From Acidobacteriota bacterium (lineage in GTDB: Bacteria; Acidobacteriota; Blastocatellia; UBA7656): a DNA stretch of 64,000 nucleotides. The stretch covers positions 80,190 to 144,189 of the forward strand of contig JBBPIG010000004.1 in assembly GCA_038040445.1 (NCBI GenBank), written 5' to 3'. A program made the position numbers and the translations under genes. This document shows, piece after piece, positions 1 to 64,000 of the stretch; the first letter of the stretch is position 1, and each line of letters starts with the position of its first letter. The notes below the pieces were generated by a model. That model was not told the origin of the DNA. It saw only the letters and a list, made by a program, of their open reading frames with translations, and made no database searches.

Positions 1-96
1 GTCTCCGGTCCTCGGTCTCCGGTCCTCGGTCTCCGGTCCTCGGTCTCCGGTCCTCGGTCTCCGGTCCTCCGTCTCCGGTCCTCCGTCGTCGGTCAT
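1..96 (+). repeat. Heptamer array E1 (GTCNNCS units), right arm
   Basis: About thirteen tandem 7-base units, alternating GTCTCCG and GTCCTCG, so a 14-base super-period is visible. The array is cut by the window edge and only the pyrimidine-rich arm is seen. It ends about six bases before the ATG at 103 and occupies the place where a Shine-Dalgarno sequence would be. Confidence 0.95.
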
Positions 97-102
97 TTAC
101 TC

Positions 103-1191
103 ATGAAGATACTTGCGCTGATGCCTGATGCGTACCGCGGATTCGGTGGCATCGCCCAGTACAATCGAGACCTGCTGGACACGCTCTTAGCCTTGGACCG
201 TGTCGTCCAGGTTGTCTCGCTGACGCGGCATTACCCCGACCCTGATTCAGGACTTAAGCCGCCTCCGGAAAAACTCGTGCAGCACTTCTGTGCCAGCAGT
301 TCGGCGCGCTACGTGTTGGCGGCCTTGAGACACGGATTGAGCCTAAATCCGGACGTTATTCTATGCGGGCATATCAATCTGCTTCCGGTTGCCGCACTGC
401 TCAAGAGGCTCACACGCAGCTCCTTGATATTGGAGGTGTACGGCATCGAAGCCTGGGAACGCCGCCGTGGACTCCGCTCGTGGGGCACGAAGCAAGTGGA
501 CCTCGCGATAGCCATCAGCCGCTTTACACGCGAGCGGCTCATTCGCTGGTCGGGACTCGATCCACACCGAATAAAAATCGTTCCCAACGCAGTACACCTC
601 GATCGATACTCGAGTGGCGACAAACCCGGCTATCTAGTCGAGCGTTACGGGGTCGAGGGCAAACGGGTGCTGCTCACGGTCGGGAGGCTTCCGGGCCACG
701 AGCGCTACAAAGGGCAAGACCGAATCATCGCGCTGCTTCCGAAGCTGGCCGTCGAATTCCCTAATCTCGTTTACCTGATCGTCGGCGACGGGAGCGATCG
801 CGCTCGGCTCGAAGCGATGGTGGCGACGCTGGGTCTCGAGGAGCACGTAATCTTCGCTGGCCGGATTCGCGAAGACGAGAAGATCGATCACTACAATTTG
901 GCGGACGCGTTTGCGATGCCGAGCACCAGCGAGGGATTCGGCTTCGTGTTTCTGGAAGCAGCCGCCTGCGGCGTGCCAGTGTTAGGCGGAAGGAACGACG
1001 GCAGCCGGGATGCGCTGGTTGACGGGCGTCTGGGCGTGATGGTCGATGCCGAAAACCCTGGCGAGTTACTGAAGGGGCTGGAAGAAATATTGAAACGGGA
1101 GAAGTGCGTGCCTGATTGTATCAAGCCGTTCGGATTCCCGAGGTTCCAGAAGCAGGTGGAAGAGCTGGTGGGAACGACGGCCGACCGATGA
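103..1191 (+). CDS. Glycosyltransferase family 4 (GT-B fold)
   Basis: This 362-residue protein should transfer a sugar from a nucleotide donor onto the growing lipid-linked glycan at the cytoplasmic membrane. The N-terminal half has the glycine loop GFGGIAQYN near residue 14. The C-terminal donor domain has the GT4 E-x7-E signature, E277 and E285, within SEGFGFVFLEAAACG. The length is normal for GT4. The start is the only ATG fitting the MKILALMPD beta strand, and no Shine-Dalgarno precedes it because array E1 fills that space. The last residues (TTADR) and the TGA stop are encoded by array E2, so the native C-terminus has probably been replaced. Acceptor and donor cannot be read from the sequence. 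Confidence 0.9.
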   Translation: MKILALMPDAYRGFGGIAQYNRDLLDTLLALDRVVQVVSLTRHYPDPDSGLKPPPEKLVQHFCASSSARYVLAALRHGLSLNPDVILCGHINLLPVAALLKRLTRSSLILEVYGIEAWERRRGLRSWGTKQVDLAIAISRFTRERLIRWSGLDPHRIKIVPNAVHLDRYSSGDKPGYLVERYGVEGKRVLLTVGRLPGHERYKGQDRIIALLPKLAVEFPNLVYLIVGDGSDRARLEAMVATLGLEEHVIFAGRIREDEKIDHYNLADAFAMPSTSEGFGFVFLEAAACGVPVLGGRNDGSRDALVDGRLGVMVDAENPGELLKGLEEILKREKCVPDCIKPFGFPRFQKQVEELVGTTADR

Positions 1192-1354
1192 CCGGGGGAC
1201 GACCGGACCGCCGGCCGCCGACCGATGACCGATGACCGGGGGACGACCGGACCGCCGACCGCCGACCGATGACGGTCTCCGGTCGTTTTGTCGGTGCTCC
1301 GTCGCCGTCCTCCCGTCGTCCTCCCGTCGTCGGTCTCCCGTCGTCCGTCGTTTT
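1174..1354. repeat. Heptamer inverted array E2
   Basis: A left arm of GACCG/GACGACCGG-type units (about 1174-1271) is followed by a right arm of GGTCNNC/CGTCNNC units (1272-1354), an imperfect inverted repeat. A word of about 30 bases containing GATGACCGGGGGACG occurs twice in the left arm. The GATGACC unit supplies the TGA that ends the upstream glycosyltransferase. The right arm abuts the next ATG. Confidence 0.92.
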
Positions 1355-1717
1355 ATGACCTACAAGTTCCAGAAGCTCGAGACCTATCAGTTGGCGCTGG
1401 ACTATTTGGATCTCCTATACGAGTTAACAGCTCGCTTGCCCCGCAGCGAGGAGTACAACCTGAAGTCGCAAATGCCTCGCGCGGGGACTTCGATTGTGCT
1501 GAACATTGCTGAAGGTTCTACTAGCCAGACCGATCCAGAGCAGTTGCGCTTCCTGGGAATGGCTTTGCGCTCTTTCGTTGAAACGGTCGCCTGGCAGGAT
1601 GTGATCGAGAGGCGAAAGTACTTGAGCGGTGAAGATCTTCGGCCAGCTCGGGAGCTTGGCGAGAAACTATTCGCAAAGATCCAAGCGATGAGGAGAGCGC
1701 TGAAGATCGACCGTTGA
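1355..1717 (+). CDS. Four-helix-bundle protein (S23/IVS-protein family)
   Basis: A 120-residue all-helical protein of the family called four helix bundle protein, first known from ORFs in 23S rRNA intervening sequences. Family hallmarks are FQKLETYQLALD at the start, LPRSEEYNLKSQ and the conserved SIVLNIAEGS segment near residue 50. An open frame extends upstream to 1232, but that part is only array E2; the ATG at 1355 opens the conserved domain. The molecular role of these free-standing proteins is unknown. The gene is bracketed by arrays E2 and E3, which provide its 5' flank and its TGA stop, and it interrupts an exporter/glycosyltransferase operon. It could be a passenger gene. Confidence 0.85.
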   Translation: MTYKFQKLETYQLALDYLDLLYELTARLPRSEEYNLKSQMPRAGTSIVLNIAEGSTSQTDPEQLRFLGMALRSFVETVAWQDVIERRKYLSGEDLRPARELGEKLFAKIQAMRRALKIDR

Positions 1718-1848
1718 CGGTGCGATGACCGGCGACAGAAGACGACGGCTGACCGCTGACGGTCGCCGGTCATAGGTCTTCGGTCGTATTCGGTCTCCCG
1801 TCGGCCATCGCCGGTCGCCGGTCTTCCGTCGCCCCGTCATCCGTCATC
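1708..1848. repeat. Heptamer inverted array E3
   Basis: GACCGTTGACGG-type units form the left arm and give the stop codon of the four-helix-bundle gene at 1715-1717. From about 1760 the strand sense flips to GGTCGCC/GGTCTTC/CGTCATC units. The right arm ends directly against the ATG at 1849 (last unit CGTCATC), with no Shine-Dalgarno. Confidence 0.92.
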
Positions 1849-2670
1849 ATGAACGAAATCATCATCGAACCAGGCCGAAGCCTGAAACACTACTGGCGTG
1901 AACTCTGGGCTTACCGCGAGCTGTTCTACTTTCTAGCCTGGCGAGACATCGCCGTGCGCTACAAGCAGACGGTCATCGGCATAGCCTGGAGCCTGATTCG
2001 CCCCTTTCTCACGATGGTGGTGTTCACGGTCGTCTTTGAAAAGCTGGCGAAGCTCCCTTCGGAGGGCAACGCGCCTTATCCCATTCTGGTTTTTGCGGCG
2101 ATGCTGCCGTGGCAGTTCTTCTCCAACGCGCTCACCGCAAGCAGCAACAGCCTTGTCGGCAGCGCGAGCATGATCTCAAAGGTCTACTTTCCGCGTCTGG
2201 CGATCCCGGTAAGCTCGGTCATCGCCACCTTCGTCGACTTTCTCATTTCGTTCGCGATGTTGCTGGTGTTGATGGCGTGGTTTCAGTTTGCTCCAAGCTG
2301 GCGAATGCTCATGTTACCCCTGCTCACGCTGCTCGCGGTTGGGGCGGCGATGGGAGCGGGCTTGTGGTTCGGGTCGCTCAACGTCAAGTATCGCGACTTC
2401 AGCCACATCGTTCCGTTCGTTGTGCAATTCGGGACCTACGCCTCGCCTGTCGGCTACAGCACCAACATCGTGCCGGCGAAGTGGCGTTTGCTTTATTCCT
2501 TGAACCCGATGGTAGGGGTGATCGACGGATTCCGCTGGGCGATCATTGGCGGAGACGCTGAGCTTTACTTACCGGGCTTTTTGCTATCGATTGGTCTTGT
2601 GACGTTGATGTTGGCAAGCGGCATCTGGTATTTCAGAAAGACTGAACGCACGTTCGCGGATGTGATTTGA
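1849..2670 (+). CDS. wzm: ABC-2 polysaccharide export permease (Wzm-like)
   Basis: A 273-residue membrane permease that pairs with the Wzt ATPase encoded at 3442 to move finished undecaprenyl-linked polysaccharide across the inner membrane. The N-terminal amphipathic stretch and the conserved WRDIAVRYKQTVIGIAWSLI loop precede six predicted membrane spans. The NPMVGVIDGFRWAI motif near residue 220 and the end FRKTERTFADVI are typical of O-antigen/teichoic-acid permeases (RfbA/TagG family). Between it and wzt lie array E4 and a two-gene insertion, an unusual separation for a normally adjacent pair. No ribosome binding site is visible; the start is set by homology. Confidence 0.92.
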   Translation: MNEIIIEPGRSLKHYWRELWAYRELFYFLAWRDIAVRYKQTVIGIAWSLIRPFLTMVVFTVVFEKLAKLPSEGNAPYPILVFAAMLPWQFFSNALTASSNSLVGSASMISKVYFPRLAIPVSSVIATFVDFLISFAMLLVLMAWFQFAPSWRMLMLPLLTLLAVGAAMGAGLWFGSLNVKYRDFSHIVPFVVQFGTYASPVGYSTNIVPAKWRLLYSLNPMVGVIDGFRWAIIGGDAELYLPGFLLSIGLVTLMLASGIWYFRKTERTFADVI

Positions 2671-2818
2671 GGAAGACGGACGACGGAAGACGGGAGACGG
2701 ACGACGGGAGACGGGAGACGGACGACGGGAGACGGGAGACGGAAGACGGGAGACGGACGACGGGAGACCGTTGACCGACCCACGCTGCGGTCATCCGTCT
2801 TCGGTCGCCGGTCGCCCT
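2671..2818. repeat. Heptamer array E4
   Basis: It begins at the base after the permease stop. About fourteen purine-strand units (GGACGAC, GGGAGAC, GGAAGAC) run to about 2770. A short centre follows, then a brief right arm GGTCATC/CGTCTTC/GGTCGCC to about 2818. The left arm is much longer than the right, so the inverted repeat is asymmetric. Confidence 0.92.
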
Positions 2819-3070
2819 AGCTTCGGCGTCAGGCAAAATCGGATCATCCTGACCATTCATGCAATTGAAGAAATGGACGCTGATGACCTGCTGAAAGTAG
2901 ACCTTGAGCATTGCATCCTGAACGGCGAGATCGTCGCCCGTCAGTGGGACAGCAATTTTAAGGACTACAAATATATCCTTGACGGTGAGACACTAGCCGG
3001 CGAGGAAATCGAAGTCGTGGCCAATCTCAAAAGCGACAAGATAATCATCATCACTACCTACCTGCTATGA
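2771..3070 (+). CDS. DUF4258 domain protein
   Basis: A small protein (99 residues from the TTG at 2771) whose conserved part begins near residue 23, RIILTIHAIEEM, and continues through the beta-rich YKYILDGETLAGEEIEVVA region, as in DUF4258. The first 20 or so residues are translated from array E4, and the first ATG (2872) would remove the conserved first strand. The true start is therefore inside the array and uncertain. It overlaps the next gene by ATGA, so the pair is translationally coupled. DUF4258 next to a YgiT-type zinc finger is a recurrent toxin-antitoxin-like pair; toxin activity is inferred, not shown. Confidence 0.75.
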   Translation: MTDPRCGHPSSVAGRPSFGVRQNRIILTIHAIEEMDADDLLKVDLEHCILNGEIVARQWDSNFKDYKYILDGETLAGEEIEVVANLKSDKIIIITTYLL

Positions 3071-3324
3071 AAAGAAAGAAGAGGGCCCGTGATGTCGAAT
3101 GCGCCTTGTGCGGTCAGCGCACGGCTAGAGTCGTGCTGACCCCGAAAGTGTTTGGGCGCGGCGCACGGCGCGTGCTGATCGAAAACATCCCGGTGTACCA
3201 CTGCCGGAATTGTCACAGTCAGTACGTTGACGGCCGCACGATGGACGCGATTGACGAAATCAGAAAGAACCCTTCTGCCTGGAGTCGGAAAGAGACTATT
3301 GCCACAGCCGCGCTAGCAGCGTGA
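3067..3324 (+). CDS. YgiT-type zinc-finger protein
   Basis: 85 residues with two CxxC knuckles, C12/C15 (CALC) and C46/C49 (CRNC), separated by a beta-hairpin segment. This is the MqsA/YgiT N-terminal zinc-binding module. The helix-turn-helix half of full MqsA is absent, as is usual for the short forms that travel with DUF4258. Its ATG overlaps the stop of the DUF4258 gene by four bases. It is probably the partner or antitoxin of that protein. The pair splits wzm from wzt and is unrelated to glycan synthesis. Confidence 0.85.
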   Translation: MKRKKRARDVECALCGQRTARVVLTPKVFGRGARRVLIENIPVYHCRNCHSQYVDGRTMDAIDEIRKNPSAWSRKETIATAALAA

Positions 3325-3404
3325 GATGTAGTTAACGTGGCATACGAGATAAAGCGGCAGTTCTCTGCACGAGGGTTACACGATCAGGTGCAGGCGCATC
3401 ACCC

Positions 3405-3439
3405 TTCGCGCTTGGCCCTTAGTTCTTAGTCCTTTGCCC
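3405..3439. repeat. TTNGNNC heptamer array (single arm)
   Basis: Five exact 7-base steps (TTCGCGC, TTGGCCC, then TTAGTTC, TTAGTCC, TTTGCCC) end two bases before the wzt ATG at 3442. The complement, GNNCNAA, is the same word family as the hairpin at 13208. Only a pyrimidine-rich arm is present. There is no Shine-Dalgarno before wzt. Confidence 0.7.
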
Positions 3440-3441
3440 AT

Positions 3442-4815
3442 ATGTCCAACACAGTCATCACAGTCGAAAACCTCGGCAAGAAATACATCATCGGCCATCA
3501 AGCGAACGGCCATCGGACGCTTCGCGACGTGCTGGCAGACTCGCTCTCCGCGCCCTTCCGCTTGCTGAGACGGACGACGGACGACGGACGACGGGCGACG
3601 GCAGACGGTCCTCGGTCGTCCGTCTCCGGTCCTTCTTCCGGTCCTCAGTCGCCGGTCATCGGTCCTCCCCCCGGTCCTCCGTCGCCGGTCTCCGGTCGTT
3701 CCGAGGAGTTCTGGGCCTTGAAGGATGTGTCCTTCGACGTCAAGCAAGGCGAAGTAGTCGGCATCATCGGGCGGAACGGCGCGGGCAAGTCTACTCTGTT
3801 GAAGATCCTCTCGCGGATCACCGAGCCGACCACGGGCCGAGTTAGAATTCGAGGCCGCGTGGCGAGCTTGCTTGAGGTGGGCACCGGGTTTCATCCCGAG
3901 CTGACCGGCCGCGAGAACGTCTTCTTGAACGGCGCGATCCTCGGGATGAGCCGCGAAGAGATCAAGCGGAAGTTCGATGAGATAGTCGCGTTCGCCGAAG
4001 TCGAAAAGTTCCTGGACACGCCGGTCAAGCGCTACTCATCGGGGATGTACGTAAGGTTGGCTTTCGCTGTGGCCGCGCATCTCGAGCCTGAGATACTGAT
4101 TATCGATGAAGTGCTCGCGGTCGGGGATGCGCAGTTTCAGAAGAAATGCCTGGGTAAGATTGGCGACGTGGTGACCTCCGGAAGAACTGCATTGTTAGTA
4201 TCCCACCAGATGTCCGCAATTGAATCTTCTTGTACGCGCTGTGTGGTTTTGAACTCCGGCGAGATTAAGTTTGCTGGTACGACTGCCGATGCGATTCGGG
4301 TTTACAGTCGCGAGTTGGTTTCAACAATTGACTCCCAGGATAACGATCACATAAAACGAGTTGGCAATGGACTGGTCCGTTTTGCCTCATTTGGTCTTGA
4401 AGACGACTACGGACAGAGAATTTATTCTGCCGCGAGCGGAAAGCCGTTGACACTTGTGTTTGGCTACGAAGCGACTCCCTGTTCCGAGCGCTCGCTCTCT
4501 TTTGGTTTCTCGATCCACACAGTTACGGGTCAGGCAGTCTGCGTGCTGTATAGCGATTATCAGGGCATCACATTTAGCCCTGTATATGAACACGGCGTGT
4601 TGAAATTCACGACACCCAGGCTGATTCTAGCTGCTGGAACTTATTACGTCGCAGTGCGCCTACTGGTCAACGGCATAGAAACAGATTTTCCTAAGGATTT
4701 CGTGGGACGCTTCGACATAGACGCCGGCGACTTCTATGGCCAGGGAGTCGGTTTCCATGGAGGAAATGGCCCGGTATTAATTGAAGGAGAGTGGCAGCAT
4801 CTGGCAATCACATGA
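3442..4815 (+). CDS. wzt: Polysaccharide ABC transporter ATPase (Wzt-like) with repeat-encoded insert
   Basis: The 457-residue ATPase should energise Wzm. Walker A is at residues 110-117 (GRNGAGKS), the ABC signature YSSGMYVRLA near 198, and Walker B ILIIDE near 217-222. From about residue 290 there is a beta-sandwich Wzt C-terminal domain of the kind that recognises modified glycan ends (TLVFGYEATP, then FHGGNGPVLIEGEWQ). Residues 43-87 are not ABC sequence: they are the translation of heptamer array E5, rich in R, T, D, G, S and P, placed in the loop between the first strand region and EEFWALKDV. The frame stays open, so the protein is probably functional with a disordered loop. The stop overlaps the next ATG (ATGA). 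Confidence 0.93.
   Translation: MSNTVITVENLGKKYIIGHQANGHRTLRDVLADSLSAPFRLLRRTTDDGRRATADGPRSSVSGPSSGPQSPVIGPPPGPPSPVSGRSEEFWALKDVSFDVKQGEVVGIIGRNGAGKSTLLKILSRITEPTTGRVRIRGRVASLLEVGTGFHPELTGRENVFLNGAILGMSREEIKRKFDEIVAFAEVEKFLDTPVKRYSSGMYVRLAFAVAAHLEPEILIIDEVLAVGDAQFQKKCLGKIGDVVTSGRTALLVSHQMSAIESSCTRCVVLNSGEIKFAGTTADAIRVYSRELVSTIDSQDNDHIKRVGNGLVRFASFGLEDDYGQRIYSAASGKPLTLVFGYEATPCSERSLSFGFSIHTVTGQAVCVLYSDYQGITFSPVYEHGVLKFTTPRLILAAGTYYVAVRLLVNGIETDFPKDFVGRFDIDAGDFYGQGVGFHGGNGPVLIEGEWQHLAIT
3567..3700. repeat. Heptamer inverted array E5 inside wzt
   Basis: Left arm GACGGAC units to about 3607, right arm GGTCNNC/CGTCNNC units from 3608 to 3700. It lies wholly within the coding sequence and encodes about 45 residues. 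The net length must be a multiple of three relative to the ancestral gene, although each unit is seven bases. Confidence 0.93.
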
Positions 4816-5489
4816 ACATAGTCGTCCGTAAGTTTGTTTCTGGGTACCGCCTGCTAACCCACCTGCTGCATCCGCATCTAATTCGCTTTCGTTGCAGGAC
4901 GCGCATTCCTCAATATTATTTAATTGATGGCTGGTTATCCGAAACTGAGGCGCTTGCTTTGTACGATCTTGCCCGAAGTTTGAAGAAAGATGCTTCGGTT
5001 CTTGAAATCGGCGTTTGGCAAGGAAAAAGCACTTATTGCCTTGCTCGTGGTCTCAGTGGCGGCACGGTTACTGTCATCGATCCTTTTAATGCTGATGGAG
5101 GAGCAGATGCAGATAGTGAGGCCGTCTATAGAGAAATACAGAAGGAAAAACAACTTGATCTGCTTGAGACGTTTCAAAGAAATCTTGAGCGGGGCAAAGT
5201 AGCCTCAAAGGTTAAGACGCTCCGCGGGTATTCTCAACAGTTCGTTGGTTCCGTGCCGGCGATCGACTTACTGTTCATAGATGGCGACCATTCCATCGAA
5301 GGATGTTCATTTGATTTCGACGCATATCAAGACGCTGTTCTTCCCGGCGGCTATTTGCTCTTTCACGATTACGATCCAAGTCGCTCGAATCTTGGACCAA
5401 CATGGGTTGTTCATAACAAGGTACTACCTTCTGGGAGATATAAACCCCTTAGAGTCTTAGAAAGCTTATGGGTCGGCCAGCGCACTTGA
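4812..5489 (+). CDS. Class I SAM-dependent methyltransferase (Methyltransf_24 type)
   Basis: 225 residues. SAM-binding motif I is VLEIGVWQGKSTYCLA, followed by the acidic strand TVIDPFNADGG and the later strand IDLLFIDGDHSIEG with the characteristic GDH, as in Methyltransf_24 proteins of glycan clusters. An open frame reaches back to a GTG at 4791, but the ATG at 4812 forms an ATGA overlap with wzt and is preferred. The probable role is methylation of a sugar or glycan terminus, which the adjacent Wzt C-terminal domain could read. That functional link is inference. Codon use is visibly more AT-rich than in wzm/wzt. Confidence 0.8.
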   Translation: MNIVVRKFVSGYRLLTHLLHPHLIRFRCRTRIPQYYLIDGWLSETEALALYDLARSLKKDASVLEIGVWQGKSTYCLARGLSGGTVTVIDPFNADGGADADSEAVYREIQKEKQLDLLETFQRNLERGKVASKVKTLRGYSQQFVGSVPAIDLLFIDGDHSIEGCSFDFDAYQDAVLPGGYLLFHDYDPSRSNLGPTWVVHNKVLPSGRYKPLRVLESLWVGQRT

Positions 5490-5581
5490 CTTAGCAAAGA
5501 TACGAGCATTCCAGTGGAACCAAGCCTCTCGTCGCCGAACTCTGCCAGTAGAAAGTTATCCGTCGAATCTAAAGTCGCCGT

Positions 5582-6298
5582 ATGAGTCTAATAAAAAGGG
5601 CAACTAGACACTTTGTTAAAGAGCGGCTCAGTCCTCACCATCCGCGTGAGCAGACCATAAAAGGTGTTGTGTCCAAGCAGTACATTAAACGATTTATTCC
5701 TGATGACCCTATAATTGTTGAGGCTGGCGCCCACTTAGGCTGGGACACAATAGAAATGAGCACGCTGTGGTCTAAGGGTATTATCCATGCCTTCGAACCA
5801 GTTCCTGATCTGTATGGTCACCTCCAAGAAAACACGAACGGGCTGGAGAATGTTAGGTTGTACCCGTGTGCCTTAAGCGACAAGACAGGCATTGCGAATC
5901 TGTTTGTCAGTAGCGGTTCCTCAGACGCATCCAGCTCTCTACTACGTCCGAAGGAGCACTTGTCTGAACATCCCACGGTATATTTCGAGGAGGCAATCGA
6001 TGTCCCTACCATCACCCTGAACCAATGGGCTAAAGAAAATCGGGTGGAAAAGGTTGATCTGCTATGGCTGGATATGCAGGGCTATGAACTCGCAATGTTA
6101 AGAGCGTCTTGCGAACTGCTAAGAACTGTCAGTGCTATTTACACCGAGGTTAGCCTTAAAAAATTATACGAAGGTACACCACTTTATTCTGAAGTTCGCG
6201 AATGGTGTGAAGAACAGGGCTTCGAGGTAGAACGGGAAGAGCTAGCTTGGGCAGACGCGGGTAACGTGCTTTTCGTCAGGAACAAGAATGTCTTCTGA
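5582..6298 (+). CDS. FkbM family methyltransferase
   Basis: 238 residues. FkbM features are the first motif IIVEAGAHLGWDTIEMS near residue 45, HAFEPVPDLYGHLQEN, and VDLLWLDMQGYELAML near residue 160. These enzymes O-methylate sugars or polyketides using S-adenosylmethionine. The ATG at 5582 has no clear Shine-Dalgarno. The 3' end overlaps the next glycosyltransferase by 11 bases, so both are co-translated. The gene belongs to the AT-richer block from 4.8 kb onward. The substrate is probably a sugar of the exported glycan. Confidence 0.85.
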   Translation: MSLIKRATRHFVKERLSPHHPREQTIKGVVSKQYIKRFIPDDPIIVEAGAHLGWDTIEMSTLWSKGIIHAFEPVPDLYGHLQENTNGLENVRLYPCALSDKTGIANLFVSSGSSDASSSLLRPKEHLSEHPTVYFEEAIDVPTITLNQWAKENRVEKVDLLWLDMQGYELAMLRASCELLRTVSAIYTEVSLKKLYEGTPLYSEVREWCEEQGFEVEREELAWADAGNVLFVRNKNVF

Positions 6299-7304
6299 GG
6301 AGACCAGACCAACTATTATCTGTCTGACCCCTGTTAAGAACGAAGCATGGATTCTAGATCGGTTTCTCCAATGCGCGAGTGTTTGGGCAGATCACATCGT
6401 GATCGCAGATCAAGGTTCAGAGGATGGCTCTAGAGAAATCGCAAGCAGATATTCGAAGGTCGCTCTGATAGACAACTCATCCACGACTTACAGCGAGACG
6501 GAGCGCCAGAAAATCCTTTTGGCGGCAGCGCGACGCTTTCCTGAGCCTCGATTGCTGATTGCTCTGGATGCCGATGAAATTCTTACTGCCAATTTCATGA
6601 AGTGCCCCGAATGGAACACCGTTCTTCGGGCGGCTGTGGGAACAGTGATTTACTTCAGGTGGGTCAATCTGCGGCCTGATCTTCAATCCTATTGGTCGCC
6701 CGATTCCTATCATGCCTGGGGCTTCATGGATGATGGTAGTGAACACAATGGCTTTCTGATGCACAGTCCGAGAGTTCCCGTCCCTGCCGATGCGCCTAGA
6801 TTAAGACTTAGGAATATTCGAGTGCTCCACTATCAGTATATCAAGTGGGAGCGAATGGAAAGTAAGCACCGATGGTATCAGTGCCTGGAGCGGGTCAATC
6901 AGCCTTCGCGCAGTGCGATTGACATCTATAGGCAATATCACCATATGAACGCGATTCCTCCCGGTGAGATCTATTCCATGCAAAAGGACTGGGTTTCTGG
7001 CTACGAGGAAAAGGGCATTGATATGACAAGCGTCCGAGAGGAAGCTACGTACTGGTGGGATCGGGAAGTGTTGGCGATGTTCGCACAGCATACGCCGAAA
7101 GCATTTAGAACAGAAGATATATGGGGTGTGAATTGGTCCGGATTGCTAAAGAAAACCAATCCCAATGATGCGCTTATCACCTACCAGGACCCTCGAAGCC
7201 CATTTGATAAACTCCTCCACCGCTGGTTAAGAAAAACCCAACCGATCTATCACAAGAAATGGGTCAAACTCGTTGATAAGACGCTGGCTAGTTTCGGGTG
7301 GTAA
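6288..7304 (+). CDS. Glycosyltransferase family 2
   Basis: 338 residues, GT-A fold. The N-terminal TIICLTPVKNEAWILDRFL and VIADQGSEDGS give the nucleotide-binding half. D94-A-D96-E97 (ALDADEIL) is the metal-binding D-x-D. The pattern, with an acidic pair followed by W-rich loops, resembles the GT2 subgroup of WaaE/KdtX-like enzymes. The ATG at 6288 lies inside the end of the FkbM gene. It probably adds one residue of the repeat unit; the sugar is not predictable. Confidence 0.85.
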   Translation: MSSEETRPTIICLTPVKNEAWILDRFLQCASVWADHIVIADQGSEDGSREIASRYSKVALIDNSSTTYSETERQKILLAAARRFPEPRLLIALDADEILTANFMKCPEWNTVLRAAVGTVIYFRWVNLRPDLQSYWSPDSYHAWGFMDDGSEHNGFLMHSPRVPVPADAPRLRLRNIRVLHYQYIKWERMESKHRWYQCLERVNQPSRSAIDIYRQYHHMNAIPPGEIYSMQKDWVSGYEEKGIDMTSVREEATYWWDREVLAMFAQHTPKAFRTEDIWGVNWSGLLKKTNPNDALITYQDPRSPFDKLLHRWLRKTQPIYHKKWVKLVDKTLASFGW

Positions 7305-7405
7305 GGTGCGTCGCCGTCGTAGAAGAATACATCACCGGCTCTAGGCGGCTTAGTGATCGACGGTGCGGCGCTTGGTGCCACGTAGCATAATCAATCTAGA
7401 GAGCG

Positions 7406-8449
7406 ATGGCTTTGAATAGTATGGCGTTATCACAACAATTCCCTTCGTCTCAGCCAGGCAGAATCGGCTGGCCATGGACCCAAGGCACCGAGCCTCTGCT
7501 GCCATTGAAAAAGAGCGGGCAACCATTGCCTAAAATAAGCGTTGTTACCCCCTCGTTCAATCAAGGTCAGTTCATCGAAGAGACGATCCGCTCTGTCTTG
7601 CTTCAGGGCTACCCAAATCTGGAATACATAATTATCGACGGCGGAAGCACTGACACCTCTGTTGAGGTGATTAAGCGGTACGAGCCCTGGTTGAGTTACT
7701 GGGTAAGTGAAAAAGATAACGGCCAGGCGCACGCCATAAACAAAGGGTTCTCCCGAGCTACAGGCGATATCTTCGCCTATATCAACAGTGATGATATCTA
7801 CGGAGAAGGAATACTCACCGAAGTGGCGCGAATTTATTTGGAAGCCCCCGACAACTTCTGGATCTCTTTCAGTATGGAGGATTTTGACGAAGCCGGCATC
7901 CGATATCCCAGACCCGTAAGCGAGTTTCACAGTTTGTACACCTGGATCTACCGCGCAGAAATGATTCCTCAACCCAGTTGCTTCTGGTCGCGCCACCTTC
8001 ATCTGGAGATAAATGGTTTTGATGAAAACATGCATTACGCTTTCGATAAGGATTTCTTTGTGAGACTCCTTATTAGAGGCTTTATGTACAAGGCATACCC
8101 GGAAACAATTGGCTCATATTTTCGCCTGCATCCCAATTCAAAAACATGCTCAACTCTGGAGAAGTTTGCACCTGACGAAGATTTGATCAAGCGTAAAGCA
8201 GAGGGTCTACTTAGTGTTAAACAACATCGAGAAATACAAAAGAGAAAGCGGCACAATCGTGCCGTCGATGCACTAAGTGCTGCCCAAACTCAACGAAACG
8301 CTGGTTTTTTGCATGCACAATCTCAACTGCTCAAATCATTGACGATTGAACCTGCGATGCTATTTGATCGGATGTTTTGGGGGAGGTTGAAAAGAAACTT
8401 AATACCAAGACAAGGCCGATCCGAAAAGTCTGTTGTACTCGACGAGTGA
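7406..8449 (+). CDS. Glycosyltransferase family 2 (GWPWTQG subgroup)
   Basis: 347 residues. A short leader ending GWPWTQG precedes the GT-A core KISVVTPSFNQGQFIEETI. The DxD is N-S128-D129-D130. Later motifs QPSCFWSR and FDKDFFVRL are typical of GT2 enzymes related to PGL/p-HBAD and WcaA types. The same leader and the same PSFNQGQF sequence recur in the gene at 11654, so the two are paralogues in one cluster. About 100 bases precede it without a recognisable signal except a purine-rich GAGAGCG next to the ATG. Confidence 0.88.
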   Translation: MALNSMALSQQFPSSQPGRIGWPWTQGTEPLLPLKKSGQPLPKISVVTPSFNQGQFIEETIRSVLLQGYPNLEYIIIDGGSTDTSVEVIKRYEPWLSYWVSEKDNGQAHAINKGFSRATGDIFAYINSDDIYGEGILTEVARIYLEAPDNFWISFSMEDFDEAGIRYPRPVSEFHSLYTWIYRAEMIPQPSCFWSRHLHLEINGFDENMHYAFDKDFFVRLLIRGFMYKAYPETIGSYFRLHPNSKTCSTLEKFAPDEDLIKRKAEGLLSVKQHREIQKRKRHNRAVDALSAAQTQRNAGFLHAQSQLLKSLTIEPAMLFDRMFWGRLKRNLIPRQGRSEKSVVLDE

Positions 8450-8502
8450 TCTCGCGCAGGTTATTCGAAGAGTTATCCGATCCCGCCGAATCGGTTACCT
8501 GA

Positions 8503-9195
8503 ATGAATCGTCGAAACCAAGCTAAGGATATTGCAGAGACTGTGCTGCCACCGAGAGTAATGGACTCATTGCTTATTTTGTGGCGGTTTGTCTATTGGAA
8601 GCGCAGAACATCTATCAACCCCCGTAGGAATCGGGCCATCGTCAAATCGTTTCTAACGAGCGGCCGTCCGATCAAACTGGAACTAGGGTCTGCAAGACGC
8701 CCAGGCATGGAGGATTGGGTGGCGTCAGATATCACTGGTGGTGGAGACATTAGATTGGATCTCACCCAGTCCATTCCGTTCCCTGACAACTCAGTGGAAT
8801 TGATCTATTCGTCGCACGTCCTTGAACATTTCTCCTATCCGATTCCAATGATTCATTTGCTCAGGGAATGCCATCGCATTCTTAAGCCGGGCGGCACATT
8901 GCGGGTTGCGGTGCCGGACGCGCGGATCTTTCTAAATGCGTATGTCGACCCCGGCTCCTTTGACAAAGCCCGTTTCTGTAGCTTGGATGTCGGCTTATCC
9001 TACAAAAGCAAAATTGACTATGTGAATTTTATTGCGTACATGGGCGGAGAACACAAGCACCTGTTCGACGAAGAGAATCTCGTGCTGGTGCTTGCGGAGG
9101 CGGGCTTTCGGGATGTTTGCATCCGAGTCTTCGACCCGGAAGTAGATCTCGAGGTTAGACGCCACGAATCAATATACGCACAAGCTGTAAAGTGA
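8503..9195 (+). CDS. Class I SAM-dependent methyltransferase (Methyltransf_11 type)
   Basis: 230 residues. Motif I KLELGSARRPGMEDW is the variant seen in methyltransferases that begin with a short helical leader. IPFPDNSVELIYSSHVLEHF and RILKPGGTLRVAVPD are the Methyltransf_11 motifs II/III. The C-terminal GGEHKHLFDEENL is common in the subfamily found in O-antigen and teichuronic clusters. It probably methylates a sugar of the glycan or its lipid-linked precursor. It stands alone between two glycosyltransferases with gaps of about 50 bases on each side. Confidence 0.83.
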   Translation: MNRRNQAKDIAETVLPPRVMDSLLILWRFVYWKRRTSINPRRNRAIVKSFLTSGRPIKLELGSARRPGMEDWVASDITGGGDIRLDLTQSIPFPDNSVELIYSSHVLEHFSYPIPMIHLLRECHRILKPGGTLRVAVPDARIFLNAYVDPGSFDKARFCSLDVGLSYKSKIDYVNFIAYMGGEHKHLFDEENLVLVLAEAGFRDVCIRVFDPEVDLEVRRHESIYAQAVK

Positions 9196-9247
9196 CAGCT
9201 TCACTAATCAACCTCACTAGGTCACGTAAAGAATCCGAAACTTCTAT

Positions 9248-10210
9248 ATGTCAGTACCGGTGCTCTTAATCATTTTTAATCGCCCCGAGCTAACGCGACG
9301 CACACTGGAGGCGATTGCATGCGTGAAGCCTCAAACCCTGCTTGTCGCGGCCGACGGTCCGCGCTTTCCTGAGGAGGTAGATCGATGTGAACAGGCAAGA
9401 GAACTTATTCGCAACGTAGATTGGAACTGCGACATCAGGACCAATTTCTCCGATACGAATTTAGGGTGTGGCATTCGCATCTATACTGCCATCGACTGGG
9501 CAATGTCCCAATTTGAGGAGCTAATAATTCTTGAGGACGACTGTATTCCTTCGAGATCGTTTTTCGGATTTTGCGAAGAGTTACTTGCTTATTACCGAGA
9601 CGATGAACGTGTGATGCACATCAGCGGCAATAACTTTCAGGGAGGAATAGCGCGAACTGAATATAGCTACTACTTCTCGAAAATAACTCATGCGTGGGGC
9701 TGGGCCACGTGGAAGCGGGCTTGGAAACATTTCGACTGGCGCATGAAGAGCTGGCCCGAATTCAAGAACGCAGGGCTGATGGGATCCTGCTGTGAAGACC
9801 TTTACGAGCTGAAGTACTGGACGGATATCTTTGATCAGACTTATGCGGGTGCGCCGGATATTTGGGACTATCAATGGAACTATGCCTGTTGGTCCCAGAA
9901 TGGTTTAGCTGTATTGCCGAGCAAGAACCTTGTGTCGAATATAGGATACGGACCAGATGCTACCCATACGCAGGGAGAAGCACATTTCATGAATCTGCCA
10001 ACAGAAGATATTGTTGATATCAATCATCCACCCTTTGTCGTGCGAGATAAAGCTGCCGATCGATATACCTTCGATCACAATTTCGGTGGAAAGGCCATGA
10101 AGCAGGCCGATACTTGGTCGGCAATACTGAAGAAGAGAATCCGAGTCGTCTATCTACCGATTCGCGCTTTCCGAAAGGTTTGGCGACTGCTTAAGCCTAA
10201 GGAAGCGTGA
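9248..10210 (+). CDS. Glycosyltransferase, GT-A fold (GNT-I-like/GT2 family)
   Basis: 320 residues. It begins VPVLLIIFNRPELTRRTLEAI and carries the metal motif E96-D97-D98 (LEDDCIPS). HISGNNFQGG, HAWGWATWKRAW and the tryptophan-rich IWDYQWNYACW segment identify the bacterial family annotated as GT2 or GNT-I-like. Such enzymes are frequent in capsule and O-antigen loci. The start codon is followed at once by the conserved strand; no ribosome binding site is evident. Donor and acceptor are unknown. Confidence 0.83.
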   Translation: MSVPVLLIIFNRPELTRRTLEAIACVKPQTLLVAADGPRFPEEVDRCEQARELIRNVDWNCDIRTNFSDTNLGCGIRIYTAIDWAMSQFEELIILEDDCIPSRSFFGFCEELLAYYRDDERVMHISGNNFQGGIARTEYSYYFSKITHAWGWATWKRAWKHFDWRMKSWPEFKNAGLMGSCCEDLYELKYWTDIFDQTYAGAPDIWDYQWNYACWSQNGLAVLPSKNLVSNIGYGPDATHTQGEAHFMNLPTEDIVDINHPPFVVRDKAADRYTFDHNFGGKAMKQADTWSAILKKRIRVVYLPIRAFRKVWRLLKPKEA

Positions 10211-10217
10211 AGGTTGA

Positions 10218-11666
10218 ATGGAATTAAATCGCCCGATGCGCATTCTTCAGGTGAGTATGGCAGATATATTGGGCGGGGCGGAGTCTATAGCGAGAAACCT
10301 TTTTCACGCCTACCGTGCGAGTGGACACCAAAGCTGGCTCGCGGTGGGTCTTAAGCGTAGTGATGACCCCGACGTACTCGTCATCCCCAATGATGAGTAC
10401 CGAAATCAGTGGACAAGGATGTGGCTCAAAATCGCAGCTTCTCACAATCGGCTGGAGACCAAAGTGCGCGGAGTTGGGCGTCTCATTAATATGTGGCGTT
10501 GGACCGGTGAGCCGAATCGCTGGATCGGGCAGCAGCTTGGCATTGAGGATTTCGATTTTCCAGGGACGAAGCATCTGCTTGATATAACTCCAAAGCGTCC
10601 AGACATTATCCATTGTCATAATCTGCACGGCGGTTACTTTGATTTGCGAGAACTGCCGAGGCTGAGCCATCAAGTCCCGGTCATTCTGAACCTGCATGAT
10701 GCATGGCTATTGAGTGGTCACTGTGCCTACTCTTTCGCGTGCACTCGGTGGGAAAGTGGGTGCGGGGATTGTCCTGATCTTACGATTTTCCCTGCGGTCA
10801 AAAGAGATAGCACAGCTCACAATTGGAAAAGAAAAAAAGATATATTCACAAAGAGTCGGCTCTATGTTGCCACACCTTCACAGTGGCTTATGGAAAGAAT
10901 CAAGAAATCCATTCTTGTTCCTGCCATTATCGAGGGCAGGGTCATTCCAAACGGCGTTGATCTTTCCGTTTTCCGTCCCGGAGATAGGCGGAGGGCGCGC
11001 GCGGAACTCGGGATCTCTCAAGAGGCCAGAATGCTGCTCTTTGCGGCCAATGGCATCAGGCAAAATGTTTTCAAAGACTATAAGACCTTTCGAGCTGCGG
11101 TGGCTGAGGTCGCTGAGTCAAATCCTGGGGAGTTGGTCTTTATCGCTTTAGGAGAGGATGCGCCGTTGGAAAAGATCGGGAAGGCGGAAATACGCTTTGT
11201 ACCTTTTCAAGAGAACCCAAAAGACGTAGCACGGTATTATCAAGCTGCCGATATATACGTCCACGCCGCAAAGGTTGAATCATTCGGTAAGACAGTATTG
11301 GAAGCACGCGCATGCGGTATTCCAGCGATCGCAACCGCCGTAGGAGGAATTCCGGAACAGATGAAGAGTCTGCATCTACCCGCGTCGAGTACCGAACACC
11401 CCTCATACCCGATGGAAGAAGCGACGGGCATACTGGTGCCAGAAGAAGATATCGGAGCATTGGTATCAGCAATAGAAACACTATTGCGAGACGAGCCGCT
11501 GCGAAAACGGCTCGGCGAAAACGCCGTTGGAGACGTGCGCAGACGATTCGATTTGAAGCTGCAAGCCGAAGCGTTTATTTCGTGGTATAAGGAGATTCTC
11601 GCCTCCCAAACAGTATTTATGCTTGAAGCTAATGATCGGCACCAGCGTGGATCATGCTTGAATTAA
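10218..11666 (+). CDS. Glycosyltransferase family 4
   Basis: 482 residues, longer than the usual 360-420. The N-terminal MADILGGAESIARNLF glycine loop and the HCHNLHGGYFDL segment define the acceptor domain. The extra length is a W- and C-containing segment (SGHCAYSFACTRWESGC...DCP) typical of WcfI/WbuB-like GT4s with a possible metal-binding cluster. The donor domain has VESFGKTVLEARACGIPAIAT, the E-x7-E motif. It starts eight bases after the preceding gene and overlaps the next by 13, so the block 9.2-13.2 kb is one tight operon. Confidence 0.88.
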   Translation: MELNRPMRILQVSMADILGGAESIARNLFHAYRASGHQSWLAVGLKRSDDPDVLVIPNDEYRNQWTRMWLKIAASHNRLETKVRGVGRLINMWRWTGEPNRWIGQQLGIEDFDFPGTKHLLDITPKRPDIIHCHNLHGGYFDLRELPRLSHQVPVILNLHDAWLLSGHCAYSFACTRWESGCGDCPDLTIFPAVKRDSTAHNWKRKKDIFTKSRLYVATPSQWLMERIKKSILVPAIIEGRVIPNGVDLSVFRPGDRRRARAELGISQEARMLLFAANGIRQNVFKDYKTFRAAVAEVAESNPGELVFIALGEDAPLEKIGKAEIRFVPFQENPKDVARYYQAADIYVHAAKVESFGKTVLEARACGIPAIATAVGGIPEQMKSLHLPASSTEHPSYPMEEATGILVPEEDIGALVSAIETLLRDEPLRKRLGENAVGDVRRRFDLKLQAEAFISWYKEILASQTVFMLEANDRHQRGSCLN

Positions 11667-12544
11667 TAAGCGAACTTCCGGCGGCCGCTGTCGGCAAATC
11701 AGGCTGGCCGTGGACGCAAGGTTCGAGACCGGTAGCACCGAACATGCGGAACGGTAATCCCTGGCCAAAGATCAGCATTGTTACGCCTTCATTCAATCAG
11801 GGGCAGTTTTTGGAAGAAACCATCCGGTCAGTTCTTCTTCAGAACTATCCGAATCTCGAGTACATCATCATGGATGGCGGCAGTACTGATGGTAGTTTGG
11901 ATGTAATAAGAAAGTACGAAAAACATCTTGCCTACTGGCAGAGTGAGAGGGACGACGGCCAGGCCGATGCGATTGCTAGAGGCTTCAATCGAGCAACCGG
12001 TAGCATTCTGAGTTGGCTTAACTCGGATGATATTCTACTACCAAGAGCCTTGATGCACATCGGGAAAGCTTTTGCCAGGAATCCAGCTATAGGAGTCGTC
12101 TTTGGAAATACCTTAGTCATTAACAGCGATAGTACTGAAGTGAATCGTTATTTCTGGCCGGCGATGCTTTTTAGATATCACTGGTCGTTGGGACAATCTA
12201 TTGGCCAGGAATCCTGTTTTTGGAGAAGAGAAGTTTATGATCGAGTCGGCGGACTTAACCCGGAAAAGTTTTTTGTTATGGATTACGATTTGTTTTTTAG
12301 GATGTGGGAAACTGCCAGGTTCAAAAAAATAAGAAGATTCTTAGGAGGTTATAGAATCCATGAAGAAGCGAAGAACTCTAAATATCGCGACGTGTGGGTA
12401 AGAGAGTTGAGCGCCGCAAAAGAGATTTATGGAATTAAGGAATTAGGCTATTTCGGACTTCGCGTTGCGAATAGGATTGATCGCTTTCAAAACAGATTGG
12501 AACGTTTTCTGTTCTTTCTAGGATCCTTGAGAGAGCGTGATTGA
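11654..12544 (+). CDS. Glycosyltransferase family 2 (GWPWTQG subgroup)
   Basis: 296 residues, paralogue of the gene at 7406. The GWPWTQG leader, the core KISIVTPSFNQGQFLEETI, and metal residues D125-D126 (LNSDDIL) are shared; the paralogue at 7406 has a longer C-terminus. Its ATG lies in the last codons of the GT4 gene, and its end overlaps the next methyltransferase by eight bases. It probably adds a second, chemically similar linkage in the repeat unit. Confidence 0.88.
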   Translation: MLELISELPAAAVGKSGWPWTQGSRPVAPNMRNGNPWPKISIVTPSFNQGQFLEETIRSVLLQNYPNLEYIIMDGGSTDGSLDVIRKYEKHLAYWQSERDDGQADAIARGFNRATGSILSWLNSDDILLPRALMHIGKAFARNPAIGVVFGNTLVINSDSTEVNRYFWPAMLFRYHWSLGQSIGQESCFWRREVYDRVGGLNPEKFFVMDYDLFFRMWETARFKKIRRFLGGYRIHEEAKNSKYRDVWVRELSAAKEIYGIKELGYFGLRVANRIDRFQNRLERFLFFLGSLRERD

Positions 12545-13196
12545 CAATATCAGAAGCCTAGTCAAATCGACTCTAAAGCGCACTTTCTTGTACGACCTCC
12601 TGAGAAAGTTCAGGATGTGGAATGAAGCTAGAAGGCCTCCGGAGAGTGAAGCGTCGGACACCTGGGGCCTCGGACCTTCATCGACCGAAGAGGTTAAGCA
12701 AAGCACGGTTCGGGAGTACGGAGAAAGGTTTAACGTGGCCGCATTCATCGAAACAGGAACGTATGAAGGTGAGATGGTTGACGCTGTAAAAACCTCCTTC
12801 AGTAGAATCTATTCAGTCGAGCTGGACTCAGCCCTTTTCGAAAGGGCAGAAAGCAGGTTCACCCTCTATGAGCACATAACGATACTCCGCGGCGACAGCG
12901 GCGACATCTTGCCTCAGCTTCTACGCGATCTTCGCGTCCCCAGCCTGTTCTGGCTCGATGCACACTATTCGCACGGCATCACGGCACGAGGAGAACTTGA
13001 GACGCCGATAATGAGGGAGCTTGAATCCATACTTCACCACGATGTATCCGGACACGTGATTTTGATCGATGATGTTCGGTGCTTCACCGGCGAGCACGAT
13101 TATCCAACCGTCGAGGAAGTCCAACAGTTCGTTTTTAGCACACGGCCGGAGCTGAAGTTCAGCGTCGCAGATGACATTATCCGAATACACCCCTAG
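12537..13196 (+). CDS. Class I SAM methyltransferase-like protein
   Basis: 219 residues from a GTG that overlaps the preceding stop. AAFIETGTYEGEMVDAV is a motif I variant with TGTYEG, followed by IYSVELDSALFERAE and SLFWLDAHYSHG. This pattern is found in FkbM-like or TylF-like uncharacterised methyltransferases of glycan clusters. The conserved DAHYSHG could bind metal, as in MycE/TylF-type enzymes, but that is inference. It ends the tight operon begun at 9248 and is followed by the GNRCNAA heptamer hairpin. Confidence 0.7.
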   Translation: MIDNIRSLVKSTLKRTFLYDLLRKFRMWNEARRPPESEASDTWGLGPSSTEEVKQSTVREYGERFNVAAFIETGTYEGEMVDAVKTSFSRIYSVELDSALFERAESRFTLYEHITILRGDSGDILPQLLRDLRVPSLFWLDAHYSHGITARGELETPIMRELESILHHDVSGHVILIDDVRCFTGEHDYPTVEEVQQFVFSTRPELKFSVADDIIRIHP

Positions 13197-13200
13197 CTGT

Positions 13201-13280
13201 CTGCTAAGAGCAAAGAGCCAAGTGCAAAGAGCAAAGGGCAAAGAGCTAGGTGCCCTTTGGCCTTTGCTCCCTGCTCTAGC
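13201..13280. repeat. GNRCNAA heptamer hairpin
   Basis: Six tandem 7-base units (GAGCAAA, GAGCCAA, then GTGCAAA, GAGCAAA, GGGCAAA, GAGCTAG) at 13208-13249 are followed by three complementary-strand units (TTTGGCC, TTTGCTC, CCTGCTC) at 13256-13276. The layout is the same two-arm heptamer design as the GTCNNC arrays but with a different word. It starts four bases after the methyltransferase stop. Confidence 0.8.
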
Positions 13281-13285
13281 TAACT

Positions 13286-13348
13286 ATGTGCGGAATAAGC
13301 GGCTGGTGTCTTAAGCTTTTCGATGGTCATTGTTGGAAGGTAAACTGA
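13286..13348 (+). pseudogene. Remnant of an asparagine synthase 5' end
   Basis: A 20-codon ORF beginning MCGISGW, identical to the first seven residues of the intact AsnB at 14232, including the catalytic Cys2 context. It then degenerates and stops at 13346-13348. Third positions differ (GGA/GGC, ATA/ATT, GGC/GGT), so it is not a fresh copy of the nearby gene. It is probably the left end of another asnB homologue, left when the segment carrying the FkbM gene was exchanged. Confidence 0.65.
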
Positions 13349-13350
13349 CA

Positions 13351-14085
13351 ATGGGGTTGTTCGGGTCAGTCAAACGCCACGTCAAGAAGGGTATCAACAA
13401 AGCACTCGAGAATGCGATGGGCGTTCGCCTCTACAGTGTCCGTGCCCACGCGCGCGAGGACTGGTACGACATCAGGAAAAGTGGTTGTCGCATCGAGAGT
13501 ATTTTCGATGTGGGCGCCAATATTGGTCAGTCGGCTAACAAGTTCCGAGAAGCTTTTCCGCTTGCAAACATCTACTGTTTCGAACCCGTTCTGGGTAATT
13601 TTCAGGAGTTGCACAAGAGTGCAAAAGGCGACTCCTATGTTCAGTGCTTTCACATGGCCCTGGGCAGTGCGCCTGGCACCGGCAAGATCTATCTAACCGA
13701 TCATTCGACGACCAGTTCCCTTATTGAGCCTGAGAATTCTCTCGGTTTTGAGGAAGTGCAGATAGACACAATTGATTCCTTTTGCGCTGTGCGCGGGATT
13801 GAACGGATCGATCTCCTCAAGGTGGACGCAGAGGGATTCGACCTTGAGGTGCTCAAGGGAGCCGCCTCACTGCTGTCTTCGGCGAGCGTTGCGTTCGTGC
13901 TGGCTGAGGTGGGATTCCATCCTGGCGATACTCGTCACGTTCTGTTCGATTTTGTACGCGAGTTTCTGATGGCGAATGGTTTCCACGTCTACGGCTTCTA
14001 TGATCAGAATCTCGAGTGGTCAGGTGAGAGTCGCCTTCGGTTTGCAAACGTCTGCTTTGCGAATGAAACGGCTTTCCGCAACTAG
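13351..14085 (+). CDS. FkbM family methyltransferase
   Basis: 244 residues from the ATG at 13351, which has a GGAAGG ten bases upstream; the open frame reaches back to a TTG at 13330 inside the asnB remnant and should not be used. SIFDVGANIGQSANKF is FkbM motif I, NIYCFEPVLGNFQEL the acidic strand, and IDLLKVDAEGFDLEVL motif III. This is a textbook FkbM sugar O-methyltransferase. It lies between the asnB remnant and the intact asnB, so it appears to be inserted cargo. Confidence 0.9.
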   Translation: MGLFGSVKRHVKKGINKALENAMGVRLYSVRAHAREDWYDIRKSGCRIESIFDVGANIGQSANKFREAFPLANIYCFEPVLGNFQELHKSAKGDSYVQCFHMALGSAPGTGKIYLTDHSTTSSLIEPENSLGFEEVQIDTIDSFCAVRGIERIDLLKVDAEGFDLEVLKGAASLLSSASVAFVLAEVGFHPGDTRHVLFDFVREFLMANGFHVYGFYDQNLEWSGESRLRFANVCFANETAFRN

Positions 14086-14231
14086 AAGTCAATGCATGGC
14101 CGCGTTACCCTTAGCTCACTCCACGAAAGACGATGTTGGCACAAGGTAAAGGAATTCATCATAGCTACTCGGCAGGCGGGATCCGTTTTGCCAGCAGAAA
14201 ATGCGCTTGCGACAGTGAAAAGAGATAGTCC

Positions 14232-15998
14232 ATGTGCGGCATTAGCGGTTGGCTTCTTAGACCAGGGACTGCGCGCGACGATAGCCACTTAGTCGCCATG
14301 GCCGACGCCATCGAGCATCGCGGACCCGATGATCGAGGCTACTACTTCGATCGCGAGCGCGGTGTCGCCTTCGGACACAATCGGCTGAGCATCATTGACC
14401 TCTCTCCAGCCGGGCACCAACCGATGGCAAGCGAGGACGGGCTCTTCGTTCTTAGCTACAATGGCGAGCTTTACAACTTCCTCGACTTGAGACGGGAGCT
14501 TGAAGGGCTGGGGCATCAGTTTCACTCGCGCACTGATAGCGAAGTCGTGCTGCACGGTTTCATTCAATGGGGACCGGCGTGCCTGGATCGCTTCAACGGA
14601 ATGTTTGCGTTTGCGATCTGGTCGGCCGGCGAGAGTAAGCTCTTTCTCGCGCGCGACCCGTTAGGCATGAAGCCGCTGTACTACGCGGCATTGCCGAGTG
14701 ATCAAGGCTTCGTCTTCGCCTCCGAGATCAAAGCGTTTCTGGCGCTGCCCGATTTCAAGGTTCACATCAATCGCGATGCACTCGACCAGTTCCTGGAGTT
14801 CGGCTACACCTTTGACGATCATGCAACGTCGCTTGAAGGCGTCTTCAAGCTTCCACCCGGTCACTCGATGGAAGTGGTCGAGGGCGCCGCTTTTCAGCCC
14901 AAGGCTTTCTTCACGCCGCCTGCGCCCGATGCGAGCGAGATGGGTGCCCGCGAACAGGAGCTTTATGAAACGCTTTCGAAAGTAGTCGCCCAGCACCTCA
15001 TCGCCGATGTGCCGGTTGGCTTGCTGCTCTCGGGCGGGCTCGACTCCAGCATACTCGCCGCGCTCGCAGCCCGTCACACGCGCATAACAACGATCAGCAT
15101 GGGCTTTGCTCAATCCGCGATCGACGAGCGCCCGCGCGCGCGCGCGGTCGCTAATCACATTGGGTCCGATCATCGAGAGATCACAATTCATCCGCACGAG
15201 ATCAGCGAAGACCTTGAAGAGATCGCCTGGTACTTCGACGATCTGTTCGCCGACTGGGGAACGGTTTCAACGCGATTGATGTACAAGAAGTGCCGCGAGC
15301 TTGGAATCAAGGTGGTGCTGGTGGGCGAAGGATCGGATGAACTGTTCGGAGGCTACCCGATCTTCGACGCTGCAATGAGCGCTCGGGGACCGATGACGTG
15401 GAAGCTGTTCCAGCTCTACCGGCGTTACGCGGGCCGGCGCTACGGCAGTCACTTCGCGAAGTTCGCGGCAATTATGAGGCGACACCTCGGCGAGTCGAAC
15501 GGCGATCTGTTCAACGCGGTGCGGCTGTTCGAATCTCGAAATCAACTGCCTAACAACTACGTGATGAAAGTGGACAAGGCGAGCATGTCGGTGAGCGTGG
15601 AGGCTCGCGCGCCGTTCCTCGACCGGCGAGTGGCCGAGCTGGCTTATCGCACACCGGCGCATTGCCTGTTGAAGGATGGCGCCAACAAATACTTATTGCG
15701 TTCGATGGCCGAGCGGTTCGAGTTGCTGCCTATTGAGACAACGCGGCGCGAGAAGTTCGGGGCGTCGATCGCGGCATCGTGGATGGACGAGTCTGAAAAG
15801 TTTCGCGACTATGCTCGACAAGTGATCCTGGATCGCAACGGCTGGGTCGATGAGCTCGGGCTGCGTGCTGCGATGACCGATTACTTCAACGGCAAGCGGC
15901 AGGGGTACTCATTCCCGCGCGCGATCAGCATCTTCAGCAACCTTGCATGGAGGCTACTGCTTTTGAATCTTTGGTCCAGAAGGTACGTAGGAGTATGA
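14232..15998 (+). CDS. asnB: Asparagine synthase (glutamine-hydrolysing), AsnB/WbpS-like
   Basis: 588 residues. Cys2 of MCGISGW is the N-terminal nucleophile of the glutaminase domain, with HRGPDDRGY and NGELYNFLDL following. The synthetase domain carries the ATP pyrophosphatase loop SGGLDSS at residues 267-273 and the VLVGEGSDELFGGY motif. Members in polysaccharide loci amidate uronic acids or other carboxyl sugars rather than making asparagine; that reading is inferred from context. The MxxDxxxM loop KVDKASMSVSVEARAPFLDRR is intact. The gene returns to high GC. Its stop is overlapped by the next ATG (ATGA). Confidence 0.92.
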   Translation: MCGISGWLLRPGTARDDSHLVAMADAIEHRGPDDRGYYFDRERGVAFGHNRLSIIDLSPAGHQPMASEDGLFVLSYNGELYNFLDLRRELEGLGHQFHSRTDSEVVLHGFIQWGPACLDRFNGMFAFAIWSAGESKLFLARDPLGMKPLYYAALPSDQGFVFASEIKAFLALPDFKVHINRDALDQFLEFGYTFDDHATSLEGVFKLPPGHSMEVVEGAAFQPKAFFTPPAPDASEMGAREQELYETLSKVVAQHLIADVPVGLLLSGGLDSSILAALAARHTRITTISMGFAQSAIDERPRARAVANHIGSDHREITIHPHEISEDLEEIAWYFDDLFADWGTVSTRLMYKKCRELGIKVVLVGEGSDELFGGYPIFDAAMSARGPMTWKLFQLYRRYAGRRYGSHFAKFAAIMRRHLGESNGDLFNAVRLFESRNQLPNNYVMKVDKASMSVSVEARAPFLDRRVAELAYRTPAHCLLKDGANKYLLRSMAERFELLPIETTRREKFGASIAASWMDESEKFRDYARQVILDRNGWVDELGLRAAMTDYFNGKRQGYSFPRAISIFSNLAWRLLLLNLWSRRYVGV

Positions 15999-16819
15999 CA
16001 ACGGAAGAAGGGCGAGGAGAGACAGACGACCGAACGACCGGGGACCGGGGACCGCGGACCGACCGACCCACCGCCGTCTTCGGTCGTCCGTCTTCGGTCG
16101 CATTGGTCGGCATTCTGTTGCCGTTCGTCGTAGCGATTGCTCTCTGCGCTTTTGCCTCGATCTGGCCGCTGCGACTCGACGCGCGAGCTCTTCAGGACTT
16201 GAGCAAAGTTGAGAGCCTGGGCCTCCCTCAATCGTCTGGCGAGTTCATCTTCCTGTCGCGCGACAACAGCGTCGAGAGCGCGCGCACGGCGACGTTTGGT
16301 CTGCGGCAGCTTGCGTTCCCCAATGGCACGGTGTTCTGGGCGGCGTTGAAGGCACAGTGTATCGGACCCTGGTTGGGAGGGTTCGCCGCAATCGACCAGG
16401 CTGGTAACGCCTTTCTAATCTCGGGCGGCGCGGACGGAGAGTGGCAGTGGGCGCCGGCACACGAGCTAGCGAACGAAGCGCGCTCGCGAAGCGCCACGAG
16501 TTTCGTGGTCTACGACTCATATCAAACGCGAGCGCTCTTTGAACAGCGATGGCCGTTCTTGAAAGCGAGCAGCAAGGTCGCCGTGCTTACTGATGGCCTG
16601 GTGATGCGTCGAATTCCGTTTGATCGCGACGCGATTCCGCTGGCGCCGGGCGAGGCGAGGGCGATGCTCGCCGACGCAGGCTTCACTATGATAGGGACGC
16701 GGTATCGATTTTATTTTCCAAAGATGTTGTCGGCGTTGCGGCCGCTTGAACGCTTCGCCGAGCGGATGCCGCTCGGAGCGCAGTATTGCGTTCTTGCTCG
16801 CAAACCAGCGAATCTCTAA
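15995..16819 (+). CDS. Chimaeric membrane-anchored protein of unknown function
   Basis: 274 residues. Residues about 8-38 are translated from heptamer array E6. One membrane span follows (ALVGILLPFVVAIALCAFAS). The next 170 or so residues match nothing I recognise. The last 45 residues, MLADAGFTMIGTRYRFYF through LGAQYCVLARKP, resemble the C-terminal end of Methyltransf_11-type enzymes without their SAM-binding core. It may be a fusion left by deletion or an unrecognised family. The start is the ATGA overlap with asnB. The stop overlaps the next ATG (TAATG), so it is embedded in the operon and translated. Confidence 0.55.
   Translation: MTTEEGRGETDDRTTGDRGPRTDRPTAVFGRPSSVALVGILLPFVVAIALCAFASIWPLRLDARALQDLSKVESLGLPQSSGEFIFLSRDNSVESARTATFGLRQLAFPNGTVFWAALKAQCIGPWLGGFAAIDQAGNAFLISGGADGEWQWAPAHELANEARSRSATSFVVYDSYQTRALFEQRWPFLKASSKVAVLTDGLVMRRIPFDRDAIPLAPGEARAMLADAGFTMIGTRYRFYFPKMLSALRPLERFAERMPLGAQYCVLARKPANL
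16018..16110. repeat. Heptamer inverted array E6 inside a coding region
   Basis: Left arm GACCGGG/GACCGAC-type units to about 16071, then right arm CGTCTTC/GGTCGTC units to about 16110. It encodes the T/D/R/P-rich N-terminus of the protein starting at 15995, immediately before its membrane span. Confidence 0.85.
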
Positions 16820-18111
16820 TGCGGACTCACAATGATGCTATGAATACCAACAAGCCTTGCTTGACCGTAGTCATCCCTGCATTGAATGAAGAAGAAGCCA
16901 TCGGCGGCACGATCTCCAGATGCCTCGCCGCAAGCGCGGAGATATGCGAGGCGGGCGGCATCAGCGAGGTCGAGATCATTGTGGTCAGCGACGGCTCGAC
17001 CGATCGCACTGTCGAGATCGCGCACGACCTCGCCGATCGCAACCCGCAGGTCAAACTTATCGTGTTCGACCACAACCGAGGTTACGGCGCGGCGATCAAG
17101 GAAGGCTTCAACAGCGGCAAAGGTGATCTGCTCGCGTTCGTCGACGCGGACGGAACCTGCGATCCGCGCTTCTTTGGCGAACTATGCTCGGCGATGCGAG
17201 GCGAAGAGGCCGACATTGCGTTAGGTTCGCGGATGGGGCCAGGCAGTCACATGCCACGAGTGCGTCGCCTGGGCAATAGAATCTTCGCTCTGGTGCTTGG
17301 CTTTCTGAGCGGTGAAGCAGTCACCGATACGGCGAGCGGGATGCGAGTCATTCGCCGCCAAGCGCTCGCCAAGCTGTACCCGCTGCCTGACGGACTGCAC
17401 TTCACTCCGGCCATGAGCGCGCGTGCCGTCATGCAAAGGCTGAGAATCATCGAACTCCCGATGGCTTATTCCGAACGCGTCGGCGTGAGCAAGCTGCGCG
17501 CGGTGACGGACGGGCTTCGGTTCCTTCGCGCGATTGTCGACGCAGTGTTGTTCTATCGTCCAGCCCGAGTGTTCACGCTGTGTTTCAGCCTTTGCGCGCT
17601 TGGCGTTTTGCTGCTGGCGATTTCGCCTGCCGAGTTCTATTTGCGAAATCACTACTTCGAAGAATGGATGATCTATCGTTTCGTTGTTGGTCTGCTTTTG
17701 GGCGCGATAGGGTTCACGCTCTTGTGCGCGGCGGTGATCGCTGACGAGCTTTTCGAATTGACCAACAAACGGCGCCGTTGGAATAGCTTCGGCAGCCAGC
17801 TTCTATATCAGGTCTTCTCGAAGGCCTCGCTGCTCACAATCAGCGCGCTGTCGGTTCTGGTTTCGGTGGTGCTTGTGTGGCCCGGCGTCGTCGAGTACTT
17901 CACGACGCGGCACGTGACGCTGCACTGGTCACGCGTGATCGTAGCGGCGTTTGGATTCTTGATAGCTACGGAGTGCGTGGTCACCGCGAGTCTTCTGCGA
18001 ATCGTCGGGTTGTGGAAGGACTTCCTGGCGTCCTCCCAGAAGTCGATCGAGGTGGCGGCAGAGCACAAGGTAGAGGCCGCCACGCCATTGGAAGAAGCGA
18101 GGCATAGTTAG
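16819..18111 (+). CDS. Polyprenol-phosphate glycosyltransferase-like GT2 (DPM1-like) with membrane tail
   Basis: 430 residues. CLTVVIPALNEEEAIGGTI opens a dolichol-phosphate-mannose-synthase-like GT-A core; V108-D109-A110-D111 is the metal site, and GSRMGPGSHMPRVRRLGNRI the typical loop after it. The C-terminal 170 residues hold about four hydrophobic spans. Such enzymes charge polyprenyl phosphate with a sugar for use on the periplasmic side. The ATG at 16819 overlaps the preceding TAA. The open frame to 16786 is inside the upstream gene and is not needed. Confidence 0.85.
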   Translation: MRTHNDAMNTNKPCLTVVIPALNEEEAIGGTISRCLAASAEICEAGGISEVEIIVVSDGSTDRTVEIAHDLADRNPQVKLIVFDHNRGYGAAIKEGFNSGKGDLLAFVDADGTCDPRFFGELCSAMRGEEADIALGSRMGPGSHMPRVRRLGNRIFALVLGFLSGEAVTDTASGMRVIRRQALAKLYPLPDGLHFTPAMSARAVMQRLRIIELPMAYSERVGVSKLRAVTDGLRFLRAIVDAVLFYRPARVFTLCFSLCALGVLLLAISPAEFYLRNHYFEEWMIYRFVVGLLLGAIGFTLLCAAVIADELFELTNKRRRWNSFGSQLLYQVFSKASLLTISALSVLVSVVLVWPGVVEYFTTRHVTLHWSRVIVAAFGFLIATECVVTASLLRIVGLWKDFLASSQKSIEVAAEHKVEAATPLEEARHS

Positions 18112-18112
18112 G

Positions 18113-19084
18113 ATGATGGAAGGTGTGGTCTCCACGATCATCCCGGTCCATAACCGCGCTGGGATGCTGCGCGAGGCTGTCGCCAGCGTACTTTCGCAAA
18201 CCTATCGCCCGATCGAGATCATTGTCGTCGACGACGGCTCGACCGATGACACAGCGAGAGTCGCCGACCAGCTTGTGCGGACGCATCCACAAGAGGTTCA
18301 CGTGATTCATCAGTCGAACACCGGGCCTGGGCTTGCGCGAGAAGCGGGACGCCAGGCGGCGCGCGGCGAGTTCATTCAGTACCTGGACAGCGACGACTTG
18401 CTGTTGCCCGAAAAGTTCGAGAAGCAAGTGGCGGGGCTCAATGCCAATTCCCAGTGCGGAGTTTCTTATGGCAAGACGAGATTGGGCAGAAAGGGCGAAG
18501 CCTCCAATACCGTCGCGTGGAAGCGCACCGGCGAACGGACCGAGACCATGTTTCCGTCCTTTCTCGAATCTCGCTGGTGGGGCACCTCGACGCCTCTGTA
18601 CCGGAGGCGAGTGACGGATCAGGCCGGATCGTGGTTAGACCTGCGCAACGAAGAGGACTGGGAATACGATTGCCGGATCGCCACTCAGGCCATCCTCTTG
18701 AATTACGTGGCCGAGTTTGTTTCCGAAGAGAGGGACCACGACGAACACAGATTGAGCAGAGGAGGCACGCGCGACAACCGAAAGTTGAAGGATCGCGCGG
18801 CGGCGCACGCGCTCATTCTGACGCATGCAAGAGAAGCGGGAATAGGGGCGGGGGCTGCGGAGATGCAGCACTTCGCGCGAGAGCTTTTCCTGCTGTCGCG
18901 CCAGTGCGGGGCTGCCGGCCTCGATGAAGAATCCAAGGAGCTGTTTGCCCTCGCCAGAAAAGCCTCGGGAGAGGCGCGCGGTCGAGGATGGGATTTCGAA
19001 TTGTATTCGTTCTTCGCCAATGTTGTTGGATGGAACAGAGCGGGGAAGCTGGCGTGTTTATCGGACAGATACCGGCGAGCGTAG
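18113..19084 (+). CDS. Glycosyltransferase family 2
   Basis: 323 residues. STIIPVHNRAGMLREAVASVL and the IIVVDDGSTDDT nucleotide motif lead to the metal site YLDSDDLL near residue 90. ESRWWGTSTPLYRR and NEEDWEYDCRIA complete a GT-A core of the kind that resembles hyaluronan and chondroitin synthase fragments. It begins one base after the preceding stop. With the next two genes it forms three GT2 genes in a row, probably three successive transfers on the repeat unit. Confidence 0.88.
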   Translation: MMEGVVSTIIPVHNRAGMLREAVASVLSQTYRPIEIIVVDDGSTDDTARVADQLVRTHPQEVHVIHQSNTGPGLAREAGRQAARGEFIQYLDSDDLLLPEKFEKQVAGLNANSQCGVSYGKTRLGRKGEASNTVAWKRTGERTETMFPSFLESRWWGTSTPLYRRRVTDQAGSWLDLRNEEDWEYDCRIATQAILLNYVAEFVSEERDHDEHRLSRGGTRDNRKLKDRAAAHALILTHAREAGIGAGAAEMQHFARELFLLSRQCGAAGLDEESKELFALARKASGEARGRGWDFELYSFFANVVGWNRAGKLACLSDRYRRA

Positions 19085-19087
19085 TCG

Positions 19088-20056
19088 ATGATCGATGTTT
19101 CAATCATTATCCCCACGTACAATAGGTGCGGTCTGCTACCCCAGGCCTTAGAGTCTTGTCGTCAGCAAACGAGAAGCAACTCTCTGAAACTCCAAATCGT
19201 CGTCGTGGACGATTGTTCGACTGACGGAACGCGCGAGCTCTTGCGGGAGTATCAAGAAGACGTTGAGGCGGTCTTCCTTACTCAGAACGCTGCACAGTCG
19301 AATGCGCGTAATGCCGGGCTTAAGGCGGTCAGCGGCAAGTATGTGAAATTTCTCGACTCTGATGATGTTCTTGTAGAGGGCTCGCTATCTCGAGAGGTTT
19401 CTTTAGCGGAGAATGACAACGCGGACATAGTGGTTTCGGGTTGGGGAGCGGCAAGAATAGACCGCGCGGGTCAAACCGTGCCTGGTACAGAGAAGCGGTG
19501 GCCGGCCCCTAATATGGAGCCTCTGCCCGATACGGTGATATGGGGTCGCGCGGCGCCGACCTCTTCCGCGCTGTACAGGAGAAGCTACATCGCGGATTTG
19601 GAGTGGGACCCGGACCTGTCGAAGCTCGACGACTGGGATTTCTTTTGCCGGGCCGCTCTGCGCATGGGGAAGATTGTGGCCCTGGATGAAGTCACCTACT
19701 GGATGCGCGAACACGAGGGAGCTCGAATTACGAACTCATCATCGCTGCTAAAGAACGCGCTCGAGCATCACCGGATCCTCCACAAGATGGAGGAGACGCT
19801 GAGGGAACGTGGCGAGCTTACGGCGCCGCGTGCGCATTGGATGGCCAGGTACTACTACAAGGAGCTGCGAGTGCTGAGCCTCCATGACAGACCGTCATTT
19901 GAAAGAGCGGTTGAGCACATACTGATGCTTGACCCGACCTTCATTGCCGGAGATGCGGAGCGAACAAAATACATGCGGCTGTTGAGTAGAGCGCTGGGGT
20001 TTAGAAGAGCGAATCTCTTCCACTCATTCGTCAAACGTAGAATCAAGCGAGTTTGA
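19088..20056 (+). CDS. Glycosyltransferase family 2
   Basis: 322 residues. SIIIPTYNRCGLLPQALESC, VVVDDCSTDGTREL and the metal motif KFLDSDDVLVEG near residue 90 define GT-A. APTSSALYRRSYI and LDDWDFFCRAAL place it in the same subgroup as its upstream neighbour, from which it is separated by three bases. Sequence drift between the two argues for different donor or linkage specificity rather than recent duplication. Product identity is unknown. Confidence 0.88.
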   Translation: MIDVSIIIPTYNRCGLLPQALESCRQQTRSNSLKLQIVVVDDCSTDGTRELLREYQEDVEAVFLTQNAAQSNARNAGLKAVSGKYVKFLDSDDVLVEGSLSREVSLAENDNADIVVSGWGAARIDRAGQTVPGTEKRWPAPNMEPLPDTVIWGRAAPTSSALYRRSYIADLEWDPDLSKLDDWDFFCRAALRMGKIVALDEVTYWMREHEGARITNSSSLLKNALEHHRILHKMEETLRERGELTAPRAHWMARYYYKELRVLSLHDRPSFERAVEHILMLDPTFIAGDAERTKYMRLLSRALGFRRANLFHSFVKRRIKRV

Positions 20057-20073
20057 ATGCGAGGTCGTAGCGA

Positions 20074-21003
20074 GTGACTGAGCAGATTGAGGTTTCCGTA
20101 GTGATGAGCGTCTACAACGGCGCGGATCATCTGCGTGAAAGCGTAGATAGCATTCTGTCCCAGGAAGGGGTATCGCTTGAGTTGATAATCGTGGACGACG
20201 GCTCGACGGATGAATCAGACCGAATCTCGGGAGAATATGCGGATCGAGATTCGCGAGTCAGAGTCGTTGATCAAGAGAACCAGGGGTTGACGCGCGCATT
20301 GATAAATGGGTGCGCGGCAGCGCGCGGAAAGTACATCGCCCGGCAAGACGCTGGTGACGTGTCTATGCCCGGAAGATTGAGAAAACAGCTCACATGTATC
20401 AAGGAGAGGCCGGATGCTTCATTGGTCTCCTGTGGGACAAGATTTGTCGGGCCGCAAGATGAATACCTTTACGATGTGACTCGGAATCCGTGCGACGCAA
20501 CCGAACGGCTGCTAACGCTGGACCCGGCTGTCATCGAGGGACCATCAAGTCACCCAAGTACTATGTTTCCCAGGGCCGCTTACGAAGCGGTAGGAGGATA
20601 TCGTTCGGCATTTTACTTCGGTCAAGATCTTGATCTGTGGATTCGGCTTGCCGAGCAGGGAGAGCATATTGTTTTGCCGGAGGTGTTATATCAAGCGGCC
20701 GTCACTGTGCAGTCGATAAGCGGACTCTACAGAAGGGAGCAGGTTGAAATAGCGAAGCTCATTCTCGCGAGCGCCGGACTACGCCGAAGGAGTATCAACG
20801 ACGTCGGCATCTTGAACCAGGTGAAGCTAATGAAACCGTCGACTAAACGTCAGCAAGACAGACTTCAAAGGGCCAAGGCCCTCTATTTCATCGGGAGCTG
20901 TTTGAGGAAGCGCCGTAACCCGGTGGCTGCACATTATTTTCAGCAAGCGCTCAGATCAAATCCCTTCCACGTTAAGTCAGCGCTTCGGTTGCTACTCGGT
21001 TAA
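20074..21003 (+). CDS. Glycosyltransferase family 2
   Basis: 309 residues from a GTG; the next in-frame ATG (20104) would truncate the first beta strand VSVVMSVYNGADHLRE. LIIVDDGSTDESDRI and the metal region YIARQDAGDVSMPGR, with the variant QDAGD in place of xSDD, are seen. The QDAGD form is common among GT2 enzymes of the WbbL/SpsA-like group. GQDLDLWIRLAEQG is the later conserved motif. It is the last + strand gene before an inverted methyltransferase gene. Confidence 0.86.
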   Translation: MTEQIEVSVVMSVYNGADHLRESVDSILSQEGVSLELIIVDDGSTDESDRISGEYADRDSRVRVVDQENQGLTRALINGCAAARGKYIARQDAGDVSMPGRLRKQLTCIKERPDASLVSCGTRFVGPQDEYLYDVTRNPCDATERLLTLDPAVIEGPSSHPSTMFPRAAYEAVGGYRSAFYFGQDLDLWIRLAEQGEHIVLPEVLYQAAVTVQSISGLYRREQVEIAKLILASAGLRRRSINDVGILNQVKLMKPSTKRQQDRLQRAKALYFIGSCLRKRRNPVAAHYFQQALRSNPFHVKSALRLLLG

Positions 21004-21160
21004 TCTGCGAAAGCCATGAACCTGCTAACGGAGAAAGCCAGCAACGTTATCGTTCGTACAAGGCGTAAATGATCCAACTGCATGCTTGCTCCACCGCGAC
21101 GCCGACCGGCGGAGCTTCGAAGCACATCGGCGGCGATTCGGTGCGACGCGCGACTAACCA

Positions 21161-22108
21161 TCAAGCGTTGCGAGTCCCTTTATTCGAGGGCATTTTGCGA
21201 ACGATGACCGGGCCGGCGCGAAATAGAAGACGGGAAGCGACGCCACCCCGGGGGTTCAAGATCTCATAGCCTCGTCGCTCAAAAAACAGTATCGCCTCGT
21301 GTGAGTCGATCGAAGCGCAGGCATCTGAGTCGGACATCCAAAAGTGCTCGTAGTTCGGGCGAATTCTGGCGAATCGCAGAGGCCCGGCTCCCGCTTGTGT
21401 CAGGCGCCTCCACACTCTCCAAGGGAGGCTCGCGACGCCACGGAAAACCACCGAGTTCCGGATAGGGATAGACATTTTGACCACTCGCTGCTTCCACGCG
21501 AGTTCGCGATAGGAACGAACCGGAATGCCGTCCGCAACCCACGGCCGACAATGCCAGGCTGGTGCGAGGTAGGCCACGCCGCCGGGCGCGAGGACGCGAT
21601 CGATTTCTTCAAACGCCCGATCGGTCGATGGAATGTGCTCCAGTGTCTGAACCGAGAAGACAAACCGGCACGACGCCGACGCGAGAGGAATCAAATCCGC
21701 AGTCGCGCAGAGTCCAACATGCCCGGCGAGATTCCGGCGCAGGGCCGATAATGAAAGGTCGAGCGCCACGTAGTCGCGTGCGATATTCCTGAACGCTCCC
21801 CGACCGGAGCCGATTTCCAGTACGGGACCGTTGCCTGCGGCTGAGGCGAGGGCTGAGGAAAAAAGCGATTCAGGGCCGGTGTTCGGAAGGTATTCTTCAT
21901 CGTTTTGATAGAAAGCAACGCGAGTGTCGCCAAGCGGCGTCTCCGAGGCGAGCTGCGCTCGCACCTCTTCGTCCTCGAGAAGGATCGGAAAGCTGGCGAC
22001 GACGGGAAATCTAGAAGCACAGCGCGAGCAAGACAGGCTATCGTCGAGGGCCGTCTCTACCCGCCGCGAAAGGCACTTCGGGCAAATGATTGGAAGCCTG
22101 TGATTCAT
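21161..22108 (-). CDS. Zinc-ribbon plus class I SAM methyltransferase
   Basis: 315 residues. The N-terminus is a Trm112-like zinc ribbon with C9/C12 and C27/C30. The following domain has VLEIGSGRGAFRNIARDYV as motif I, CRFVFSVQTLEHIPS and IDRVLAPGGVAYLAPAW. The same architecture occurs in glycan clusters and its substrate is unknown. It is the only gene on the - strand in the first 37 kb, convergent with the glycosyltransferase ending at 21003 and divergent from the one starting at 22168. It must have its own promoter within 22109-22167 or read from within its neighbour. Confidence 0.82.
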   Translation of the reverse strand: MNHRLPIICPKCLSRRVETALDDSLSCSRCASRFPVVASFPILLEDEEVRAQLASETPLGDTRVAFYQNDEEYLPNTGPESLFSSALASAAGNGPVLEIGSGRGAFRNIARDYVALDLSLSALRRNLAGHVGLCATADLIPLASASCRFVFSVQTLEHIPSTDRAFEEIDRVLAPGGVAYLAPAWHCRPWVADGIPVRSYRELAWKQRVVKMSIPIRNSVVFRGVASLPWRVWRRLTQAGAGPLRFARIRPNYEHFWMSDSDACASIDSHEAILFFERRGYEILNPRGGVASRLLFRAGPVIVRKMPSNKGTRNA

Positions 22109-22167
22109 CCGATGTTCACTCTCGAACGAAATGATCTTTATGAGACGTCGCTTTTCATTCTAACACT

Positions 22168-23433
22168 GTGTCACAGGCGCGGATGACGCCTCAGATACCG
22201 GATTCGCTTCATGCAGACAGTGCGGCTTCGATGAAACCACGCCTCGCGATCGTCGCCTCGCACGTGATTCAGTACCAGGCTCCTCTGTTCCAGCGCCTAG
22301 AGGCAAGCGGTGAGGTTGATCTGACGGTTTTTTACTGCGACTCAGCCGGTAGTGAGATCTACCAAGATCGGGATATGAAAACGACTCTAGCATGGGACAT
22401 TCCGTTGCTATCCGGCTACCATTACGAGACGCTCCGCAACTACTCACCACTCGGATCGCTCAACGGTTGGGGCTTGGTCAATTTTGATCTTCCCCGTCGG
22501 CTGGTTAAGGGGGATTTCGACGCCGTCGTGTTCATGGGATGGGGAGTTGTGAGCTATTGGCTCGGGTTCGCGCTATGTCTTTTTCGCCGGATCCCCTTTT
22601 TCCTTTACGGCGACAGTAGCGAAATCCCGCGCAGTCACTCTATCCGCCAGCGGGTTCGTGATCGAGTGCTCCGAGCCCTGTTCGCGAGGACAGCCGGGTT
22701 TCTAGTCTCGGGACGTTACAACGCCGACTATTATCAGCATTATGGGGGAGACGAGACCCGGTTCTTCTTCGTCCCCTGGGCGGTCGACAATGATCGCTTC
22801 GAGCGGCAAAGTCGCCTCAACGAAGCTGAGCGGATCGAATGCCGCGAATCTTATGAGATCACACCTGAGGCAATCGTCATCCTTTTTTCGGGAAAGCTTC
22901 TACCAAGAAAAGGGCCGATGGATCTGCTCGAGGCTTTCGCCCGCATGCCGAATCGGGAGCGCGCCGTCCTGATGTTTGTCGGCGACGGAGTCGAGCGGGA
23001 GCGCCTCGAGAGGTCCCGCGATACCCACTCGTTGACAAACGTTCGGATCACCGGGTTCCTCAATCAATCGATTCTCCCGAAGATCTATGGCATGAGTGAT
23101 GTGTTCGTTCTACCTTCGTACTTCGATCCGCGCGCGACCGTCGTGAACGAAGCAATGGCGGCAGGCCTCGCCTGCGTCGTGTCAGATCGGATTGGTCCCA
23201 GCGGAGATATCGTCCGAGACGGTGAGAACGGTTTCGTGATCCCGGCCGGAGACATTGACACGCTGTCGTCGCGCCTAAACCAGCTTGTGGCGGAGCCGTC
23301 GCTTGCGCGGAGGATGGGAGAATGCTCGCGCGCGATCATCGGACGTTGGAGCTACCGAGAGGACGTCGAGGGGATGGTTGCGGCTGCTCGTTTTGCGAGA
23401 TCGCTCAATGAGAAAAGGAGCGCACGAGAGTGA
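22168..23433 (+). CDS. Glycosyltransferase family 4
   Basis: 421 residues from a GTG; ATGs at 22183 and 22231 are also possible, and the conserved strand RLAIVASHVIQYQAPLFQRL begins just after 22231. The donor domain has FSGKLLPRKGPMDLLEAF and SYFDPRATVVNEAMAAG; the first acidic residue of E-x7-E is replaced by an aspartate region (FDPRATVVNE). The same ASHVIQYQAPLF opening recurs in the first half of the fused protein at 25895 (SPHPIQYHTPWF), so they are homologous. It ends in a GTGA overlap with the next gene. Confidence 0.87.
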   Translation: MSQARMTPQIPDSLHADSAASMKPRLAIVASHVIQYQAPLFQRLEASGEVDLTVFYCDSAGSEIYQDRDMKTTLAWDIPLLSGYHYETLRNYSPLGSLNGWGLVNFDLPRRLVKGDFDAVVFMGWGVVSYWLGFALCLFRRIPFFLYGDSSEIPRSHSIRQRVRDRVLRALFARTAGFLVSGRYNADYYQHYGGDETRFFFVPWAVDNDRFERQSRLNEAERIECRESYEITPEAIVILFSGKLLPRKGPMDLLEAFARMPNRERAVLMFVGDGVERERLERSRDTHSLTNVRITGFLNQSILPKIYGMSDVFVLPSYFDPRATVVNEAMAAGLACVVSDRIGPSGDIVRDGENGFVIPAGDIDTLSSRLNQLVAEPSLARRMGECSRAIIGRWSYREDVEGMVAAARFARSLNEKRSARE

Positions 23434-24350
23434 GATCTGCGCCTCCTTCGATTTCGATTGTGGTACCGACTTACCGGCGAGAGAAAGTCTTATTGGATAC
23501 GATCGACTATCTTGTGAGGCTCGACCCGGGCGCGGTCGAGGTACTTGTCGTTGATCAGACGGAGGAGCACTCATCCGAGACCGCTGTTGCGCTGAGCGAG
23601 CTAGCGAGTACAGGAATGATTCGGTGGGTGCGTCTCTCGCAGCCTTCGATACCGCACGCGATGAACGTCGGCTTGATTGAAGCGAAACAGGACGTGGTCC
23701 TATTCCTGGATGATGACGTGATTCCGAGCGCCAACCTGATCGGGGCGCACGCACGAGCTCACCAGAATGGTTGGAACATTGTAGCGGGACAGGTCCTGCA
23801 ACCAGGGGAAGAACCGGATCTAGAGTCGGGCACCTCGAATACGTTTCGGTTTTGCTCTTGTACCTCTAGATTAATCACGGAAGTGATGGGTGGGAACTTC
23901 TCAACAAAACGAAAGTTGGCGCTAAAGGTCGGAGGGTTTGATGAGAATTTCGTGCATGCAGCCTATCGCTTTGAAGCTGATTTCGCGGCGCGTGCCCTCG
24001 CGGCCGGCGAGAGGATTTACTTTGAGCCCGAGGCGAGCATTCGCCACCTGAAAGCAACCATGGGTGGAACTCGTTCGTACGGCAATTACCTTACCACTAT
24101 CAAGCCAAGCCACGCGGTCGGCGACTACTATTACTTGCTTCGCGCGAAACAAGTCCATCGCCGCGTACTGAAGATGCTTTGGCGGCCCTTGCGAGCAGTT
24201 AGAACCAAACATCACCTCAGACATCCTTGGTGGATCCCAGGAACGCTAATCGCCGAACTCTGGGGCTTCTTATGGGCGGTCGCTCTAGCGGCCAGAGGTC
24301 CGCGTCTGATCGGGACGGATGACCGACGACGGAGGACCGTAGACCGATGA
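23430..24350 (+). CDS. Glycosyltransferase family 2
   Basis: 306 residues from a GTG overlapping the previous stop. SISIVVPTYRREKVLLDTID, VLVVDQTEEHSSET and the metal site LFLDDDVIPS near residue 92 are present. VMGGNFSTKRKLALKVGGFDENF and the later H-L-K region are typical of rhamnosyltransferase-like GT2 enzymes. The last ten or so residues (DDRRRTVDR) and the TGA are read from heptamer array E7, so the C-terminus has been replaced by element sequence. Confidence 0.87.
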   Translation: MRSAPPSISIVVPTYRREKVLLDTIDYLVRLDPGAVEVLVVDQTEEHSSETAVALSELASTGMIRWVRLSQPSIPHAMNVGLIEAKQDVVLFLDDDVIPSANLIGAHARAHQNGWNIVAGQVLQPGEEPDLESGTSNTFRFCSCTSRLITEVMGGNFSTKRKLALKVGGFDENFVHAAYRFEADFAARALAAGERIYFEPEASIRHLKATMGGTRSYGNYLTTIKPSHAVGDYYYLLRAKQVHRRVLKMLWRPLRAVRTKHHLRHPWWIPGTLIAELWGFLWAVALAARGPRLIGTDDRRRRTVDR

Positions 24351-24380
24351 CCGTCGCCCACATCGTCAGTCGTCGGTCCT
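24314..24380. repeat. Heptamer inverted array E7
   Basis: A perfect ten-base stem, GACCGACGAC at 24321-24330 and its complement at 24369-24378, is flanked by further heptamer units. The left arm encodes the C-terminus and stop of the upstream glycosyltransferase. The right arm ends about ten bases before the ATG at 24390. Confidence 0.88.
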
Positions 24381-24389
24381 ATTCATTAA

Positions 24390-25898
24390 ATGACTGATCT
24401 GGAAGTTTATTCCATTCTTGTCATCGTCCTTGCGTTGTGTGTCGCGAACTGGCGGGCGGGCGTTTCCATCTGTTTATTGGTGGGCTTCCTTCAGGACCCG
24501 TTGCGGAAGCTGATGCCGGGCGAGCCTGTCTATTTCACGGCGCTGGTTGGCGCGCCGTTGCTGGCAACGTTGATCGGCGCGCACCTGCGCAACGTTCGCA
24601 TCAGTTTTCGCCCCGTCCATTCGTGGAGTAGTGTCCTGCGCACGCCGCTGAATCTGTTCATACTTCTCGTCGGGATTCAGAGCGTCGCTGCCGTCATCAA
24701 AACCGGAAACCCAACCATCGGCGCAATCGGTGCGCTGTCGTATCTGGCGCCGCTCCCCGCCATTTTGCTGGGATATCAATTCAGCAGAAGCGAGCGGGAC
24801 ATCGTCAAGCTCATCAAGTTTTATTTGGTGGCCGGCATCGTGATGCTATCCGGAATATACCTATCGTATGTGGGCTATGACTGGACCGCACTCAAGGCTG
24901 TCGGCGAAGGGTTGTTCATCTACTCTGTCGAAAAAGGGCGGCTGGATCTCTATTCTGGTTTTCTTCGCAGTCCGGAGATCGCGGCGTGGCACGCGGCCAC
25001 GTGCGTATGCCTGCTCATAATTTTGTCTCTTTCGATTCGACGCAACCGAATACTCAAATGGAGCTCGGGTGGTTTGGTGGTGTTTCTAATGGGCGCTCTT
25101 TTGTTGACGGGACGGCGCAAGTTTATTGTGGAAATTGTGGTGTTCGCTTCCATCTATGCGCTCTTGCTGATCTGGTTCCGAAGGTCGGCGTTCAAATCTG
25201 CGCTCGTATCCAGCTCAGCCCTTCTTCTTGCGGCTGGCCTGGTAATGGGATCGGTTAGCTACATGTACATCGCCTCCGATGTCGCCACAACTGAGTTTCT
25301 CCCGTATTACGAGCGCGGCGCGAGCGTGCGAACCGACGTGTCAAAGCGGGTGTCAGTGATGACCCTAGATTCCTTCCAATATGTGATAGCGCAAAACGGG
25401 ATTCTGGGCTCGGGGGCGGGAACGGGTAGTCAAGGCGCTCAGCATTTCGGCGGCGGGGCCAACATTGTGGGCGGAGCGGCAGAGGGCGGGCTCGCGAAGG
25501 TGTTGGCCGAGCTTGGCATTCCGGGGCTGATCTTGCTGCTGTGGCTGGTAATAAGTCTGGCCCGTTACATGTGGTCGATCATTCTGTACATAACGTTCGT
25601 GAGAGAGGTGGACCCCGCGTTGTCGAAGCTGATCTTTGGATTGGTGGCGTTCCTGATGACTAATGGGTTCGTGTACACCACCGCCCACCAGGTGTTCGGA
25701 GACCCGTTTGTGCTGATCGTCCTGGGATTCTTCCTTGGGTTCGTGATGGCAATGCCGAAGATGCTGATGCGAAAGACCGACGACCGAAGACGGACGACGG
25801 GAGAGATCGACCTGCGGCAGACGGTCCTCCGTCGCCCGTCTCCGGTCCCCGGTCTCCGGTCGTCCGTCGTCGGTCCCCCGTCATCCCATAAGCAATGA
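24390..25898 (+). CDS. O-antigen ligase/polymerase-like membrane protein (Wzy/WaaL family)
   Basis: 502 residues with about ten to twelve hydrophobic spans, a long periplasmic loop after residue 290 (YYERGASVRTDVSKR, then NGILGSGAGTGSQGAQHFGGG) and a glycine-rich conserved segment typical of the Wzy_C/O-antigen ligase fold. It could polymerise repeat units or ligate the glycan to its acceptor. With a Wzm/Wzt exporter present, a ligase or an exosortase-type role is as likely as polymerase. The C-terminal 41 residues (from about residue 462) are translated from heptamer array E8. No Shine-Dalgarno precedes the ATG. Confidence 0.8.
   Translation: MTDLEVYSILVIVLALCVANWRAGVSICLLVGFLQDPLRKLMPGEPVYFTALVGAPLLATLIGAHLRNVRISFRPVHSWSSVLRTPLNLFILLVGIQSVAAVIKTGNPTIGAIGALSYLAPLPAILLGYQFSRSERDIVKLIKFYLVAGIVMLSGIYLSYVGYDWTALKAVGEGLFIYSVEKGRLDLYSGFLRSPEIAAWHAATCVCLLIILSLSIRRNRILKWSSGGLVVFLMGALLLTGRRKFIVEIVVFASIYALLLIWFRRSAFKSALVSSSALLLAAGLVMGSVSYMYIASDVATTEFLPYYERGASVRTDVSKRVSVMTLDSFQYVIAQNGILGSGAGTGSQGAQHFGGGANIVGGAAEGGLAKVLAELGIPGLILLLWLVISLARYMWSIILYITFVREVDPALSKLIFGLVAFLMTNGFVYTTAHQVFGDPFVLIVLGFFLGFVMAMPKMLMRKTDDRRRTTGEIDLRQTVLRRPSPVPGLRSSVVGPPSSHKQ
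25775..25886. repeat. Heptamer inverted array E8 at the wzy-like 3' end
   Basis: Left arm GACCGAC/GACGACG units to about 25830, right arm CGTCNNC/GGTCNNC units to 25886. It is read as the protein tail of the membrane protein. The stop codon overlaps the ATG at 25895. The right arm leaves no room for a Shine-Dalgarno sequence. Confidence 0.9.
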
Positions 25899-28639
25899 AA
25901 GTCGCGGTTGTTTCGCCTCACCCAATTCAATACCACACACCGTGGTTTCAGAAGCTCGCGGCTCAGGAGCACGTTGACCTGAAAGTTTACTACGCGCTTT
26001 TGCCCGACCAGCGGCAACAGGGTGTCGGGTTTGGCGAAGCTTTCGCCTGGGACATTCCGCTGCTTGAAGGCTATGACTGGGAGCTGATTCCCAACAAAAG
26101 AAGATCGCCGAGCCTGCGAGGCTTTTTTCGAAGCAGCACCCCGGCTATCTATTCACTGCTTGCCCGGGCAAAGCCCGATGTCGTGATCATCACCGGATGG
26201 CAGGCGCTGCCATTGCTGCAAGCGCTATGGGCGGCGATCAGGCTCGGAATCCCGCGCATAGTCCGAGGAGAATCCAACGGCTTGCGACCGAGGCCCTCGC
26301 CGGTTCGAGCTTTACATCGGCTGCTGCTCTCGCGGTTCGATGCGTTCCTGGCAATCGGCAAGCTGAATCGCGAGTTCTATCTTCAGTACGGCATCCCGGA
26401 CGAACGTGTTTTCTCCTGTCCGTACTTTGTGGACAACGATCGCTTCGCGGCCCAGCTCGTTGGGGATGCCGTCGAACGCGACTCCTTGCGCGCCGGATGG
26501 AACATCGACGACGGGCGACCGGCGACCGAAGACCGGCCTCGGGTCTGTTTTCTTTTTGCGGGAAAGCTGGAGCCGAAGAAACGAATAATGGATCTGCTGC
26601 GAGCGATGGACGTGGCTCGGCGGAAGTGTCCTTCGATTCACCTGCTGGTGGCCGGCGCCGGCGAGCTGATGGATGAGGCTCGACAGTTTGCGGAGAGTCG
26701 CAGCCTACCGGTCACTTTCGCGGGCTTCTTGAATCAGTCACAGATCACTCGCGCTTATGCAGCCGCCGATTGTCTGGTGTTGCCTTCGGATCACGGTGAG
26801 ACGTGGGGTCTGGTGGTGAACGAGGCGATGGCTTGTGGTCTCCCCGCAATCGTGAGCGACCAAGCCGGTTGTGGTCCCGATCTGGTTGAAGAAGGCGTCA
26901 CCGGTGGCGTCTTCCCGTGTGGAGACATCAACGCACTTGCGCTAAAGATTCAAGCGTTCGCTTCGGATCCTGAACAGCTTGCTCGCATGGGGGAGCAAGC
27001 CAGGCAACGAATCAATAACTACTCTGTTGAACGGGCGGTTCAGGGCACAATGCGGGCGCTCGAGTTCGTGACAAGCGCCGGGCGACGGACGACAGACGAC
27101 GGGCGAGAGACGACGGGGGACGGGCGACGGACGACAGACGACGGGCGACGGGTGACGGGCGACGGGCGATTGACGACAGACGACGGACGACGGACGACGG
27201 AGGACGGAGGACGGACGACGGTCCACCGTCATCTGTCCCCGGTCTCCGGTCGCCCCTCGGTCCACCGTCATCTGTCCCCGGTCTCCGGTCGGTCCTCGGT
27301 CGTCGGTCCTCGGTCCTCCCTGCGCGTTCTCCACGTGATTCCCTCCATGTCTTCGAGAGACGGCGGGCCAAGCTTTGCCATGCCGTTGATCGCTCGAGGG
27401 CTTCAGCGCGCGGGAGTCGTGGTTGATGTGGCGACTACGGTAGGAGACCAGGAAGCCGCGACGCTTGGCGCCGATCTCGACGGACCCGTGAGGAGCGAGG
27501 GAGTGAGCTACTTCAACTTTCGCCGGCAGTCTGAGTTCTACAAGGTTTCGTTTCCGTTATCGAAATGGCTTTCCGCCCACGTTCGGGACTACGACCTCGT
27601 TCACATACACGCCCTGTTCTCGTATTCGAGCTATGCCGCTGCAACTCTGGCAGCTAAGAACGGGGTGCCTTACATCGTCAGACCGCTTGGCGTGTTGAAT
27701 CGCTGGGGCATGCAGAACCGCCGAAGGTTGCTGAAGCGGCTTTCGTTCCGCTTTATCGAACAGCGCATAATACGCAACGCCGCGGCAATCCACTACACCA
27801 GCCAGCAGGAGAAGCTCGAAGCCGAGGAAGCGGGCGTTAGAAATCAATCAGTGGTGATTCCTCTCGCGGTTGACCTGTCAGGGTTTCGTGAGTTGGGGGG
27901 GCCTGAAAGATTCTATGAGAAGTTCCCTCGCGCGCGCGGCAACGACATCATCTTGTTCCTGTCGCGGCTCGACCCAAAGAAGGGGTTGGATCTATTGCTG
28001 CGCGCATTCGCGACGGACAACCGAAGACGGACGACCGGAGACGGACGGCGGACTTTGCTTGTGATAGCGGGGGAGGGCGACGCGCAGTTTGTAGAGGGCT
28101 TGCGTAGACTGGCGGAGGAACTGCGGATCGCCGACGCGATTCTGTGGACCGGGTTTCTTGACGGCGAGGATAAGTTGTCCGCGATGGCCGCAGCATCGTT
28201 GTTTGTTCTGCCTTCTTACTCGGAGAACTTCGGCATCGCGCTTGTCGAAGCAATGGCCGCGGGGCTGCCGTGTGTGATGTCGGATCAGGTGGGGATAGCG
28301 GTTGACGCAAAGGAATACGACGCGGGGTTGGTGGCGCCATGCGAGGCCGGGCTGGTGGCTTCTGCGATGCGGCGCCTGATCGACGATCCCGAGCTGCGCG
28401 GTCGTCTCGGCGCCAACGCGCGCCGCCTTGCCGATGATCGCTTCTCGGTGGAGGCAATGACCGATTCGCTGGTAAAGCTTTACGATCGGGTTCTGTCTCG
28501 GGCGACGGGAGACCGGAGACCGGAGACGGGAGACCGGGGCAAGATGACCGTAGACCGGGGACAGACGACGGCCGACCGGGGACCCGAGAGCGCCCGTCGT
28601 CCGTCGTCCGTCGTCCGTCAGATCAACCAGCATGTCTAA
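25895..28639 (+). CDS. Fusion of two GT4 glycosyltransferases through a repeat-encoded linker
   Basis: 914 residues, about twice the family length. Domain 1 (about 1-395) begins KVAVVSPHPIQYHTPWFQKL and has ETWGLVVNE (E-x7-E). Domain 2 (about 476-868) begins LRVLHVIPSMSSRDGGPSFA and has ENFGIALVE (E-x7-E). Residues 396-475 are the translation of array E10, with R/T/D/G heptapeptides then a duplicated 13-residue unit VHRHLSPVSGRPS. Smaller arrays add residues 204-215 (E9) in domain 1, 706-720 (E11) in domain 2, and the tail 869-908 (E12). Both catalytic signatures are intact, so a bifunctional enzyme making two successive linkages is plausible. Readthrough created by array expansion is the inferred origin. 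Confidence 0.9.
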   Translation: MKVAVVSPHPIQYHTPWFQKLAAQEHVDLKVYYALLPDQRQQGVGFGEAFAWDIPLLEGYDWELIPNKRRSPSLRGFFRSSTPAIYSLLARAKPDVVIITGWQALPLLQALWAAIRLGIPRIVRGESNGLRPRPSPVRALHRLLLSRFDAFLAIGKLNREFYLQYGIPDERVFSCPYFVDNDRFAAQLVGDAVERDSLRAGWNIDDGRPATEDRPRVCFLFAGKLEPKKRIMDLLRAMDVARRKCPSIHLLVAGAGELMDEARQFAESRSLPVTFAGFLNQSQITRAYAAADCLVLPSDHGETWGLVVNEAMACGLPAIVSDQAGCGPDLVEEGVTGGVFPCGDINALALKIQAFASDPEQLARMGEQARQRINNYSVERAVQGTMRALEFVTSAGRRTTDDGRETTGDGRRTTDDGRRVTGDGRLTTDDGRRTTEDGGRTTVHRHLSPVSGRPSVHRHLSPVSGRSSVVGPRSSLRVLHVIPSMSSRDGGPSFAMPLIARGLQRAGVVVDVATTVGDQEAATLGADLDGPVRSEGVSYFNFRRQSEFYKVSFPLSKWLSAHVRDYDLVHIHALFSYSSYAAATLAAKNGVPYIVRPLGVLNRWGMQNRRRLLKRLSFRFIEQRIIRNAAAIHYTSQQEKLEAEEAGVRNQSVVIPLAVDLSGFRELGGPERFYEKFPRARGNDIILFLSRLDPKKGLDLLLRAFATDNRRRTTGDGRRTLLVIAGEGDAQFVEGLRRLAEELRIADAILWTGFLDGEDKLSAMAAASLFVLPSYSENFGIALVEAMAAGLPCVMSDQVGIAVDAKEYDAGLVAPCEAGLVASAMRRLIDDPELRGRLGANARRLADDRFSVEAMTDSLVKLYDRVLSRATGDRRPETGDRGKMTVDRGQTTADRGPESARRPSSVVRQINQHV
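26506..26537. repeat. Heptamer array E9 (left arm only)
   Basis: Four to five GACGACG/GACCGGC-type units within domain 1 of the fused glycosyltransferase, in the loop before the strand RVCFLFAGK. It adds about eleven residues. No right arm is present. Confidence 0.8.
27080..27319. repeat. Heptamer inverted array E10 (gene-fusion linker)
   Basis: The largest array in the window. The left arm is about twenty GACGACG/GACGGGC units (27080-27219), the right arm about fourteen GGTCNNC units (27220-27319). The right arm includes a 39-base word present twice (from 27220 and 27259). The frame is open throughout, joining two glycosyltransferase domains. Translation shows a seven-residue period, as expected for 3 x 7 bases. 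Confidence 0.95.
28011..28053. repeat. Heptamer array E11 (left arm only)
   Basis: Six GACGGAC/GACCGGA-type units inside domain 2 of the fused glycosyltransferase, between the conserved helix ending LLLRAF and the strand TLLVIAGEG. The tract adds about fourteen residues to a loop that normally has two or three. Confidence 0.8.
28501..28619. repeat. Heptamer inverted array E12
   Basis: Left arm GACGGGA/GACCGGA units to about 28600, a short right arm of CGTCGTC-type units to 28619. It encodes most of the C-terminal tail of the fused glycosyltransferase and ends about twelve bases before the ATG at 28632. Confidence 0.9.
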
Positions 28640-29600
28640 GATCAAAAGAAAGGCGCTGATCTTCGGAGTATCCGGTCAAGACGGCTCCTACCTCGCTCAG
28701 TTGCTTTTGGGAAAAGGCTATGAGGTCTTTGGGGCGTCGCGAGATGCGCAAGTTGCGTCCTTCGCCAACCTCTCGAGGTTGGATATTCGGGATCGTGTCG
28801 CCCTCGAATCCGTTTCGCTGACCGACTTTCGCAGCGTGTTACAGGCGCTGATGAAGATCCAACCCGACGAGGTCTACAATCTGGCGGGACAAACCTCGGT
28901 AGGTCTCTCATTCCAACAGCCAGTAGAGACTCTCGAGAGCATCGCGCAAGGAACGTTGAACCTGCTCGAGGCGATTCGATTCACCGGCCTGGTCATCAGG
29001 CTATACAACGCGGGGTCGAGCGAGTGCTTTGGCGATACCGATCTCCCTGCCGATGAGAACACGCCTTTTCGCCCGCGCAGCCCTTACGCCGTGGCGAAGG
29101 CGGCCGCGTTCTGGGAAGTGGCCAACTATCGAGAGGCCTACGGTCTGTATGCTTGCTCGGGAATGCTGTTCAATCACGAGTCGCCCTTGAGGCCCGAGCG
29201 ATTCGTCACCAAGAAGATCGTCGCCGCCGCTTGCCGGATCGCCGCCGGAAGCCAGGAGAAGCTTCATCTGGGTAACATCTCGATTCAACGCGACTGGGGA
29301 TGGGCGCCGCAATATGTGGAAGCCATGTGGCTGATGCTCCAGGAAGACAAACCGGAGGATTATGTGATAGCGACCGGCGAGTCGCACAGCCTCGAAGAGT
29401 TTGTTGAGACGGCCTTTTCGTGTCTGGGACTCGACTGGAAAAAATACGTGGTCCTGGATCCGGCGCTATTGCGGCCGGCGGACATAACCGTTGGGAGAGC
29501 GAACCCAACCAGGGCCCGAGAACGCCTCGGTTGGCTGGCGCAGAACAAGATGCGAGACGTTGTGCGTCTGATGGTCGAAGCCGAGCAGGAAGAGAGGTAA
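28632..29600 (+). CDS. GDP-mannose 4,6-dehydratase family protein (SDR)
   Basis: 322 residues, extended short-chain dehydrogenase. GVSGQDGSYLAQLLL is the NADP-binding glycine motif. AGSSECFGD supplies the S/E catalytic residues, and SPYAVAKAA the Y-x3-K. FNHESPLRPERFVTKKI and GNISIQRDWGWAPQYVEAMW are specific to Gmd and close relatives. It diverges clearly from the second Gmd at 32319, so it may be the 4-reductase (Rmd) or a dehydratase of another donor. The ATG overlaps the end of the fused glycosyltransferase by eight bases. Confidence 0.85.
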   Translation: MSKIKRKALIFGVSGQDGSYLAQLLLGKGYEVFGASRDAQVASFANLSRLDIRDRVALESVSLTDFRSVLQALMKIQPDEVYNLAGQTSVGLSFQQPVETLESIAQGTLNLLEAIRFTGLVIRLYNAGSSECFGDTDLPADENTPFRPRSPYAVAKAAAFWEVANYREAYGLYACSGMLFNHESPLRPERFVTKKIVAAACRIAAGSQEKLHLGNISIQRDWGWAPQYVEAMWLMLQEDKPEDYVIATGESHSLEEFVETAFSCLGLDWKKYVVLDPALLRPADITVGRANPTRARERLGWLAQNKMRDVVRLMVEAEQEER

Positions 29601-29613
29601 GAGGTCAGAGGAA

Positions 29614-29678
29614 GGACGGATGACCGACGACGGAGGACGGGTGACCGTCGCCTGTCGTCCGTCGTCGGTCATCCGTCC
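29614..29678. repeat. Perfect heptamer hairpin E13
   Basis: A 21-base arm at 29614-29634 (starting GGACGGATGACC) is exactly complementary to 29658-29678, with a 23-base centre that continues the pairing with two mismatches. This is the cleanest palindrome of the GTCNNC family. It lies in the 86-base gap between a dehydratase and a glycosyltransferase. No T-tract follows, so it does not look like a classical intrinsic terminator. Confidence 0.93.
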
Positions 29679-29686
29679 AACAGCGT

Positions 29687-30529
29687 ATGCTTGATCAAAT
29701 CACGCCCGTCATCTTGACCTACAACGAAGCTCCGAACATCGGGCGCACGCTCGAGCAGCTTCAGTGGGCGCGAGACATAGTGGTAGTTGACAGCTTCAGC
29801 GATGATGAAACCCTTGCAGTCGCCGGCCGAACTTCGCAGACAAGGGTGGTTCAGCGAGAGTTCGATTGTCACGAGAGCCAGTGGAACTTTGCCTTGAACG
29901 AAACCGGCATAGCTTCAGAGTGGGTGCTGGCGCTGGATGCTGATTTCGTTCTAACACCCGAGCTAGTCGAGGAGCTGAGTAAGCTAACACCCGGAGGGGA
30001 AACGGCGGGCTATCGAGCGCGCTTTGTTTATTGCGTCAGCGGCAGGCCGTTGCGCGGATCGGCTTATCCGCCGGTGACGGTGCTGTTTCGCCGCGACGGA
30101 GCTTCGTACCTGCAGGATGGGCATACGCAGCGCGTGCTGGTCCAGGGAGAGGTGGTGGATTTGCGCGCGCCGATCTTGCACGACGATCGAAAGAGCTTCG
30201 ATCGCTGGCTTCGTTCGCAAGCTCGATATATGAAGCTCGAGGCGGCCAAGCTCGGCCAGTCCGCATGGGGAGATCTGGAATGGGCGGATCGGTTGAGAAA
30301 GACGCGGATCCTCGCACCGTTCGCCGTCTTGTTTTACTGCTTGTTCATAAAGGGAGCGATCCTCGATGGGCGCGCCGGGTTCTACTACGCATTCCAACGA
30401 TTGTTATCAGAGTTGATCTTGTCGCTCTACTTGATTGAGGCTTTGCTTGGATCGGAGAAGAAGCCAGTCATCGCAGCGAAAAGTGATGAGGAGCGGGCGG
30501 CCTTGACGGCGCTCAAACAGCGCAAATAG
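29687..30529 (+). CDS. Glycosyltransferase family 2 (WaaE/KdtX-like)
   Basis: 280 residues. TPVILTYNEAPNIGRTLEQL, DIVVVDSFSDDETL and LALDADFVLTPEL give the compact GT-A core of the lipopolysaccharide core beta-glucosyltransferase-like group. QDGHTQRVLVQGEVVDLRAP and DDRKSFDRWLRSQARYMKLEA are its later conserved motifs, and there is a hydrophobic patch near residue 205-225. The ATG follows array E13 by eight bases with no Shine-Dalgarno. The acceptor is probably lipid-linked. Confidence 0.87.
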   Translation: MLDQITPVILTYNEAPNIGRTLEQLQWARDIVVVDSFSDDETLAVAGRTSQTRVVQREFDCHESQWNFALNETGIASEWVLALDADFVLTPELVEELSKLTPGGETAGYRARFVYCVSGRPLRGSAYPPVTVLFRRDGASYLQDGHTQRVLVQGEVVDLRAPILHDDRKSFDRWLRSQARYMKLEAAKLGQSAWGDLEWADRLRKTRILAPFAVLFYCLFIKGAILDGRAGFYYAFQRLLSELILSLYLIEALLGSEKKPVIAAKSDEERAALTALKQRK

Positions 30530-30531
30530 AA

Positions 30532-30539
30532 GGGGGAGG
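30532..30539 (+). promoter_or_regulatory. Ribosome binding site deciding a TTG start
   Basis: GGGGGAGG lies three bases before the TTG at 30543. It fixes the carbamoyltransferase start, because the protein's conserved N-terminus (FVLGINAYHGDASAA) begins exactly there and no ATG or GTG is available. Confidence 0.7.
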
Positions 30540-30542
30540 TCC

Positions 30543-32306
30543 TTGTTCGTTCTCGGAATCAACGCATATCACGGCGACGCTTCGGCGGCGATCATAAAAG
30601 ACGGCGCGCTCATCGCCGCGGTGGAAGAGGAGCGTTTCAACCGCATCAAGCACTGCGCCGGCTTTCCGGCGCGGTCGATTCGCTATTGTCTGGAAGCGGC
30701 CGGCATCACGATCGAAGACGTTGAGCACGTCGGCGTTTCGCGCGATCCCTCAGCCCACCTTCACCGGAAAATTCTGTTCGCCGCGACGAGGGCTGTCAAA
30801 AGCGTCAGCGGATTTGACAGACGCGACCGGGGTATCTTCGCTGCGGTATCTGAGCGTTTGGCGAACGCAGCCAGGGTGCGCGATTTGAAAGACGACCTGG
30901 CCAAGGCGCTCGGTGTTTCAAGAGACAGACTGAAGTCCGAGTTCCACAACATCGAACATCACCGGGCGCATCTCGCAAGCTCGTTCTTCGTTTCGCAGTT
31001 TGAACGGGCGGCGTTGCTGTCGATTGACGGCTTCGGCGATTTCATCTCGACGATGTGGGCCGAGGGTGAAGGCAACTCGATCGAAGTGCGGGGACACGTC
31101 GAGTATCCGCACTCGACGGGGATCGTTTACACGGCGACGACTCAGTTCCTTGGCTTCCCGCACTACGGCGATGAGGGCAAGATCATGGGACTGGCGCCCT
31201 ATGGCAAGCCGCAATTCATCGGAGAGTTCCGCGACATAGTCAGGACCGAAGAAGACGGGCAGTTCCGCTTGAACCTCGATTACTTCCGGCATCACGCGGA
31301 AGGCGTCGACATGACCTGGGATGATGGCTCGCCTGTGATCGGGCGCATTTTCTCGGATGAATACTCAAAGCTGTTTGGCGCGCCGCGAGCAGACGGATCG
31401 CCGTTGACCGATCGCGACCGCGACATAGCCGCGAGTTTGCAGATGCGGTTAGAGGAGGTCGGCTTTCACGTGTTGAATCATCTGCACGACGTGACCGGGC
31501 TGACCGATCTGGGCTTGTCGGGCGGCGTCGCTTATAACTCGGTGATGAATGGAAAGATACTCTTGAACACGCCGTTCCGCCGGGTGTTCGTGCAGCCGGC
31601 GGCCGGCGACAGCGGGACCGCGCTTGGCGTTTGCTACCAGATCTACAACAACATCCTCGAGCGGCCGCGCGGCTTCGTGATGGAAGGCGCTTACACCGGA
31701 CCGGAGTTCTCTGATGCCGAGATTCGCATGGAGCTCGAACGAAGCGGGCTGACTTATCAGACCTTCGACGATCGAGAACTGACGCGCCAGGCTGCGAGCG
31801 ACATTGCAAACGGGGCGGTGATGGGATGGTTCCAGGGCAGAATGGAGTTCGGGCCGCGAGCGCTTGGGAATCGCTCGATCGTGGTCGATCCGCGGCGTGT
31901 GGAGATGAAAGACGTCTTGAACGAAAGAATCAAAAAGCGCGAGCCGTTTCGTCCGTTTGCGCCGTCGATCATGGAAGAGTACGTGGGAGATTACTTCGAG
32001 CAAACGCATCCGGCTCCCACTATGCTGATGGTTTATCAGATAAGGTCCGAACGCCGGTCGGAGATTGCGGCGGTGACGCACGTCGACGGATCGGGCCGGC
32101 TGCAGACTGTGTCGCGCGAAATGAACCCGCGCTACTATCAGCTTATTTCAGATTTCCACGATCTCACGGGCGTGCCGGTCGTGCTCAACACCTCTTTCAA
32201 TGAGAACGAACCGATCGTCTGCACGCCGCGCGACGCGATTGATTGCTTTTTGAAGACTCGGATGGACGTGTTGTACATTGGCAACAACGCAGTAAGACGC
32301 TGCTGA
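30543..32306 (+). CDS. Carbamoyltransferase (NodU/CmcH/TobZ family)
   Basis: 587 residues, normal length. The N-terminal Kae1-like domain starts LGINAYHGDASAAI, with VEEERFNRIKHC and the metal-binding HHRAHLASSFF near residue 140. The YrdC-like C-terminal half has GPRALGNRSIVVDPR and FRPFAPSIMEE. The family makes carbamoyl-adenylate from carbamoyl phosphate and ATP and transfers it to a sugar hydroxyl. Here it should O-carbamoylate a residue of the exported glycan, as NodU does for Nod factors. It starts at TTG. It is followed 12 bases later by gmd. Confidence 0.93.
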   Translation: MFVLGINAYHGDASAAIIKDGALIAAVEEERFNRIKHCAGFPARSIRYCLEAAGITIEDVEHVGVSRDPSAHLHRKILFAATRAVKSVSGFDRRDRGIFAAVSERLANAARVRDLKDDLAKALGVSRDRLKSEFHNIEHHRAHLASSFFVSQFERAALLSIDGFGDFISTMWAEGEGNSIEVRGHVEYPHSTGIVYTATTQFLGFPHYGDEGKIMGLAPYGKPQFIGEFRDIVRTEEDGQFRLNLDYFRHHAEGVDMTWDDGSPVIGRIFSDEYSKLFGAPRADGSPLTDRDRDIAASLQMRLEEVGFHVLNHLHDVTGLTDLGLSGGVAYNSVMNGKILLNTPFRRVFVQPAAGDSGTALGVCYQIYNNILERPRGFVMEGAYTGPEFSDAEIRMELERSGLTYQTFDDRELTRQAASDIANGAVMGWFQGRMEFGPRALGNRSIVVDPRRVEMKDVLNERIKKREPFRPFAPSIMEEYVGDYFEQTHPAPTMLMVYQIRSERRSEIAAVTHVDGSGRLQTVSREMNPRYYQLISDFHDLTGVPVVLNTSFNENEPIVCTPRDAIDCFLKTRMDVLYIGNNAVRRC

Positions 32307-32318
32307 TTTGGGTAACCT

Positions 32319-34468
<2,150 letters not shown>

Positions 34469-34473
34469 TTACC

Positions 34474-35751
34474 ATGCGCATAATCATCCTCAACCAGTTC
34501 TTCTATCCCGACCATTCGGCTACCAGCCAGTTGATGACTGATCTGGCGGAGAGCCTCGTAGAGCGCGGCGTCGCAGTCACCGCGCTTGCGGGCCGGGGAC
34601 GTTACACCGGCGGTGAGAAGCTGCGCCCGAGCGATGAATACAAAGGCGTGCGCATCGCGCGCGCGTGGTCGACAGGCTTCGGCAAGCGGAGCATCGCCGG
34701 AAGAATCTCAGATTATCTGTCGTTTTATTTCGGCGCATCGTGGAAGCTTCTGCGTTTGCCATCGCACGACGCGGTTATGGCGCTCACGACACCGCCGCTC
34801 ATTGGGCTGGTGGCGCTGTTGATCGGCCGGCTCAGACGCATGCGCGTGATCATGCTGGTGCAGGACGTTTATCCTGACATCGCCGTCGCGTTGGGCGCGC
34901 TTCGGCCCGGGAGTCCGGCGACGAAGGCGCTGGAGTGGATCAGTCGTCAAGTGCTCAGGAAGTCTGACCGCATCGTTGTGTTGAGCCAGTCAATGCGCGA
35001 GCACATTGCCGCAAAGGTTGGTGACGCGCGAGCCTCGCGGATAGACGTGATACACAACTGGGCAGATGGAACTGATATCCGGCCGCTCACCGAAGCGAAC
35101 AATCCGTTCGTTATGAAACACAACCTCGAGGAATCCTTTGTTGTTCTTTTCTCGGGTAATCTGGGCCGGGTCAATGAATTCTCGACAGTGTTGGAAGCGG
35201 CGCTGCTGCTGCGCGACCGCTCTGACATACTCTTCCTGTTTGTCGGCGAGGGCGCAAAGGAGGCTGAGATTCGGGAGTTCCGCCGCAAGCATTGTCTTGA
35301 AAATGTGAAGCTGTTGCCCTATGAGCCGCGGCATCTGTTGCGGTACAGTTTGGCGGCGGGGCACGCGCTGCTGGTGACGCTGGCGGATGGGCTGGCGGGC
35401 TTGAGCGTGCCCAGCAAAGCCTACGCGATCATGGCAGCGGGGCGGCCGTTGCTGTTTGTAGGCGATCCGCGCAGCGATATCGCTCGCATCGTCACCGAGA
35501 ATCGGTGCGGTGCGGTGGTCGCTTCGGGTGACAGCGGCCGGCTGGCATCGATGATCACGGAATGGTCGTCAGACAGGCAAAAGCTCGAGGAGTTCGGTTC
35601 GGCGGCCCGCTCGTTGTTTGAAGTTCGCTTCGACCGGGCGCGCGCGGTTAGCGCTTACTTGGAGACTTTCGCAAAGTGTATTAGCCTTAAGGCGGTCTCG
35701 TCTTCGGCGCCTGGGTCAGGCGAGGCAAGAATCAAGGACACGATATTATGA
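34474..35751 (+). CDS. Glycosyltransferase family 4 (WbuB-like)
   Basis: 425 residues from the ATG at 34474. The frame is open to 34366, but that part is only array E15 and would add a repeat peptide. MRIIILNQFFYPDHSATSQLM, VMLVQDVYPDIAVALG and VHNWADG-like IHNWADGTDI define the WbuB group, often fucosaminyl- or fucosyltransferases of O-antigen loci. FSGNLGRVNEFSTVLEA opens the donor domain. The terminal E-x7-E is weak (ADGLAGLSVPSKAYAIMAAG), as is usual for this group. Next to gmd/fcl, GDP-fucose is a possible donor, but this is only inference. Confidence 0.88.
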   Translation: MRIIILNQFFYPDHSATSQLMTDLAESLVERGVAVTALAGRGRYTGGEKLRPSDEYKGVRIARAWSTGFGKRSIAGRISDYLSFYFGASWKLLRLPSHDAVMALTTPPLIGLVALLIGRLRRMRVIMLVQDVYPDIAVALGALRPGSPATKALEWISRQVLRKSDRIVVLSQSMREHIAAKVGDARASRIDVIHNWADGTDIRPLTEANNPFVMKHNLEESFVVLFSGNLGRVNEFSTVLEAALLLRDRSDILFLFVGEGAKEAEIREFRRKHCLENVKLLPYEPRHLLRYSLAAGHALLVTLADGLAGLSVPSKAYAIMAAGRPLLFVGDPRSDIARIVTENRCGAVVASGDSGRLASMITEWSSDRQKLEEFGSAARSLFEVRFDRARAVSAYLETFAKCISLKAVSSSAPGSGEARIKDTIL

Positions 35752-35791
35752 TCTGTCCGCTCCTTGAAGCCCCTTTGCAGTTACCGGGGAA

Positions 35792-37366
35792 ATGCCAGGG
35801 TGTCACATGACAGTAACGTATCTCGGCGTATTCGTAGCCGCCGTTCTAGTCTCATTTCTTCTTACGCGCAGCGTTCGCAACATCGCCAACTCGCGAGGCT
35901 GGGTCTACGCTCCGCCCTCCTCCCGGCATATACACAAAGACTTGATCCCTCGTCTGGGAGGAATCGCGATATTCATCGCCTTCGCGGTCATCGCGATAGC
36001 GCTGATAGCGATTCCGAGCTTGCCGGGTCTGGAAGCGGCGCTTTCGCGGCGAACCGTTCTGTATCTTCTGGCGCCCGCCATGCTCGTGTTTCTGTTAGGG
36101 CTGTACGATGACTTCAAACCCCTGAAGCCGCAGGTGAAGTTCGCCGTGCAAGGTGTTGCCGCGACGCTGCTGTTTTTCGGAGGCTTCGGAGTCTTTCAAC
36201 TGCCGCTGCTGTTTGGATCGCATACCCCCGGGTGGCTGGCGCTGCCTTTGACCATACTGTGGGTCTTATGGATCACGAACGCCTTCAATCTGCTCGACGG
36301 TGTGGACGGGCTGGCGGCCGGGTCGGCCTTGTTCTCGACCGTTACGGTGTTCGTCATTTCGTTGGTCAGCGGCAATTTTCTGGTCTCGTCACTGACACTT
36401 GCACTCGCGGGCGCGATTCTAGGATTCCTTCGCTTCAACTTCAATCCCGCGACGATTTTTCTTGGCGACAGCGGCAGCCTGTTTATCGGCTTCATGCTGA
36501 GCGCGCTTGCATTGGCGGGCGCGCAGAAGACTCCGACCATCGTAGCCGTAGCCATTCCGGTCGTCTCGTTCGGTCTGCCGGTTCTGGAAACAGTGTTGTC
36601 GGTGCTTCGCCGATTCCTTAATGGCCAGCCGCTGTTTGCAGCGGATCGCCAGCACATTCATCACAAACTCCTCGAGCGCGGCTTTTCTCAGCAGCAGGTC
36701 GTGGTGATTCTCTATGTGGTCTCTGCCATCTGCGGGCTGCTGAGCATCTTCCTCTTGTATCCTTCGGGCCCGATGGTTGGGATAGTGCTCTTCGTCATAG
36801 GCACGGGGATCTGGGTGGGCGTGCAGCATCTGGGCTATCACGAGTTCGTTGAGCTCGGCCGAGTCGCGATGCGCACGATGGACCAAAAGAAAATCATCGT
36901 CAACAATCTGGCGATTCGCCGAGCTACGGAAGCGCTGTCGAAATCGCAGGATTTCGAGGGCGTTGAACGAGTCCTAAGAGACGCATTTGAAGGTAACGAC
37001 TTCGACGGGTTTGATCTGAGGTTTGCGCCCCCACTTGCCTATGAACACAGCAACGGCGCACAACTCGAGTGGCAAAAACCAAACGGGGCGCGAAACGAAG
37101 GCGCCGCCGATTCCCAATGGACCCTTACTCTCGATTTGAAAAACACAAGCGGCCAGCGGCTCGGGGATTTCTCGCTTTATCGCAGATGCAACGGCTCGGC
37201 GCTGCTGGTGGACATCAATCTTCTTGTCTCCGGATTTAACGCCGCCCTGTCCGGCGCTTTGGACCGAGCGGCTCAGAACGCGGCTCGCGGACCAGAGTCC
37301 GCAAAGCAATCGGCGGACAGCCAGACTAAAGTAGGCGTCCGGCCGGACAGGCGAGCCGAAGCCTGA
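35792..37366 (+). CDS. Undecaprenyl-phosphate sugar-1-phosphate transferase (WecA/TagO/MraY family)
   Basis: 524 residues. About ten membrane spans hold IHKDLIPRLGGIAIF, the catalytic GLYDDFKPLKPQ, NAFNLLDGVDGLAAGS (N-x2-N-x2-D-G) and FLGDSGSLFIGF; HIHHKLLERGF is the terminal loop. It should start glycan assembly by moving a sugar phosphate, probably HexNAc-1-P, to undecaprenyl phosphate on the cytoplasmic face. About 150 residues follow the last span; this cytoplasmic extension (from FVELGRVAMRTMDQKK) is longer than in WecA (about 365 residues total) and is not recognised. The ATG at 35807 is an alternative start. Confidence 0.9.
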   Translation: MPGCHMTVTYLGVFVAAVLVSFLLTRSVRNIANSRGWVYAPPSSRHIHKDLIPRLGGIAIFIAFAVIAIALIAIPSLPGLEAALSRRTVLYLLAPAMLVFLLGLYDDFKPLKPQVKFAVQGVAATLLFFGGFGVFQLPLLFGSHTPGWLALPLTILWVLWITNAFNLLDGVDGLAAGSALFSTVTVFVISLVSGNFLVSSLTLALAGAILGFLRFNFNPATIFLGDSGSLFIGFMLSALALAGAQKTPTIVAVAIPVVSFGLPVLETVLSVLRRFLNGQPLFAADRQHIHHKLLERGFSQQQVVVILYVVSAICGLLSIFLLYPSGPMVGIVLFVIGTGIWVGVQHLGYHEFVELGRVAMRTMDQKKIIVNNLAIRRATEALSKSQDFEGVERVLRDAFEGNDFDGFDLRFAPPLAYEHSNGAQLEWQKPNGARNEGAADSQWTLTLDLKNTSGQRLGDFSLYRRCNGSALLVDINLLVSGFNAALSGALDRAAQNAARGPESAKQSADSQTKVGVRPDRRAEA

Positions 37367-37400
37367 GAGACGACCGGCGACCGATGACCGACGACCGGCA
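37366..37400. repeat. Heptamer array E16 (left arm only)
   Basis: About five GACGACC/GATGACC units immediately after the transferase stop, ending two bases before the stop of the convergent peptidase gene at 37403. It is the last GTCNNC-family array seen in the window. Confidence 0.85.
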
Positions 37401-37402
37401 CG

Positions 37403-39682
37403 TCAACGCGGTCCAGCGGGAAGGTTCTGTTGCAGATACCTGGTTAACAATCCAAATAAGTGACGGGTCGTGTTAGCCCCTTCGCTGATCGCATGCGTGC
37501 GGTTCGGATACTCCATCATCGTGAACGGCTTGTTCGCCGCGATCAGCGCGTCGATCAGCGCTTCCGTGTTTTGGTAGTGCACGTTGTCATCGCCCGAACC
37601 GTGCACGATCAACAGATTGCCCTGCAGCTTGTCAACAAAATTGATTGAAGAGCCTCGCTTGTAGTCTTCTGCGTTCGGCTGCGGCAGACCCATGTAGCGC
37701 TCCTGATAGATCGTGTCGTAGTAACGTTGATTGGTCACCGGCGCAACCGACATGCCGGTCTTGTAGATCTCCGGATAGCGAAACATCATGTTGAGGGTCA
37801 TCGACCCGCCACCGCTCCAGCCCCAGATGCCGATTCTCGTCGCGTCGACAAACTTCCAGCGGTCTATGATGGCTTTCGCGGCCGCGGCTTGTTCTTGCGA
37901 CGCCAGCACGCCGATCTGTCGATAAACGATCTTCCGCCACGCCCGCCCTCGCGGCGCCGGAGTCCCGCGATTATCCACACTCGCCACGATGTAGCCGTGC
38001 TGCGCGAGCATCACGTGCCACAAGTAGTTGTTCCCGCCCCAACGATCAAGCACCGTTTGCCCAGCCGGCTCACCGTACACGTGAAACAGCACCGGATACC
38101 GTTTTGCCGGATCAAAGTCCGGAGGCTTGATCATCCAGCCGTCAAGCTGAACGCCGCTGCCGACGTCGACTCTGAAGAATTCGCTCGCGCCTCGCTTTAG
38201 CTTATTCACTTTCTCATTGAGGGCAGCGTTATCGACCAGCGAGCGCACACTCGCGTGGCCGGGCAAGCGCACCAAGTCTATTCGAGGCGGCTTGCCGAAC
38301 GACGAAAACGTGTGAAACGCAAATCCGGCGTTCCGCGAGATGTCGGGCGAGATGTCGGGCGAGATGTCGTAGGTGTGGATTCCCGGTTGGGCTGCGGGAG
38401 TCACCCTTTCGAGCTTGCCGCTTCCATCAAGCGCAGCCCGGTACAAGTACCGCTGCGTCGCGTTCTCGGGCGAGGCGTAGTAGTACAACCATCCTTTAGC
38501 TTTATCGACATTCACGACGCTGATCACATCAAACTCGCCAGGGGTGATAAGCTTGACCGTCGCTCCGTCTCGCGACACAACGTACACGTGCCTCCAGCCG
38601 TCGCGTTCGCTCACCCACAGAAAACGCTTGCCGCTATCCAGCCACTGGACGTCGTCCCCGTGTATATCCACCCACGCATCATCGCGATCCGTTAGTATCA
38701 TGCGCACTTTCCCGGTGCGAATGTCGCCGAGCATCACCAGGTTTGTGTTCTGCAAGCGATTGAGCTGCTGGAGCACGACTTCGTTTGAACTCTCGGCCCA
38801 GTTCATTCGCGCGATGTAGTGATTTCGCGGATCGCCGGGGACGTCCAGCCATCGTGTCGCTCCTCCCTGCGCGCTCACGACCCCAACTCGCGAGGCGGAG
38901 TTCTTCTCGCCCGCTTTTGGATAAGGAATCGGCGTGAGAATCGGATACACCGAACTCGTGTTGTCGATGAGAAAGAAGTCGCGAACCCCTTCGCTGTTGA
39001 GTTGCCAATAGGCGATGTGATTGGAGTCCGGGCTCCAGCGCCAGCCATCGCGCAGATCCAGCTCTTCTTCGTAGACCCAGTCAAACGTCCCGTTGATTAT
39101 CGTACGCGAGCCGTCGCCGGTCAGCCGAGCGATTCGGTTGCCGGCAAGCGTCTCGACGTACAGGTTGTTTTCCCGCACATACCCGACGCGTGTGCCGTCG
39201 GGCGAGAACTTGGCGAACATCAGCGTGGACGGCTTGGCTTCGCCGCCCAGCTTCGTGAGCATTCCGCTGTCCCTGTTCAACGCCCAATAGTCACCGCGAG
39301 TGTTCTGCCGCCACACTCGTCGCGAGTTGGTGAAGATGAGGAGGAGTTTGCCGTTCGGCGACCACGCATAGTCGTCGATTGCGAGCGGGGCCGAGCTGCC
39401 GCTTGGAACGAAGCGCTCGGCTGCAACGAGCACCTCGCGCCGTCCGCTCTCGGTATCGTAACGAATGATGTCCCGGCCGTCTTTAACCGTGGTTGAAGCC
39501 TCGAGCCGCGTGTAGCCGGCTCCGCCATCAAGCCAACGCACCGGGCCAAGCGATTGGCCGGTGAACTCCGTGGAGTTGAACAACCGATCGAGTGTGAGGA
39601 GTCCGGGGTCGGATTGCTGAGCAAGTACTCGCGCATCAGCGATCATCGCCAGGATCAGGAAAAGAAGCATGCGGCGAATCAT
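37403..39682 (-). CDS. S9 family peptidase, dipeptidyl-peptidase IV type
   Basis: 759 residues from the ATG at 39682, which has GGAGGT four bases upstream. The frame extends further, but that region is the 39.7-kb hairpin. MIRRMLLFLILAMIADARVLAQQ is a signal peptide. The DPPIV N-terminal beta-propeller follows, then an alpha/beta hydrolase with the nucleophile in IGIWGWSGGGSMTLN. The aspartate is in IVHGSGDDNVHYQN and the histidine in YPNRTHAISEG. It should clip X-Pro or X-Ala dipeptides in the periplasm or outside. The nucleophile motif has GWSGGG where DPP4 has GWSYGG. It is convergent with the glycan locus. Confidence 0.9.
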   Translation of the reverse strand: MIRRMLLFLILAMIADARVLAQQSDPGLLTLDRLFNSTEFTGQSLGPVRWLDGGAGYTRLEASTTVKDGRDIIRYDTESGRREVLVAAERFVPSGSSAPLAIDDYAWSPNGKLLLIFTNSRRVWRQNTRGDYWALNRDSGMLTKLGGEAKPSTLMFAKFSPDGTRVGYVRENNLYVETLAGNRIARLTGDGSRTIINGTFDWVYEEELDLRDGWRWSPDSNHIAYWQLNSEGVRDFFLIDNTSSVYPILTPIPYPKAGEKNSASRVGVVSAQGGATRWLDVPGDPRNHYIARMNWAESSNEVVLQQLNRLQNTNLVMLGDIRTGKVRMILTDRDDAWVDIHGDDVQWLDSGKRFLWVSERDGWRHVYVVSRDGATVKLITPGEFDVISVVNVDKAKGWLYYYASPENATQRYLYRAALDGSGKLERVTPAAQPGIHTYDISPDISPDISRNAGFAFHTFSSFGKPPRIDLVRLPGHASVRSLVDNAALNEKVNKLKRGASEFFRVDVGSGVQLDGWMIKPPDFDPAKRYPVLFHVYGEPAGQTVLDRWGGNNYLWHVMLAQHGYIVASVDNRGTPAPRGRAWRKIVYRQIGVLASQEQAAAAKAIIDRWKFVDATRIGIWGWSGGGSMTLNMMFRYPEIYKTGMSVAPVTNQRYYDTIYQERYMGLPQPNAEDYKRGSSINFVDKLQGNLLIVHGSGDDNVHYQNTEALIDALIAANKPFTMMEYPNRTHAISEGANTTRHLFGLLTRYLQQNLPAGPR

Positions 39683-39702
39683 CTCGACCTCCATGTAGTT
39701 GG

Positions 39703-39822
39703 CCTGGGAGCGCAGGATCGAGGATAGAAGATCGAGGATAGAAGATCGAGGATAGAAGATGGAAGATATTCTCGATCTATACTCGATCCTCGATCTTCTA
39801 TCCTCGATCCTGCGCTCCCAGG
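39703..39822. repeat. Large hairpin built from 14-base (2 x 7) units
   Basis: The 36-base arm 39703-39738 (starting CCTGGGAGCGCAGGATCG) is exactly complementary to 39787-39822. The left side contains three tandem copies of a 14-mer made of GATCGAG and GATAGAA (39716-39757). The centre, GGAAGATATTCTCGATC, is a further variant. It lies between two - strand genes, three bases after the ABC permease stop. It may end or attenuate transcription of the ABC operon or be a MITE-like element. Confidence 0.95.
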
Positions 39823-39824
39823 GC

Positions 39825-40589
39825 TCATTCAAGCGAGCGGCGTTCAAACTGACGCAACCCGAGAAAGGTAAAAAAAGAGCAGAAGCCCGCCAGCCCTCCG
39901 AAGATCAACCACATCGGCATGTGTGGCAACTGGGGCGTCAACGCGGCGCGGAAGCCTTCGCTCGCATAAACCAGCGGGTTGATCAGCACGAAGTTTTGAA
40001 ACCACGGAAGCACTTCCAACGACGCCCACGGATAATAAGCGCACCCGAAAAAGATCATCGGACCGAGCAGCACGTTGAACATCAGCCCGATCTGTTGAGG
40101 CTCAACGATCGTGCCCATCACCATCCCAAGCGCCGCGAACAGCCAGCCCGTTATCAGCGCGACCAAAATCAGCAGAAGAAAGTTTTCGGGCTGCAGATTG
40201 AGGTGCGTACCCATCATCAACCAGGCCAGCGGCAGTACGAACAGCCCGGCGATGACCGCTTGAATGATGCCGACGATTATCTTCTCGACGGCGACTCCCA
40301 TTATGCTGATCGGCGCCAACAGCCGGTCTTCGATTTCTTTCGTCCATCCGAATTCGACCACCAGCGGGAGCGCTACCGCCTGCATGCCTGAAAGCGTCAT
40401 GCTCAGCGCGAGTATGCCCGGCAGCAGCGCATTCGCGTAGCCGGTTTGCACGATTCCCAGGCGCGGCATTACATAGCCGAAGATAAACGTGAACAATATC
40501 GGCTGAATTCCAACGCGCAGGAAAAAGAACTTCAGCTCGCGGCGAGCTACGCGAATATCGCGGTGCAGCAGCGCTATCATTGTCGCCAT
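39825..40589 (-). CDS. ABC-2 type transporter permease
   Basis: 254 residues with six hydrophobic spans. MIALLHRDIRVARRELKFFFLR precedes the first, and the conserved ALPLVVEFGWTKEIEDRLLAP loop and MFNVLLGPMIFFGCAYYPW identify the ABC-2 family of multidrug and lipid exporters (DrrB/NodJ-like). It is the partner of the ATPase encoded four bases upstream. The substrate is unknown. The stop is three bases from the edge of the large hairpin. Confidence 0.9.
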   Translation of the reverse strand: MATMIALLHRDIRVARRELKFFFLRVGIQPILFTFIFGYVMPRLGIVQTGYANALLPGILALSMTLSGMQAVALPLVVEFGWTKEIEDRLLAPISIMGVAVEKIIVGIIQAVIAGLFVLPLAWLMMGTHLNLQPENFLLLILVALITGWLFAALGMVMGTIVEPQQIGLMFNVLLGPMIFFGCAYYPWASLEVLPWFQNFVLINPLVYASEGFRAALTPQLPHMPMWLIFGGLAGFCSFFTFLGLRQFERRSLE

Positions 40590-40593
40590 ATCT

Positions 40594-41565
40594 TCAGTCC
40601 CTCAAGCTTCTGCCGGTCAGATGCAAGAACAGATTTTCGAGACTTGGCTCGGAGACGTGAGCGTCGGTTACCATCACTCCCAGCTCGCCGGCGACTCGCA
40701 TTGCATTGGCCAGAAGACCCTCGGCCTTGTCCGCGTAGACCCGAATGGTGTTGTTCTGCACCTTCACTTCGACCACGCCTGCAAGCGCCGGCAAGGCAGA
40801 CGCGAGAGAGTTGATAGCACCGTCCGCGCTCTGGACTTGCAGCTCGATCAAGTAGCCGCCCGGCACTCCAGCCTTGAGCGTCGAGGGCGTGCCCATTTCA
40901 AGCAGCCTGCCTTTGTCCATGATCGCGATGCGCTGGCAAAGCTGATCCGCTTCGTCCATATAGTGCGTCGTCAGGAAGATCGTTTGACCCCTGGCGTTGA
41001 ACTCCAGCAACAAGTCCCAGATCGCGCGGCGGGCTTGTGGGTCGAGACCGGTAGTCGGCTCATCGAGAAAAAGAATTGCCGGATCGTGCATCAAAGCTCG
41101 AGCGATCTTCAACCGCTGAGCCATCCCGCCTGAATAAACCGTGGGCTTCTCATTGGCGCGTTCGGTCAATTGAAAGCGCTCCAATAATTCTTGCGCGCGC
41201 CGCTCTCGCACTCGCTTCGGGATGCCAAAATACTCGGCGTGAAACAGGAGGTTCTCGCTCCCGGTGAGGCTGCGATCGAGATTGTTCACTTGAGGGCACA
41301 CGCCTATGCGGCGCTTGACCGCAACAGGGTCGCGGCGCACGTCGATGCCGTCGACCAACGCCCGGCCTCCAGTGGGAATAACTCGCGTCGTTAGAATGCC
41401 GATGGTCGTCGTCTTACCGGCGCCGTTGGGCCCCAGCAGCCCAAAGAACTCGCCGCGTTCGATCTCGAATGAGATTCCGTCAACGGCTTTCACTTCAATC
41501 GCCTGTTTGCGGCTCTTGGGTTTGTAGATTTTTTGGAGGTTCTCGACGACGATGACTTTGTCCAT
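40594..41565 (-). CDS. ABC transporter ATP-binding protein (DrrA/NodI-like)
   Basis: 323 residues. Walker A GLLGPNGAGKTTTIGIL is near residue 45, the signature YSGGMAQRLKIARALMHDP near 145, Walker B ILFLDEPTTGLDPQARRAIWDLL next, then the switch TTHYMDEADQL. The C-terminal 90 residues form the regulatory DUF4162-like domain. It energises the adjacent permease. An AAAGG precedes the ATG. Antibiotic or lipid export is typical for the family, but the substrate is not readable. Confidence 0.93.
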   Translation of the reverse strand: MDKVIVVENLQKIYKPKSRKQAIEVKAVDGISFEIERGEFFGLLGPNGAGKTTTIGILTTRVIPTGGRALVDGIDVRRDPVAVKRRIGVCPQVNNLDRSLTGSENLLFHAEYFGIPKRVRERRAQELLERFQLTERANEKPTVYSGGMAQRLKIARALMHDPAILFLDEPTTGLDPQARRAIWDLLLEFNARGQTIFLTTHYMDEADQLCQRIAIMDKGRLLEMGTPSTLKAGVPGGYLIELQVQSADGAINSLASALPALAGVVEVKVQNNTIRVYADKAEGLLANAMRVAGELGVMVTDAHVSEPSLENLFLHLTGRSLRD

Positions 41566-41606
41566 TGCTGGCCTTTGATCAAGACGACGGGAATGGATTT
41601 GGGTAA

Positions 41607-41987
41607 CTAAGCAGGTTCAAAACCGGCAATGAATCGATAATCGCGCTGATTCTTCGATATCAGGGGTGTATCCAATACTAGTGCGGTTGCAGCGATGAGC
41701 GCATCAGCAATCAACAGCCCGTGGCTGAGGCGGTAGCGGCGCAACAAGTCAACGGCCGCATCGCTCATTCGCTCGTTAAGACTGATGACTTGGAATCGAT
41801 TCAGAAACTTGTCGAGCGTACGAAGTTCCGCTTTGTCTCGGCAGCCAACCACTAGCTCCATTTCCGTGACTGCGCTCACGGCCAATGCCGAGCGGTCCCC
41901 GAGCTGATCCAGGCATGCGAGCGCCTCACCAATGGCTCGGCTCGCGTCGATCAAGATATCGGTATCAACAATCACGAAGTCGGCCAC
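41607..41987 (-). CDS. PIN-domain ribonuclease (VapC-like toxin)
   Basis: 126 residues. Acidic PIN residues are visible at D8/D10 (VDTDILID), E42/E44 (TEMELVVG), D95 (IADALIAA) and the C-terminal DTPLISKNQRDY. VapC toxins cut tRNA or rRNA in a Mg-dependent way unless bound by their antitoxin. The gene starts one base after the stop of a small upstream gene, the usual antitoxin-toxin order. Gene identity is firm; the target is unknown. Confidence 0.9.
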   Translation of the reverse strand: MADFVIVDTDILIDASRAIGEALACLDQLGDRSALAVSAVTEMELVVGCRDKAELRTLDKFLNRFQVISLNERMSDAAVDLLRRYRLSHGLLIADALIAATALVLDTPLISKNQRDYRFIAGFEPA

Positions 41988-41988
41988 G

Positions 41989-42225
41989 TCAATTCATCCA
42001 CTCACTCTTGCGAACTGAACGGACCCACGCGCTGCTGTCTTTGAGGTCCTCGCGATCCTTCCACATCCCGATGAACTTCTCGTCTCTCAGAGGAGATCGC
42101 TTGGCTTTCCTTCTGGAGCTTGACCGGGCGTAACGCTTCTTGAGCAGGAGGACGAGTCTCTCGACCTGCCGGCGTCCTTCCGGCGGTAGAGCAGCTAATT
42201 CCTGCAATAATTTCTGTTGTTCCAT
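41989..42225 (-). CDS. Putative antitoxin of the PIN-domain toxin
   Basis: 78 residues: an N-terminal helix LLQELAALPPEGRRQVERLVLLLKK, a very basic middle, and a C-terminal segment rich in W, D and E (IGMWKDREDLKDSSAWVRSVRKSEW). The GMWKDREDL-type tail, which could insert into the toxin, is common in VapB-like antitoxins. No DNA-binding fold is certain. A TTGACA-like hexamer lies 42-47 bases upstream (42272-42267 on the - strand) but no good -10 follows. Called by position and tail. Confidence 0.72.
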   Translation of the reverse strand: MEQQKLLQELAALPPEGRRQVERLVLLLKKRYARSSSRRKAKRSPLRDEKFIGMWKDREDLKDSSAWVRSVRKSEWMN

Positions 42226-42290
42226 GACGATGTCTTAAGCTCCTTTGTCGCGCATGTTTGTTTGAATGTCAATATCGACGGAGCTGGACG

Positions 42291-42356
42291 CACAAAAGCA
42301 GAAACTCGCTATATAATGCGATTGAGGCATTAGCTTTGTGACTTCATGCTTTTGTG
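42291..42356. repeat. Ten-base inverted repeat with wide loop
   Basis: CACAAAAGCA at 42291-42300 is complementary to 42347-42356, with 46 bases between. It lies in the 145-base gap between the BNR-protein gene and the antitoxin gene, both on the - strand. A TATAAT at 42312-42317 is on the + strand, where no gene follows. Function is unclear. Confidence 0.35.
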
Positions 42357-42370
42357 TTGAAGTCCTGACG

Positions 42371-45300
42371 TCACCTCACCGCCGAGCCCGTGACGACGTG
42401 AGGCTGACTGCTCAACTTCTCGTTGATCCTGCGAATCGAGCCGGAGATGATCGCGTTCAAATCCGCAACCGCCTTCTGAGTCTCTTCGGTCACTTCACGC
42501 AACCGAAGCATCTGAGGCTCGGTTGGCGGCGCGATCGCTGAGTTGATCGAGCCCATCAGTGAATTGACCTCCTCGCGCAGCTTCGGCGGATAGCGATAAC
42601 CGAATTGCGCTTCTCGGACAAGCGTCGCGCGCAATTTTTTCAGTTCATCGAGCGCGGCGTTGATGTCAGTGGCCGCGTTGTCGGTCTGGCTAGCGTTTCT
42701 TGCTGCGGGTCCGCCGCCATCTCCGTCGCCAGCCCGACTTGCAGCAGTAGCCGCCGCATCGGGGACTCTTCGCATCGTCTCGGTGAGCGCCGTCAGTTGC
42801 CGCGTCAGATCATCAACGCGAGCAACCACGCTGTTGAGTGTCGAGCTCAGATCGCGTAGCTTCAACGCGGCGTCCAACTGCGCCGCCAATTCCGCGTCCG
42901 AAATCTTCACACGAGGATCGAGCCCAACACGAACGGTCTTGCTCAGTTGTTTCCCCGCCGCCCTCAACGTGATGGTGTAATCCCCTGGCACAACCGCCGG
43001 GCCTCCTCCTCCTCCGAAACGCCCGCCTCCGAATCCTTCCGCAGCCGGCTGTTCAGCCGAGGCTTGCGCGGCAGGCGCAGCGGTCGGCGCTCCCGCTTGA
43101 ACTGCTGCCGCGGCTCGACCCTGGCCCCCGCCGCCTGCTCCTTGCCCGCCTCCTCTCCCGACGCCACCGCCTCCACCCGGTCCGCTGCCTGGCGCCGGAG
43201 TCGGCGGATCATAGCGAAGATCCCACACTGCTCGATTGACACCCGCCTTGTTAGCGGTGCTGCGAATGGTCCTGATAGTCTTACCGCTCTTGTCCGCGAC
43301 GGTGATGACGATCGGGCCGTTCACCTCAGCCTTCAAGTAATAATCTATCAAAGCGCCGCTCGGAGGATTCTGCGCCGTGAAAGTCCTCTGGCCGAGGTTC
43401 GAATCCCTGCCCCACATCTGATATCGAGTCGCCTGACGCACATCGAACAGAAACACATCATTCGCCTTCGCCGTCGCGATCTCCTGAAGCGCTGTCGCGC
43501 TATCAAGGATGTAGACGCCGCGTCCGTGTGTTGCGATGATCAGATCATTGTCGCGCGGGTGAACGACGATGTCCCGCACGGCTACCGGCGGAACGTTGTT
43601 GCGGATCGACACCCAATGACCGCCGCCGTCCCACGATGCGAAGACGCCAAGCTCCGTACCGCAGTAAAGCAGGGTCTTCACCTTCGGGTCTTCTCTCACG
43701 ACGTGAACATAGCCTTTAACCGGAAGATCGCTTTTGATCGACGCCCACGTCTGGCCGTAGTCGGTTGTCTTGTATGCCCACGGGCCGAAGTCATCGTCTT
43801 GATGACGGTCGAACGCAGCGTAAGCCGTCCCCGCGTCGAAGTGCGAAGCGTCGATGTTCGGCGCCCACGAATTCGGCGGCAGGCCTTTGATGTTGCTGAC
43901 CACGTTCGTCCAAGTCTTGCCGCCGTCTTTGGTCACTTGAACGTTGCCGTCGTCGGTGCCAACCCAGATCACCCCGGCCTTAACCGGAGATTCGGCTATC
44001 GCGAGGATCGTGCAGTGAAACTCTGCTGCTGTGTTGTCTGTCACGACAGGACCACCCGATGTTTGCTGCTTGCTCTTGTCGTTGGTCGTCAGATCCGGGC
44101 TGATCTCCTGCCACGAGTGTCCATAGTTAGTAGTCTTGAACAGCACGTTGCCGCCATAGTAGACGGTCTTCGGATCGTGCGGCGAGGCCACGATCGGCGG
44201 GTTCCAGTTGAACCGGTATTTGTAGCCGACAATCGCATTACCTGACGAACCGACTTCTTTTGGATAAGGGTGAATGCTGCGCGTGTTGCCGCTGTTTGTG
44301 TCGGTTACGCTGATGGTCCCGCCTTGCGAATCAGAATAGACGATGTTGGGCGAGCTGAGGTCCGGGACCACGAAGAACCCGTCGCCGCCGCTCACCGTGT
44401 ACCAATCGTCTTTGCGAATCCCTTCGCGGAAGAGCGTCGCGCTCGGACCAACCCAGTTACCGTTGTCCTGCAAGCCTCCGTACACATAGTAAGGCTGCCG
44501 CATATCGTAGTTGATGTGATAGTACTGCGACAGCACGACGTTGTTGATGATATCGAAGGTTGCGGCCTTGTCATTCGAGACCTGGAATCCGCCGTCGCTG
44601 CCGTTCAGAACCCGGTTCGAGTTCATAGGATCGATCCACAGCCCCTGATGATCGCCATGCACGCCGTTGGCGATTCGCGCGAAAGTCCTCCCGCCGTCAC
44701 GCGAAACCGACAGCCCGCCGCCGAGCGAGTAGACACGCTCGGGATCGTTGGGATCAACGCGAACATCGCTGTAGTAGAACGGCCTAAAGTTGATGTTCGG
44801 ATCGTTGTGCACCATTCGCCAGGTCTCGCCTCGATCGTCGGAACGAAACAGATTCCCCTCGGTCTTGGTTTCGGTGATCATGTAGACGGTCATCGGATTG
44901 CTACGCGAGATCGCGATTCCGATTCGATCCATCGGAGACTTCGGAAGCCCGTTAGTTATTTTTTTCCATGTTGTCCCGCTGTCGATTGATTTGTAGAGCG
45001 CGGTCTGGCCCCCGCCCGAGTCGAAGCGCCACGGTTTGCGCCGATAGGTGTACATCCCCGCGTAGAGTATTCGTGGGTTCTGCGGATCAAGATCGACATC
45101 CGAGCAGCCGGTGTCCTTGTCGATGAACAATGTCTTCGCCCAGGTTTTTCCGCCGTCGGTTGTTTTGAACACGCCGCGCTCGTCGTTCGGTCCCCACGCT
45201 CGGCCCAATGCCGCGACATAAGCGATGTCCGGATCACGTGGATCGACTTTGATTCGCTTGATGCGCTCGGTCTCATTGAGGCCGAGATGTTTCCAGGTAT

Positions 45301-45694
45301 CGCCGGCATCAGTAGAGCGATAGACGCCGTCGCCAAACGAAGCTGTATTGCGCGGATCACCTTCACCAGTGCCCACCCAGATGACGTTAGGATCAGAAGG
45401 CGCTACGGTGATGGCCCCGATCGACAGCACGGCTTGATTGTCGAAAAGCGCTTTGAAAGTTGTCCCGCCGTTAGTCGTCTTGAATATGCCGCCGTCCGCG
45501 CCGCCAACGTAGAAGGTGTAAGGATCGCCCGCGACGCCTTCGATAGCGGTGACGCGACCGCCCATGTTAGCGGGCCCGATCGATCGCCACTTGAGGTTCA
45601 CGAGCAACGCCGCTTCGTTAGGTTCTGGCGGGGCACTGCGAACCGCAATTGGCGTTATCGCCGCGATCACCAGAATGAGAAGTAGTCGTTTCAT
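42371..45694 (-). CDS. Sortilin/VPS10-like BNR-repeat secreted protein
   Basis: 1107 residues from the ATG at 45694. The upstream open frame lacks homology, and a signal peptide (MKRLLLILVIAAITPIAVRSA) starts there. More than ten BNR/Asp-box motifs of the S-x-D-x-G-x-T-W type (STDAGDTWKHLG, TTDGGKTWAKTL, SWDGGGHWVSI) build one or two beta-propellers over the first 750 residues, as in the sortilin-like glycosyl hydrolase annotation. A glycine/alanine-rich linker (about 833-900) precedes a short beta domain and a helical tail. Probably periplasmic or surface-bound; enzymatic activity is not established. Confidence 0.85.
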   Translation of the reverse strand: MKRLLLILVIAAITPIAVRSAPPEPNEAALLVNLKWRSIGPANMGGRVTAIEGVAGDPYTFYVGGADGGIFKTTNGGTTFKALFDNQAVLSIGAITVAPSDPNVIWVGTGEGDPRNTASFGDGVYRSTDAGDTWKHLGLNETERIKRIKVDPRDPDIAYVAALGRAWGPNDERGVFKTTDGGKTWAKTLFIDKDTGCSDVDLDPQNPRILYAGMYTYRRKPWRFDSGGGQTALYKSIDSGTTWKKITNGLPKSPMDRIGIAISRSNPMTVYMITETKTEGNLFRSDDRGETWRMVHNDPNINFRPFYYSDVRVDPNDPERVYSLGGGLSVSRDGGRTFARIANGVHGDHQGLWIDPMNSNRVLNGSDGGFQVSNDKAATFDIINNVVLSQYYHINYDMRQPYYVYGGLQDNGNWVGPSATLFREGIRKDDWYTVSGGDGFFVVPDLSSPNIVYSDSQGGTISVTDTNSGNTRSIHPYPKEVGSSGNAIVGYKYRFNWNPPIVASPHDPKTVYYGGNVLFKTTNYGHSWQEISPDLTTNDKSKQQTSGGPVVTDNTAAEFHCTILAIAESPVKAGVIWVGTDDGNVQVTKDGGKTWTNVVSNIKGLPPNSWAPNIDASHFDAGTAYAAFDRHQDDDFGPWAYKTTDYGQTWASIKSDLPVKGYVHVVREDPKVKTLLYCGTELGVFASWDGGGHWVSIRNNVPPVAVRDIVVHPRDNDLIIATHGRGVYILDSATALQEIATAKANDVFLFDVRQATRYQMWGRDSNLGQRTFTAQNPPSGALIDYYLKAEVNGPIVITVADKSGKTIRTIRSTANKAGVNRAVWDLRYDPPTPAPGSGPGGGGGVGRGGGQGAGGGGQGRAAAAVQAGAPTAAPAAQASAEQPAAEGFGGGRFGGGGGPAVVPGDYTITLRAAGKQLSKTVRVGLDPRVKISDAELAAQLDAALKLRDLSSTLNSVVARVDDLTRQLTALTETMRRVPDAAATAASRAGDGDGGGPAARNASQTDNAATDINAALDELKKLRATLVREAQFGYRYPPKLREEVNSLMGSINSAIAPPTEPQMLRLREVTEETQKAVADLNAIISGSIRRINEKLSSQPHVVTGSAVR

Positions 45695-45965
45695 ATGCGC
45701 CTCCGCGTGAGTCTCCACTGGCATGATTTCGTTTATGGCGTGAGATGCAGCCGGACTTGAGGTCCGGCCAACTGCGGCCCTTCCTATATCACAGGCGAGA
45801 AGGCATTTCAACGAAAGGACGGGATGAAGAAAGTGGAGGCTCGACCAGCCAGCCGAGGAATGTGACCACGACACCGCGACTGTGTGATTTTCGAGTTGCG
45901 TTGTCGGACATTGGGTCGGCTAATCCGGGTTGTGCTAGACTCTCGGCGAAAGGACGGTTAAGACA
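45695..45965. other. Divergent intergenic region
   Basis: 271 bases between divergently oriented genes, which must hold the promoters of both. A small perfect stem, GCCGGAC at 45750-45756 with its complement at 45762-45768, is visible. I could not assign convincing -35/-10 pairs. Confidence 0.4.
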
Positions 45966-46211
45966 GTGGCAGCCAGATTGCCCAAACCGCGGAACAAGAC
46001 AGCCAAAGTGGAGTTAGTGAGAGAGCATCACGGCGGCGACGTTTATGAGTATTACCCTCTGGGTCAGTACGTCGTAGCCGCGCCTGGAGTCTGTGGGGGG
46101 CGGCCCTCGATCAAATACACGCGCATTGATGCGCGTCACGTGATCAGCTTCCTCGACGGCGGCGATGTTGGACGATCAGTTGTCAGCACCCTATCTCAAG
46201 ACCGAGATTGA
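45966..46211 (+). CDS. DUF433-like protein, probably truncated
   Basis: 81 residues. GVCGGRPSIKYTRIDARHVISFLDGG matches the DUF433 start (C-G-G-R-P-x-I-x-T-R-I), a small helical antitoxin-like domain often paired with a PIN-like DUF5615 toxin. The family normally continues with a helix-turn-helix to about 75 residues beyond the motif. Here it breaks off at VGRSVVSTLSQDRD, and no DUF5615 gene follows. It overlaps the convergent AbrB gene by 29 bases. The end is probably frame-shifted or lost. Confidence 0.65.
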   Translation: MAARLPKPRNKTAKVELVREHHGGDVYEYYPLGQYVVAAPGVCGGRPSIKYTRIDARHVISFLDGGDVGRSVVSTLSQDRD

Positions 46212-46416
46212 AAAGTGGTACGCTGGCAGCGTGATCGTCCTGGGTTCTCTCCTGGCTCTCAGTGATGTGGCGGTCGATGAGGCTCGCCGGCGTAAGAGTT
46301 ATTCTCCCCTTCTCTAGCTTGGCTTCTAGCAAATCACCCACCCTCAACTTCGCCCGCTCGCGGAGCGATGACGGGAGCGTGACTTGTCCATTGGGTCTGA
46401 CCTTGATGAGTGACAT
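46183..46416 (-). CDS. SpoVT/AbrB-domain antitoxin-like protein
   Basis: 77 residues from the ATG at 46416, where the swapped-hairpin domain begins (MSLIKVRPNGQVTLPSSLRERAKLRVGD). An upstream ATG at 46449 would add 11 residues without homology. The domain binds DNA as a dimer in MazE/VapB antitoxins. The C-terminus HITESQERTQDDHAAS could be a toxin-binding tail. No toxin gene is adjacent, so it is an orphan. It overlaps the 3' end of the DUF433 gene. Confidence 0.78.
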   Translation of the reverse strand: MSLIKVRPNGQVTLPSSLRERAKLRVGDLLEAKLEKGRITLTPASLIDRHITESQERTQDDHAASVPLFNLGLEIGC

Positions 46417-46494
46417 ATTGGATTTCTCGCGGCAGGTATAAGTTCTCATTCGGAGATTATCAGAATCACTCTAATCCCTCTAACGATTGGAAGT

Positions 46495-46581
46495 TTGTAG
46501 TACGGCCTTTAGGCGGAAGTTCGTAACCGGTCGCCAGCCGGCCGAGCCGCTACGAACTTCCGCCTAAAGGCCGTACTACAA
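46495..46581. repeat. Inverted repeat R1, copy A
   Basis: 31-base arms 46495-46525 and 46551-46581 are perfectly complementary; each contains CCTTTAGGCGGAAGTT. The 25-base centre differs from the other copies. It lies between the AbrB gene start and the OmpA-like gene end. Confidence 0.95.
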
Positions 46582-46614
46582 CCTATCTCATCCTGAAATG
46601 AACAGGTGCGCGCG

Positions 46615-47571
46615 CTATGAGCCCGACCCGGCCATTCCCTTGCTCACGAGTATCTTTACTTCTACTCGACGATTCTGACGGCGTCCTTGCGGCGTAGTGT
46701 TGTCAGCCGCCGGCTTCGTCGCGCCATACCCGAACGGCGTCACCATACGCCGCAATGGAATATCGTGGCTCTCCTGCAGGTAACGCACCACGGCATCCGC
46801 CCGTTGCTGGCTCAACACGCGATTGCGCGCAACGTCACCCGAAGAATCGGCGAACCCCGCGATCTCGATGACGTATCCTTTGGTCGTCGCCGTTTTGCGA
46901 GCCAGCTCGTCGAGCGCCCGCTGGTCCTCAAGCGAAATGACCGCGCTGTTCACTCTGAAGTAGATGTTGGCGGAATCCTGGACGACGTAATCGTCAAGCG
47001 CGGAGATGCGCTCGTGAGCTTTGCCGGCTGCATTTCTCGCTACGCCGGCTTCGTCTCTCGCGAGCCTTGAAATCTCGCCCACCTCTTCGACCTGCCCGGA
47101 GAGACGTTTATTCGCGTCTTCGACAGGGGCTACACGCGAATCCACGACACGGGCGGTCTTGAGATCGTCTGAATCGAAGCGCACTTTATCGGCGACGAGT
47201 TGGCCGTCTCGATTGCCGCGACCCTCGACTTCGACTCTCAGCCCGCGCAGCAAGCTTGTCACGCCGTAGTCCTTGCCGGAGCGTAAGAAGCCGCCCTTCG
47301 ACCTGACGGTGGTGCGATCGGTCAGCAGAACGACGGTCTCATCGTTGACATCATCGGCGACGGCGAAAGTGTCGGCGTCGCGGCGAACTATTATTCCTTT
47401 GACCTTTGTTTTCTGTCCGCTGGAGACAACGCGATTCCCGGCTCTTACACCAGTGTCACGAGTCTGGGTGGTTGACTTGTTTTCCTGCCCGAGCACTGAA
47501 GAAGAACTCAGCGCCAGGAGCGGCAGTACAAGAATGAAGAAGCGAAGTACAGCAAATCTTTGAAGTCTCAT
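46615..47571 (-). CDS. OmpA-family protein with DUF5666-like domain
   Basis: 318 residues. The start at 47571 is fixed by AAGGAGG nine bases upstream; two earlier ATGs in frame lie too close to or before it. MRLQRFAVLRFFILVLPLLALSSSSVLG is a signal peptide. A beta-rich region (VKGIIVRRDADTFAVAD through DGQLVADKVRFDSDD) resembles DUF5666. The C-terminus is an OmpA peptidoglycan-binding domain with IEIAGFADSSGDVARNRVLSQQRADAV and the RRVEVKI end. It probably anchors an envelope complex to peptidoglycan. A coiled region lies between the two domains. Confidence 0.9.
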   Translation of the reverse strand: MRLQRFAVLRFFILVLPLLALSSSSVLGQENKSTTQTRDTGVRAGNRVVSSGQKTKVKGIIVRRDADTFAVADDVNDETVVLLTDRTTVRSKGGFLRSGKDYGVTSLLRGLRVEVEGRGNRDGQLVADKVRFDSDDLKTARVVDSRVAPVEDANKRLSGQVEEVGEISRLARDEAGVARNAAGKAHERISALDDYVVQDSANIYFRVNSAVISLEDQRALDELARKTATTKGYVIEIAGFADSSGDVARNRVLSQQRADAVVRYLQESHDIPLRRMVTPFGYGATKPAADNTTPQGRRQNRRVEVKILVSKGMAGSGS

Positions 47572-47580
47572 TAATAACAT

Positions 47581-47587
47581 CCTCCTT
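47581..47587 (-). promoter_or_regulatory. Shine-Dalgarno AAGGAGG
   Basis: Perfect anti-16S complement nine bases before the ATG at 47571 of the OmpA-like gene. It selects this start over the two upstream in-frame ATGs. It shows that ordinary Shine-Dalgarno initiation is used in this part of the genome. Confidence 0.85.
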
Positions 47588-47628
47588 AGGAGCATTCGCA
47601 AATATCGGGTCGCCCGCGAGTCCAACAC

Positions 47629-47910
47629 CGCTTCGACGCGACCGGGTTCTTGTTTTTAAGGATCTGAGGGCGGTCAGCTCTTAAACGCCCTAAGTCGTCC
47701 ACGCCCCAAAGTCAATTCTCATTGTGAGGATGGGGTACATCACTACTGCCCGCAACCAACTATAACCTTGCGCGGTCCACAGTGGATTCGGGCATAGTTG
47801 AATGTTAGACAATCTCGGGCATTCGCGCCATAGTGCTTGGGATTTCATAGGGGTGGGGGTGGGGATTCCAGGGAGCATCAGGCTGGATGTGCCACACGAA
47901 CTTCGCTTGT
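47629..47910. other. Gene-free stretch upstream of the OmpA-like gene
   Basis: Together with copy B of the R1 repeat this makes a gap of about 450 bases between the OmpA-like gene and the alpha-2-macroglobulin gene. I see no convincing ORF, RNA gene or terminator; a short GGGCG/CGCCC pairing near 47665-47690 is too small to call. Confidence 0.5.
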
Positions 47911-48006
47911 GAGTTCGTAGTCCGGCCTTTAGGCGGAAGTTGGTAACCCGATCGCGGTCCAGTCGATATGCTACGAACTTCCGCCTAAAGGCCGTACTAC
48001 GAACTC
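47911..48006. repeat. Inverted repeat R1, copy B
   Basis: 35-base arms 47911-47945 and 47972-48006, with two mismatches. The core CCTTTAGGCGGAAGTT is shared with copies A and C. It sits 17 bases after the alpha-2-macroglobulin stop (48024). Confidence 0.95.
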
Positions 48007-48023
48007 ACTTCATCCGTGTTTCC

Positions 48024-51000
48024 CTACTTCGCTACGACGGTCATCTCCACTGGCTTCGTCTTATCCTCGACCGTCGGGTTGTAGTACTCGTACACCCGTG
48101 AAGAGAAGGTCTGGGCTCGCACCGGGAATTTGGCTCGGAGCTTAAACGAGAAGTCCATCCGCTGTCTCGCGTTCAAACCGTCAAAGTAGAGGATAACCTG
48201 CTTGGCGGTGATCGTGTACTTCTCGAGCTTGCCGCCGTTCTTGTCGCGAGTTGAATCCACCAACGCAGCGAAGTCTTCCCCCGATGGTTCGAAGCCCGGC
48301 GGAATTCCAAGGTCAACCATGATCATCTTGGCTTTTGCCGGCGTGTTGTTCTGGACTTTCACTTTCGCTGTCGCTGTTTCGTCTTGCGCCAACCGCGTGC
48401 GGTCGTAGCTCACGTCGATCGTGAGAGGCTCGCGCGGGCCGGCGTCCACTCGCCGACCCCACGGAACGTAGTAGCGCCCGATGATCTGATACTGCATGCT
48501 TCCCTTCCCTGCGAACGAAAGGCTTACGCGATGCGCTCCCTCGTGCGTGTAAGCCTTGAGGTCAACGAGGTGCAACAGGTCGTTGTTGTCTTTGGTGATC
48601 TGCACGCGTTCGACCGCTTTGCCGTCAATCGACACCTCGACCGTTCCGGCGGTGTCCGCGTTCGTTCCTTTTGTGAACGACAGCAGGAACGCCTTCAATG
48701 AAAGAATAGTCGCCTGCGTAGTCTGCCAGTTCCCGAACGCGTCTTTCTTTTCGGTCAGGTAGTCGAGCGCCTTCTTCGCAAGCCCGCTCTTTTGGCCGCT
48801 CTTGAGCAACGCCTGCGCGGCAAGCGCAGTCGTTTCAAGATCAGCCGAATCATTTCGCGCAGATGTTGGGGTCTCCCCTTCCTGTTTCCAGTAAGCCGTC
48901 TTCGGTCCCTCGGTTGCACGCGCCGCAAGAGTGTTGATCGCGGCTTCTGTCCACGCTTTGTCTTTGCCGTAGTCCGCCGCAAAGTTCGCGATCACCGCGA
49001 GCGTGTAGACATCTTCCTTGCCCGTTATGTGCGAGGCGACGAACTGCTTCGCCTTCTCGACTGCTTCACTCTTGTAGCCCGAAGCCGCAAGCGCCCACCC
49101 GATGTACGCGGTGATACGCACGACGTCTGTGTTGTAGCGATTCGTCGCGCCTTCGTTGATGAAGTAAGTGTCCGGCTTAAAGCTGCCGTCGGGCTGTTGC
49201 TGTGAGACCAGCCAGTTCTGCGTGCGATCGATCAATCGCTGATCGACTTCGTGCACTCGCGACATATCGGAGAACTGCATCAAGCCGTAAGAAGTGAGTA
49301 TCTTGTTCGCTGGCGCCTGACCGAACCACGAGAAACCGCCGCCCGGCACCTCAAACGTCACCAGCCGCTGATAGCCGAGTGAGATGAAGCCTTCGGCCTT
49401 TGCTTGAATCTCGGGCGTGATCTTCTTGCTGGTCTTCAGGTAGTCCATCACCAGAATATTCGGATAAGTCGAGGACGAAGTCTGCTCGAAGCAGCCGCCC
49501 GGCATCTGCAAGATCGAATCGAGTCCCTCGACTACCTGCGACAGCGCGCCGGGATAAAGCTTCACGAAGATCTTCGATGCATCGGCTATCGCGCCGGCGG
49601 GAATCACTACGTCCTTGGTCACCGCTCCTTCGAGTCGTTCGTTGACGACAACCGCGTGCTCTTCGCCGTTGGGAAGCACGGTGACCGAGCGCGCCACTGC
49701 GTCGCCCGGTTGATTGGCTGCCGCGTCCACGAGCCGCGCGGTGACTTGCAACTGCTGCTCGCCGATCTTGGAAGCCTTCACGCGGAAGGAAGCCGCGGTC
49801 ACTTCGCCTGCGCCGACTTCGACTTGCTTGTTGGCGTTGTCGTTGTCGAGTGCGAACCAGGGGTCTTGTCTCAACTCGAGCGAGACTCGTTGGGCCTTTG
49901 GCAGATAGTTGTAGACTGCGACCGGCACCGAAACGACGTCACCTTCAGTGAGCGAGACCGGTAGATCCAGATCGACGAAGAAATCCTGAAACACGCGAAT
50001 GGGAGCGGTCGATGAGCCGAGCGCCCCGCGCGCGGTTGAAGCCAGCGAAGTGACTCGCCAGGTCGTGATCGAATCGGCCATCGGAACGTGAATCGAAGCG
50101 CGCCCCTGTCCGTCGGTGATCAGCGACGGATTCGTGTAGAGCGTTTCAGGAAAGAAGCTTCGCACGCGAGGCTCGGCTCCAGCAGCCTGTTTCTCATCTC
50201 GATCACCGCCAGGCGCGACCACCTTGCTTGGTGAGGGTTCGGCCCTCGGCGCAACTACGCCTGCCGGCATATCAGCTAAGCGCGCGGCGTCTTTCCGCAC
50301 TGCGAACTCCAATATCGCTTCCGGCCTGCCCCCTGCTCTTCCAATTGCCTGGCCGAACTCACCGCTGTAATTCAAATAAGCGGTCAGAGTGACAGGCGTG
50401 ATGCCGCGCGATTCAAGCACAGCTTCAACGACTCCTCGCGCGCCCGCGTTAAGCGAAAGCGTCCTGTAAACGGTAGGCTGATACGATTCGCTCTCGAAGA
50501 CCACCTGATAACTTCCCGGCGCGAGATTCGGTATCGTGAAACGTCCGCTCGCATCCGTGTACACCGAAATGGTCATACCGTTTGCGACTCGCCGCGACGA
50601 CACCTTCACGCCGGCAATCGCGTTGGCGTCTTTGTCTTTGACTGTACCTTCGACTGCAGCGCGTCCCCCTGCAATCGCGTCGCTGTGCACGGTCGCTCGG
50701 CCCTTGAACTGCCCGTAGCGATTCGCATTAGTCTGCGGTTTGCGCTGCGCATAGACCTGAAAACTGATGTCATCGGCAGTCCCCGCGCGGCGGTCCGGTC
50801 CCATCGAGCGAAGAGTCAAATACGAGTTAGCATTTGTAGTGAATCTCCCGTCGCCGACCAGCGGATTTCCCCAGGAGTCTTCGAGTATCCTGCTCTGCGC
50901 GTTCCCTTCCGAGGCGAATAACTGCAGATCGCGATTGAAGCCCGAAGGCGCAGCCTCGTGATGCTCGTAGTAACCGCTCATCGCGCGAGCTATCGTCTGT

Positions 51001-53354
51001 GCTTTTTCGTTGAGCCGTCCGGCGTATAGCGCGAGATACTGGCCGCGCTTCGCTTGTATTGCTTCGCGGCCAAACTCCGCTCGAACATCTTTGTCGCTCA
51101 CCGTTCCCGCCGCCGCGAGCAACACCTGGGCAGCGCGCTCGCGTCGTGCAATCTGCGCAGGCTTCTCTCCCTCAAAGTCATCGAGCAGCACTTTATCAAA
51201 AGAGAATTGATGAACTTCATATCGAGGGGTCAGCAACTGTTTCTCGAGATACATGAACACTTTCTCGAAGCCCGGCTGCTTATCGGAAAGGGCGAACACT
51301 GCTTCGTCGACGATCTCGACGCCGAGCGCCGCCGATACCGGCCGGCCCGCCTGGTCGGTGACGCGAAAGTTGACGCAGGCTTCCTCGCCGGGTTTGTAGC
51401 TCTCTTGCTCAGCGGAAACTTCGACTTTCAAATCATCAGCGGGATCGACGTAGACGAGGCGGCGATCTGAAATCGGATCGGCGTCCGAGGTAATTTGATA
51501 TGCCCGAACTTCGATCGTTCCGAACATCGCCGGCGTTAGATCGAGCGATAAATCTCCGCGCCCGCCGGATATGTCGATAGCTCGCGTGATCAGCGTCTGC
51601 CCATCCTTCACTACGTCGATGTAAACAGCGCCCCGTTTCCTGGTAGAAATAGTTTCCAGTCGAAGCTTATCTCCGATCTTGTAAACGGCCTGGTTGGTGC
51701 GAAGCATCAGGCTCTGAGTTTGACTCGCGCTATCGAGCTTCACGTCTGCTTGTGCGGCGCGCCCTCGCGCATCCACGGCTTTCAGATTGAGCACGACCGG
51801 GTCGTTGCCCGCGCGAAGTGTAATCGTCGCGACTCCGCTCGCGTCGGTCTGGATGCGCGATGGAGTAATGTTTCCAGTGACAGTTGCCGGAGCAGGCGTT
51901 CCATCGGGGTAAGAAGTCAGAATATAAACCCGGTTCTCAAGCCCCGGAAGCAACCGCCCGCTTTCAGGGACTGCCATTATCAGGATAGGCGTTCTTGAAA
52001 CAAGAACGTTACGCGACTTTGTTTCGGTGTGTTGCGCAGTATCTTTGACTTCGACAGCGATGGAAACTGGGGCGCTGCCTTGCTGAGTCGAGCGGCCGGC
52101 AAAGAAATCGGGCAGCTTGGATGAAAACGGAAAGTGACCCTCGGCGTCGGTCTTGCCATTGGCTTGTCCAAGCTCGACCGCTTGCACGTCAAAAGTTGTG
52201 ACCTTCACCGTGACTTCAGCATTGGCGAGCGGCTTGCCGAACAAGTATCGCGCAGTGATCTTCCCCTTCACCGTCTCGCCCGGCGAGTAGTAGCTGGCCT
52301 GCTGCCTGGCCGCGTCGTTGCTCAGCTCGACTTCCACCTTAAACTTTGGCAGAACGTAACGGTCTACGGTGACGGTCTTCTCCTGCATGGAAGCGGCCTC
52401 GTTATCGCCGAGGATCGCGCGGATGTGATAAGGCCCGAAGTTGACTTCGTCGGCGAGCTCGAAGTCCGCCGAGGCGATGCCGAAGCGGTCGGTGCGATCA
52501 CGTTTCTTGAAGACCTTGTTCCCTTTGCCGTCTTCGACCTCGAGCGTGATCGGCTGCTCCGCTGCCGCTGCGTGAGTCGGCCCATCGAGCGCGAGCGCCC
52601 GCAGATGGATCGTCTGACCCGGCTGGTAGAGCGGCTTGTCGGTGGTGAGCAGTATGCGATCCCGGCGTTCGAGTTGAATCGGTTGATTGGCCGTGACAGT
52701 GCCGAGTGGCGTGTCAGCCGTAACTCGCAACTGCCGTGAGCCGTAGCTTCCAGCAGGCAGGGTAAAGGACACTTGAGCGGTGCCCAGCGCGTCGGTTCGC
52801 CCTGTGAAAAGCGTGGTAGAGCGATCGCCGTCCATAAGCTCGAGCTTCACCCGGCTGTCGCGAAGCGGGTTGCCGGCTTTCGAATCGGACGTGATTACTC
52901 GCACCGACGCCGTTGATCCGGCGGCGTAAGCCCGTTGCGCGAAGATGCGAACTACCGGTATGCGAAGTATTTCCGAAAGCGAAACGATCTTTGACGAATC
53001 GCCGGTGTTGATCTTCAAGCGATCCCACGCCAGATCTTCGAGCGCCAGGCTCTTATCGAGAGGGATCGTTACTCTCGAGGCGCGATTATCTGAGGACGAT
53101 ATGGATCGAACGGCCCTGGCAACAAGCTTGTCGTTCGCATCGAGTATCTCGAGGCTCAACGTCTGGTTGCGAGCCGTGGTTTCTTGATTGGGCACGAACA
53201 CTTCAAGCGAGCCGTTGCGATAAATGGCGGCAAGCTCGTTGTCGTCGGCGAACACTTCATCGCGCGGCGCGATCGTCAGCAAGAGCGTCGCAACGGCGAC
53301 GCAGATCAACACCAGGGCAGTTCTCGACCATCTGTTCTGTTTCACGAAACTCAT
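48024..53354 (-). CDS. Bacterial alpha-2-macroglobulin with thioester and extra domains
   Basis: 1776 residues from the ATG at 53354, set by GGAGGT seven bases upstream; seven codons of open frame before it are discarded. After a signal peptide come MG-type beta domains (LLTTDKPLYQPGQTIHLRAL). There is a bait-like region with a segment like the C-terminus of T2SS pseudopilin GspG (about 785-865, SWGNPL and GTADDI). A carboxypeptidase-regulatory-like repeat spans about 898-975. The thioester motif GCFEQ is near 1285, followed by the alpha-helical toroid. The protein should trap attacking proteases covalently in the periplasm. No PBP1C gene is adjacent, unlike in E. coli. Confidence 0.92.
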   Translation of the reverse strand: MSFVKQNRWSRTALVLICVAVATLLLTIAPRDEVFADDNELAAIYRNGSLEVFVPNQETTARNQTLSLEILDANDKLVARAVRSISSSDNRASRVTIPLDKSLALEDLAWDRLKINTGDSSKIVSLSEILRIPVVRIFAQRAYAAGSTASVRVITSDSKAGNPLRDSRVKLELMDGDRSTTLFTGRTDALGTAQVSFTLPAGSYGSRQLRVTADTPLGTVTANQPIQLERRDRILLTTDKPLYQPGQTIHLRALALDGPTHAAAAEQPITLEVEDGKGNKVFKKRDRTDRFGIASADFELADEVNFGPYHIRAILGDNEAASMQEKTVTVDRYVLPKFKVEVELSNDAARQQASYYSPGETVKGKITARYLFGKPLANAEVTVKVTTFDVQAVELGQANGKTDAEGHFPFSSKLPDFFAGRSTQQGSAPVSIAVEVKDTAQHTETKSRNVLVSRTPILIMAVPESGRLLPGLENRVYILTSYPDGTPAPATVTGNITPSRIQTDASGVATITLRAGNDPVVLNLKAVDARGRAAQADVKLDSASQTQSLMLRTNQAVYKIGDKLRLETISTRKRGAVYIDVVKDGQTLITRAIDISGGRGDLSLDLTPAMFGTIEVRAYQITSDADPISDRRLVYVDPADDLKVEVSAEQESYKPGEEACVNFRVTDQAGRPVSAALGVEIVDEAVFALSDKQPGFEKVFMYLEKQLLTPRYEVHQFSFDKVLLDDFEGEKPAQIARRERAAQVLLAAAGTVSDKDVRAEFGREAIQAKRGQYLALYAGRLNEKAQTIARAMSGYYEHHEAAPSGFNRDLQLFASEGNAQSRILEDSWGNPLVGDGRFTTNANSYLTLRSMGPDRRAGTADDISFQVYAQRKPQTNANRYGQFKGRATVHSDAIAGGRAAVEGTVKDKDANAIAGVKVSSRRVANGMTISVYTDASGRFTIPNLAPGSYQVVFESESYQPTVYRTLSLNAGARGVVEAVLESRGITPVTLTAYLNYSGEFGQAIGRAGGRPEAILEFAVRKDAARLADMPAGVVAPRAEPSPSKVVAPGGDRDEKQAAGAEPRVRSFFPETLYTNPSLITDGQGRASIHVPMADSITTWRVTSLASTARGALGSSTAPIRVFQDFFVDLDLPVSLTEGDVVSVPVAVYNYLPKAQRVSLELRQDPWFALDNDNANKQVEVGAGEVTAASFRVKASKIGEQQLQVTARLVDAAANQPGDAVARSVTVLPNGEEHAVVVNERLEGAVTKDVVIPAGAIADASKIFVKLYPGALSQVVEGLDSILQMPGGCFEQTSSSTYPNILVMDYLKTSKKITPEIQAKAEGFISLGYQRLVTFEVPGGGFSWFGQAPANKILTSYGLMQFSDMSRVHEVDQRLIDRTQNWLVSQQQPDGSFKPDTYFINEGATNRYNTDVVRITAYIGWALAASGYKSEAVEKAKQFVASHITGKEDVYTLAVIANFAADYGKDKAWTEAAINTLAARATEGPKTAYWKQEGETPTSARNDSADLETTALAAQALLKSGQKSGLAKKALDYLTEKKDAFGNWQTTQATILSLKAFLLSFTKGTNADTAGTVEVSIDGKAVERVQITKDNNDLLHLVDLKAYTHEGAHRVSLSFAGKGSMQYQIIGRYYVPWGRRVDAGPREPLTIDVSYDRTRLAQDETATAKVKVQNNTPAKAKMIMVDLGIPPGFEPSGEDFAALVDSTRDKNGGKLEKYTITAKQVILYFDGLNARQRMDFSFKLRAKFPVRAQTFSSRVYEYYNPTVEDKTKPVEMTVVAK

Positions 53355-53361
53355 TGGGCAC

Positions 53362-53367
53362 ACCTCC
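53362..53367 (-). promoter_or_regulatory. Shine-Dalgarno GGAGGT
   Basis: Seven bases before the ATG at 53354. It decides the alpha-2-macroglobulin start at MSFVKQN rather than the upstream ATG at 53375. Confidence 0.8.
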
Positions 53368-53375
53368 GGATACAA

Positions 53376-53552
53376 TCTTCATTTTCATGCGCTTGGACCT
53401 TCAGTCGGCGCACGTGTTCTTTGTGACGCTCTTTTATTGGGGACTTCTCTTTACGGGCTGCTCGGCAATTACTAAACCGCGATAGTAGAACGGCAGGCTA
53501 GAAATCTCTTGCGGCAGATTTCCAGATGAGCCTTTTGCGTCTCTGCGTCCGT
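53376..53552. other. Gene-free stretch upstream of the alpha-2-macroglobulin gene
   Basis: With the following hairpin this forms a 328-base gap. It must contain the promoter of the alpha-2-macroglobulin gene. I see no ORF of substance. The right part (about 53530-53552) already contains GCGTC words that lead into the hairpin. Confidence 0.5.
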
Positions 53553-53645
53553 CTTTGCGTCTTTGCGCGAAACGGACCTGGTACGAAAACAAGTTTCACG
53601 CGAAACGGACCTTTACGAAAACAAGTTTCGCGCAAAGACGCAAAG
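53553..53645. repeat. Hairpin with internal 33-base tandem duplication
   Basis: The 21-base arm 53553-53573 (CTTTGCGTCTTTGCGC...) is exactly complementary to 53625-53645. Between and including them a unit starting CGCGAAACGGACC occurs twice (53566-53598 and 53599-53630). CTTTGCG-type eight-base steps build the arms. It lies 38 bases past the stop of the M14 gene (the - strand gene ends at 53683). Confidence 0.92.
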
Positions 53646-53682
53646 GTCCGCAAAGAACGCCAAGAGTCACTCTGGTTCTCGT

Positions 53683-56469
53683 CTACTTATCCTGTCCATC
53701 CGGTGTTTGATCGGCCTTCTTCTGCACGGTTTTGATGTCGTTGAAATTCAAGATAGCGTTGAACAGCATGTTGAACTCGCCAAAGTTCTGCCATCGATAG
53801 CAAGGGTTCGTGGAAAACAGCAGCACGCGGCCACGGCCCACCGGAACATCAACAATCGCCGGCCGGTTACGAATCTCGCTCGCGCCCTTCATCAACCCGC
53901 TCAACACCGAGCTATCGCCGCCCGGAAATCGCATCAACACCTGACTGCCGCGATCGCGCTCGGGCACTTGAAGCAACGGCCCGTTTGCGAACCTCACCGG
54001 GACTGTCTTCTGCGAGTACCCGTAGAAAAGCGGATGCGCCGCCTGAAGAATCTCGGCTTCGACGATTGGCCCCGGCCCGTAAAACTGTGGCGATGTTCTG
54101 CCTGCGTCGATCGTTCGAGTGAGGCCGAACTCCGGCGGGAAGAAACTCGCGCTGCCCAGGGTGATCAACAGACCGCCGGCATTAATGAATTTCTCGAACT
54201 CCGCAACGCCCGCGATGCCCATGCCTCCGGTGATGTCTTCGGACTCGCCGTACATCCCAAGATTCTTGAACCGCTCGGTCTTTGTGTACGCGATGGGCCT
54301 GGCTTTGGGCTCGAGATCATAGACCAGTCCCTTCCCGCCGCGTCCTTGATTGGGCACAACGATCACATCATACGAAGCGCGCAAGTCACCTTTCTTAACG
54401 CGCTCCTTGTAGATCAGATCGAAAGGCGCTTCGAACTTGTCCAACGCATAACGCACCCAGCCAACCTCCTGGGTGTTGCCCCAGGTGCTGTAGATCGCCA
54501 GCCGCGGGAGATCCGATTCGTGCCTGGGCACGTCAGGGATTCTCGAGAGCGCGGCTGCGGTCAATCCAAGCGGCTCGACCGCAGCTTTGACTCGCGCTTG
54601 AACATCTTTGCCGCTCTGGTTGGCAGGCACGATGAACGACCCCGCCGGGAACTCGGTGTTGCCGTCTTTGAACGCCTGCTCGACGGTTTCCACTTTGAGG
54701 TCTTTCAGTCGATAGCGCAGAGTGATCATGTTGTTAGAGCCGAAGTGCGCGATCACATAAGCAGTCGCTGTTTGGCCGGCAGCGACAGTTCCCTTGATCT
54801 CGAGCTTGTCGACAGGTTGGACGACGATGTCCAAAATCGTTTTGTCCGCGATCTCTTTCACCTCGGCGTGACTCATCAAGCCCATGGTCCAACCGGTGTC
54901 GTCATAGGTCCGAAGGTTCTGATCGGGAAAATCCTGCTTCTCGAGAAGGATCTTTGCCAGCCTGCCATAAGGCTGATCGCGTTTGATGACCAGCGAGCCG
55001 GCAGAAAAGGTCCCTTCGTTCACTTTGAGCTCGGCGGCCGCGCGGCCAATCTCGATACCCTGGATACGAAGCGTGTTGACGAGCCGCGCAACGCGGGTCA
55101 TATCGAGCTGACCCGCCGGAATGACATAACCGAACGGCGCGTCTTTCTTACCGGACTCGATCGAGTTGCGGCTCTTGCGATAGAAGTTTTCGAGGATGAC
55201 TCCTGGAAACGACGCAGTGAGCTGAAGCGCAGACAGCACGCCGGTCTCCATGTAGTTCGTGTTGTTGCGCATCGACCAGACCACTTCTTTATACGGCGGC
55301 AGCGGGCGATACCATTCGCGGGTGGTAGGGCTGATGCGTCCGCCGCCGGTCGCCTCTCCCGAATCCACTTTGCGCTTCATCGTATTCGCGCCCGCGTTAC
55401 CGAACGTTTCGTACATTCGCAGCATGCCGTTGTGATTCGAAGACATGAATCCGAGATAACCGGGCGACCACATGTCCACGAAAGCGTGCGTCCATACGCC
55501 GGGCATTCCGTACTTGATCATCTGGGTCATCTCGAAGTTCGAAAACCACGGCAACTCACCGTACAGGATCGGATCGAGCGTCGGGTTCTGCGGCGCCTGC
55601 CCGCTGAAGGTGTACAAAAACGGCACCGACTCGTGAAGCTCGTGCATGATCGGCGGGTGCCACTGTAGATACCAGTCGATCAGCGTTCGCATCGTCACTT
55701 GCGAGTAATTGATGTCGCGGTTGTTGTCGTGAAAGATGTACTTGCCCCAGTAAGGCGGCCCGCCCAGGCTATCTTGTTCGGTCTTCTCATCGATCTTGTA
55801 GCGGTAGTACCAATCGACGTAGCGGTCGCGGCCATCGGGTTCGGCAATCGGCGTGATGGTGACGATCACATTGTCCCGAATCTGGTTGATCACCGGCGAG
55901 TCTTCGACGGCGAGTCGATATGCGAGCTCCATGAGCATTTCGGGTGGGCCGGTCTCCCCGCTGTGAAGCCCGCCCATAACGTGATAGATCGGCTTCGCTT
56001 TCGCGATTACTTCGCGAGCCTGGCCGTCGGTGAGTTTGCGCGGGTCCGCAAGCTGGGCGAGGTAAGCGCGATACTGGTCGATGTTCTTGATCGACTCCTC
56101 GGAGCCGACCGCCACGACCACGCACTCACGTCCCTCATCGGTGGTGCCGATCGAGAAAACCTTTACGCGCGCCGTCTTGGCGGCGAGCGCGCGATAGTAG
56201 TTCAGCGCTTCCGCATGATAGGTGAGCTTGCCGGGCGCCCCTATGTGATGGCCGAGCACGTCTTTTGGCGAGGGTATCCCTGAAACTTTGGGCAGGTGAT
56301 CGACGAGCGGGCTCATGAATTCAGGTTTCGTCGTCCACTCTTTGACGGAACGGGCAAAGTCTTCGTCTTGTGTCTGAGGTTTTGACTGCTGAGCGGAGCT
56401 TACCACGCTGAGCAATATCAAGGCCGTCAGGATGGATAGCCCTCGCGGGTGAAAGCGGAAAGCGTGCAT
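53683..56469 (-). CDS. M14-family zinc carboxypeptidase-like protein
   Basis: 928 residues from the ATG at 56469, which has AAAAGGAG eight bases upstream; the longer frame runs into repeat R1 copy C. A signal peptide (FHPRGLSILTALILLSVVSSAQQ) is followed by the M14 domain. Zinc ligands are in GGLHSGETGPPEM (H and E near residues 167-170) and MHELHESVPFLY. The second half, with NVYGESEDITGG-like MYGESEDITGGMG and ITLGSASFFPPE segments, resembles a glutamine-amidotransferase-like fold seen in the large M14 proteins of Acidobacteriota and Bacteroidota. Secreted peptidase activity is likely; specificity is unknown. Confidence 0.88.
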   Translation of the reverse strand: MHAFRFHPRGLSILTALILLSVVSSAQQSKPQTQDEDFARSVKEWTTKPEFMSPLVDHLPKVSGIPSPKDVLGHHIGAPGKLTYHAEALNYYRALAAKTARVKVFSIGTTDEGRECVVVAVGSEESIKNIDQYRAYLAQLADPRKLTDGQAREVIAKAKPIYHVMGGLHSGETGPPEMLMELAYRLAVEDSPVINQIRDNVIVTITPIAEPDGRDRYVDWYYRYKIDEKTEQDSLGGPPYWGKYIFHDNNRDINYSQVTMRTLIDWYLQWHPPIMHELHESVPFLYTFSGQAPQNPTLDPILYGELPWFSNFEMTQMIKYGMPGVWTHAFVDMWSPGYLGFMSSNHNGMLRMYETFGNAGANTMKRKVDSGEATGGGRISPTTREWYRPLPPYKEVVWSMRNNTNYMETGVLSALQLTASFPGVILENFYRKSRNSIESGKKDAPFGYVIPAGQLDMTRVARLVNTLRIQGIEIGRAAAELKVNEGTFSAGSLVIKRDQPYGRLAKILLEKQDFPDQNLRTYDDTGWTMGLMSHAEVKEIADKTILDIVVQPVDKLEIKGTVAAGQTATAYVIAHFGSNNMITLRYRLKDLKVETVEQAFKDGNTEFPAGSFIVPANQSGKDVQARVKAAVEPLGLTAAALSRIPDVPRHESDLPRLAIYSTWGNTQEVGWVRYALDKFEAPFDLIYKERVKKGDLRASYDVIVVPNQGRGGKGLVYDLEPKARPIAYTKTERFKNLGMYGESEDITGGMGIAGVAEFEKFINAGGLLITLGSASFFPPEFGLTRTIDAGRTSPQFYGPGPIVEAEILQAAHPLFYGYSQKTVPVRFANGPLLQVPERDRGSQVLMRFPGGDSSVLSGLMKGASEIRNRPAIVDVPVGRGRVLLFSTNPCYRWQNFGEFNMLFNAILNFNDIKTVQKKADQTPDGQDK

Positions 56470-56477
56470 CGTTGGGT

Positions 56478-56485
56478 CTCCTTTT
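56478..56485 (-). promoter_or_regulatory. Shine-Dalgarno AAAAGGAG
   Basis: Eight bases before the ATG at 56469. It fixes the M14 protein start at MHAFRFH and excludes the upstream extension that overlaps the inverted repeat. Confidence 0.8.
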
Positions 56486-56490
56486 AGAAA

Positions 56491-56581
56491 GTTCGTAGTA
56501 CGGCCTTTAGGCGGAAGTTTGTACGTGGTCACAGTCCGGCCATTGTGCTACAAACTTCCGCCTAAAGGCCGTAATACGAAC
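56491..56581. repeat. Inverted repeat R1, copy C
   Basis: 33-base arms 56491-56523 and 56549-56581 with one mismatch. At the inner end this copy has GTTTGTA/TACAAAC where copy A has GTTCGTA/TACGAAC: both arms changed together. It lies in the 5' leader of the M14 gene, six bases upstream of its Shine-Dalgarno. Confidence 0.95.
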
Positions 56582-56924
56582 TCAAGAACTCGCGGCGCTG
56601 AACTCGCCGTGAGTTTTATCATCTTTGCCGGTTTCTCGCCAGAACCGGACGGTTCTTGGAACAAAACCACATGCAAAGCCGCTGCGATTGTGGTTCAATC
56701 TCAAGACAGCAGAATCGAGGCAGGCTGCTTGAGGTTCAATTCATTGCCTGCGTGATGCCCACACTCGAGCGATTCTGGTAAGCGATCAAAAGAGAACTCG
56801 AGAAGAGTTTAATAGTATTCATGGGGAACTGCTAAAACCGCCGCTGGAGCACACGAACCAAAAAAGGAACGGCCCCTGTTCTTTGTGTGTCTTTGTGGCC
56901 ATTTCTTAATTGGAGGAAGAGACT
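56582..56924. other. Gene-free region between divergent genes
   Basis: About 340 bases with promoters for the VOC gene (+) and probably the M14 gene (-). No ORF of interest is present. A TTCTTTGTGTGTCTTTGTGG word near 56880 belongs to the CTTTGNG type seen in the hairpin at 53.6 kb. The VOC gene has TTGGAGGA at 56910-56917. Confidence 0.5.
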
Positions 56925-57719
56925 ATGCCAGAAGTAACCAAGCACGCGCCCGGATCTTTCTGCTGGATTGAGCTCAACACCAGCGATTCGGCTGCGGCAA
57001 AGAAGTTCTATTGCGGTTTGTTTGATTGGCAGGCGGAGGACACGCCGGCAGGTCCGGATATGGTCTACACGATGCTCAGAATTAGAGGCCTCGAAGTTGG
57101 GGCAATGTGCGATTTGCAGCCGGAGCACAAAGCTCACGGCGTACCGCCCCACTGGATGACGTACATTGCGGTCGAGAGCGCCGACGACGCGGCAAAGAAG
57201 GCAGCTTCCCTTGGAGGCAACGTGATGGCCGATGCGTTCGACGTTATGGATGTCGGACGAATGGCGATTGTTCAAGACCCGCAAGGCGCTACCTTCTGCG
57301 TGTGGCAGGCGAAGGCGCACATTGGCGCAAAGCTTGTCGGCGAGGTCGGCACGTTTGGCTGGGATGAGCTTTGGACGACTGACCGGAAGAAGGCTGCCGA
57401 GTTCTACAAGGGACTGTTCGGCTGGGCATCCAAAGAGGGCGACATGGGGGAGGCTGGAGTCTACGTCGAGTGGAGCAACGCCGGTCAGTCGATCGGCGGG
57501 ATGATGGAGATCAGGCCGGAGATGGGACCGGTCCCGCCCAACTGGCTTCCATACTTCATGGTGGAAGACTGCAATGCCAGCGCAGACAAAGCTACGGCGT
57601 CAGGCGGAAAGCTATTCGTGCCGCCGACCGACATTCCGAACGTCGGAAGGTTCGCGGTGATTGGCGACCCGCAAGGCGCGATGTTCGCGATCATCAAGCT
57701 AACGGGCCACGCGCAGTAG
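56925..57719 (+). CDS. Two-domain VOC (glyoxalase/bleomycin-resistance fold) protein
   Basis: 264 residues from the ATG at 56925, preceded by GGAGGA ten bases upstream; a TTG at 56910 is rejected. Two tandem VOC domains are seen: SFCWIELNTSDSAAAKKFYCGLFDW and FGWDELWTTDRKKAAEFYKGLFGW. Each has the WMTYIAVE / WLPYFMVED strand and an end with DPQGA. Family members bind metals and act as isomerases, dioxygenases or antibiotic-binding proteins. This duplicated form is usually annotated hydroxylase or VOC without known substrate. It is monocistronic and followed by a strong hairpin. Confidence 0.92.
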   Translation: MPEVTKHAPGSFCWIELNTSDSAAAKKFYCGLFDWQAEDTPAGPDMVYTMLRIRGLEVGAMCDLQPEHKAHGVPPHWMTYIAVESADDAAKKAASLGGNVMADAFDVMDVGRMAIVQDPQGATFCVWQAKAHIGAKLVGEVGTFGWDELWTTDRKKAAEFYKGLFGWASKEGDMGEAGVYVEWSNAGQSIGGMMEIRPEMGPVPPNWLPYFMVEDCNASADKATASGGKLFVPPTDIPNVGRFAVIGDPQGAMFAIIKLTGHAQ

Positions 57720-57727
57720 TCGAAGGA

Positions 57728-57796
57728 GAGTTCGGAGTTCAAGCTTCAACTTGTCCCTGGCGATCGTGGACAAGCGAGAGCTTGAACTCCGAACTC
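57728..57796. terminator. Long hairpin after the VOC gene
   Basis: A 29-base stem (57728-57756 with 57768-57796, four mismatches) and an 11-base loop, nine bases after the VOC stop. The arm is written in 7-base steps (GAGTTCG, GAGTTCA, then AGCTTCA). It could end transcription, although the following tract (TAATCTCTAATC) is not a run of T, and could equally belong to the heptamer-phased hairpins. Confidence 0.6.
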
Positions 57797-57864
57797 TAAT
57801 CTCTAATCGGCCCTCGTTATGATGCCCGACGGTCCAGAGGCGAATGAGGTTTCTTCTCACTCCA

Positions 57865-58239
57865 TCAGTCCGATTGGGAAGTGCGACGTACGATTTTCAC
57901 GGTTCGATCGTAGTAGTCTATTGAAAGCAGGCAATCGCTCAACATTTGACCTCCGAGAAGAGCTTCGGTGATCTGGTGGCTGACGGCTACAGGCACGTCG
58001 ATTCGCTCGTTGAACCAATCGATCTCAACAAAATAAACCACTGCCGTGAAAGTTTGACCCGTGGCAGTAAGAAAATTCTGGAAGCCTTCAAAGGCATCGG
58101 AGAGATCAATCGCAAAGCCAGTCGGCACGATCAGCCAACCGGCAAACCCAGTGTCAATCAGGATTTCTGCCTGTCCAAATCCCAGATCGAGCTGAATTGC
58201 TGGTTCACCCGTCGCGTTGAAGTAGCCGTCGAGTTGCAT
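57865..58239 (-). CDS. Retropepsin-like (clan AA) aspartic protease domain protein
   Basis: 124 residues. The catalytic D29-T30-G31 sits in EILIDTGFAGWLIVP, with the later hydrophobic-hydrophobic-glycine LLGGQMLSDCLLSIDYYDRTVKI. This is the single-lobed retroviral-type fold that must dimerise, of the AF_0612/aspartyl protease family found in many bacteria and archaea. No signal peptide. Its ATG overlaps the stop of the upstream 90-residue gene (TAATG), so the two are coupled. The natural substrate is unknown. Confidence 0.83.
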   Translation of the reverse strand: MQLDGYFNATGEPAIQLDLGFGQAEILIDTGFAGWLIVPTGFAIDLSDAFEGFQNFLTATGQTFTAVVYFVEIDWFNERIDVPVAVSHQITEALLGGQMLSDCLLSIDYYDRTVKIVRRTSQSD

Positions 58240-58511
58240 TACCGTCGCGGTGACATAATTCGGTAGGTGTAATCTGAGCCAACGCGCAGGAAGTATAGAG
58301 GCCCAATACGTCCGGCGTCTCGGGCGCGATGAGTGGCATCTATTTCATTCGTTCCCAGGAAGTAATCTCCGCTTTCAGGAGCGATCGCTACGATCTCTCC
58401 GGTATGCTCTGGCTCAAGAATCGGTGCTAGTTTGTCTCGATAGATCTGCTTCGCGCGCTCGACGAACTGCTCAATTTCTTGCTGGCTCCATTGTACCGTG
58501 CTTGTTGACAT
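58239..58511 (-). CDS. Small conserved partner of the retropepsin-like protein
   Basis: 90 residues. An N-terminal helix (QQEIEQFVERAKQIYRDKLAPILE) is followed by IVAIAPESGDYFLGTNEIDATHRARDAG, a segment resembling the beta-hairpin domain of DUF5678-like small proteins, and a terminal strand. Such proteins recur upstream of small clan AA proteases in Cyanobacteria and Acidobacteriota, where the combination looks toxin-antitoxin-like. I do not know an experimental function. Confidence 0.7.
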   Translation of the reverse strand: MSTSTVQWSQQEIEQFVERAKQIYRDKLAPILEPEHTGEIVAIAPESGDYFLGTNEIDATHRARDAGRIGPLYFLRVGSDYTYRIMSPRR

Positions 58512-58612
58512 CTGTGCGAATCTTAGCCCGCGGCGCGCTAAATAACAACAAACTTCACGATTGCTCGTCGCGCGCTCGCGGAACGGTCGTCCCGCGAGCG
58601 CGCCTCAACGCA

Positions 58613-60697
<2,085 letters not shown>

Positions 60698-60843
60698 GGG
60701 TGATCCTCCTGCGCGACCCCTGGAAACTCGAGCGAGTCTGCTGCTTTGAATTCGTTATGTAGGTGAGTGCCGATTTCTTCCACTGCGGCTAGGCCACGAT
60801 ATTGGGTTGCGGGTTTAGAGTCAAGTCGCAAGGGGCTTTGACT

Positions 60844-61356
60844 TCACATTGCGGCGAGGAGGTATACTGACGATCCGATGAACGCGAGAACGAGGCTGCC
60901 GAAACTAGTCAACTCAAGACGTCTAACCCACTTGCCCGATCTTGTCACGGCCGCCCTCTCATTTAGCCACTTCGGATCATTCAAAACCTTCATGAGCTCC
61001 TCCGGTTCAAGTCCTACTTCCGCAGTTCTGATCCTCTGAAGCTGAAGATCGAATACTCTGCCAATCGTGTATTCCAAGTCTTTCACTGCTGCCTCATCAA
61101 CAAAAAAATGAGCGATCACAGCGGCGAGTGCGGAAAACAACCAGGGTATTAGGAGGAACGTTAGTTCGCATCGCGTTGGGGCTCTGTGGAGAACGCCCTC
61201 CGAATAGGCTTTCATGTTGATGACAGCGAACCCATCGATAGCTACAATCCATACAAACCTCGTCAACGAAGAGTTGCGCAGTTGGGCCGAAGAGTCCTGG
61301 ACTCTAGACAACATCTCTGTATAGCTCTGAAGAATACCTATGGTGAAACTATCCAT
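60844..61356 (-). CDS. Small integral membrane protein of unknown function
   Basis: 170 residues with three predicted spans, about 31-49, 64-86 (LTFLLIPWLFSALAAVIAHFF) and 148-168 (LTSFGSLVLAFIGSSVYLL). A charged cytoplasmic-type loop of about 60 residues (KDLEYTIGRVFDLQLQRIRTAEVG) lies between spans two and three. I do not recognise a family. It is more AT-rich than the surrounding genes and isolated by gaps of about 150 bases on both sides. Confidence 0.65.
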   Translation of the reverse strand: MDSFTIGILQSYTEMLSRVQDSSAQLRNSSLTRFVWIVAIDGFAVINMKAYSEGVLHRAPTRCELTFLLIPWLFSALAAVIAHFFVDEAAVKDLEYTIGRVFDLQLQRIRTAEVGLEPEELMKVLNDPKWLNERAAVTRSGKWVRRLELTSFGSLVLAFIGSSVYLLAAM

Positions 61357-61537
61357 ACTTACCCACCGGTTTCGGTAGTCGTAACGCGGATACCCATCGC
61401 TTTGCTTTTACCCCACTACCGAAGCTTCAGCACCTCTTGCATGAAGATCGAAAGCGTCAGTCCATTCTAAGCAGGCTGTGAAGTATCGAGGCCAATATTA
61501 CTCTTAGGACTCGATTCCACACAACGGGTGCGGACCT

Positions 61538-64000
61538 TTACGCCGGGCGGCTCAGGTAAGTACGAAGCGGAGGCGCGATTGCTCTGCGCACTAGCGCGTT
61601 TTTCGCTTTCCATTCCGAGGCTGAATCCATGTCTACCAGGAAGCGAACGCCACCGGACTCGAGCGTCGCAATAGGAACTCCATCGCGATAAAGAATCCGG
61701 TTTGTCGAGAACGCCGAGACCCGGTTACCCGGCGTGATTATGCCAACCAGGTTCAAAGGATCCGCGGCGCTCACGCTGACCAGCGCCCCTTCACCGGGCG
61801 TCCGGCGTATAGCGCGCAGCATACCCACCGCTTCAGCCAATGCGAACTGCTCTCCTGAGAAGCCGGACACGAAGCGCCCGCCGCGAATCTCCCCTCGTGC
61901 TTCGAGTCTATGATAGGTCTTCAATAACTCGCGCCACGGCAGCGGCAAGCCTTCGCGATCAAGCAATCGCTTGAAGACTACTCCATACCGCCGCAAAAGC
62001 GTGCGAGCGATCTTCTCCACGGCTTCGGGATCGTAAGACTCGCGCCCATTTCGAGTCTTCCGTTCGCGTGACAGCAGCGACCAGCGGCCGGCACTCGACA
62101 TCGCGTAAACTGCTTCGCGGCGCTTTCGCCTGGTCGAAGCATTAGTCCGTTTGTTCGAAGGAGTGAGCAGCGCGCGCAAACCTGTAAAGCTGTCTGCCGT
62201 CACAAGCCCGCACGCAACCAACTCCCCGAGCGCTTCTTCGATCTGTGTTTCGAGCAGCGAAACCCCTTCGAGCAGGTCGGTGAAGAACGACGCGCCGCCG
62301 CTTACAAGGTATTCATAGATCGATTGCGCGGCCGATGAGAGATTGACGTCGCTTATTGAAGGCTGTGGGAACAGCGGCGCCCATAGCGATAGATTCTTTC
62401 TGTTTAGCAAAGCTATCGGGGTCGTGCGCACCGGACCCGATGCTTTCAAGCGTTCCGGTCCCGGACGCGGCGTCGTCAATCGCGCCCACATCACTTGCCC
62501 TGAAAGACAGAGCGAGTCGAGCCACGCCGGATCGTAGTCGACCATCCTTGCTGGAAAGATCTCGCCTTCCCAAGCAGCAGCGGGGGCTTCGAAACCCTCG
62601 AGCTGCGAGATCAATGCGGCGAGGCTTTCGGGACTCTCAACCTGATGTTCCGGCGCGAGCTTCTGCCAGGTGAGAAGAAAGCGCACAAGGTCCGCACTCG
62701 AGACGGGCTCAATCTCCTGGCGCAGACGATTCAGCGTGTAGCTATGAATTCGCGCGAGCAACCGCCGCGCGCACCACTCGGTCTCTTCAACACCTGGCGT
62801 GAAGCGCCCGCGCATCACGAACCCTTCGCCCTCCAGTCTCGCAAGCGCGGCTTCAATCGAGAGAGCCGGCACGCCCATCGAGCTCGCCAGCGCGCCGATA
62901 GTCGTCGGCCCAACTCCCTCGAGTCTTCCACGCACAATTTCAACAAGCGCATCGTCGCTCGTCCACGTAACAACAGCGAGAGCATCGGGCGCCGATATCG
63001 CCGGTTCAGTTTTGGATAGCGGGAAGATGGCCTGCAGTTGAGGCAGCCGTTCCGCGGCGACCCAAAGATCTCGACCGCCCGTGCGAAGAACCGCGGCTCG
63101 CCGATCCGCTTCAAGCTCGCTCAAGAAGGCGGGCCAATCTGGTTCACGGTTCCCTTCATCCGCTGTGATGAAGCCAAGCTCGACCAGTGCATCGTGCAAC
63201 TCGTCAGCTCGATCGACCTGCGGCCACACCTCGTCGCGCACTCGCTCGATCGCTCCAACATCGAGGGCGCCAAGATCGGAAGCCGTCTCAGGATCAAGCC
63301 ATCGCCTCTGAAAAACCGCGCGGGTTCTGCGCTCTTCAAGCGGCGCATCGTCCAGGTAGGCATACGGCCTCGCGTTCAAGATCTCCTGTGCGAGCGGCGA
63401 GGCTTCGACAACGTCGCGCGCGATCAAGGTCTTCTCGCCGCGCTCAATCGACGCGAGCAAAGCCTCGAGGCCTTCGATGTCCATCGCTTCTTCGAGGCAG
63501 TCCTGAACGGTCTGGTTCACAAGCGGGTGGTCGGGAATCTCGATGTCGCCTGCGGGCAGGTTCTCACCACACGCAACTTGATCCGGAAAAACGGCCGACA
63601 GCAGATCTTCGGCGAACATCCGTTGAAGCTGGGCCGGAATCTTTTTGCCCCCGCGACGCCGCGGGACGGCAAGCGCGCGAGTTATGTTCCATCGCCAGCG
63701 AATCTCAAACATCGGCGCGGCCAGCAGGGCTTGAGTCAGCAACGGTCGAACTGAAAACGAACGCAGATAATGAAAAACATCATCGAGCGCGAAGCTATGC
63801 GTCGCGCCCAGCGACAACACGATCGCGTCTTCGGTCGCGGCTGCCTGAAGCTCAAAGTTGAACTTGCGGCAGAATCGCTTGCGAAGCGCCAGCCCCCACG
63901 CGCGATTCAACCGGCTCCCGAAGGGCGAGTGAATCACCATCTGCTGTGACCCGCTCTCGTCGAAGAAGCGTTCGATCACCAGCGTCTCTTGCGAAGGCAT
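61538..64000 (-). CDS. lhr: Lhr-type DNA helicase, C-terminal part (truncated by window)
   Basis: The visible 820 residues run off the right edge. They match the region after the two RecA-like domains of Lhr-family superfamily 2 helicases: [32 protein letters not shown], then [24 protein letters not shown], a winged-helix stretch with [18 protein letters not shown], and a long C-terminal helical/winged region ending [18 protein letters not shown]. Lhr unwinds RNA:DNA and DNA substrates in repair. The Walker motifs would lie beyond position 64000, so activity cannot be judged. The ATG at the edge is not taken as the start. Confidence 0.88.

Follow-up and report, generated by a model that had tools for sequence, protein, structure and literature searches.

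The window, a stretch of 64,000 nucleotides from an Acidobacteriota bacterium, contains many tandem arrays of heptamers. These arrays are very probably the terminal inverted arms of a small mobile element carrying an IVP gene, together with copies of it that are mostly gene-less and resemble MITEs. In all likelihood the gene for the IVP/S23 four-helix-bundle protein is the sole gene of that mobile element. We are somewhat inclined to regard the IVP protein also as the mover of the heptamer-armed elements.

Runs of at least three SGTCNNC or GNNGACS units were found 32 times in positions 1-37400 of the window and not once in positions 37401-64000. Thirty simulations under a first-order Markov model gave a mean of 0.0 such runs for the window. 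The SGTCNNC arrays are real and far above chance. The runs form 15 clusters with at least four units, plus 28023-28043 with three units, which agrees with the sixteen sites listed in a preliminary description of this DNA. The two-armed layout reported there for most arrays was seen as well, usually with the purine-rich arm first and the pyrimidine-rich arm second. As judged by eye, the arrays at 26507, 28012 and 37369 have a single arm, and the array at 24312 has a degenerate second arm. The remaining 26.6 kb, which had been described as array-free, is indeed devoid of SGTCNNC runs but holds the GATCGAG/GATAGAA array at 39714-39813. This array and an AAGAGCA array are the two two-armed arrays of other heptamers in the window ( Table 1 ).

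Ten of the window arrays were folded as RNA. Seven were more stable than their shuffles (z from -2.6 to -10.6), and three showed no clear excess of stability (z of 0.14, -0.51 and -1.62). Where arrays lie within genes of the window, the reading frame is open and kept in this assembly. A CRISPR-like array was rejected, since by eye the spacers lacked regularity. The window gave no matches in Rfam and tRNA scans, and with no Rfam match at the gathering score a 23S rRNA location of the window's IVP element was not supported. A purine-type array is located a short way outside the window start (G000:C4:79937-80033).

Table 1. Heptamer arrays and the IVP gene in the 64-kb window.
Position	Strand	Feature	Remarks
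1..90	+	pyrimidine arm, 12 SGTCNNC units	
1177..1352		array 5' of IVP gene	own purine arm 1180-1274, pyrimidine arm 1325-1352
1355..1717	+	IVP gene (PF05635 23S_rRNA_IVP / S23), 120 aa	Pfam profile
1700..1848		array 3' of IVP gene	purine arm then pyrimidine arm
2671..2816		two-armed gene-less array, 15 + 4 units	directly 3' of TGA stop; fold z -3.5
3565..3702		two-armed array, in frame within ABC-transporter ATPase gene (ABC_tran, Wzt_C)	hairpin stability not in excess, z 0.14
13206..13280		two-armed array, other heptamer family (AAGAGCA)	fold z -2.7
16018..16104		two-armed array close to 5' end of ORF 15947-16819	fold z -2.6
24312..24380		two-armed array, degenerate second arm, gene 3' end	fold z -1.6
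25773..25888		two-armed array, 3' end of gene weakly matching Wzy_C	Wzy_C 29.7 bits, under 31.7 cut-off; fold z -3.6
26507..26536		one-armed array, in frame within glycosyltransferase gene	
27079..27318		two-armed array, in-frame 80-residue linker joining two glycosyltransferase modules	
28012..28047		one-armed array, in frame, second glycosyltransferase module	
28497..28623		two-armed array, gene junction	fold z -0.5
29615..29680		two-armed hairpin array, near-perfect	-59.9 kcal/mol, z -10.6
33307..33340		short GGTCGAC array close to gene 3' end	
34290..34466		two-armed array, gene junction	fold of 34340-34460: z -5.1
37369..37397		one-armed array just 3' of stop codon, ORF 35792-37366	
39714..39813		two-armed GATCGAG/GATAGAA array	family of IVP element L032, contig C1; z -8.7

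The window IVP protein matched PF05635 with 88.3 bits (cut-off 33.8). Its AlphaFold model has four helices (pLDDT 94.5), and the closest solved structures are 2gsc and 2rld, followed by Avd. The TMq to 2gsc is 0.82-0.88, the fold being a four-helix bundle as in the solved members of PF05635. The gene sits between arrays, and the remaining arrays of the window are without such a gene. Each side of the gene carries a two-armed array instead of a single arm; nesting must therefore be assumed. Three pairs of IVP genes with dS of 0.9-1.2 gave dN/dS of 0.10-0.14, indicating purifying selection in these pairs, and the remaining pairs were uninformative (0.86 at dS 0.012; 0.26 at dS 2.4).

Inverted heptamer arrays bracket IVP genes across bacteria, and the heptamer differs between most elements. 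We compared 112 IVP loci from many phyla, 35 from this and related genomes and 77 named loci, after three of 80 named loci with less than 250 bp on one side had been dropped. A further 35 IVP loci were obtained from viral contigs and stood outside this comparison. Alignment A3 covered 38 of the 80 named loci; among those left out were L132 (internal stop), L139, L116 and L153. Lag-7 periodicity of at least 27/35 in either flank was found at 18 of the 35 loci from the source genome and its relatives, and at 23 of the 77 named loci, compared with 3/35 and 5/80 at random positions. No periodicity was found in the IVP flanks at lags 2-6. The inverted similarity of the two flanks averaged 25.8, against 10.6 for swapped flanks. 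It exceeded the 95th percentile of the swapped flanks at 99-100 of the 112 loci (two runs) and the 99th percentile at 67, whereas 8 of 115 random positions exceeded the 95th percentile. Complementary termini around the S23 ORF are thus found at the level of the class; 12 of the 112 loci showed no significant arms, and by eye arms were absent from the IVP gene of Calothrix sp. PCC 7716.

Closely related Nostocales plasmids, on which IVP genes bear STRR-like heptamer arms, differ in whether an insertion occupies a given junction. The same junction was found empty, filled, decayed, or with a gene-less version, and at the polymorphic sites the arms and the IVP gene occur together or are missing together. 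Three insertions, at stop or start codons, are flanked by short direct duplications (5, 5 and 3 bp). The duplication lengths over all sites were 5, 5 and 3 bp and, in a fourth case, no more than 1 bp, with site C unclear and nrd ambiguous, and the duplications were clearer at sites A and B than at B2, C and nrd. Such a variable length is unlike a classic transposase. Arm length changes by one or two whole heptamers: the near-identical copies L325/L360 differ by 14 bp and L348/L369 by 7 bp, which lends indirect support to slippage, as proposed earlier, here in whole heptamers.

The gene-less copies are mobile and multi-copy. One of them was inserted into an IVP gene, a nested jump. A gene-less element of 181 bp recurs at 98 places across 43 plasmid records, and 28 of these places contain 80% or more of it. 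Dispersed copies, common terminal inverted repeats and polymorphic sites, the features of MITEs, were all observed on the Nostocales plasmids.

In the 1.188 Mb sampled from the 6.75-Mb genome, heptamer arrays of any sequence formed 95 clusters. Fifteen of them lie in C4:77563-120000, which overlaps the locus, a roughly fivefold higher density than in the remaining sample. The local surplus reflects the bloom of a single heptamer family in the vicinity of its own IVP gene. The window's heptamer gave 45 + 61 overlapping four-unit matches across the genome and 25 + 16 in the reversed control, which is not small. The unit is thus not confined to the locus. The proposed glycan link was not supported. 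IVP elements or arrays also occur in the actC-actD interval, upstream of hisS and between accB and accC (gene names by eye), as well as between nrdB and nrdA, between cas6 and cas4 and adjoining virB10-type genes. Genome G001 is not counted for hisS, since the stretch read there is downstream of the gene, at a locus cut off by the contig end. Since the arrays are spread over the sampled part of the genome, a glycan-specific function was rejected.

Most sampled array runs of this genome match its own IVP arms, which supports the earlier suspicion of an unknown element as their builder. Of 127 runs outside IVP elements, 66% matched the arms of the genome's own six IVP genes at a cut of 12. Sets of six foreign IVP genes matched on average 8% (relatives) or 15% (named loci), and in neither case did any of 1000 draws reach 66%. 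The share without an own-IVP match, 34% at this cut, rises to 57 of the 127 runs at the stricter score of 15 used for family assignment. For 11 of the 18 IVP-less relatives, 357 kb yielded 2 array runs, whereas 400 kb from 10 of the 39 relatives bearing IVP genes, an IVP-rich set, yielded 39. Since this set was hand-picked for long contigs and a high number of IVP genes, the contrast is non-random and confounded by kinship.

Instead, an unrelated transposase might use the arms as its sites in trans, with IVP as a passenger or regulator. This explanation competes only with IVP as the mover, not with the identity of the arms, and it seems rather unlikely, though it is the strongest of the alternatives. 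No catalytic site is evident in the IVP protein, and among solved structures its closest relatives either have no known function or are Avd, a partner of a reverse transcriptase. In addition, the interior of the 181-bp gene-less element differs from that of the IVP elements, so another enzyme could move it. On the other hand, the IVP elements inspected contain no second gene between the arms. The purifying selection on IVP in three pairs and the agreement of the heptamer families with this genome's own IVP genes also speak against this alternative.

It is improbable that a reverse transcriptase acting in trans retrotransposes an IVP RNA hairpin, as might be imagined from Avd in diversity-generating retroelements; this also concerns the mover only. 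The Avd-like fold (TMq 0.73-0.81) and the variable duplication length would fit, and RVT_1 was matched in 12 of 17 IVP-bearing genomes, the source genome included. No reverse transcriptase was found among the 20 window ORFs scanned. The other five of the 17 genomes gave no RVT_1 match, including two that are rich in PF05635 matches (G008 with 9 and G036 with 17). The idea that an RVT_1 reverse transcriptase must be present somewhere in the genome was rejected on this ground.

Selected regulatory RNA hairpins or terminators, acting on mRNA stability, translational coupling or G-quadruplex control, are a quite improbable origin of the arrays. When ORFs were placed by the longest-ORF rule without gene prediction, 48% of 93 clusters lay within 30 bp of long-ORF 3' ends, against 9% at random. 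Most of the arrays folded did so well, and regulatory roles have been proposed, in the portions of the literature available to us, for STRRs, G. metallireducens and xanthomonads. However, 29% of the 93 clusters fall wholly inside long ORFs. In relatives the corresponding junctions carry other heptamers or no array at all, and the empty sites contradict a regulatory function as the origin; regulation could coexist as a side effect. Least probable of all, and largely refuted by the joint presence or joint absence of arms and gene, is that hairpin-assisted polymerase slippage made the arrays as simple-sequence repeats, IVP genes being only tolerated in the same spaces: close copies do differ by whole heptamers, the available part of PMC4692102 cites slippage for the heptamer excess, and in the IVP-less genome G038 (94% completeness; outside the 11-genome sample) the window's heptamer gives 18 four-unit matches, but the two flanks of an IVP gene share one heptamer in inverted form, the runs match the genome's own and not the relatives' IVP genes, and arrays are nearly missing from the IVP-less genomes sampled.

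For the preferred explanation, an element armed with heptamers and carrying IVP, we propose the following course. The Avd-like IVP protein would bind the arms of its own element and, in trans, those of gene-less relatives. It may then guide the elements, as DNA or as RNA hairpins, into new sites with the help of host enzymes. Surviving insertions would lie mostly at stop codons, with the upstream stop kept, or at loop-coding positions. RNase III probably cleaves the predicted RNA hairpin of the element, as it does in 23S rRNA intervening sequences. Slippage and hairpin-templated copying may continually rewrite both arms together.

There is perhaps an even chance that these elements are a bacterium-wide selfish class without a recombinase of its own, in which an Avd-like four-helix protein and lineage-rewritten heptamer arms spread copies lacking the gene to stop codons and protein loops, and which is the common source of 23S rRNA intervening sequences, STRRs and the heptamer excess. 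We found no link joining these three in the open-access literature. The abundance of seven-base repeats in bacteria has been open since at least a 2007 survey, according to the part of PMC4692102 available, and the present reading would offer an explanation for repeats that have gone unexplained for decades. It would give the roles of STRRs and S23/IVP one testable cause, name a candidate mobility factor, and reveal an abundant class of intergenic parasites that reshape operon junctions and put in-frame linkers into enzymes.

Known systems resemble these elements in part. The 23S rRNA intervening sequences of Coxiella and others carry a gene of the same family by name, and their complementary termini likewise form a long stem. 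In Coxiella, two to three GACAGAT heptamers, strain-variable in number, lie 5' of the gene (PMC4990558, in part). The known ones lie within rRNA genes and are excised by RNase III. IVP elements, in contrast, occupy genes or the junctions of mRNA genes; they are present in many copies, are accompanied by gene-less relatives and show signs of mobility. REPIN/RAYT and bacterial MITEs have a recognised nuclease, such as the Y1 tyrosine nuclease of RAYT, or a transposase, and termini constant within the family. They share with IVP elements the short palindromic non-autonomous copies and the single protein gene; IVP elements differ in the four-helix-bundle protein and the mostly element-specific heptamer. 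The Drosophila foldback transposon FB has long terminal inverted repeats made of short tandem repeats. The same is described for Galileo, another Drosophila foldback, in the accessible portion of its literature. Unlike IVP elements, these transposons are eukaryotic, and Galileo has a P-type transposase.

Cyanobacterial STRRs are intergenic tandem heptamer arrays with hairpins, as are the arrays here, although their descriptions, in the parts available, mention no gene and no mobility. The earlier contrast with STRRs is not supported, since a hairpin-forming STRR (PMC2670836) and two-armed sites in Xanthomonas (70 and 75 in two genomes; PMC4692102) are on record in the available parts of these papers. 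The GGGAATC repeats of Xanthomonas, GGACCGG of Geobacter and TAACTGA of Beggiatoaceae are also mostly intergenic heptamer arrays. Proximity to stop codons is likewise recorded for Xanthomonas in the part seen. Unlike here, these repeats have been read as G-quadruplex or regulatory elements, and heptamer repeats are generally not found with mobile elements, as stated in the available text of PMC4692102. In a pattern search preset by this literature, GGGAATC runs occurred in one of 369 genomes from one class. That genome has one IVP gene, and the arms of this gene are GGGAATC.

Runs of at least three SGTCNNC/GNNGACS units numbered 32 in the first 37.4 kb of the window and 0 in the remainder; 30 Markov simulations gave a mean of 0.0. 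The runs formed 16 clusters, the number of arrays counted in the preliminary description, and the absence of such arrays from the last 26.6 kb held for runs of this length. The 20 ORFs scanned in the first 37.4 kb mainly encoded glycosyltransferases, ABC export, sugar epimerases and similar functions. The odd one out was a gene for 23S_rRNA_IVP (hereafter IVP; Table). Since a two-armed array stands on each side of this gene, later nested insertions must be assumed. The G+C content of window 4001-14000 was 48-51%, against 56-61% in the surroundings, which suggests a recent acquisition within the locus. Short tandem repeats of 12 and 32 bp (38335-38369 and 53566-53633) were unrelated to the heptamers.

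Table. Features in the window and occupants of two orthologous junctions (G-numbers, relatives' genomes; gene names assigned by eye)
Feature	Position or genome	Description
Two-armed array	13206-13280	different heptamer
Two-armed array	39714-39813	different heptamer
23S_rRNA_IVP gene	1355-1717	120 aa; PF05635, 88.3 bits (cut-off 33.8); between two arrays
Junction after actC	own genome	IVP element
Junction after actC	G001 (congener)	empty
Junction after actC	G005	gene-less TTAGATG array
Junction after actC	G016	GCAGAAG array
Junction after actC	G019	AGTGGTC array
Junction after actC	G008	9-bp array
Junction after actC	several others	empty
Upstream of hisS	own genome	IVP element
Upstream of hisS	G004, G005, G006	arrays, other heptamers
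Upstream of hisS	G002	empty
Upstream of hisS	G003	degenerate array at most

PF05635 had six matches in the own genome, five over the curated cut-off. The search of relatives covered 58 genomes, and 40 of them, counting the own genome, had one match or more. By eye, inverted tandem repeats, usually of 7 bp, flanked nearly all of 35 IVP genes on both sides, and the heptamer varied between most of these elements. At least 80 named loci (from titled database records) were found; the first 80 matches were listed, and 77 were used in the lag and 112-locus tests. Titles among the matches listed included Planctomycetes, Proteobacteria, Acidobacteria, Chloroflexi, Clostridia, Bacteroidetes groups, candidate-phyla bacteria, a cyanobacterium and others. 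Periodicity in the flanks of the named loci among the matches listed peaked at lag 7 and its multiples. A lag-7 score of at least 27/35 in either flank was reached by 18 of 35 loci of the first set (random positions, 3 of 35) and by 23 of 77 named loci among the matches listed (random, 5 of 80); at lags 2-6, none in these two sets reached it. A minority of elements had 9-bp or 8-bp units (L050, L064, L168, L036; L116, L142, L155).

On average, the upstream flank scored 25.8 when compared with the reverse-complemented downstream flank of the same locus, and 10.6 with those of other loci. With the named loci among the matches listed, this inverted similarity exceeded the 95th percentile at 99 of 112 loci and the 99th at 67; a rerun with a new draw gave 100 of 112 over the 95th, against 8 of 115 random positions, and 12 of 112 loci lacked significant arms. 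The 5' arm contained 35% G and 14% C, with G exceeding C in 92 of 100 arms, so that the element on each strand tends to start with a purine-rich arm. Viral contigs of IMG/VR held 35 IVP loci (L066-L100). IVP elements with GCGAATG-type arms (L054, L056, L058) lay, by eye, within a DNA methylase-like gene; the insertion point was similar in genomes from two families. In Anabaena sp. 90, an IVP gene (L349, 1983-2351) occupied the cas6/cas4 junction of a type I-D cas operon.

The 1.188 Mb sampled from the own genome contained 133 lag-7 runs (95 clusters); counts at lags 4-6 and 8-13 ranged from 0 to 11. After exclusion of the three IVP elements in the sampled part, 127 runs remained, and 66% of these matched an arm belonging to any of the six IVP genes in this genome (score at least 12). 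Control sets of six IVPs averaged 8% (relatives) and 15% (named, among the matches listed), and 0 of 1000 draws from either source reached 66%. At score 16 the values were 54% for the own IVPs, 2% for relatives and 4% for named IVPs among the matches listed; at the family-assignment cut of 15, 57 of the 127 runs had no match. Eleven IVP-less relatives had 2 runs in 357 kb and ten IVP-rich ones 39 in 400 kb, a contrast between hand-picked genomes that is confounded by kinship. A counter-example is G038, which lacks IVP and yet has 18 matches to four units of the window's heptamer.

The preliminary description had tied the arrays to the polysaccharide locus. The window lies at C4:80190-144189 of the 6.75-Mb genome, and 12 of the 20 GACGACC runs lay at C4:77-118 kb, surrounding their own IVP gene. 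The simplest reading of the association is a local bloom, not polysaccharide function. Of the GATAGAG runs, 5 of 7 lay within about 8 kb of their IVP on contig C1. The GGGTTC and AAAATTG families were dispersed, the contigs holding their IVP genes being hardly sampled.

Among 93 clusters, 48% lay within 30 bp of the 3' end of a long ORF (random, 9%) and 35% within 30 bp of a 5' end (random, 8%). Their overlap with long ORFs was 0.35, against 0.85 for random stretches, and 29% were entirely within one long ORF. At orthologous junctions the occupant differed between genomes (Table), G001 being read at the actC one; in the own genome the second arm now forms the start of actD.

Filled and empty sites were compared on Nostocales plasmids. 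At site A the flanks shared 96-98% identity, and the four plasmids that lacked an insertion had the sequence AAAAAGTAATTAACAAATAA. In three others, one from Scytonema and two from Trichormus that were identical to each other, arms and IVP lay between two copies of GTAAT, which includes the upstream stop codon. A Nostoc record (C052) retained a decayed remnant, and in the more distant Brasilonema the position was taken by a two-armed array of GGAGTCA that has no gene. At site B, L350 (empty) and L351 (filled) were 96.8% identical over the matched part. What set them apart was the element together with 5 duplicated bases, TTCTA, which cover two bases of the stop codon TAG; one more base was lost beside it, and the filled copy stops at TAA. 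The duplication at site B2 was 3 bp, ATG, the start codon of the following gene. At site C the insertion cost the gene about a dozen codons, and no duplication was clear. Such variation in duplication length would argue against a transposase with a fixed stagger. Among the plasmids compared at site D, two were filled, one was empty and another bore an array lacking the gene. Near-identical copies differed by 14 bp (L325/L360) and 7 bp (L348/L369), that is, by whole heptamers.

An IVP gene that is whole in L351 and L363 is interrupted in L364 by a gene-less element of 181 bp, with a duplication of 1 bp at most. This element occurred at 98 places in 43 plasmid records; 28 of the places retained 80% or more of its length. 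Two pieces of it, together 43%, matched the Trichormus IVP element at 94.9%. Hence, gene-less copies move. In Nostoc edaphicum, an IVP element (L327, 2983-3351) lies between nrdB and nrdA, its gene antisense to the operon; the junction in the related Calothrix NIES-4105 is empty.

Within the window, the arrays at 3565, 26507, 27079 and 28012 were in-frame inside ORFs, as was that at 16018, provided the start at 15947 is correct. One formed an 80-residue linker joining two glycosyltransferase modules, another an insertion before the ATPase core of an ABC exporter; other arrays make up gene ends. Such positions may be likened to the rRNA loops that tolerate intervening sequences (IVSs). The 914-aa ORF at 25895-28639 consists of two glycosyltransferase modules fused via an in-frame array; gain or loss of units in a number other than a multiple of three would put it out of frame.

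The window IVP was predicted to be a four-helix bundle (pLDDT 94.5). Its closest structural matches were XCC0516 (2gsc) and BT_0352 (2rld), followed by Avd of diversity-generating retroelements (TMq 0.73-0.81, E 0.07 to 0.8). For three pairs at a suitable distance, dN/dS values of 0.10-0.14 show purifying selection on IVP; pairs nearer or farther apart were uninformative. RVT_1 matched in 12 of 17 IVP-bearing genomes (own included) and had no match in 5, so a reverse transcriptase of that family seems not to be needed everywhere. It is plausible that IVP binds the arms and chaperones a hairpin insertion that host enzymes would carry out.

In the available part of PMC4990558, the Coxiella 23S rRNA IVS is described with a stem of 28 bp, a gene for S23p and a GACAGAT repeat that varies in copy number among strains; that of PMC11270868 describes IVP genes in rRNA insertions of candidate-phyla bacteria. 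In the open-access papers listed we found no link between IVP/S23 genes outside rRNA and heptamer arrays, though such a paper could exist. The '23S rRNA IVP' in a figure legend of a clustering study of CRISPR-like systems (PMC10910872, seen in part) may have been taken in because of its flanking heptamers. As far as the accessible text describes them, the cyanobacterial STRRs (PMC2670836) and the heptamers of Geobacter (PMC2700814), Xanthomonas/Nostoc (PMC4692102) and Beggiatoaceae (PMC4679880) look like the same arms minus the gene, a likeness checked for the Xanthomonas heptamer in one genome. This heptamer, GGGAATC, is reported in the part of PMC4692102 seen as frequently two-armed, near stop codons and generally not associated with mobile elements. 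The prediction for GGGAATC was fixed beforehand by the literature. The 369 genomes searched, all of one class, centred on a genome of Bowmanella, which we take to be a gammaproteobacterium; GGGAATC runs occurred in one of them. The single IVP gene of that genome has GGGAATC arms on both sides. It lies, by eye, at an accB/accC-like junction, and its match stops early, at profile position 64.

Follow-up and report, generated by a model that had tools for sequence, protein, structure and literature searches.

The inverted repeat at 39703-39822 of the window, by which we mean the whole 64,000-nucleotide stretch analysed here (bases 80190-144189 of contig 4 of a source genome, G000, of 6.75 Mb in 72 contigs), lies in the gap between two genes on the minus strand. 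Upstream is a 254-aa ABC-2 type transporter permease (39825-40589; Pfam ABC2_membrane, 1.7e-21), whose closest named relatives are in Blastocatellia (Acidobacteriota) genomes and which belongs to the same gene run as an ABC transporter ATPase (40594-41565, minus strand; ABC_tran, 1.4e-32). Downstream is an S9 peptidase with a DPPIV N-terminal domain (37403-39694; DPPIV_N, 8.5e-91; Peptidase_S9, 1.5e-45). Gene calls came from a simple finder based on dicodons, which gave a coding fraction of 0.84, and the starts were then retrained. The TTG at 39847 given as the peptidase start in the list of open reading frames is wrong, as judged by the retrained start and the start aligned in a congeneric genome, and would take the gene through the hairpin. 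The hairpin begins 2 nt past the permease stop codon and finishes ahead of the Shine-Dalgarno region of the peptidase.

Counted inward from its outer end, the hairpin has 37 perfect pairs, one more than the perfect arms of 36 bases of the initial annotation, and a partly paired inside; its minimum free energy is -94.5 kcal/mol. In each arm the outermost 14 nt are not heptameric but consist of a dispersed REP-like sequence, CCTGGGAGCGCAGG on the left (39703-39716, plus strand) and CCTGCGCTCCCAGG on the right (39809-39822, minus strand, 2 nt from the permease stop codon). The last G of the left arm is the first base of the 5' heptamer array (39716-39764, plus strand), in which GATCGAG plus GATAGAA stand three times in register (39716-39757) and are followed by GATGGAA; GATCGAGGATAGAA occurs three times within this arm, and TRF reports a period of 14 with 3.8 copies. 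The 14-base unit claimed to occur three times does so in the 5' arm but not in the 3' array (39782-39811), where the same GATNGAN word lies on the minus strand and where the reverse complement, read from the outer end, gives GATCGAG GATAGAA GATCGAG GATCGAG. Between the two arrays is an imperfectly paired apex (39765-39781). The GATNGAN family has 91 BLAST matches elsewhere in the genome, so the word is not unique. The element is a composite in which REP-like outer arms enclose two convergent arrays of GATNGAN heptamers: the part of the REP internal to CCTGGGAGCGCAGG is gone, and GATCGAG, GATAGAA and GATGGAA heptamers stand in its place. A known RNA family or a terminator was considered and dropped. 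The terminator scan did not call the hairpin, which has no T-tract and a stem much too long for an intrinsic terminator, and Rfam gave no match above the gathering score, only sub-threshold ones, mostly to microRNA precursors, such as any long hairpin yields.

The core 13-mer of the outer arms, CTGGGAGCGCAGG, occurs 62+61 times (123) in the 6.75 Mb, against 0+0 for a reversed control. Its copies often form inverted pairs about 60-100 bp apart, a typical copy reading CCTGGGAGCGCAGGCATCCCTGCCTGC...GCAGGCAGGGATGCCTGCGCTCCCAGG. These arms show the anatomy of a REPIN, namely an inverted REP doublet able to form a hairpin (pairs about 70 bp apart are common) and, in TGGGAG-CGCAGGCATCCCTGCCTGC of the family copies, a GGAG beside a short palindrome; the window copy has lost this palindrome. 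The genome has seven Y1_Tnp matches. Fetched flanks of up to 1.5 kb beside these seven loci contain no GATNGAN arrays and no CTGGGAGCGC repeat, and with no REP of that kind in the fetched flanks we dropped RAYT mobilisation of the CTGGGAGCGC family. Other palindromes do flank some of the Y1_Tnp genes. One RAYT-like Y1 transposase match (C2:30160-30429) has GTAGTCCCGCCTTCAGGCGGAA-type hairpins on both sides (L168, C2:29831-30715). A transposase with the same hairpin on both sides is the classical REP/RAYT arrangement. The related GTACGGCCTTTAGGCGGAAG family is found in the window at 46492-46584, 47909-48008 and 56490-56582, while the Y1 transposase loci L162, L164 and L165 have differing palindromes nearby (GTTCAGAGTTCAACC..., CCCCAACCGGAAGGTTGGGG and ATCCCACCAACGCAGTTGGTGG), and the hairpin AGAGTTCGGAGTTCAAGCTTCAACTTG... 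at 57727-57797 of the window resembles the palindrome beside L162. This suggests several REP/RAYT systems within one genome.

Other heptamer elements of the window are a convergent pair with the word GACGGGA/GACCGGA (28503-28619), heptamer-phased hairpins with GACGGAT/GACCGAC (29614-29678) and a GACGGAC-type word (34319-34465), and a GACCGAC-type array at the opposite end of the peptidase gene (37369-37397); a further word family, AAAGAGC/AAAGGGC, forms an array with an imperfect inverted partner at 13206-13277. The initial annotation took GATCGAG/GATAGAA to be unrelated to the other heptamer of the window and argued from this that unit length, not sequence, is conserved. The two words are in fact similar, since GACGGAC and GATCGAG/GATAGAA both fit GAYNGRN, and that example alone is weak evidence for length over sequence. 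In the genome as sampled, the convergent pairs comprise the word families GATNGAN, GACNGAN, AATTGAA, CAGAAGG, CAGAGGT, GGCAAAA and GGCAAAG, as well as GTTCNGG, GTTTCTG, GTGATGC, GATTTTG, GTCCGTA, GATTGCC and ATTTTCC; GTTCAGG is also among the heptamer-hairpin words, and the total is a dozen or more. Drift of all of them from a single ancestral word was considered and rejected, if weakly, since the 18 consensus words compared were listed by hand: their minimum spanning tree has a length of 33, against 33.6 for letter-shuffled words (P=0.49), so that they are no closer than shuffled ones. Some arrays contain two words consecutively (CAGAGGT with CAGAAGG; GATAGAA then AATTGAA), which indicates that words can also change inside one array.

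The preference for 7 bases that the initial annotation proposed to look for by autocorrelation is borne out. The sample was 864 kb, made up of the window and three contig stretches not picked for the GATNGAN word; inverted repeats with arms of 16 nt or longer number 109 there, far above the 4 of an order-3 Markov copy. Among the 106 of these without N, arm autocorrelation was significant against shuffles (P<=0.002) at lag 7 for 38 hairpins, at lag 14 for 32, at lag 8 for a single one and at lag 16 for a single one; the remaining lags between 2 and 16 were never significant. Another 400 kb of this genome yielded 56 hairpins, with lag 7 in 20, lag 14 in 14, lag 8 in 3, and lags 9 and 16 in 1 each. 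TRF on the first 864 kb found 47, 38, 13 and 5 arrays with periods 7, 14, 21 and 28, two with period 8 and none with 5 or 6; at a lower score threshold, over 1.26 Mb, there were 117 arrays at period 7 against 1, 4 and 9 at periods 5, 6 and 8. The source genome thus has tandem 7-nt units beyond chance, as in bacterial heptanucleotide repeats. Extrapolated to the full 6.75 Mb, either rate (38 in 864 kb, 19 in 400 kb) puts the number of heptamer-array hairpins in the genome at an estimated 300 or so; the reading covered about a quarter of the genome and included some stretches picked for holding the GATNGAN word. These counts are probably low, since assembly gaps fall within arrays: runs of N are found at C1:30297-30406, at about 4110-4210 of L250 and at C6:150655-150762, two of them inside heptamer arrays, and assemblies probably collapse or break at heptamer repeats. 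Among relatives, arrays are abundant in G004, G009 and G001 (the contigs of the last having been picked in part by heptamer matches) and scarce, at 0-1.2 per 100 kb, in G003, G017 and sampled loci of Gemmatimonadota and Actinobacteria. Three consecutive GATNGAN units are abundant in G000, G001, G006 and G078 and rare in the rest of the 98 genomes searched.

The arms also have a common polarity. The 5' arm of a hairpin is identical whichever strand is read, so its base skew is well defined; G exceeds C in 35 heptamer hairpins and falls short of it in 2, compared with 36 and 28 for other hairpins. Of 61 convergent pairs, 56 have their G-rich array on the left, and ATTTTCC or ATTTGCC-type words make up four of the five that do not; the further 400 kb gave 16:3, with two of the three exceptions ATTTTCC-type. 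The sense is the same in G001, G004 and G009, with few exceptions. Copies that share a word cannot be counted as independent, and the effective number of cases lies closer to the number of words. The non-heptamer hairpins of the 864-kb sample have a skew of another kind (5' arms with A>T in 12 and A<T in 52), and this excess of T over A is probably driven by a few repeated families.

As to position, the 61 pairs (counted, as for polarity, over pooled stretches picked for the GATNGAN word and unpicked ones) are distributed over co-directional gaps (49), convergent gaps (8), divergent gaps (2) and called genes (2), and as divergent gaps make up 21% of the intergenic length, their deficit there has a binomial P of 0.001. 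Stop codons lie a median of 6 nt away, where random placement within those gaps would give 10.5 nt (P=0.012), a modest effect because many gaps are short. Arrays without a partner have no sense-strand preference (24:23). Mismatches in the sense RNA are wobble-compatible in 64 cases and incompatible in 43 (P=0.053, with neighbouring units not independent); this bias, which is not significant, gives weak support to an RNA role for the hairpins, and covariation at the RNA level was dropped as a claim at 64:43. The statement that unit length, not sequence, is conserved holds for a period of 7 across many words, but polarity and stop-codon position are kept too, and a G-rich 5' arm near a stop codon is not predicted by sequence-blind slippage alone.

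Hairpins at homologous junctions differ in sequence. In the same-genus genome G001, the permease-peptidase junction has a CTTTGCG/TTAGCG-type hairpin instead, with conserved sequence on both sides; hairpins of this type are also found at 53553-53645 of the window and at L187:2860-2994. One syntenic gap has CAGAGGT heptamers in G001 and GTGATGC in G000; a second, at the far end of the peptidase, has CAGAGGT/CAGAAGG in G001 against the GACCGAC array of G000; and a third has a GATNGAN hairpin against a CACAAAG hairpin. The remaining gaps compared have GATNGAN in both genomes or a hairpin in one alone. This set of orthologous junctions is small and was partly chosen through heptamer matches, and G001, the nearest genome, is a different species, in which the arrays are replaced rather than alignable. 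Outside the genus, the gene order past the permease differs and the relatives gave no empty-site comparison; behind the orthologous permease of another acidobacterial genome (L065:5760-6100) are two hairpins: in one, TAGGAGTTACGCAGTTGA arms enclose a CCGCCTGCGGTAGCGGGCGG palindrome, and the other is made of AGTTTTC heptamers. A second set of homologous sites is provided by an FtsX-type permease family (Pfam FtsX, 1.2e-17) with 27 paralogous stop codons in these genomes. At 20 of the 27 a hairpin starts 0-33 nt past the stop, and 19 of the 20 are heptameric, with at least five words (GTTCNGG, GTTTCTG, GATNGAN, GATTTTG and GATTTCC/GATTGCC) and in some cases a nested REP or CTTTGCG hairpin. The hairpin is not essential there, as 7 of the 27 sites have none, and sharing among the paralogues is partly due to duplication. 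Runs of FtsX-domain permease paralogues are found at L233, L218, L248, L254 and L265-L273, usually with a hairpin of its own at each stop codon.

Nesting of the kind seen at 39703-39822 recurs: GTTCNGG (as GTTCAGG) lies around GTTTCTG, GTTCCGG around a CCTTCAGG REP, GATNGAN around AATTGAA or CTTTGCG, and GATTTTG around a CTGGGAGCGCAGG REP that itself lies around CTTTGCG. Mirrored flanks of at least 8 score units were found around 4 of 20 copies of the REP family, against 0.2 expected, as if REPs landed in the loops of existing hairpins. For the heptamer pairs, mirrored extension of the flanks did not go beyond chance (4.30 vs 4.20), and the unit order of the two arms is only partly mirrored, even though selecting hairpins by their pairing biases the unit-order comparison in favour of mirroring. 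Fold-back inverted duplication as the sole origin was rejected on these two grounds. The loops of the convergent heptamer pairs had no second match in the sample in 37 of 44 cases, while some copies of the GTGATGC hairpins and of the GTTCAGG/GTTTCTG hairpins have loop sequences in common.

For the observed anatomy, period, polarity, position and nesting, and for the observed replacement of hairpins at homologous junctions, the explanation that we prefer, and to which we would give about an even chance, is that the element is an intercistronic REP-like composite hairpin, one of a class that shares a 7-nt unit, a polarity and a position and is shaped by slippage, re-seeding at the tip and selection for a stem. 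A REPIN-type palindrome between the permease stop codon and the Shine-Dalgarno sequence of the peptidase would have had its inside replaced by convergent degenerate GATNGAN arrays. Such arrays may grow and shrink through strand slippage in 7-nt steps, so that words drift or get replaced while the period stays. New layers might form at the tips of hairpins already in place, where cleavage, invasion or repair is plausible; this would give both nested words and symmetrically truncated outer arms. Selection would keep a strong RNA stem past the stop codon, where it may protect the upstream message or separate the downstream gene, and any strong stem, whatever its sequence, would serve that role. 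A like role for the stem has been proposed for the REP elements of enterobacteria. By itself, slippage accounts for neither the G polarity nor the word common to both sides.

The main rival, which strikes us as possible though somewhat unlikely, is that the arrays are a functionless by-product, ordinary simple repeats whose unit of about 7 nt corresponds to the DNA segment held by the polymerase and which survive in tolerated places. Heptanucleotides are reported to be the commonest long simple repeat in most bacteria, a report that comes with the footprint idea (Mrazek 2007, as summarized in PMC4679880 and PMC4692102); 77 arrays have no inverted partner, and hairpins shun divergent, promoter-rich gaps, as expected of neutral insertions. 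However, 120 of 202 arrays are paired with an inverted array of the same word within 250 bp, and simple slippage makes no inverted pairs, nor does it give a fixed G-rich 5' arm (35:2) or differing words at the same homologous site; the neutral reading is thus left with no account of inverted pairing and polarity. Quite unlikely, in our judgement, is a mobile element, with non-autonomous REPIN- or MITE-like copies moved by a Y1 (RAYT) or other loop-targeting transposase. The seven Y1_Tnp matches, the REPIN anatomy of the outer arms with GGAG ahead of the palindrome, the loop sequences common to some copies and the recurrence of the same words at dispersed sites would all suit it, but the largely unique loops mean that most hairpins are not copies of one unit, and both the unmirrored flanks of the heptamer pairs and the flanks fetched around the Y1_Tnp loci speak against it.

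Two further readings place the origin of the arrays at breaks or hairpin tips. That a dedicated telomere-like process builds 7-nt repeats of arbitrary sequence on both sides of such a site, the G-rich strand facing outward, with selection keeping the hairpins at stop codons whatever their sequence, seems to us very unlikely. We consider it highly improbable that the hairpins are scars of end healing, in which a hairpin tip breaks, a polymerase adds 7-nt repeats to both 3' ends with the G-rich strand outward, as in telomeres, and joining of the ends would leave convergent arrays about a unique joint. The G-rich strand does run towards the centre in nearly all pairs, and mostly unique loops, the partly mirrored unit order and arrays enclosed by other hairpins whose two outer arms stop at the same point, as at 39703-39822, would fit. 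Yet we know of no enzyme that adds 7-nt repeats to both ends of a break, the same word at both ends needs a common template, and the ATTTTCC family is oriented oppositely in several copies. Finally, protein-binding arrays, with 7-nt-spaced sites for an RNA- or DNA-binding regulator, can be given hardly any weight: the fixed spacing and the constant and variable positions of each word (as in GATNGAN) are compatible with them, as is the post-transcriptional regulator proposed for the TAACTGA repeats of Beggiatoaceae (PMC4679880), but a dozen or more words at equivalent sites in one genome misfit a single binding specificity, and unpaired arrays have no sense-strand preference.

The bacterial preference for 7-nt units has been noted since 2007, and in the summaries of that work that we consulted the sole explanation offered is the guess of a polymerase footprint. 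Where unrelated words abound, most of them in convergent hairpins with a single polarity, and differ between homologous stop codons, unit length becomes separable from sequence, and the question can be tested on paralogous sites or close strains. Our results also suggest that intercistronic RNA hairpins can be preserved in form and location while one sequence gives way to another, and homology searches based on sequence would miss such hairpins. The heptanucleotide excess, the convergent G-rich pairs of Xanthomonas, the GATAGRA satellites, the TAACTGA repeats and the REPINs are all already published. In the open literature searched, we found no report of many heptamer words with a common polarity in one genome, of hairpins abutting stop codons with turnover of the word in place, or of nesting inside REPs.

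Among the known systems, REP/REPIN elements with their RAYT transposases (PMC3116915) resemble the outer arms in the inverted doublet, the GGAG before the palindrome and the many intergenic copies; unlike them, the element described here has a heptameric inside, and no cognate RAYT was found beside the CTGGGAGCGCAGG family in the Y1_Tnp flanks fetched. The TAACTGA repeats of Beggiatoaceae, Cyanobacteria and Bacteroidetes, which show indels in 7-nt steps between Cyanothece strains, are likewise intergenic heptamer arrays with other heptamers mixed in, but they are direct repeats, mostly upstream of start codons, with one dominant word (PMC4679880). In the long simple repeats of Mrazek (2007) the 7-nt unit dominates irrespective of sequence, as it does here; the repeats are cited as direct, and inverted pairing, polarity and placement at stop codons go unmentioned in the summaries of PMC4679880 and PMC4692102. 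The (GATAGRA)n repeats of Chloroflexus aurantiacus, which are called the principal members of the largest family of satellites found in bacteria, have practically the same word as the hairpin at 39703-39822, and the part of PMC6749651 that deals with them describes them as satellites, with no mention of inverted pairing. The GGGAATC arrays of Xanthomonas (PMC4692102) share with ours a degenerate heptamer (GGGANTN), a mostly intergenic location (the 5' neighbouring gene being 28 nt away on average), convergent G-rich pairs (70-75 inverted pairs per genome) and rarity between divergent genes, and arrays of similar length sit at different genes in two Xanthomonas species. That study dealt with one G-quadruplex word per genome, whereas the genome studied here combines a dozen or more words, mostly lacking G-tracts, which nest in REPs and in each other.
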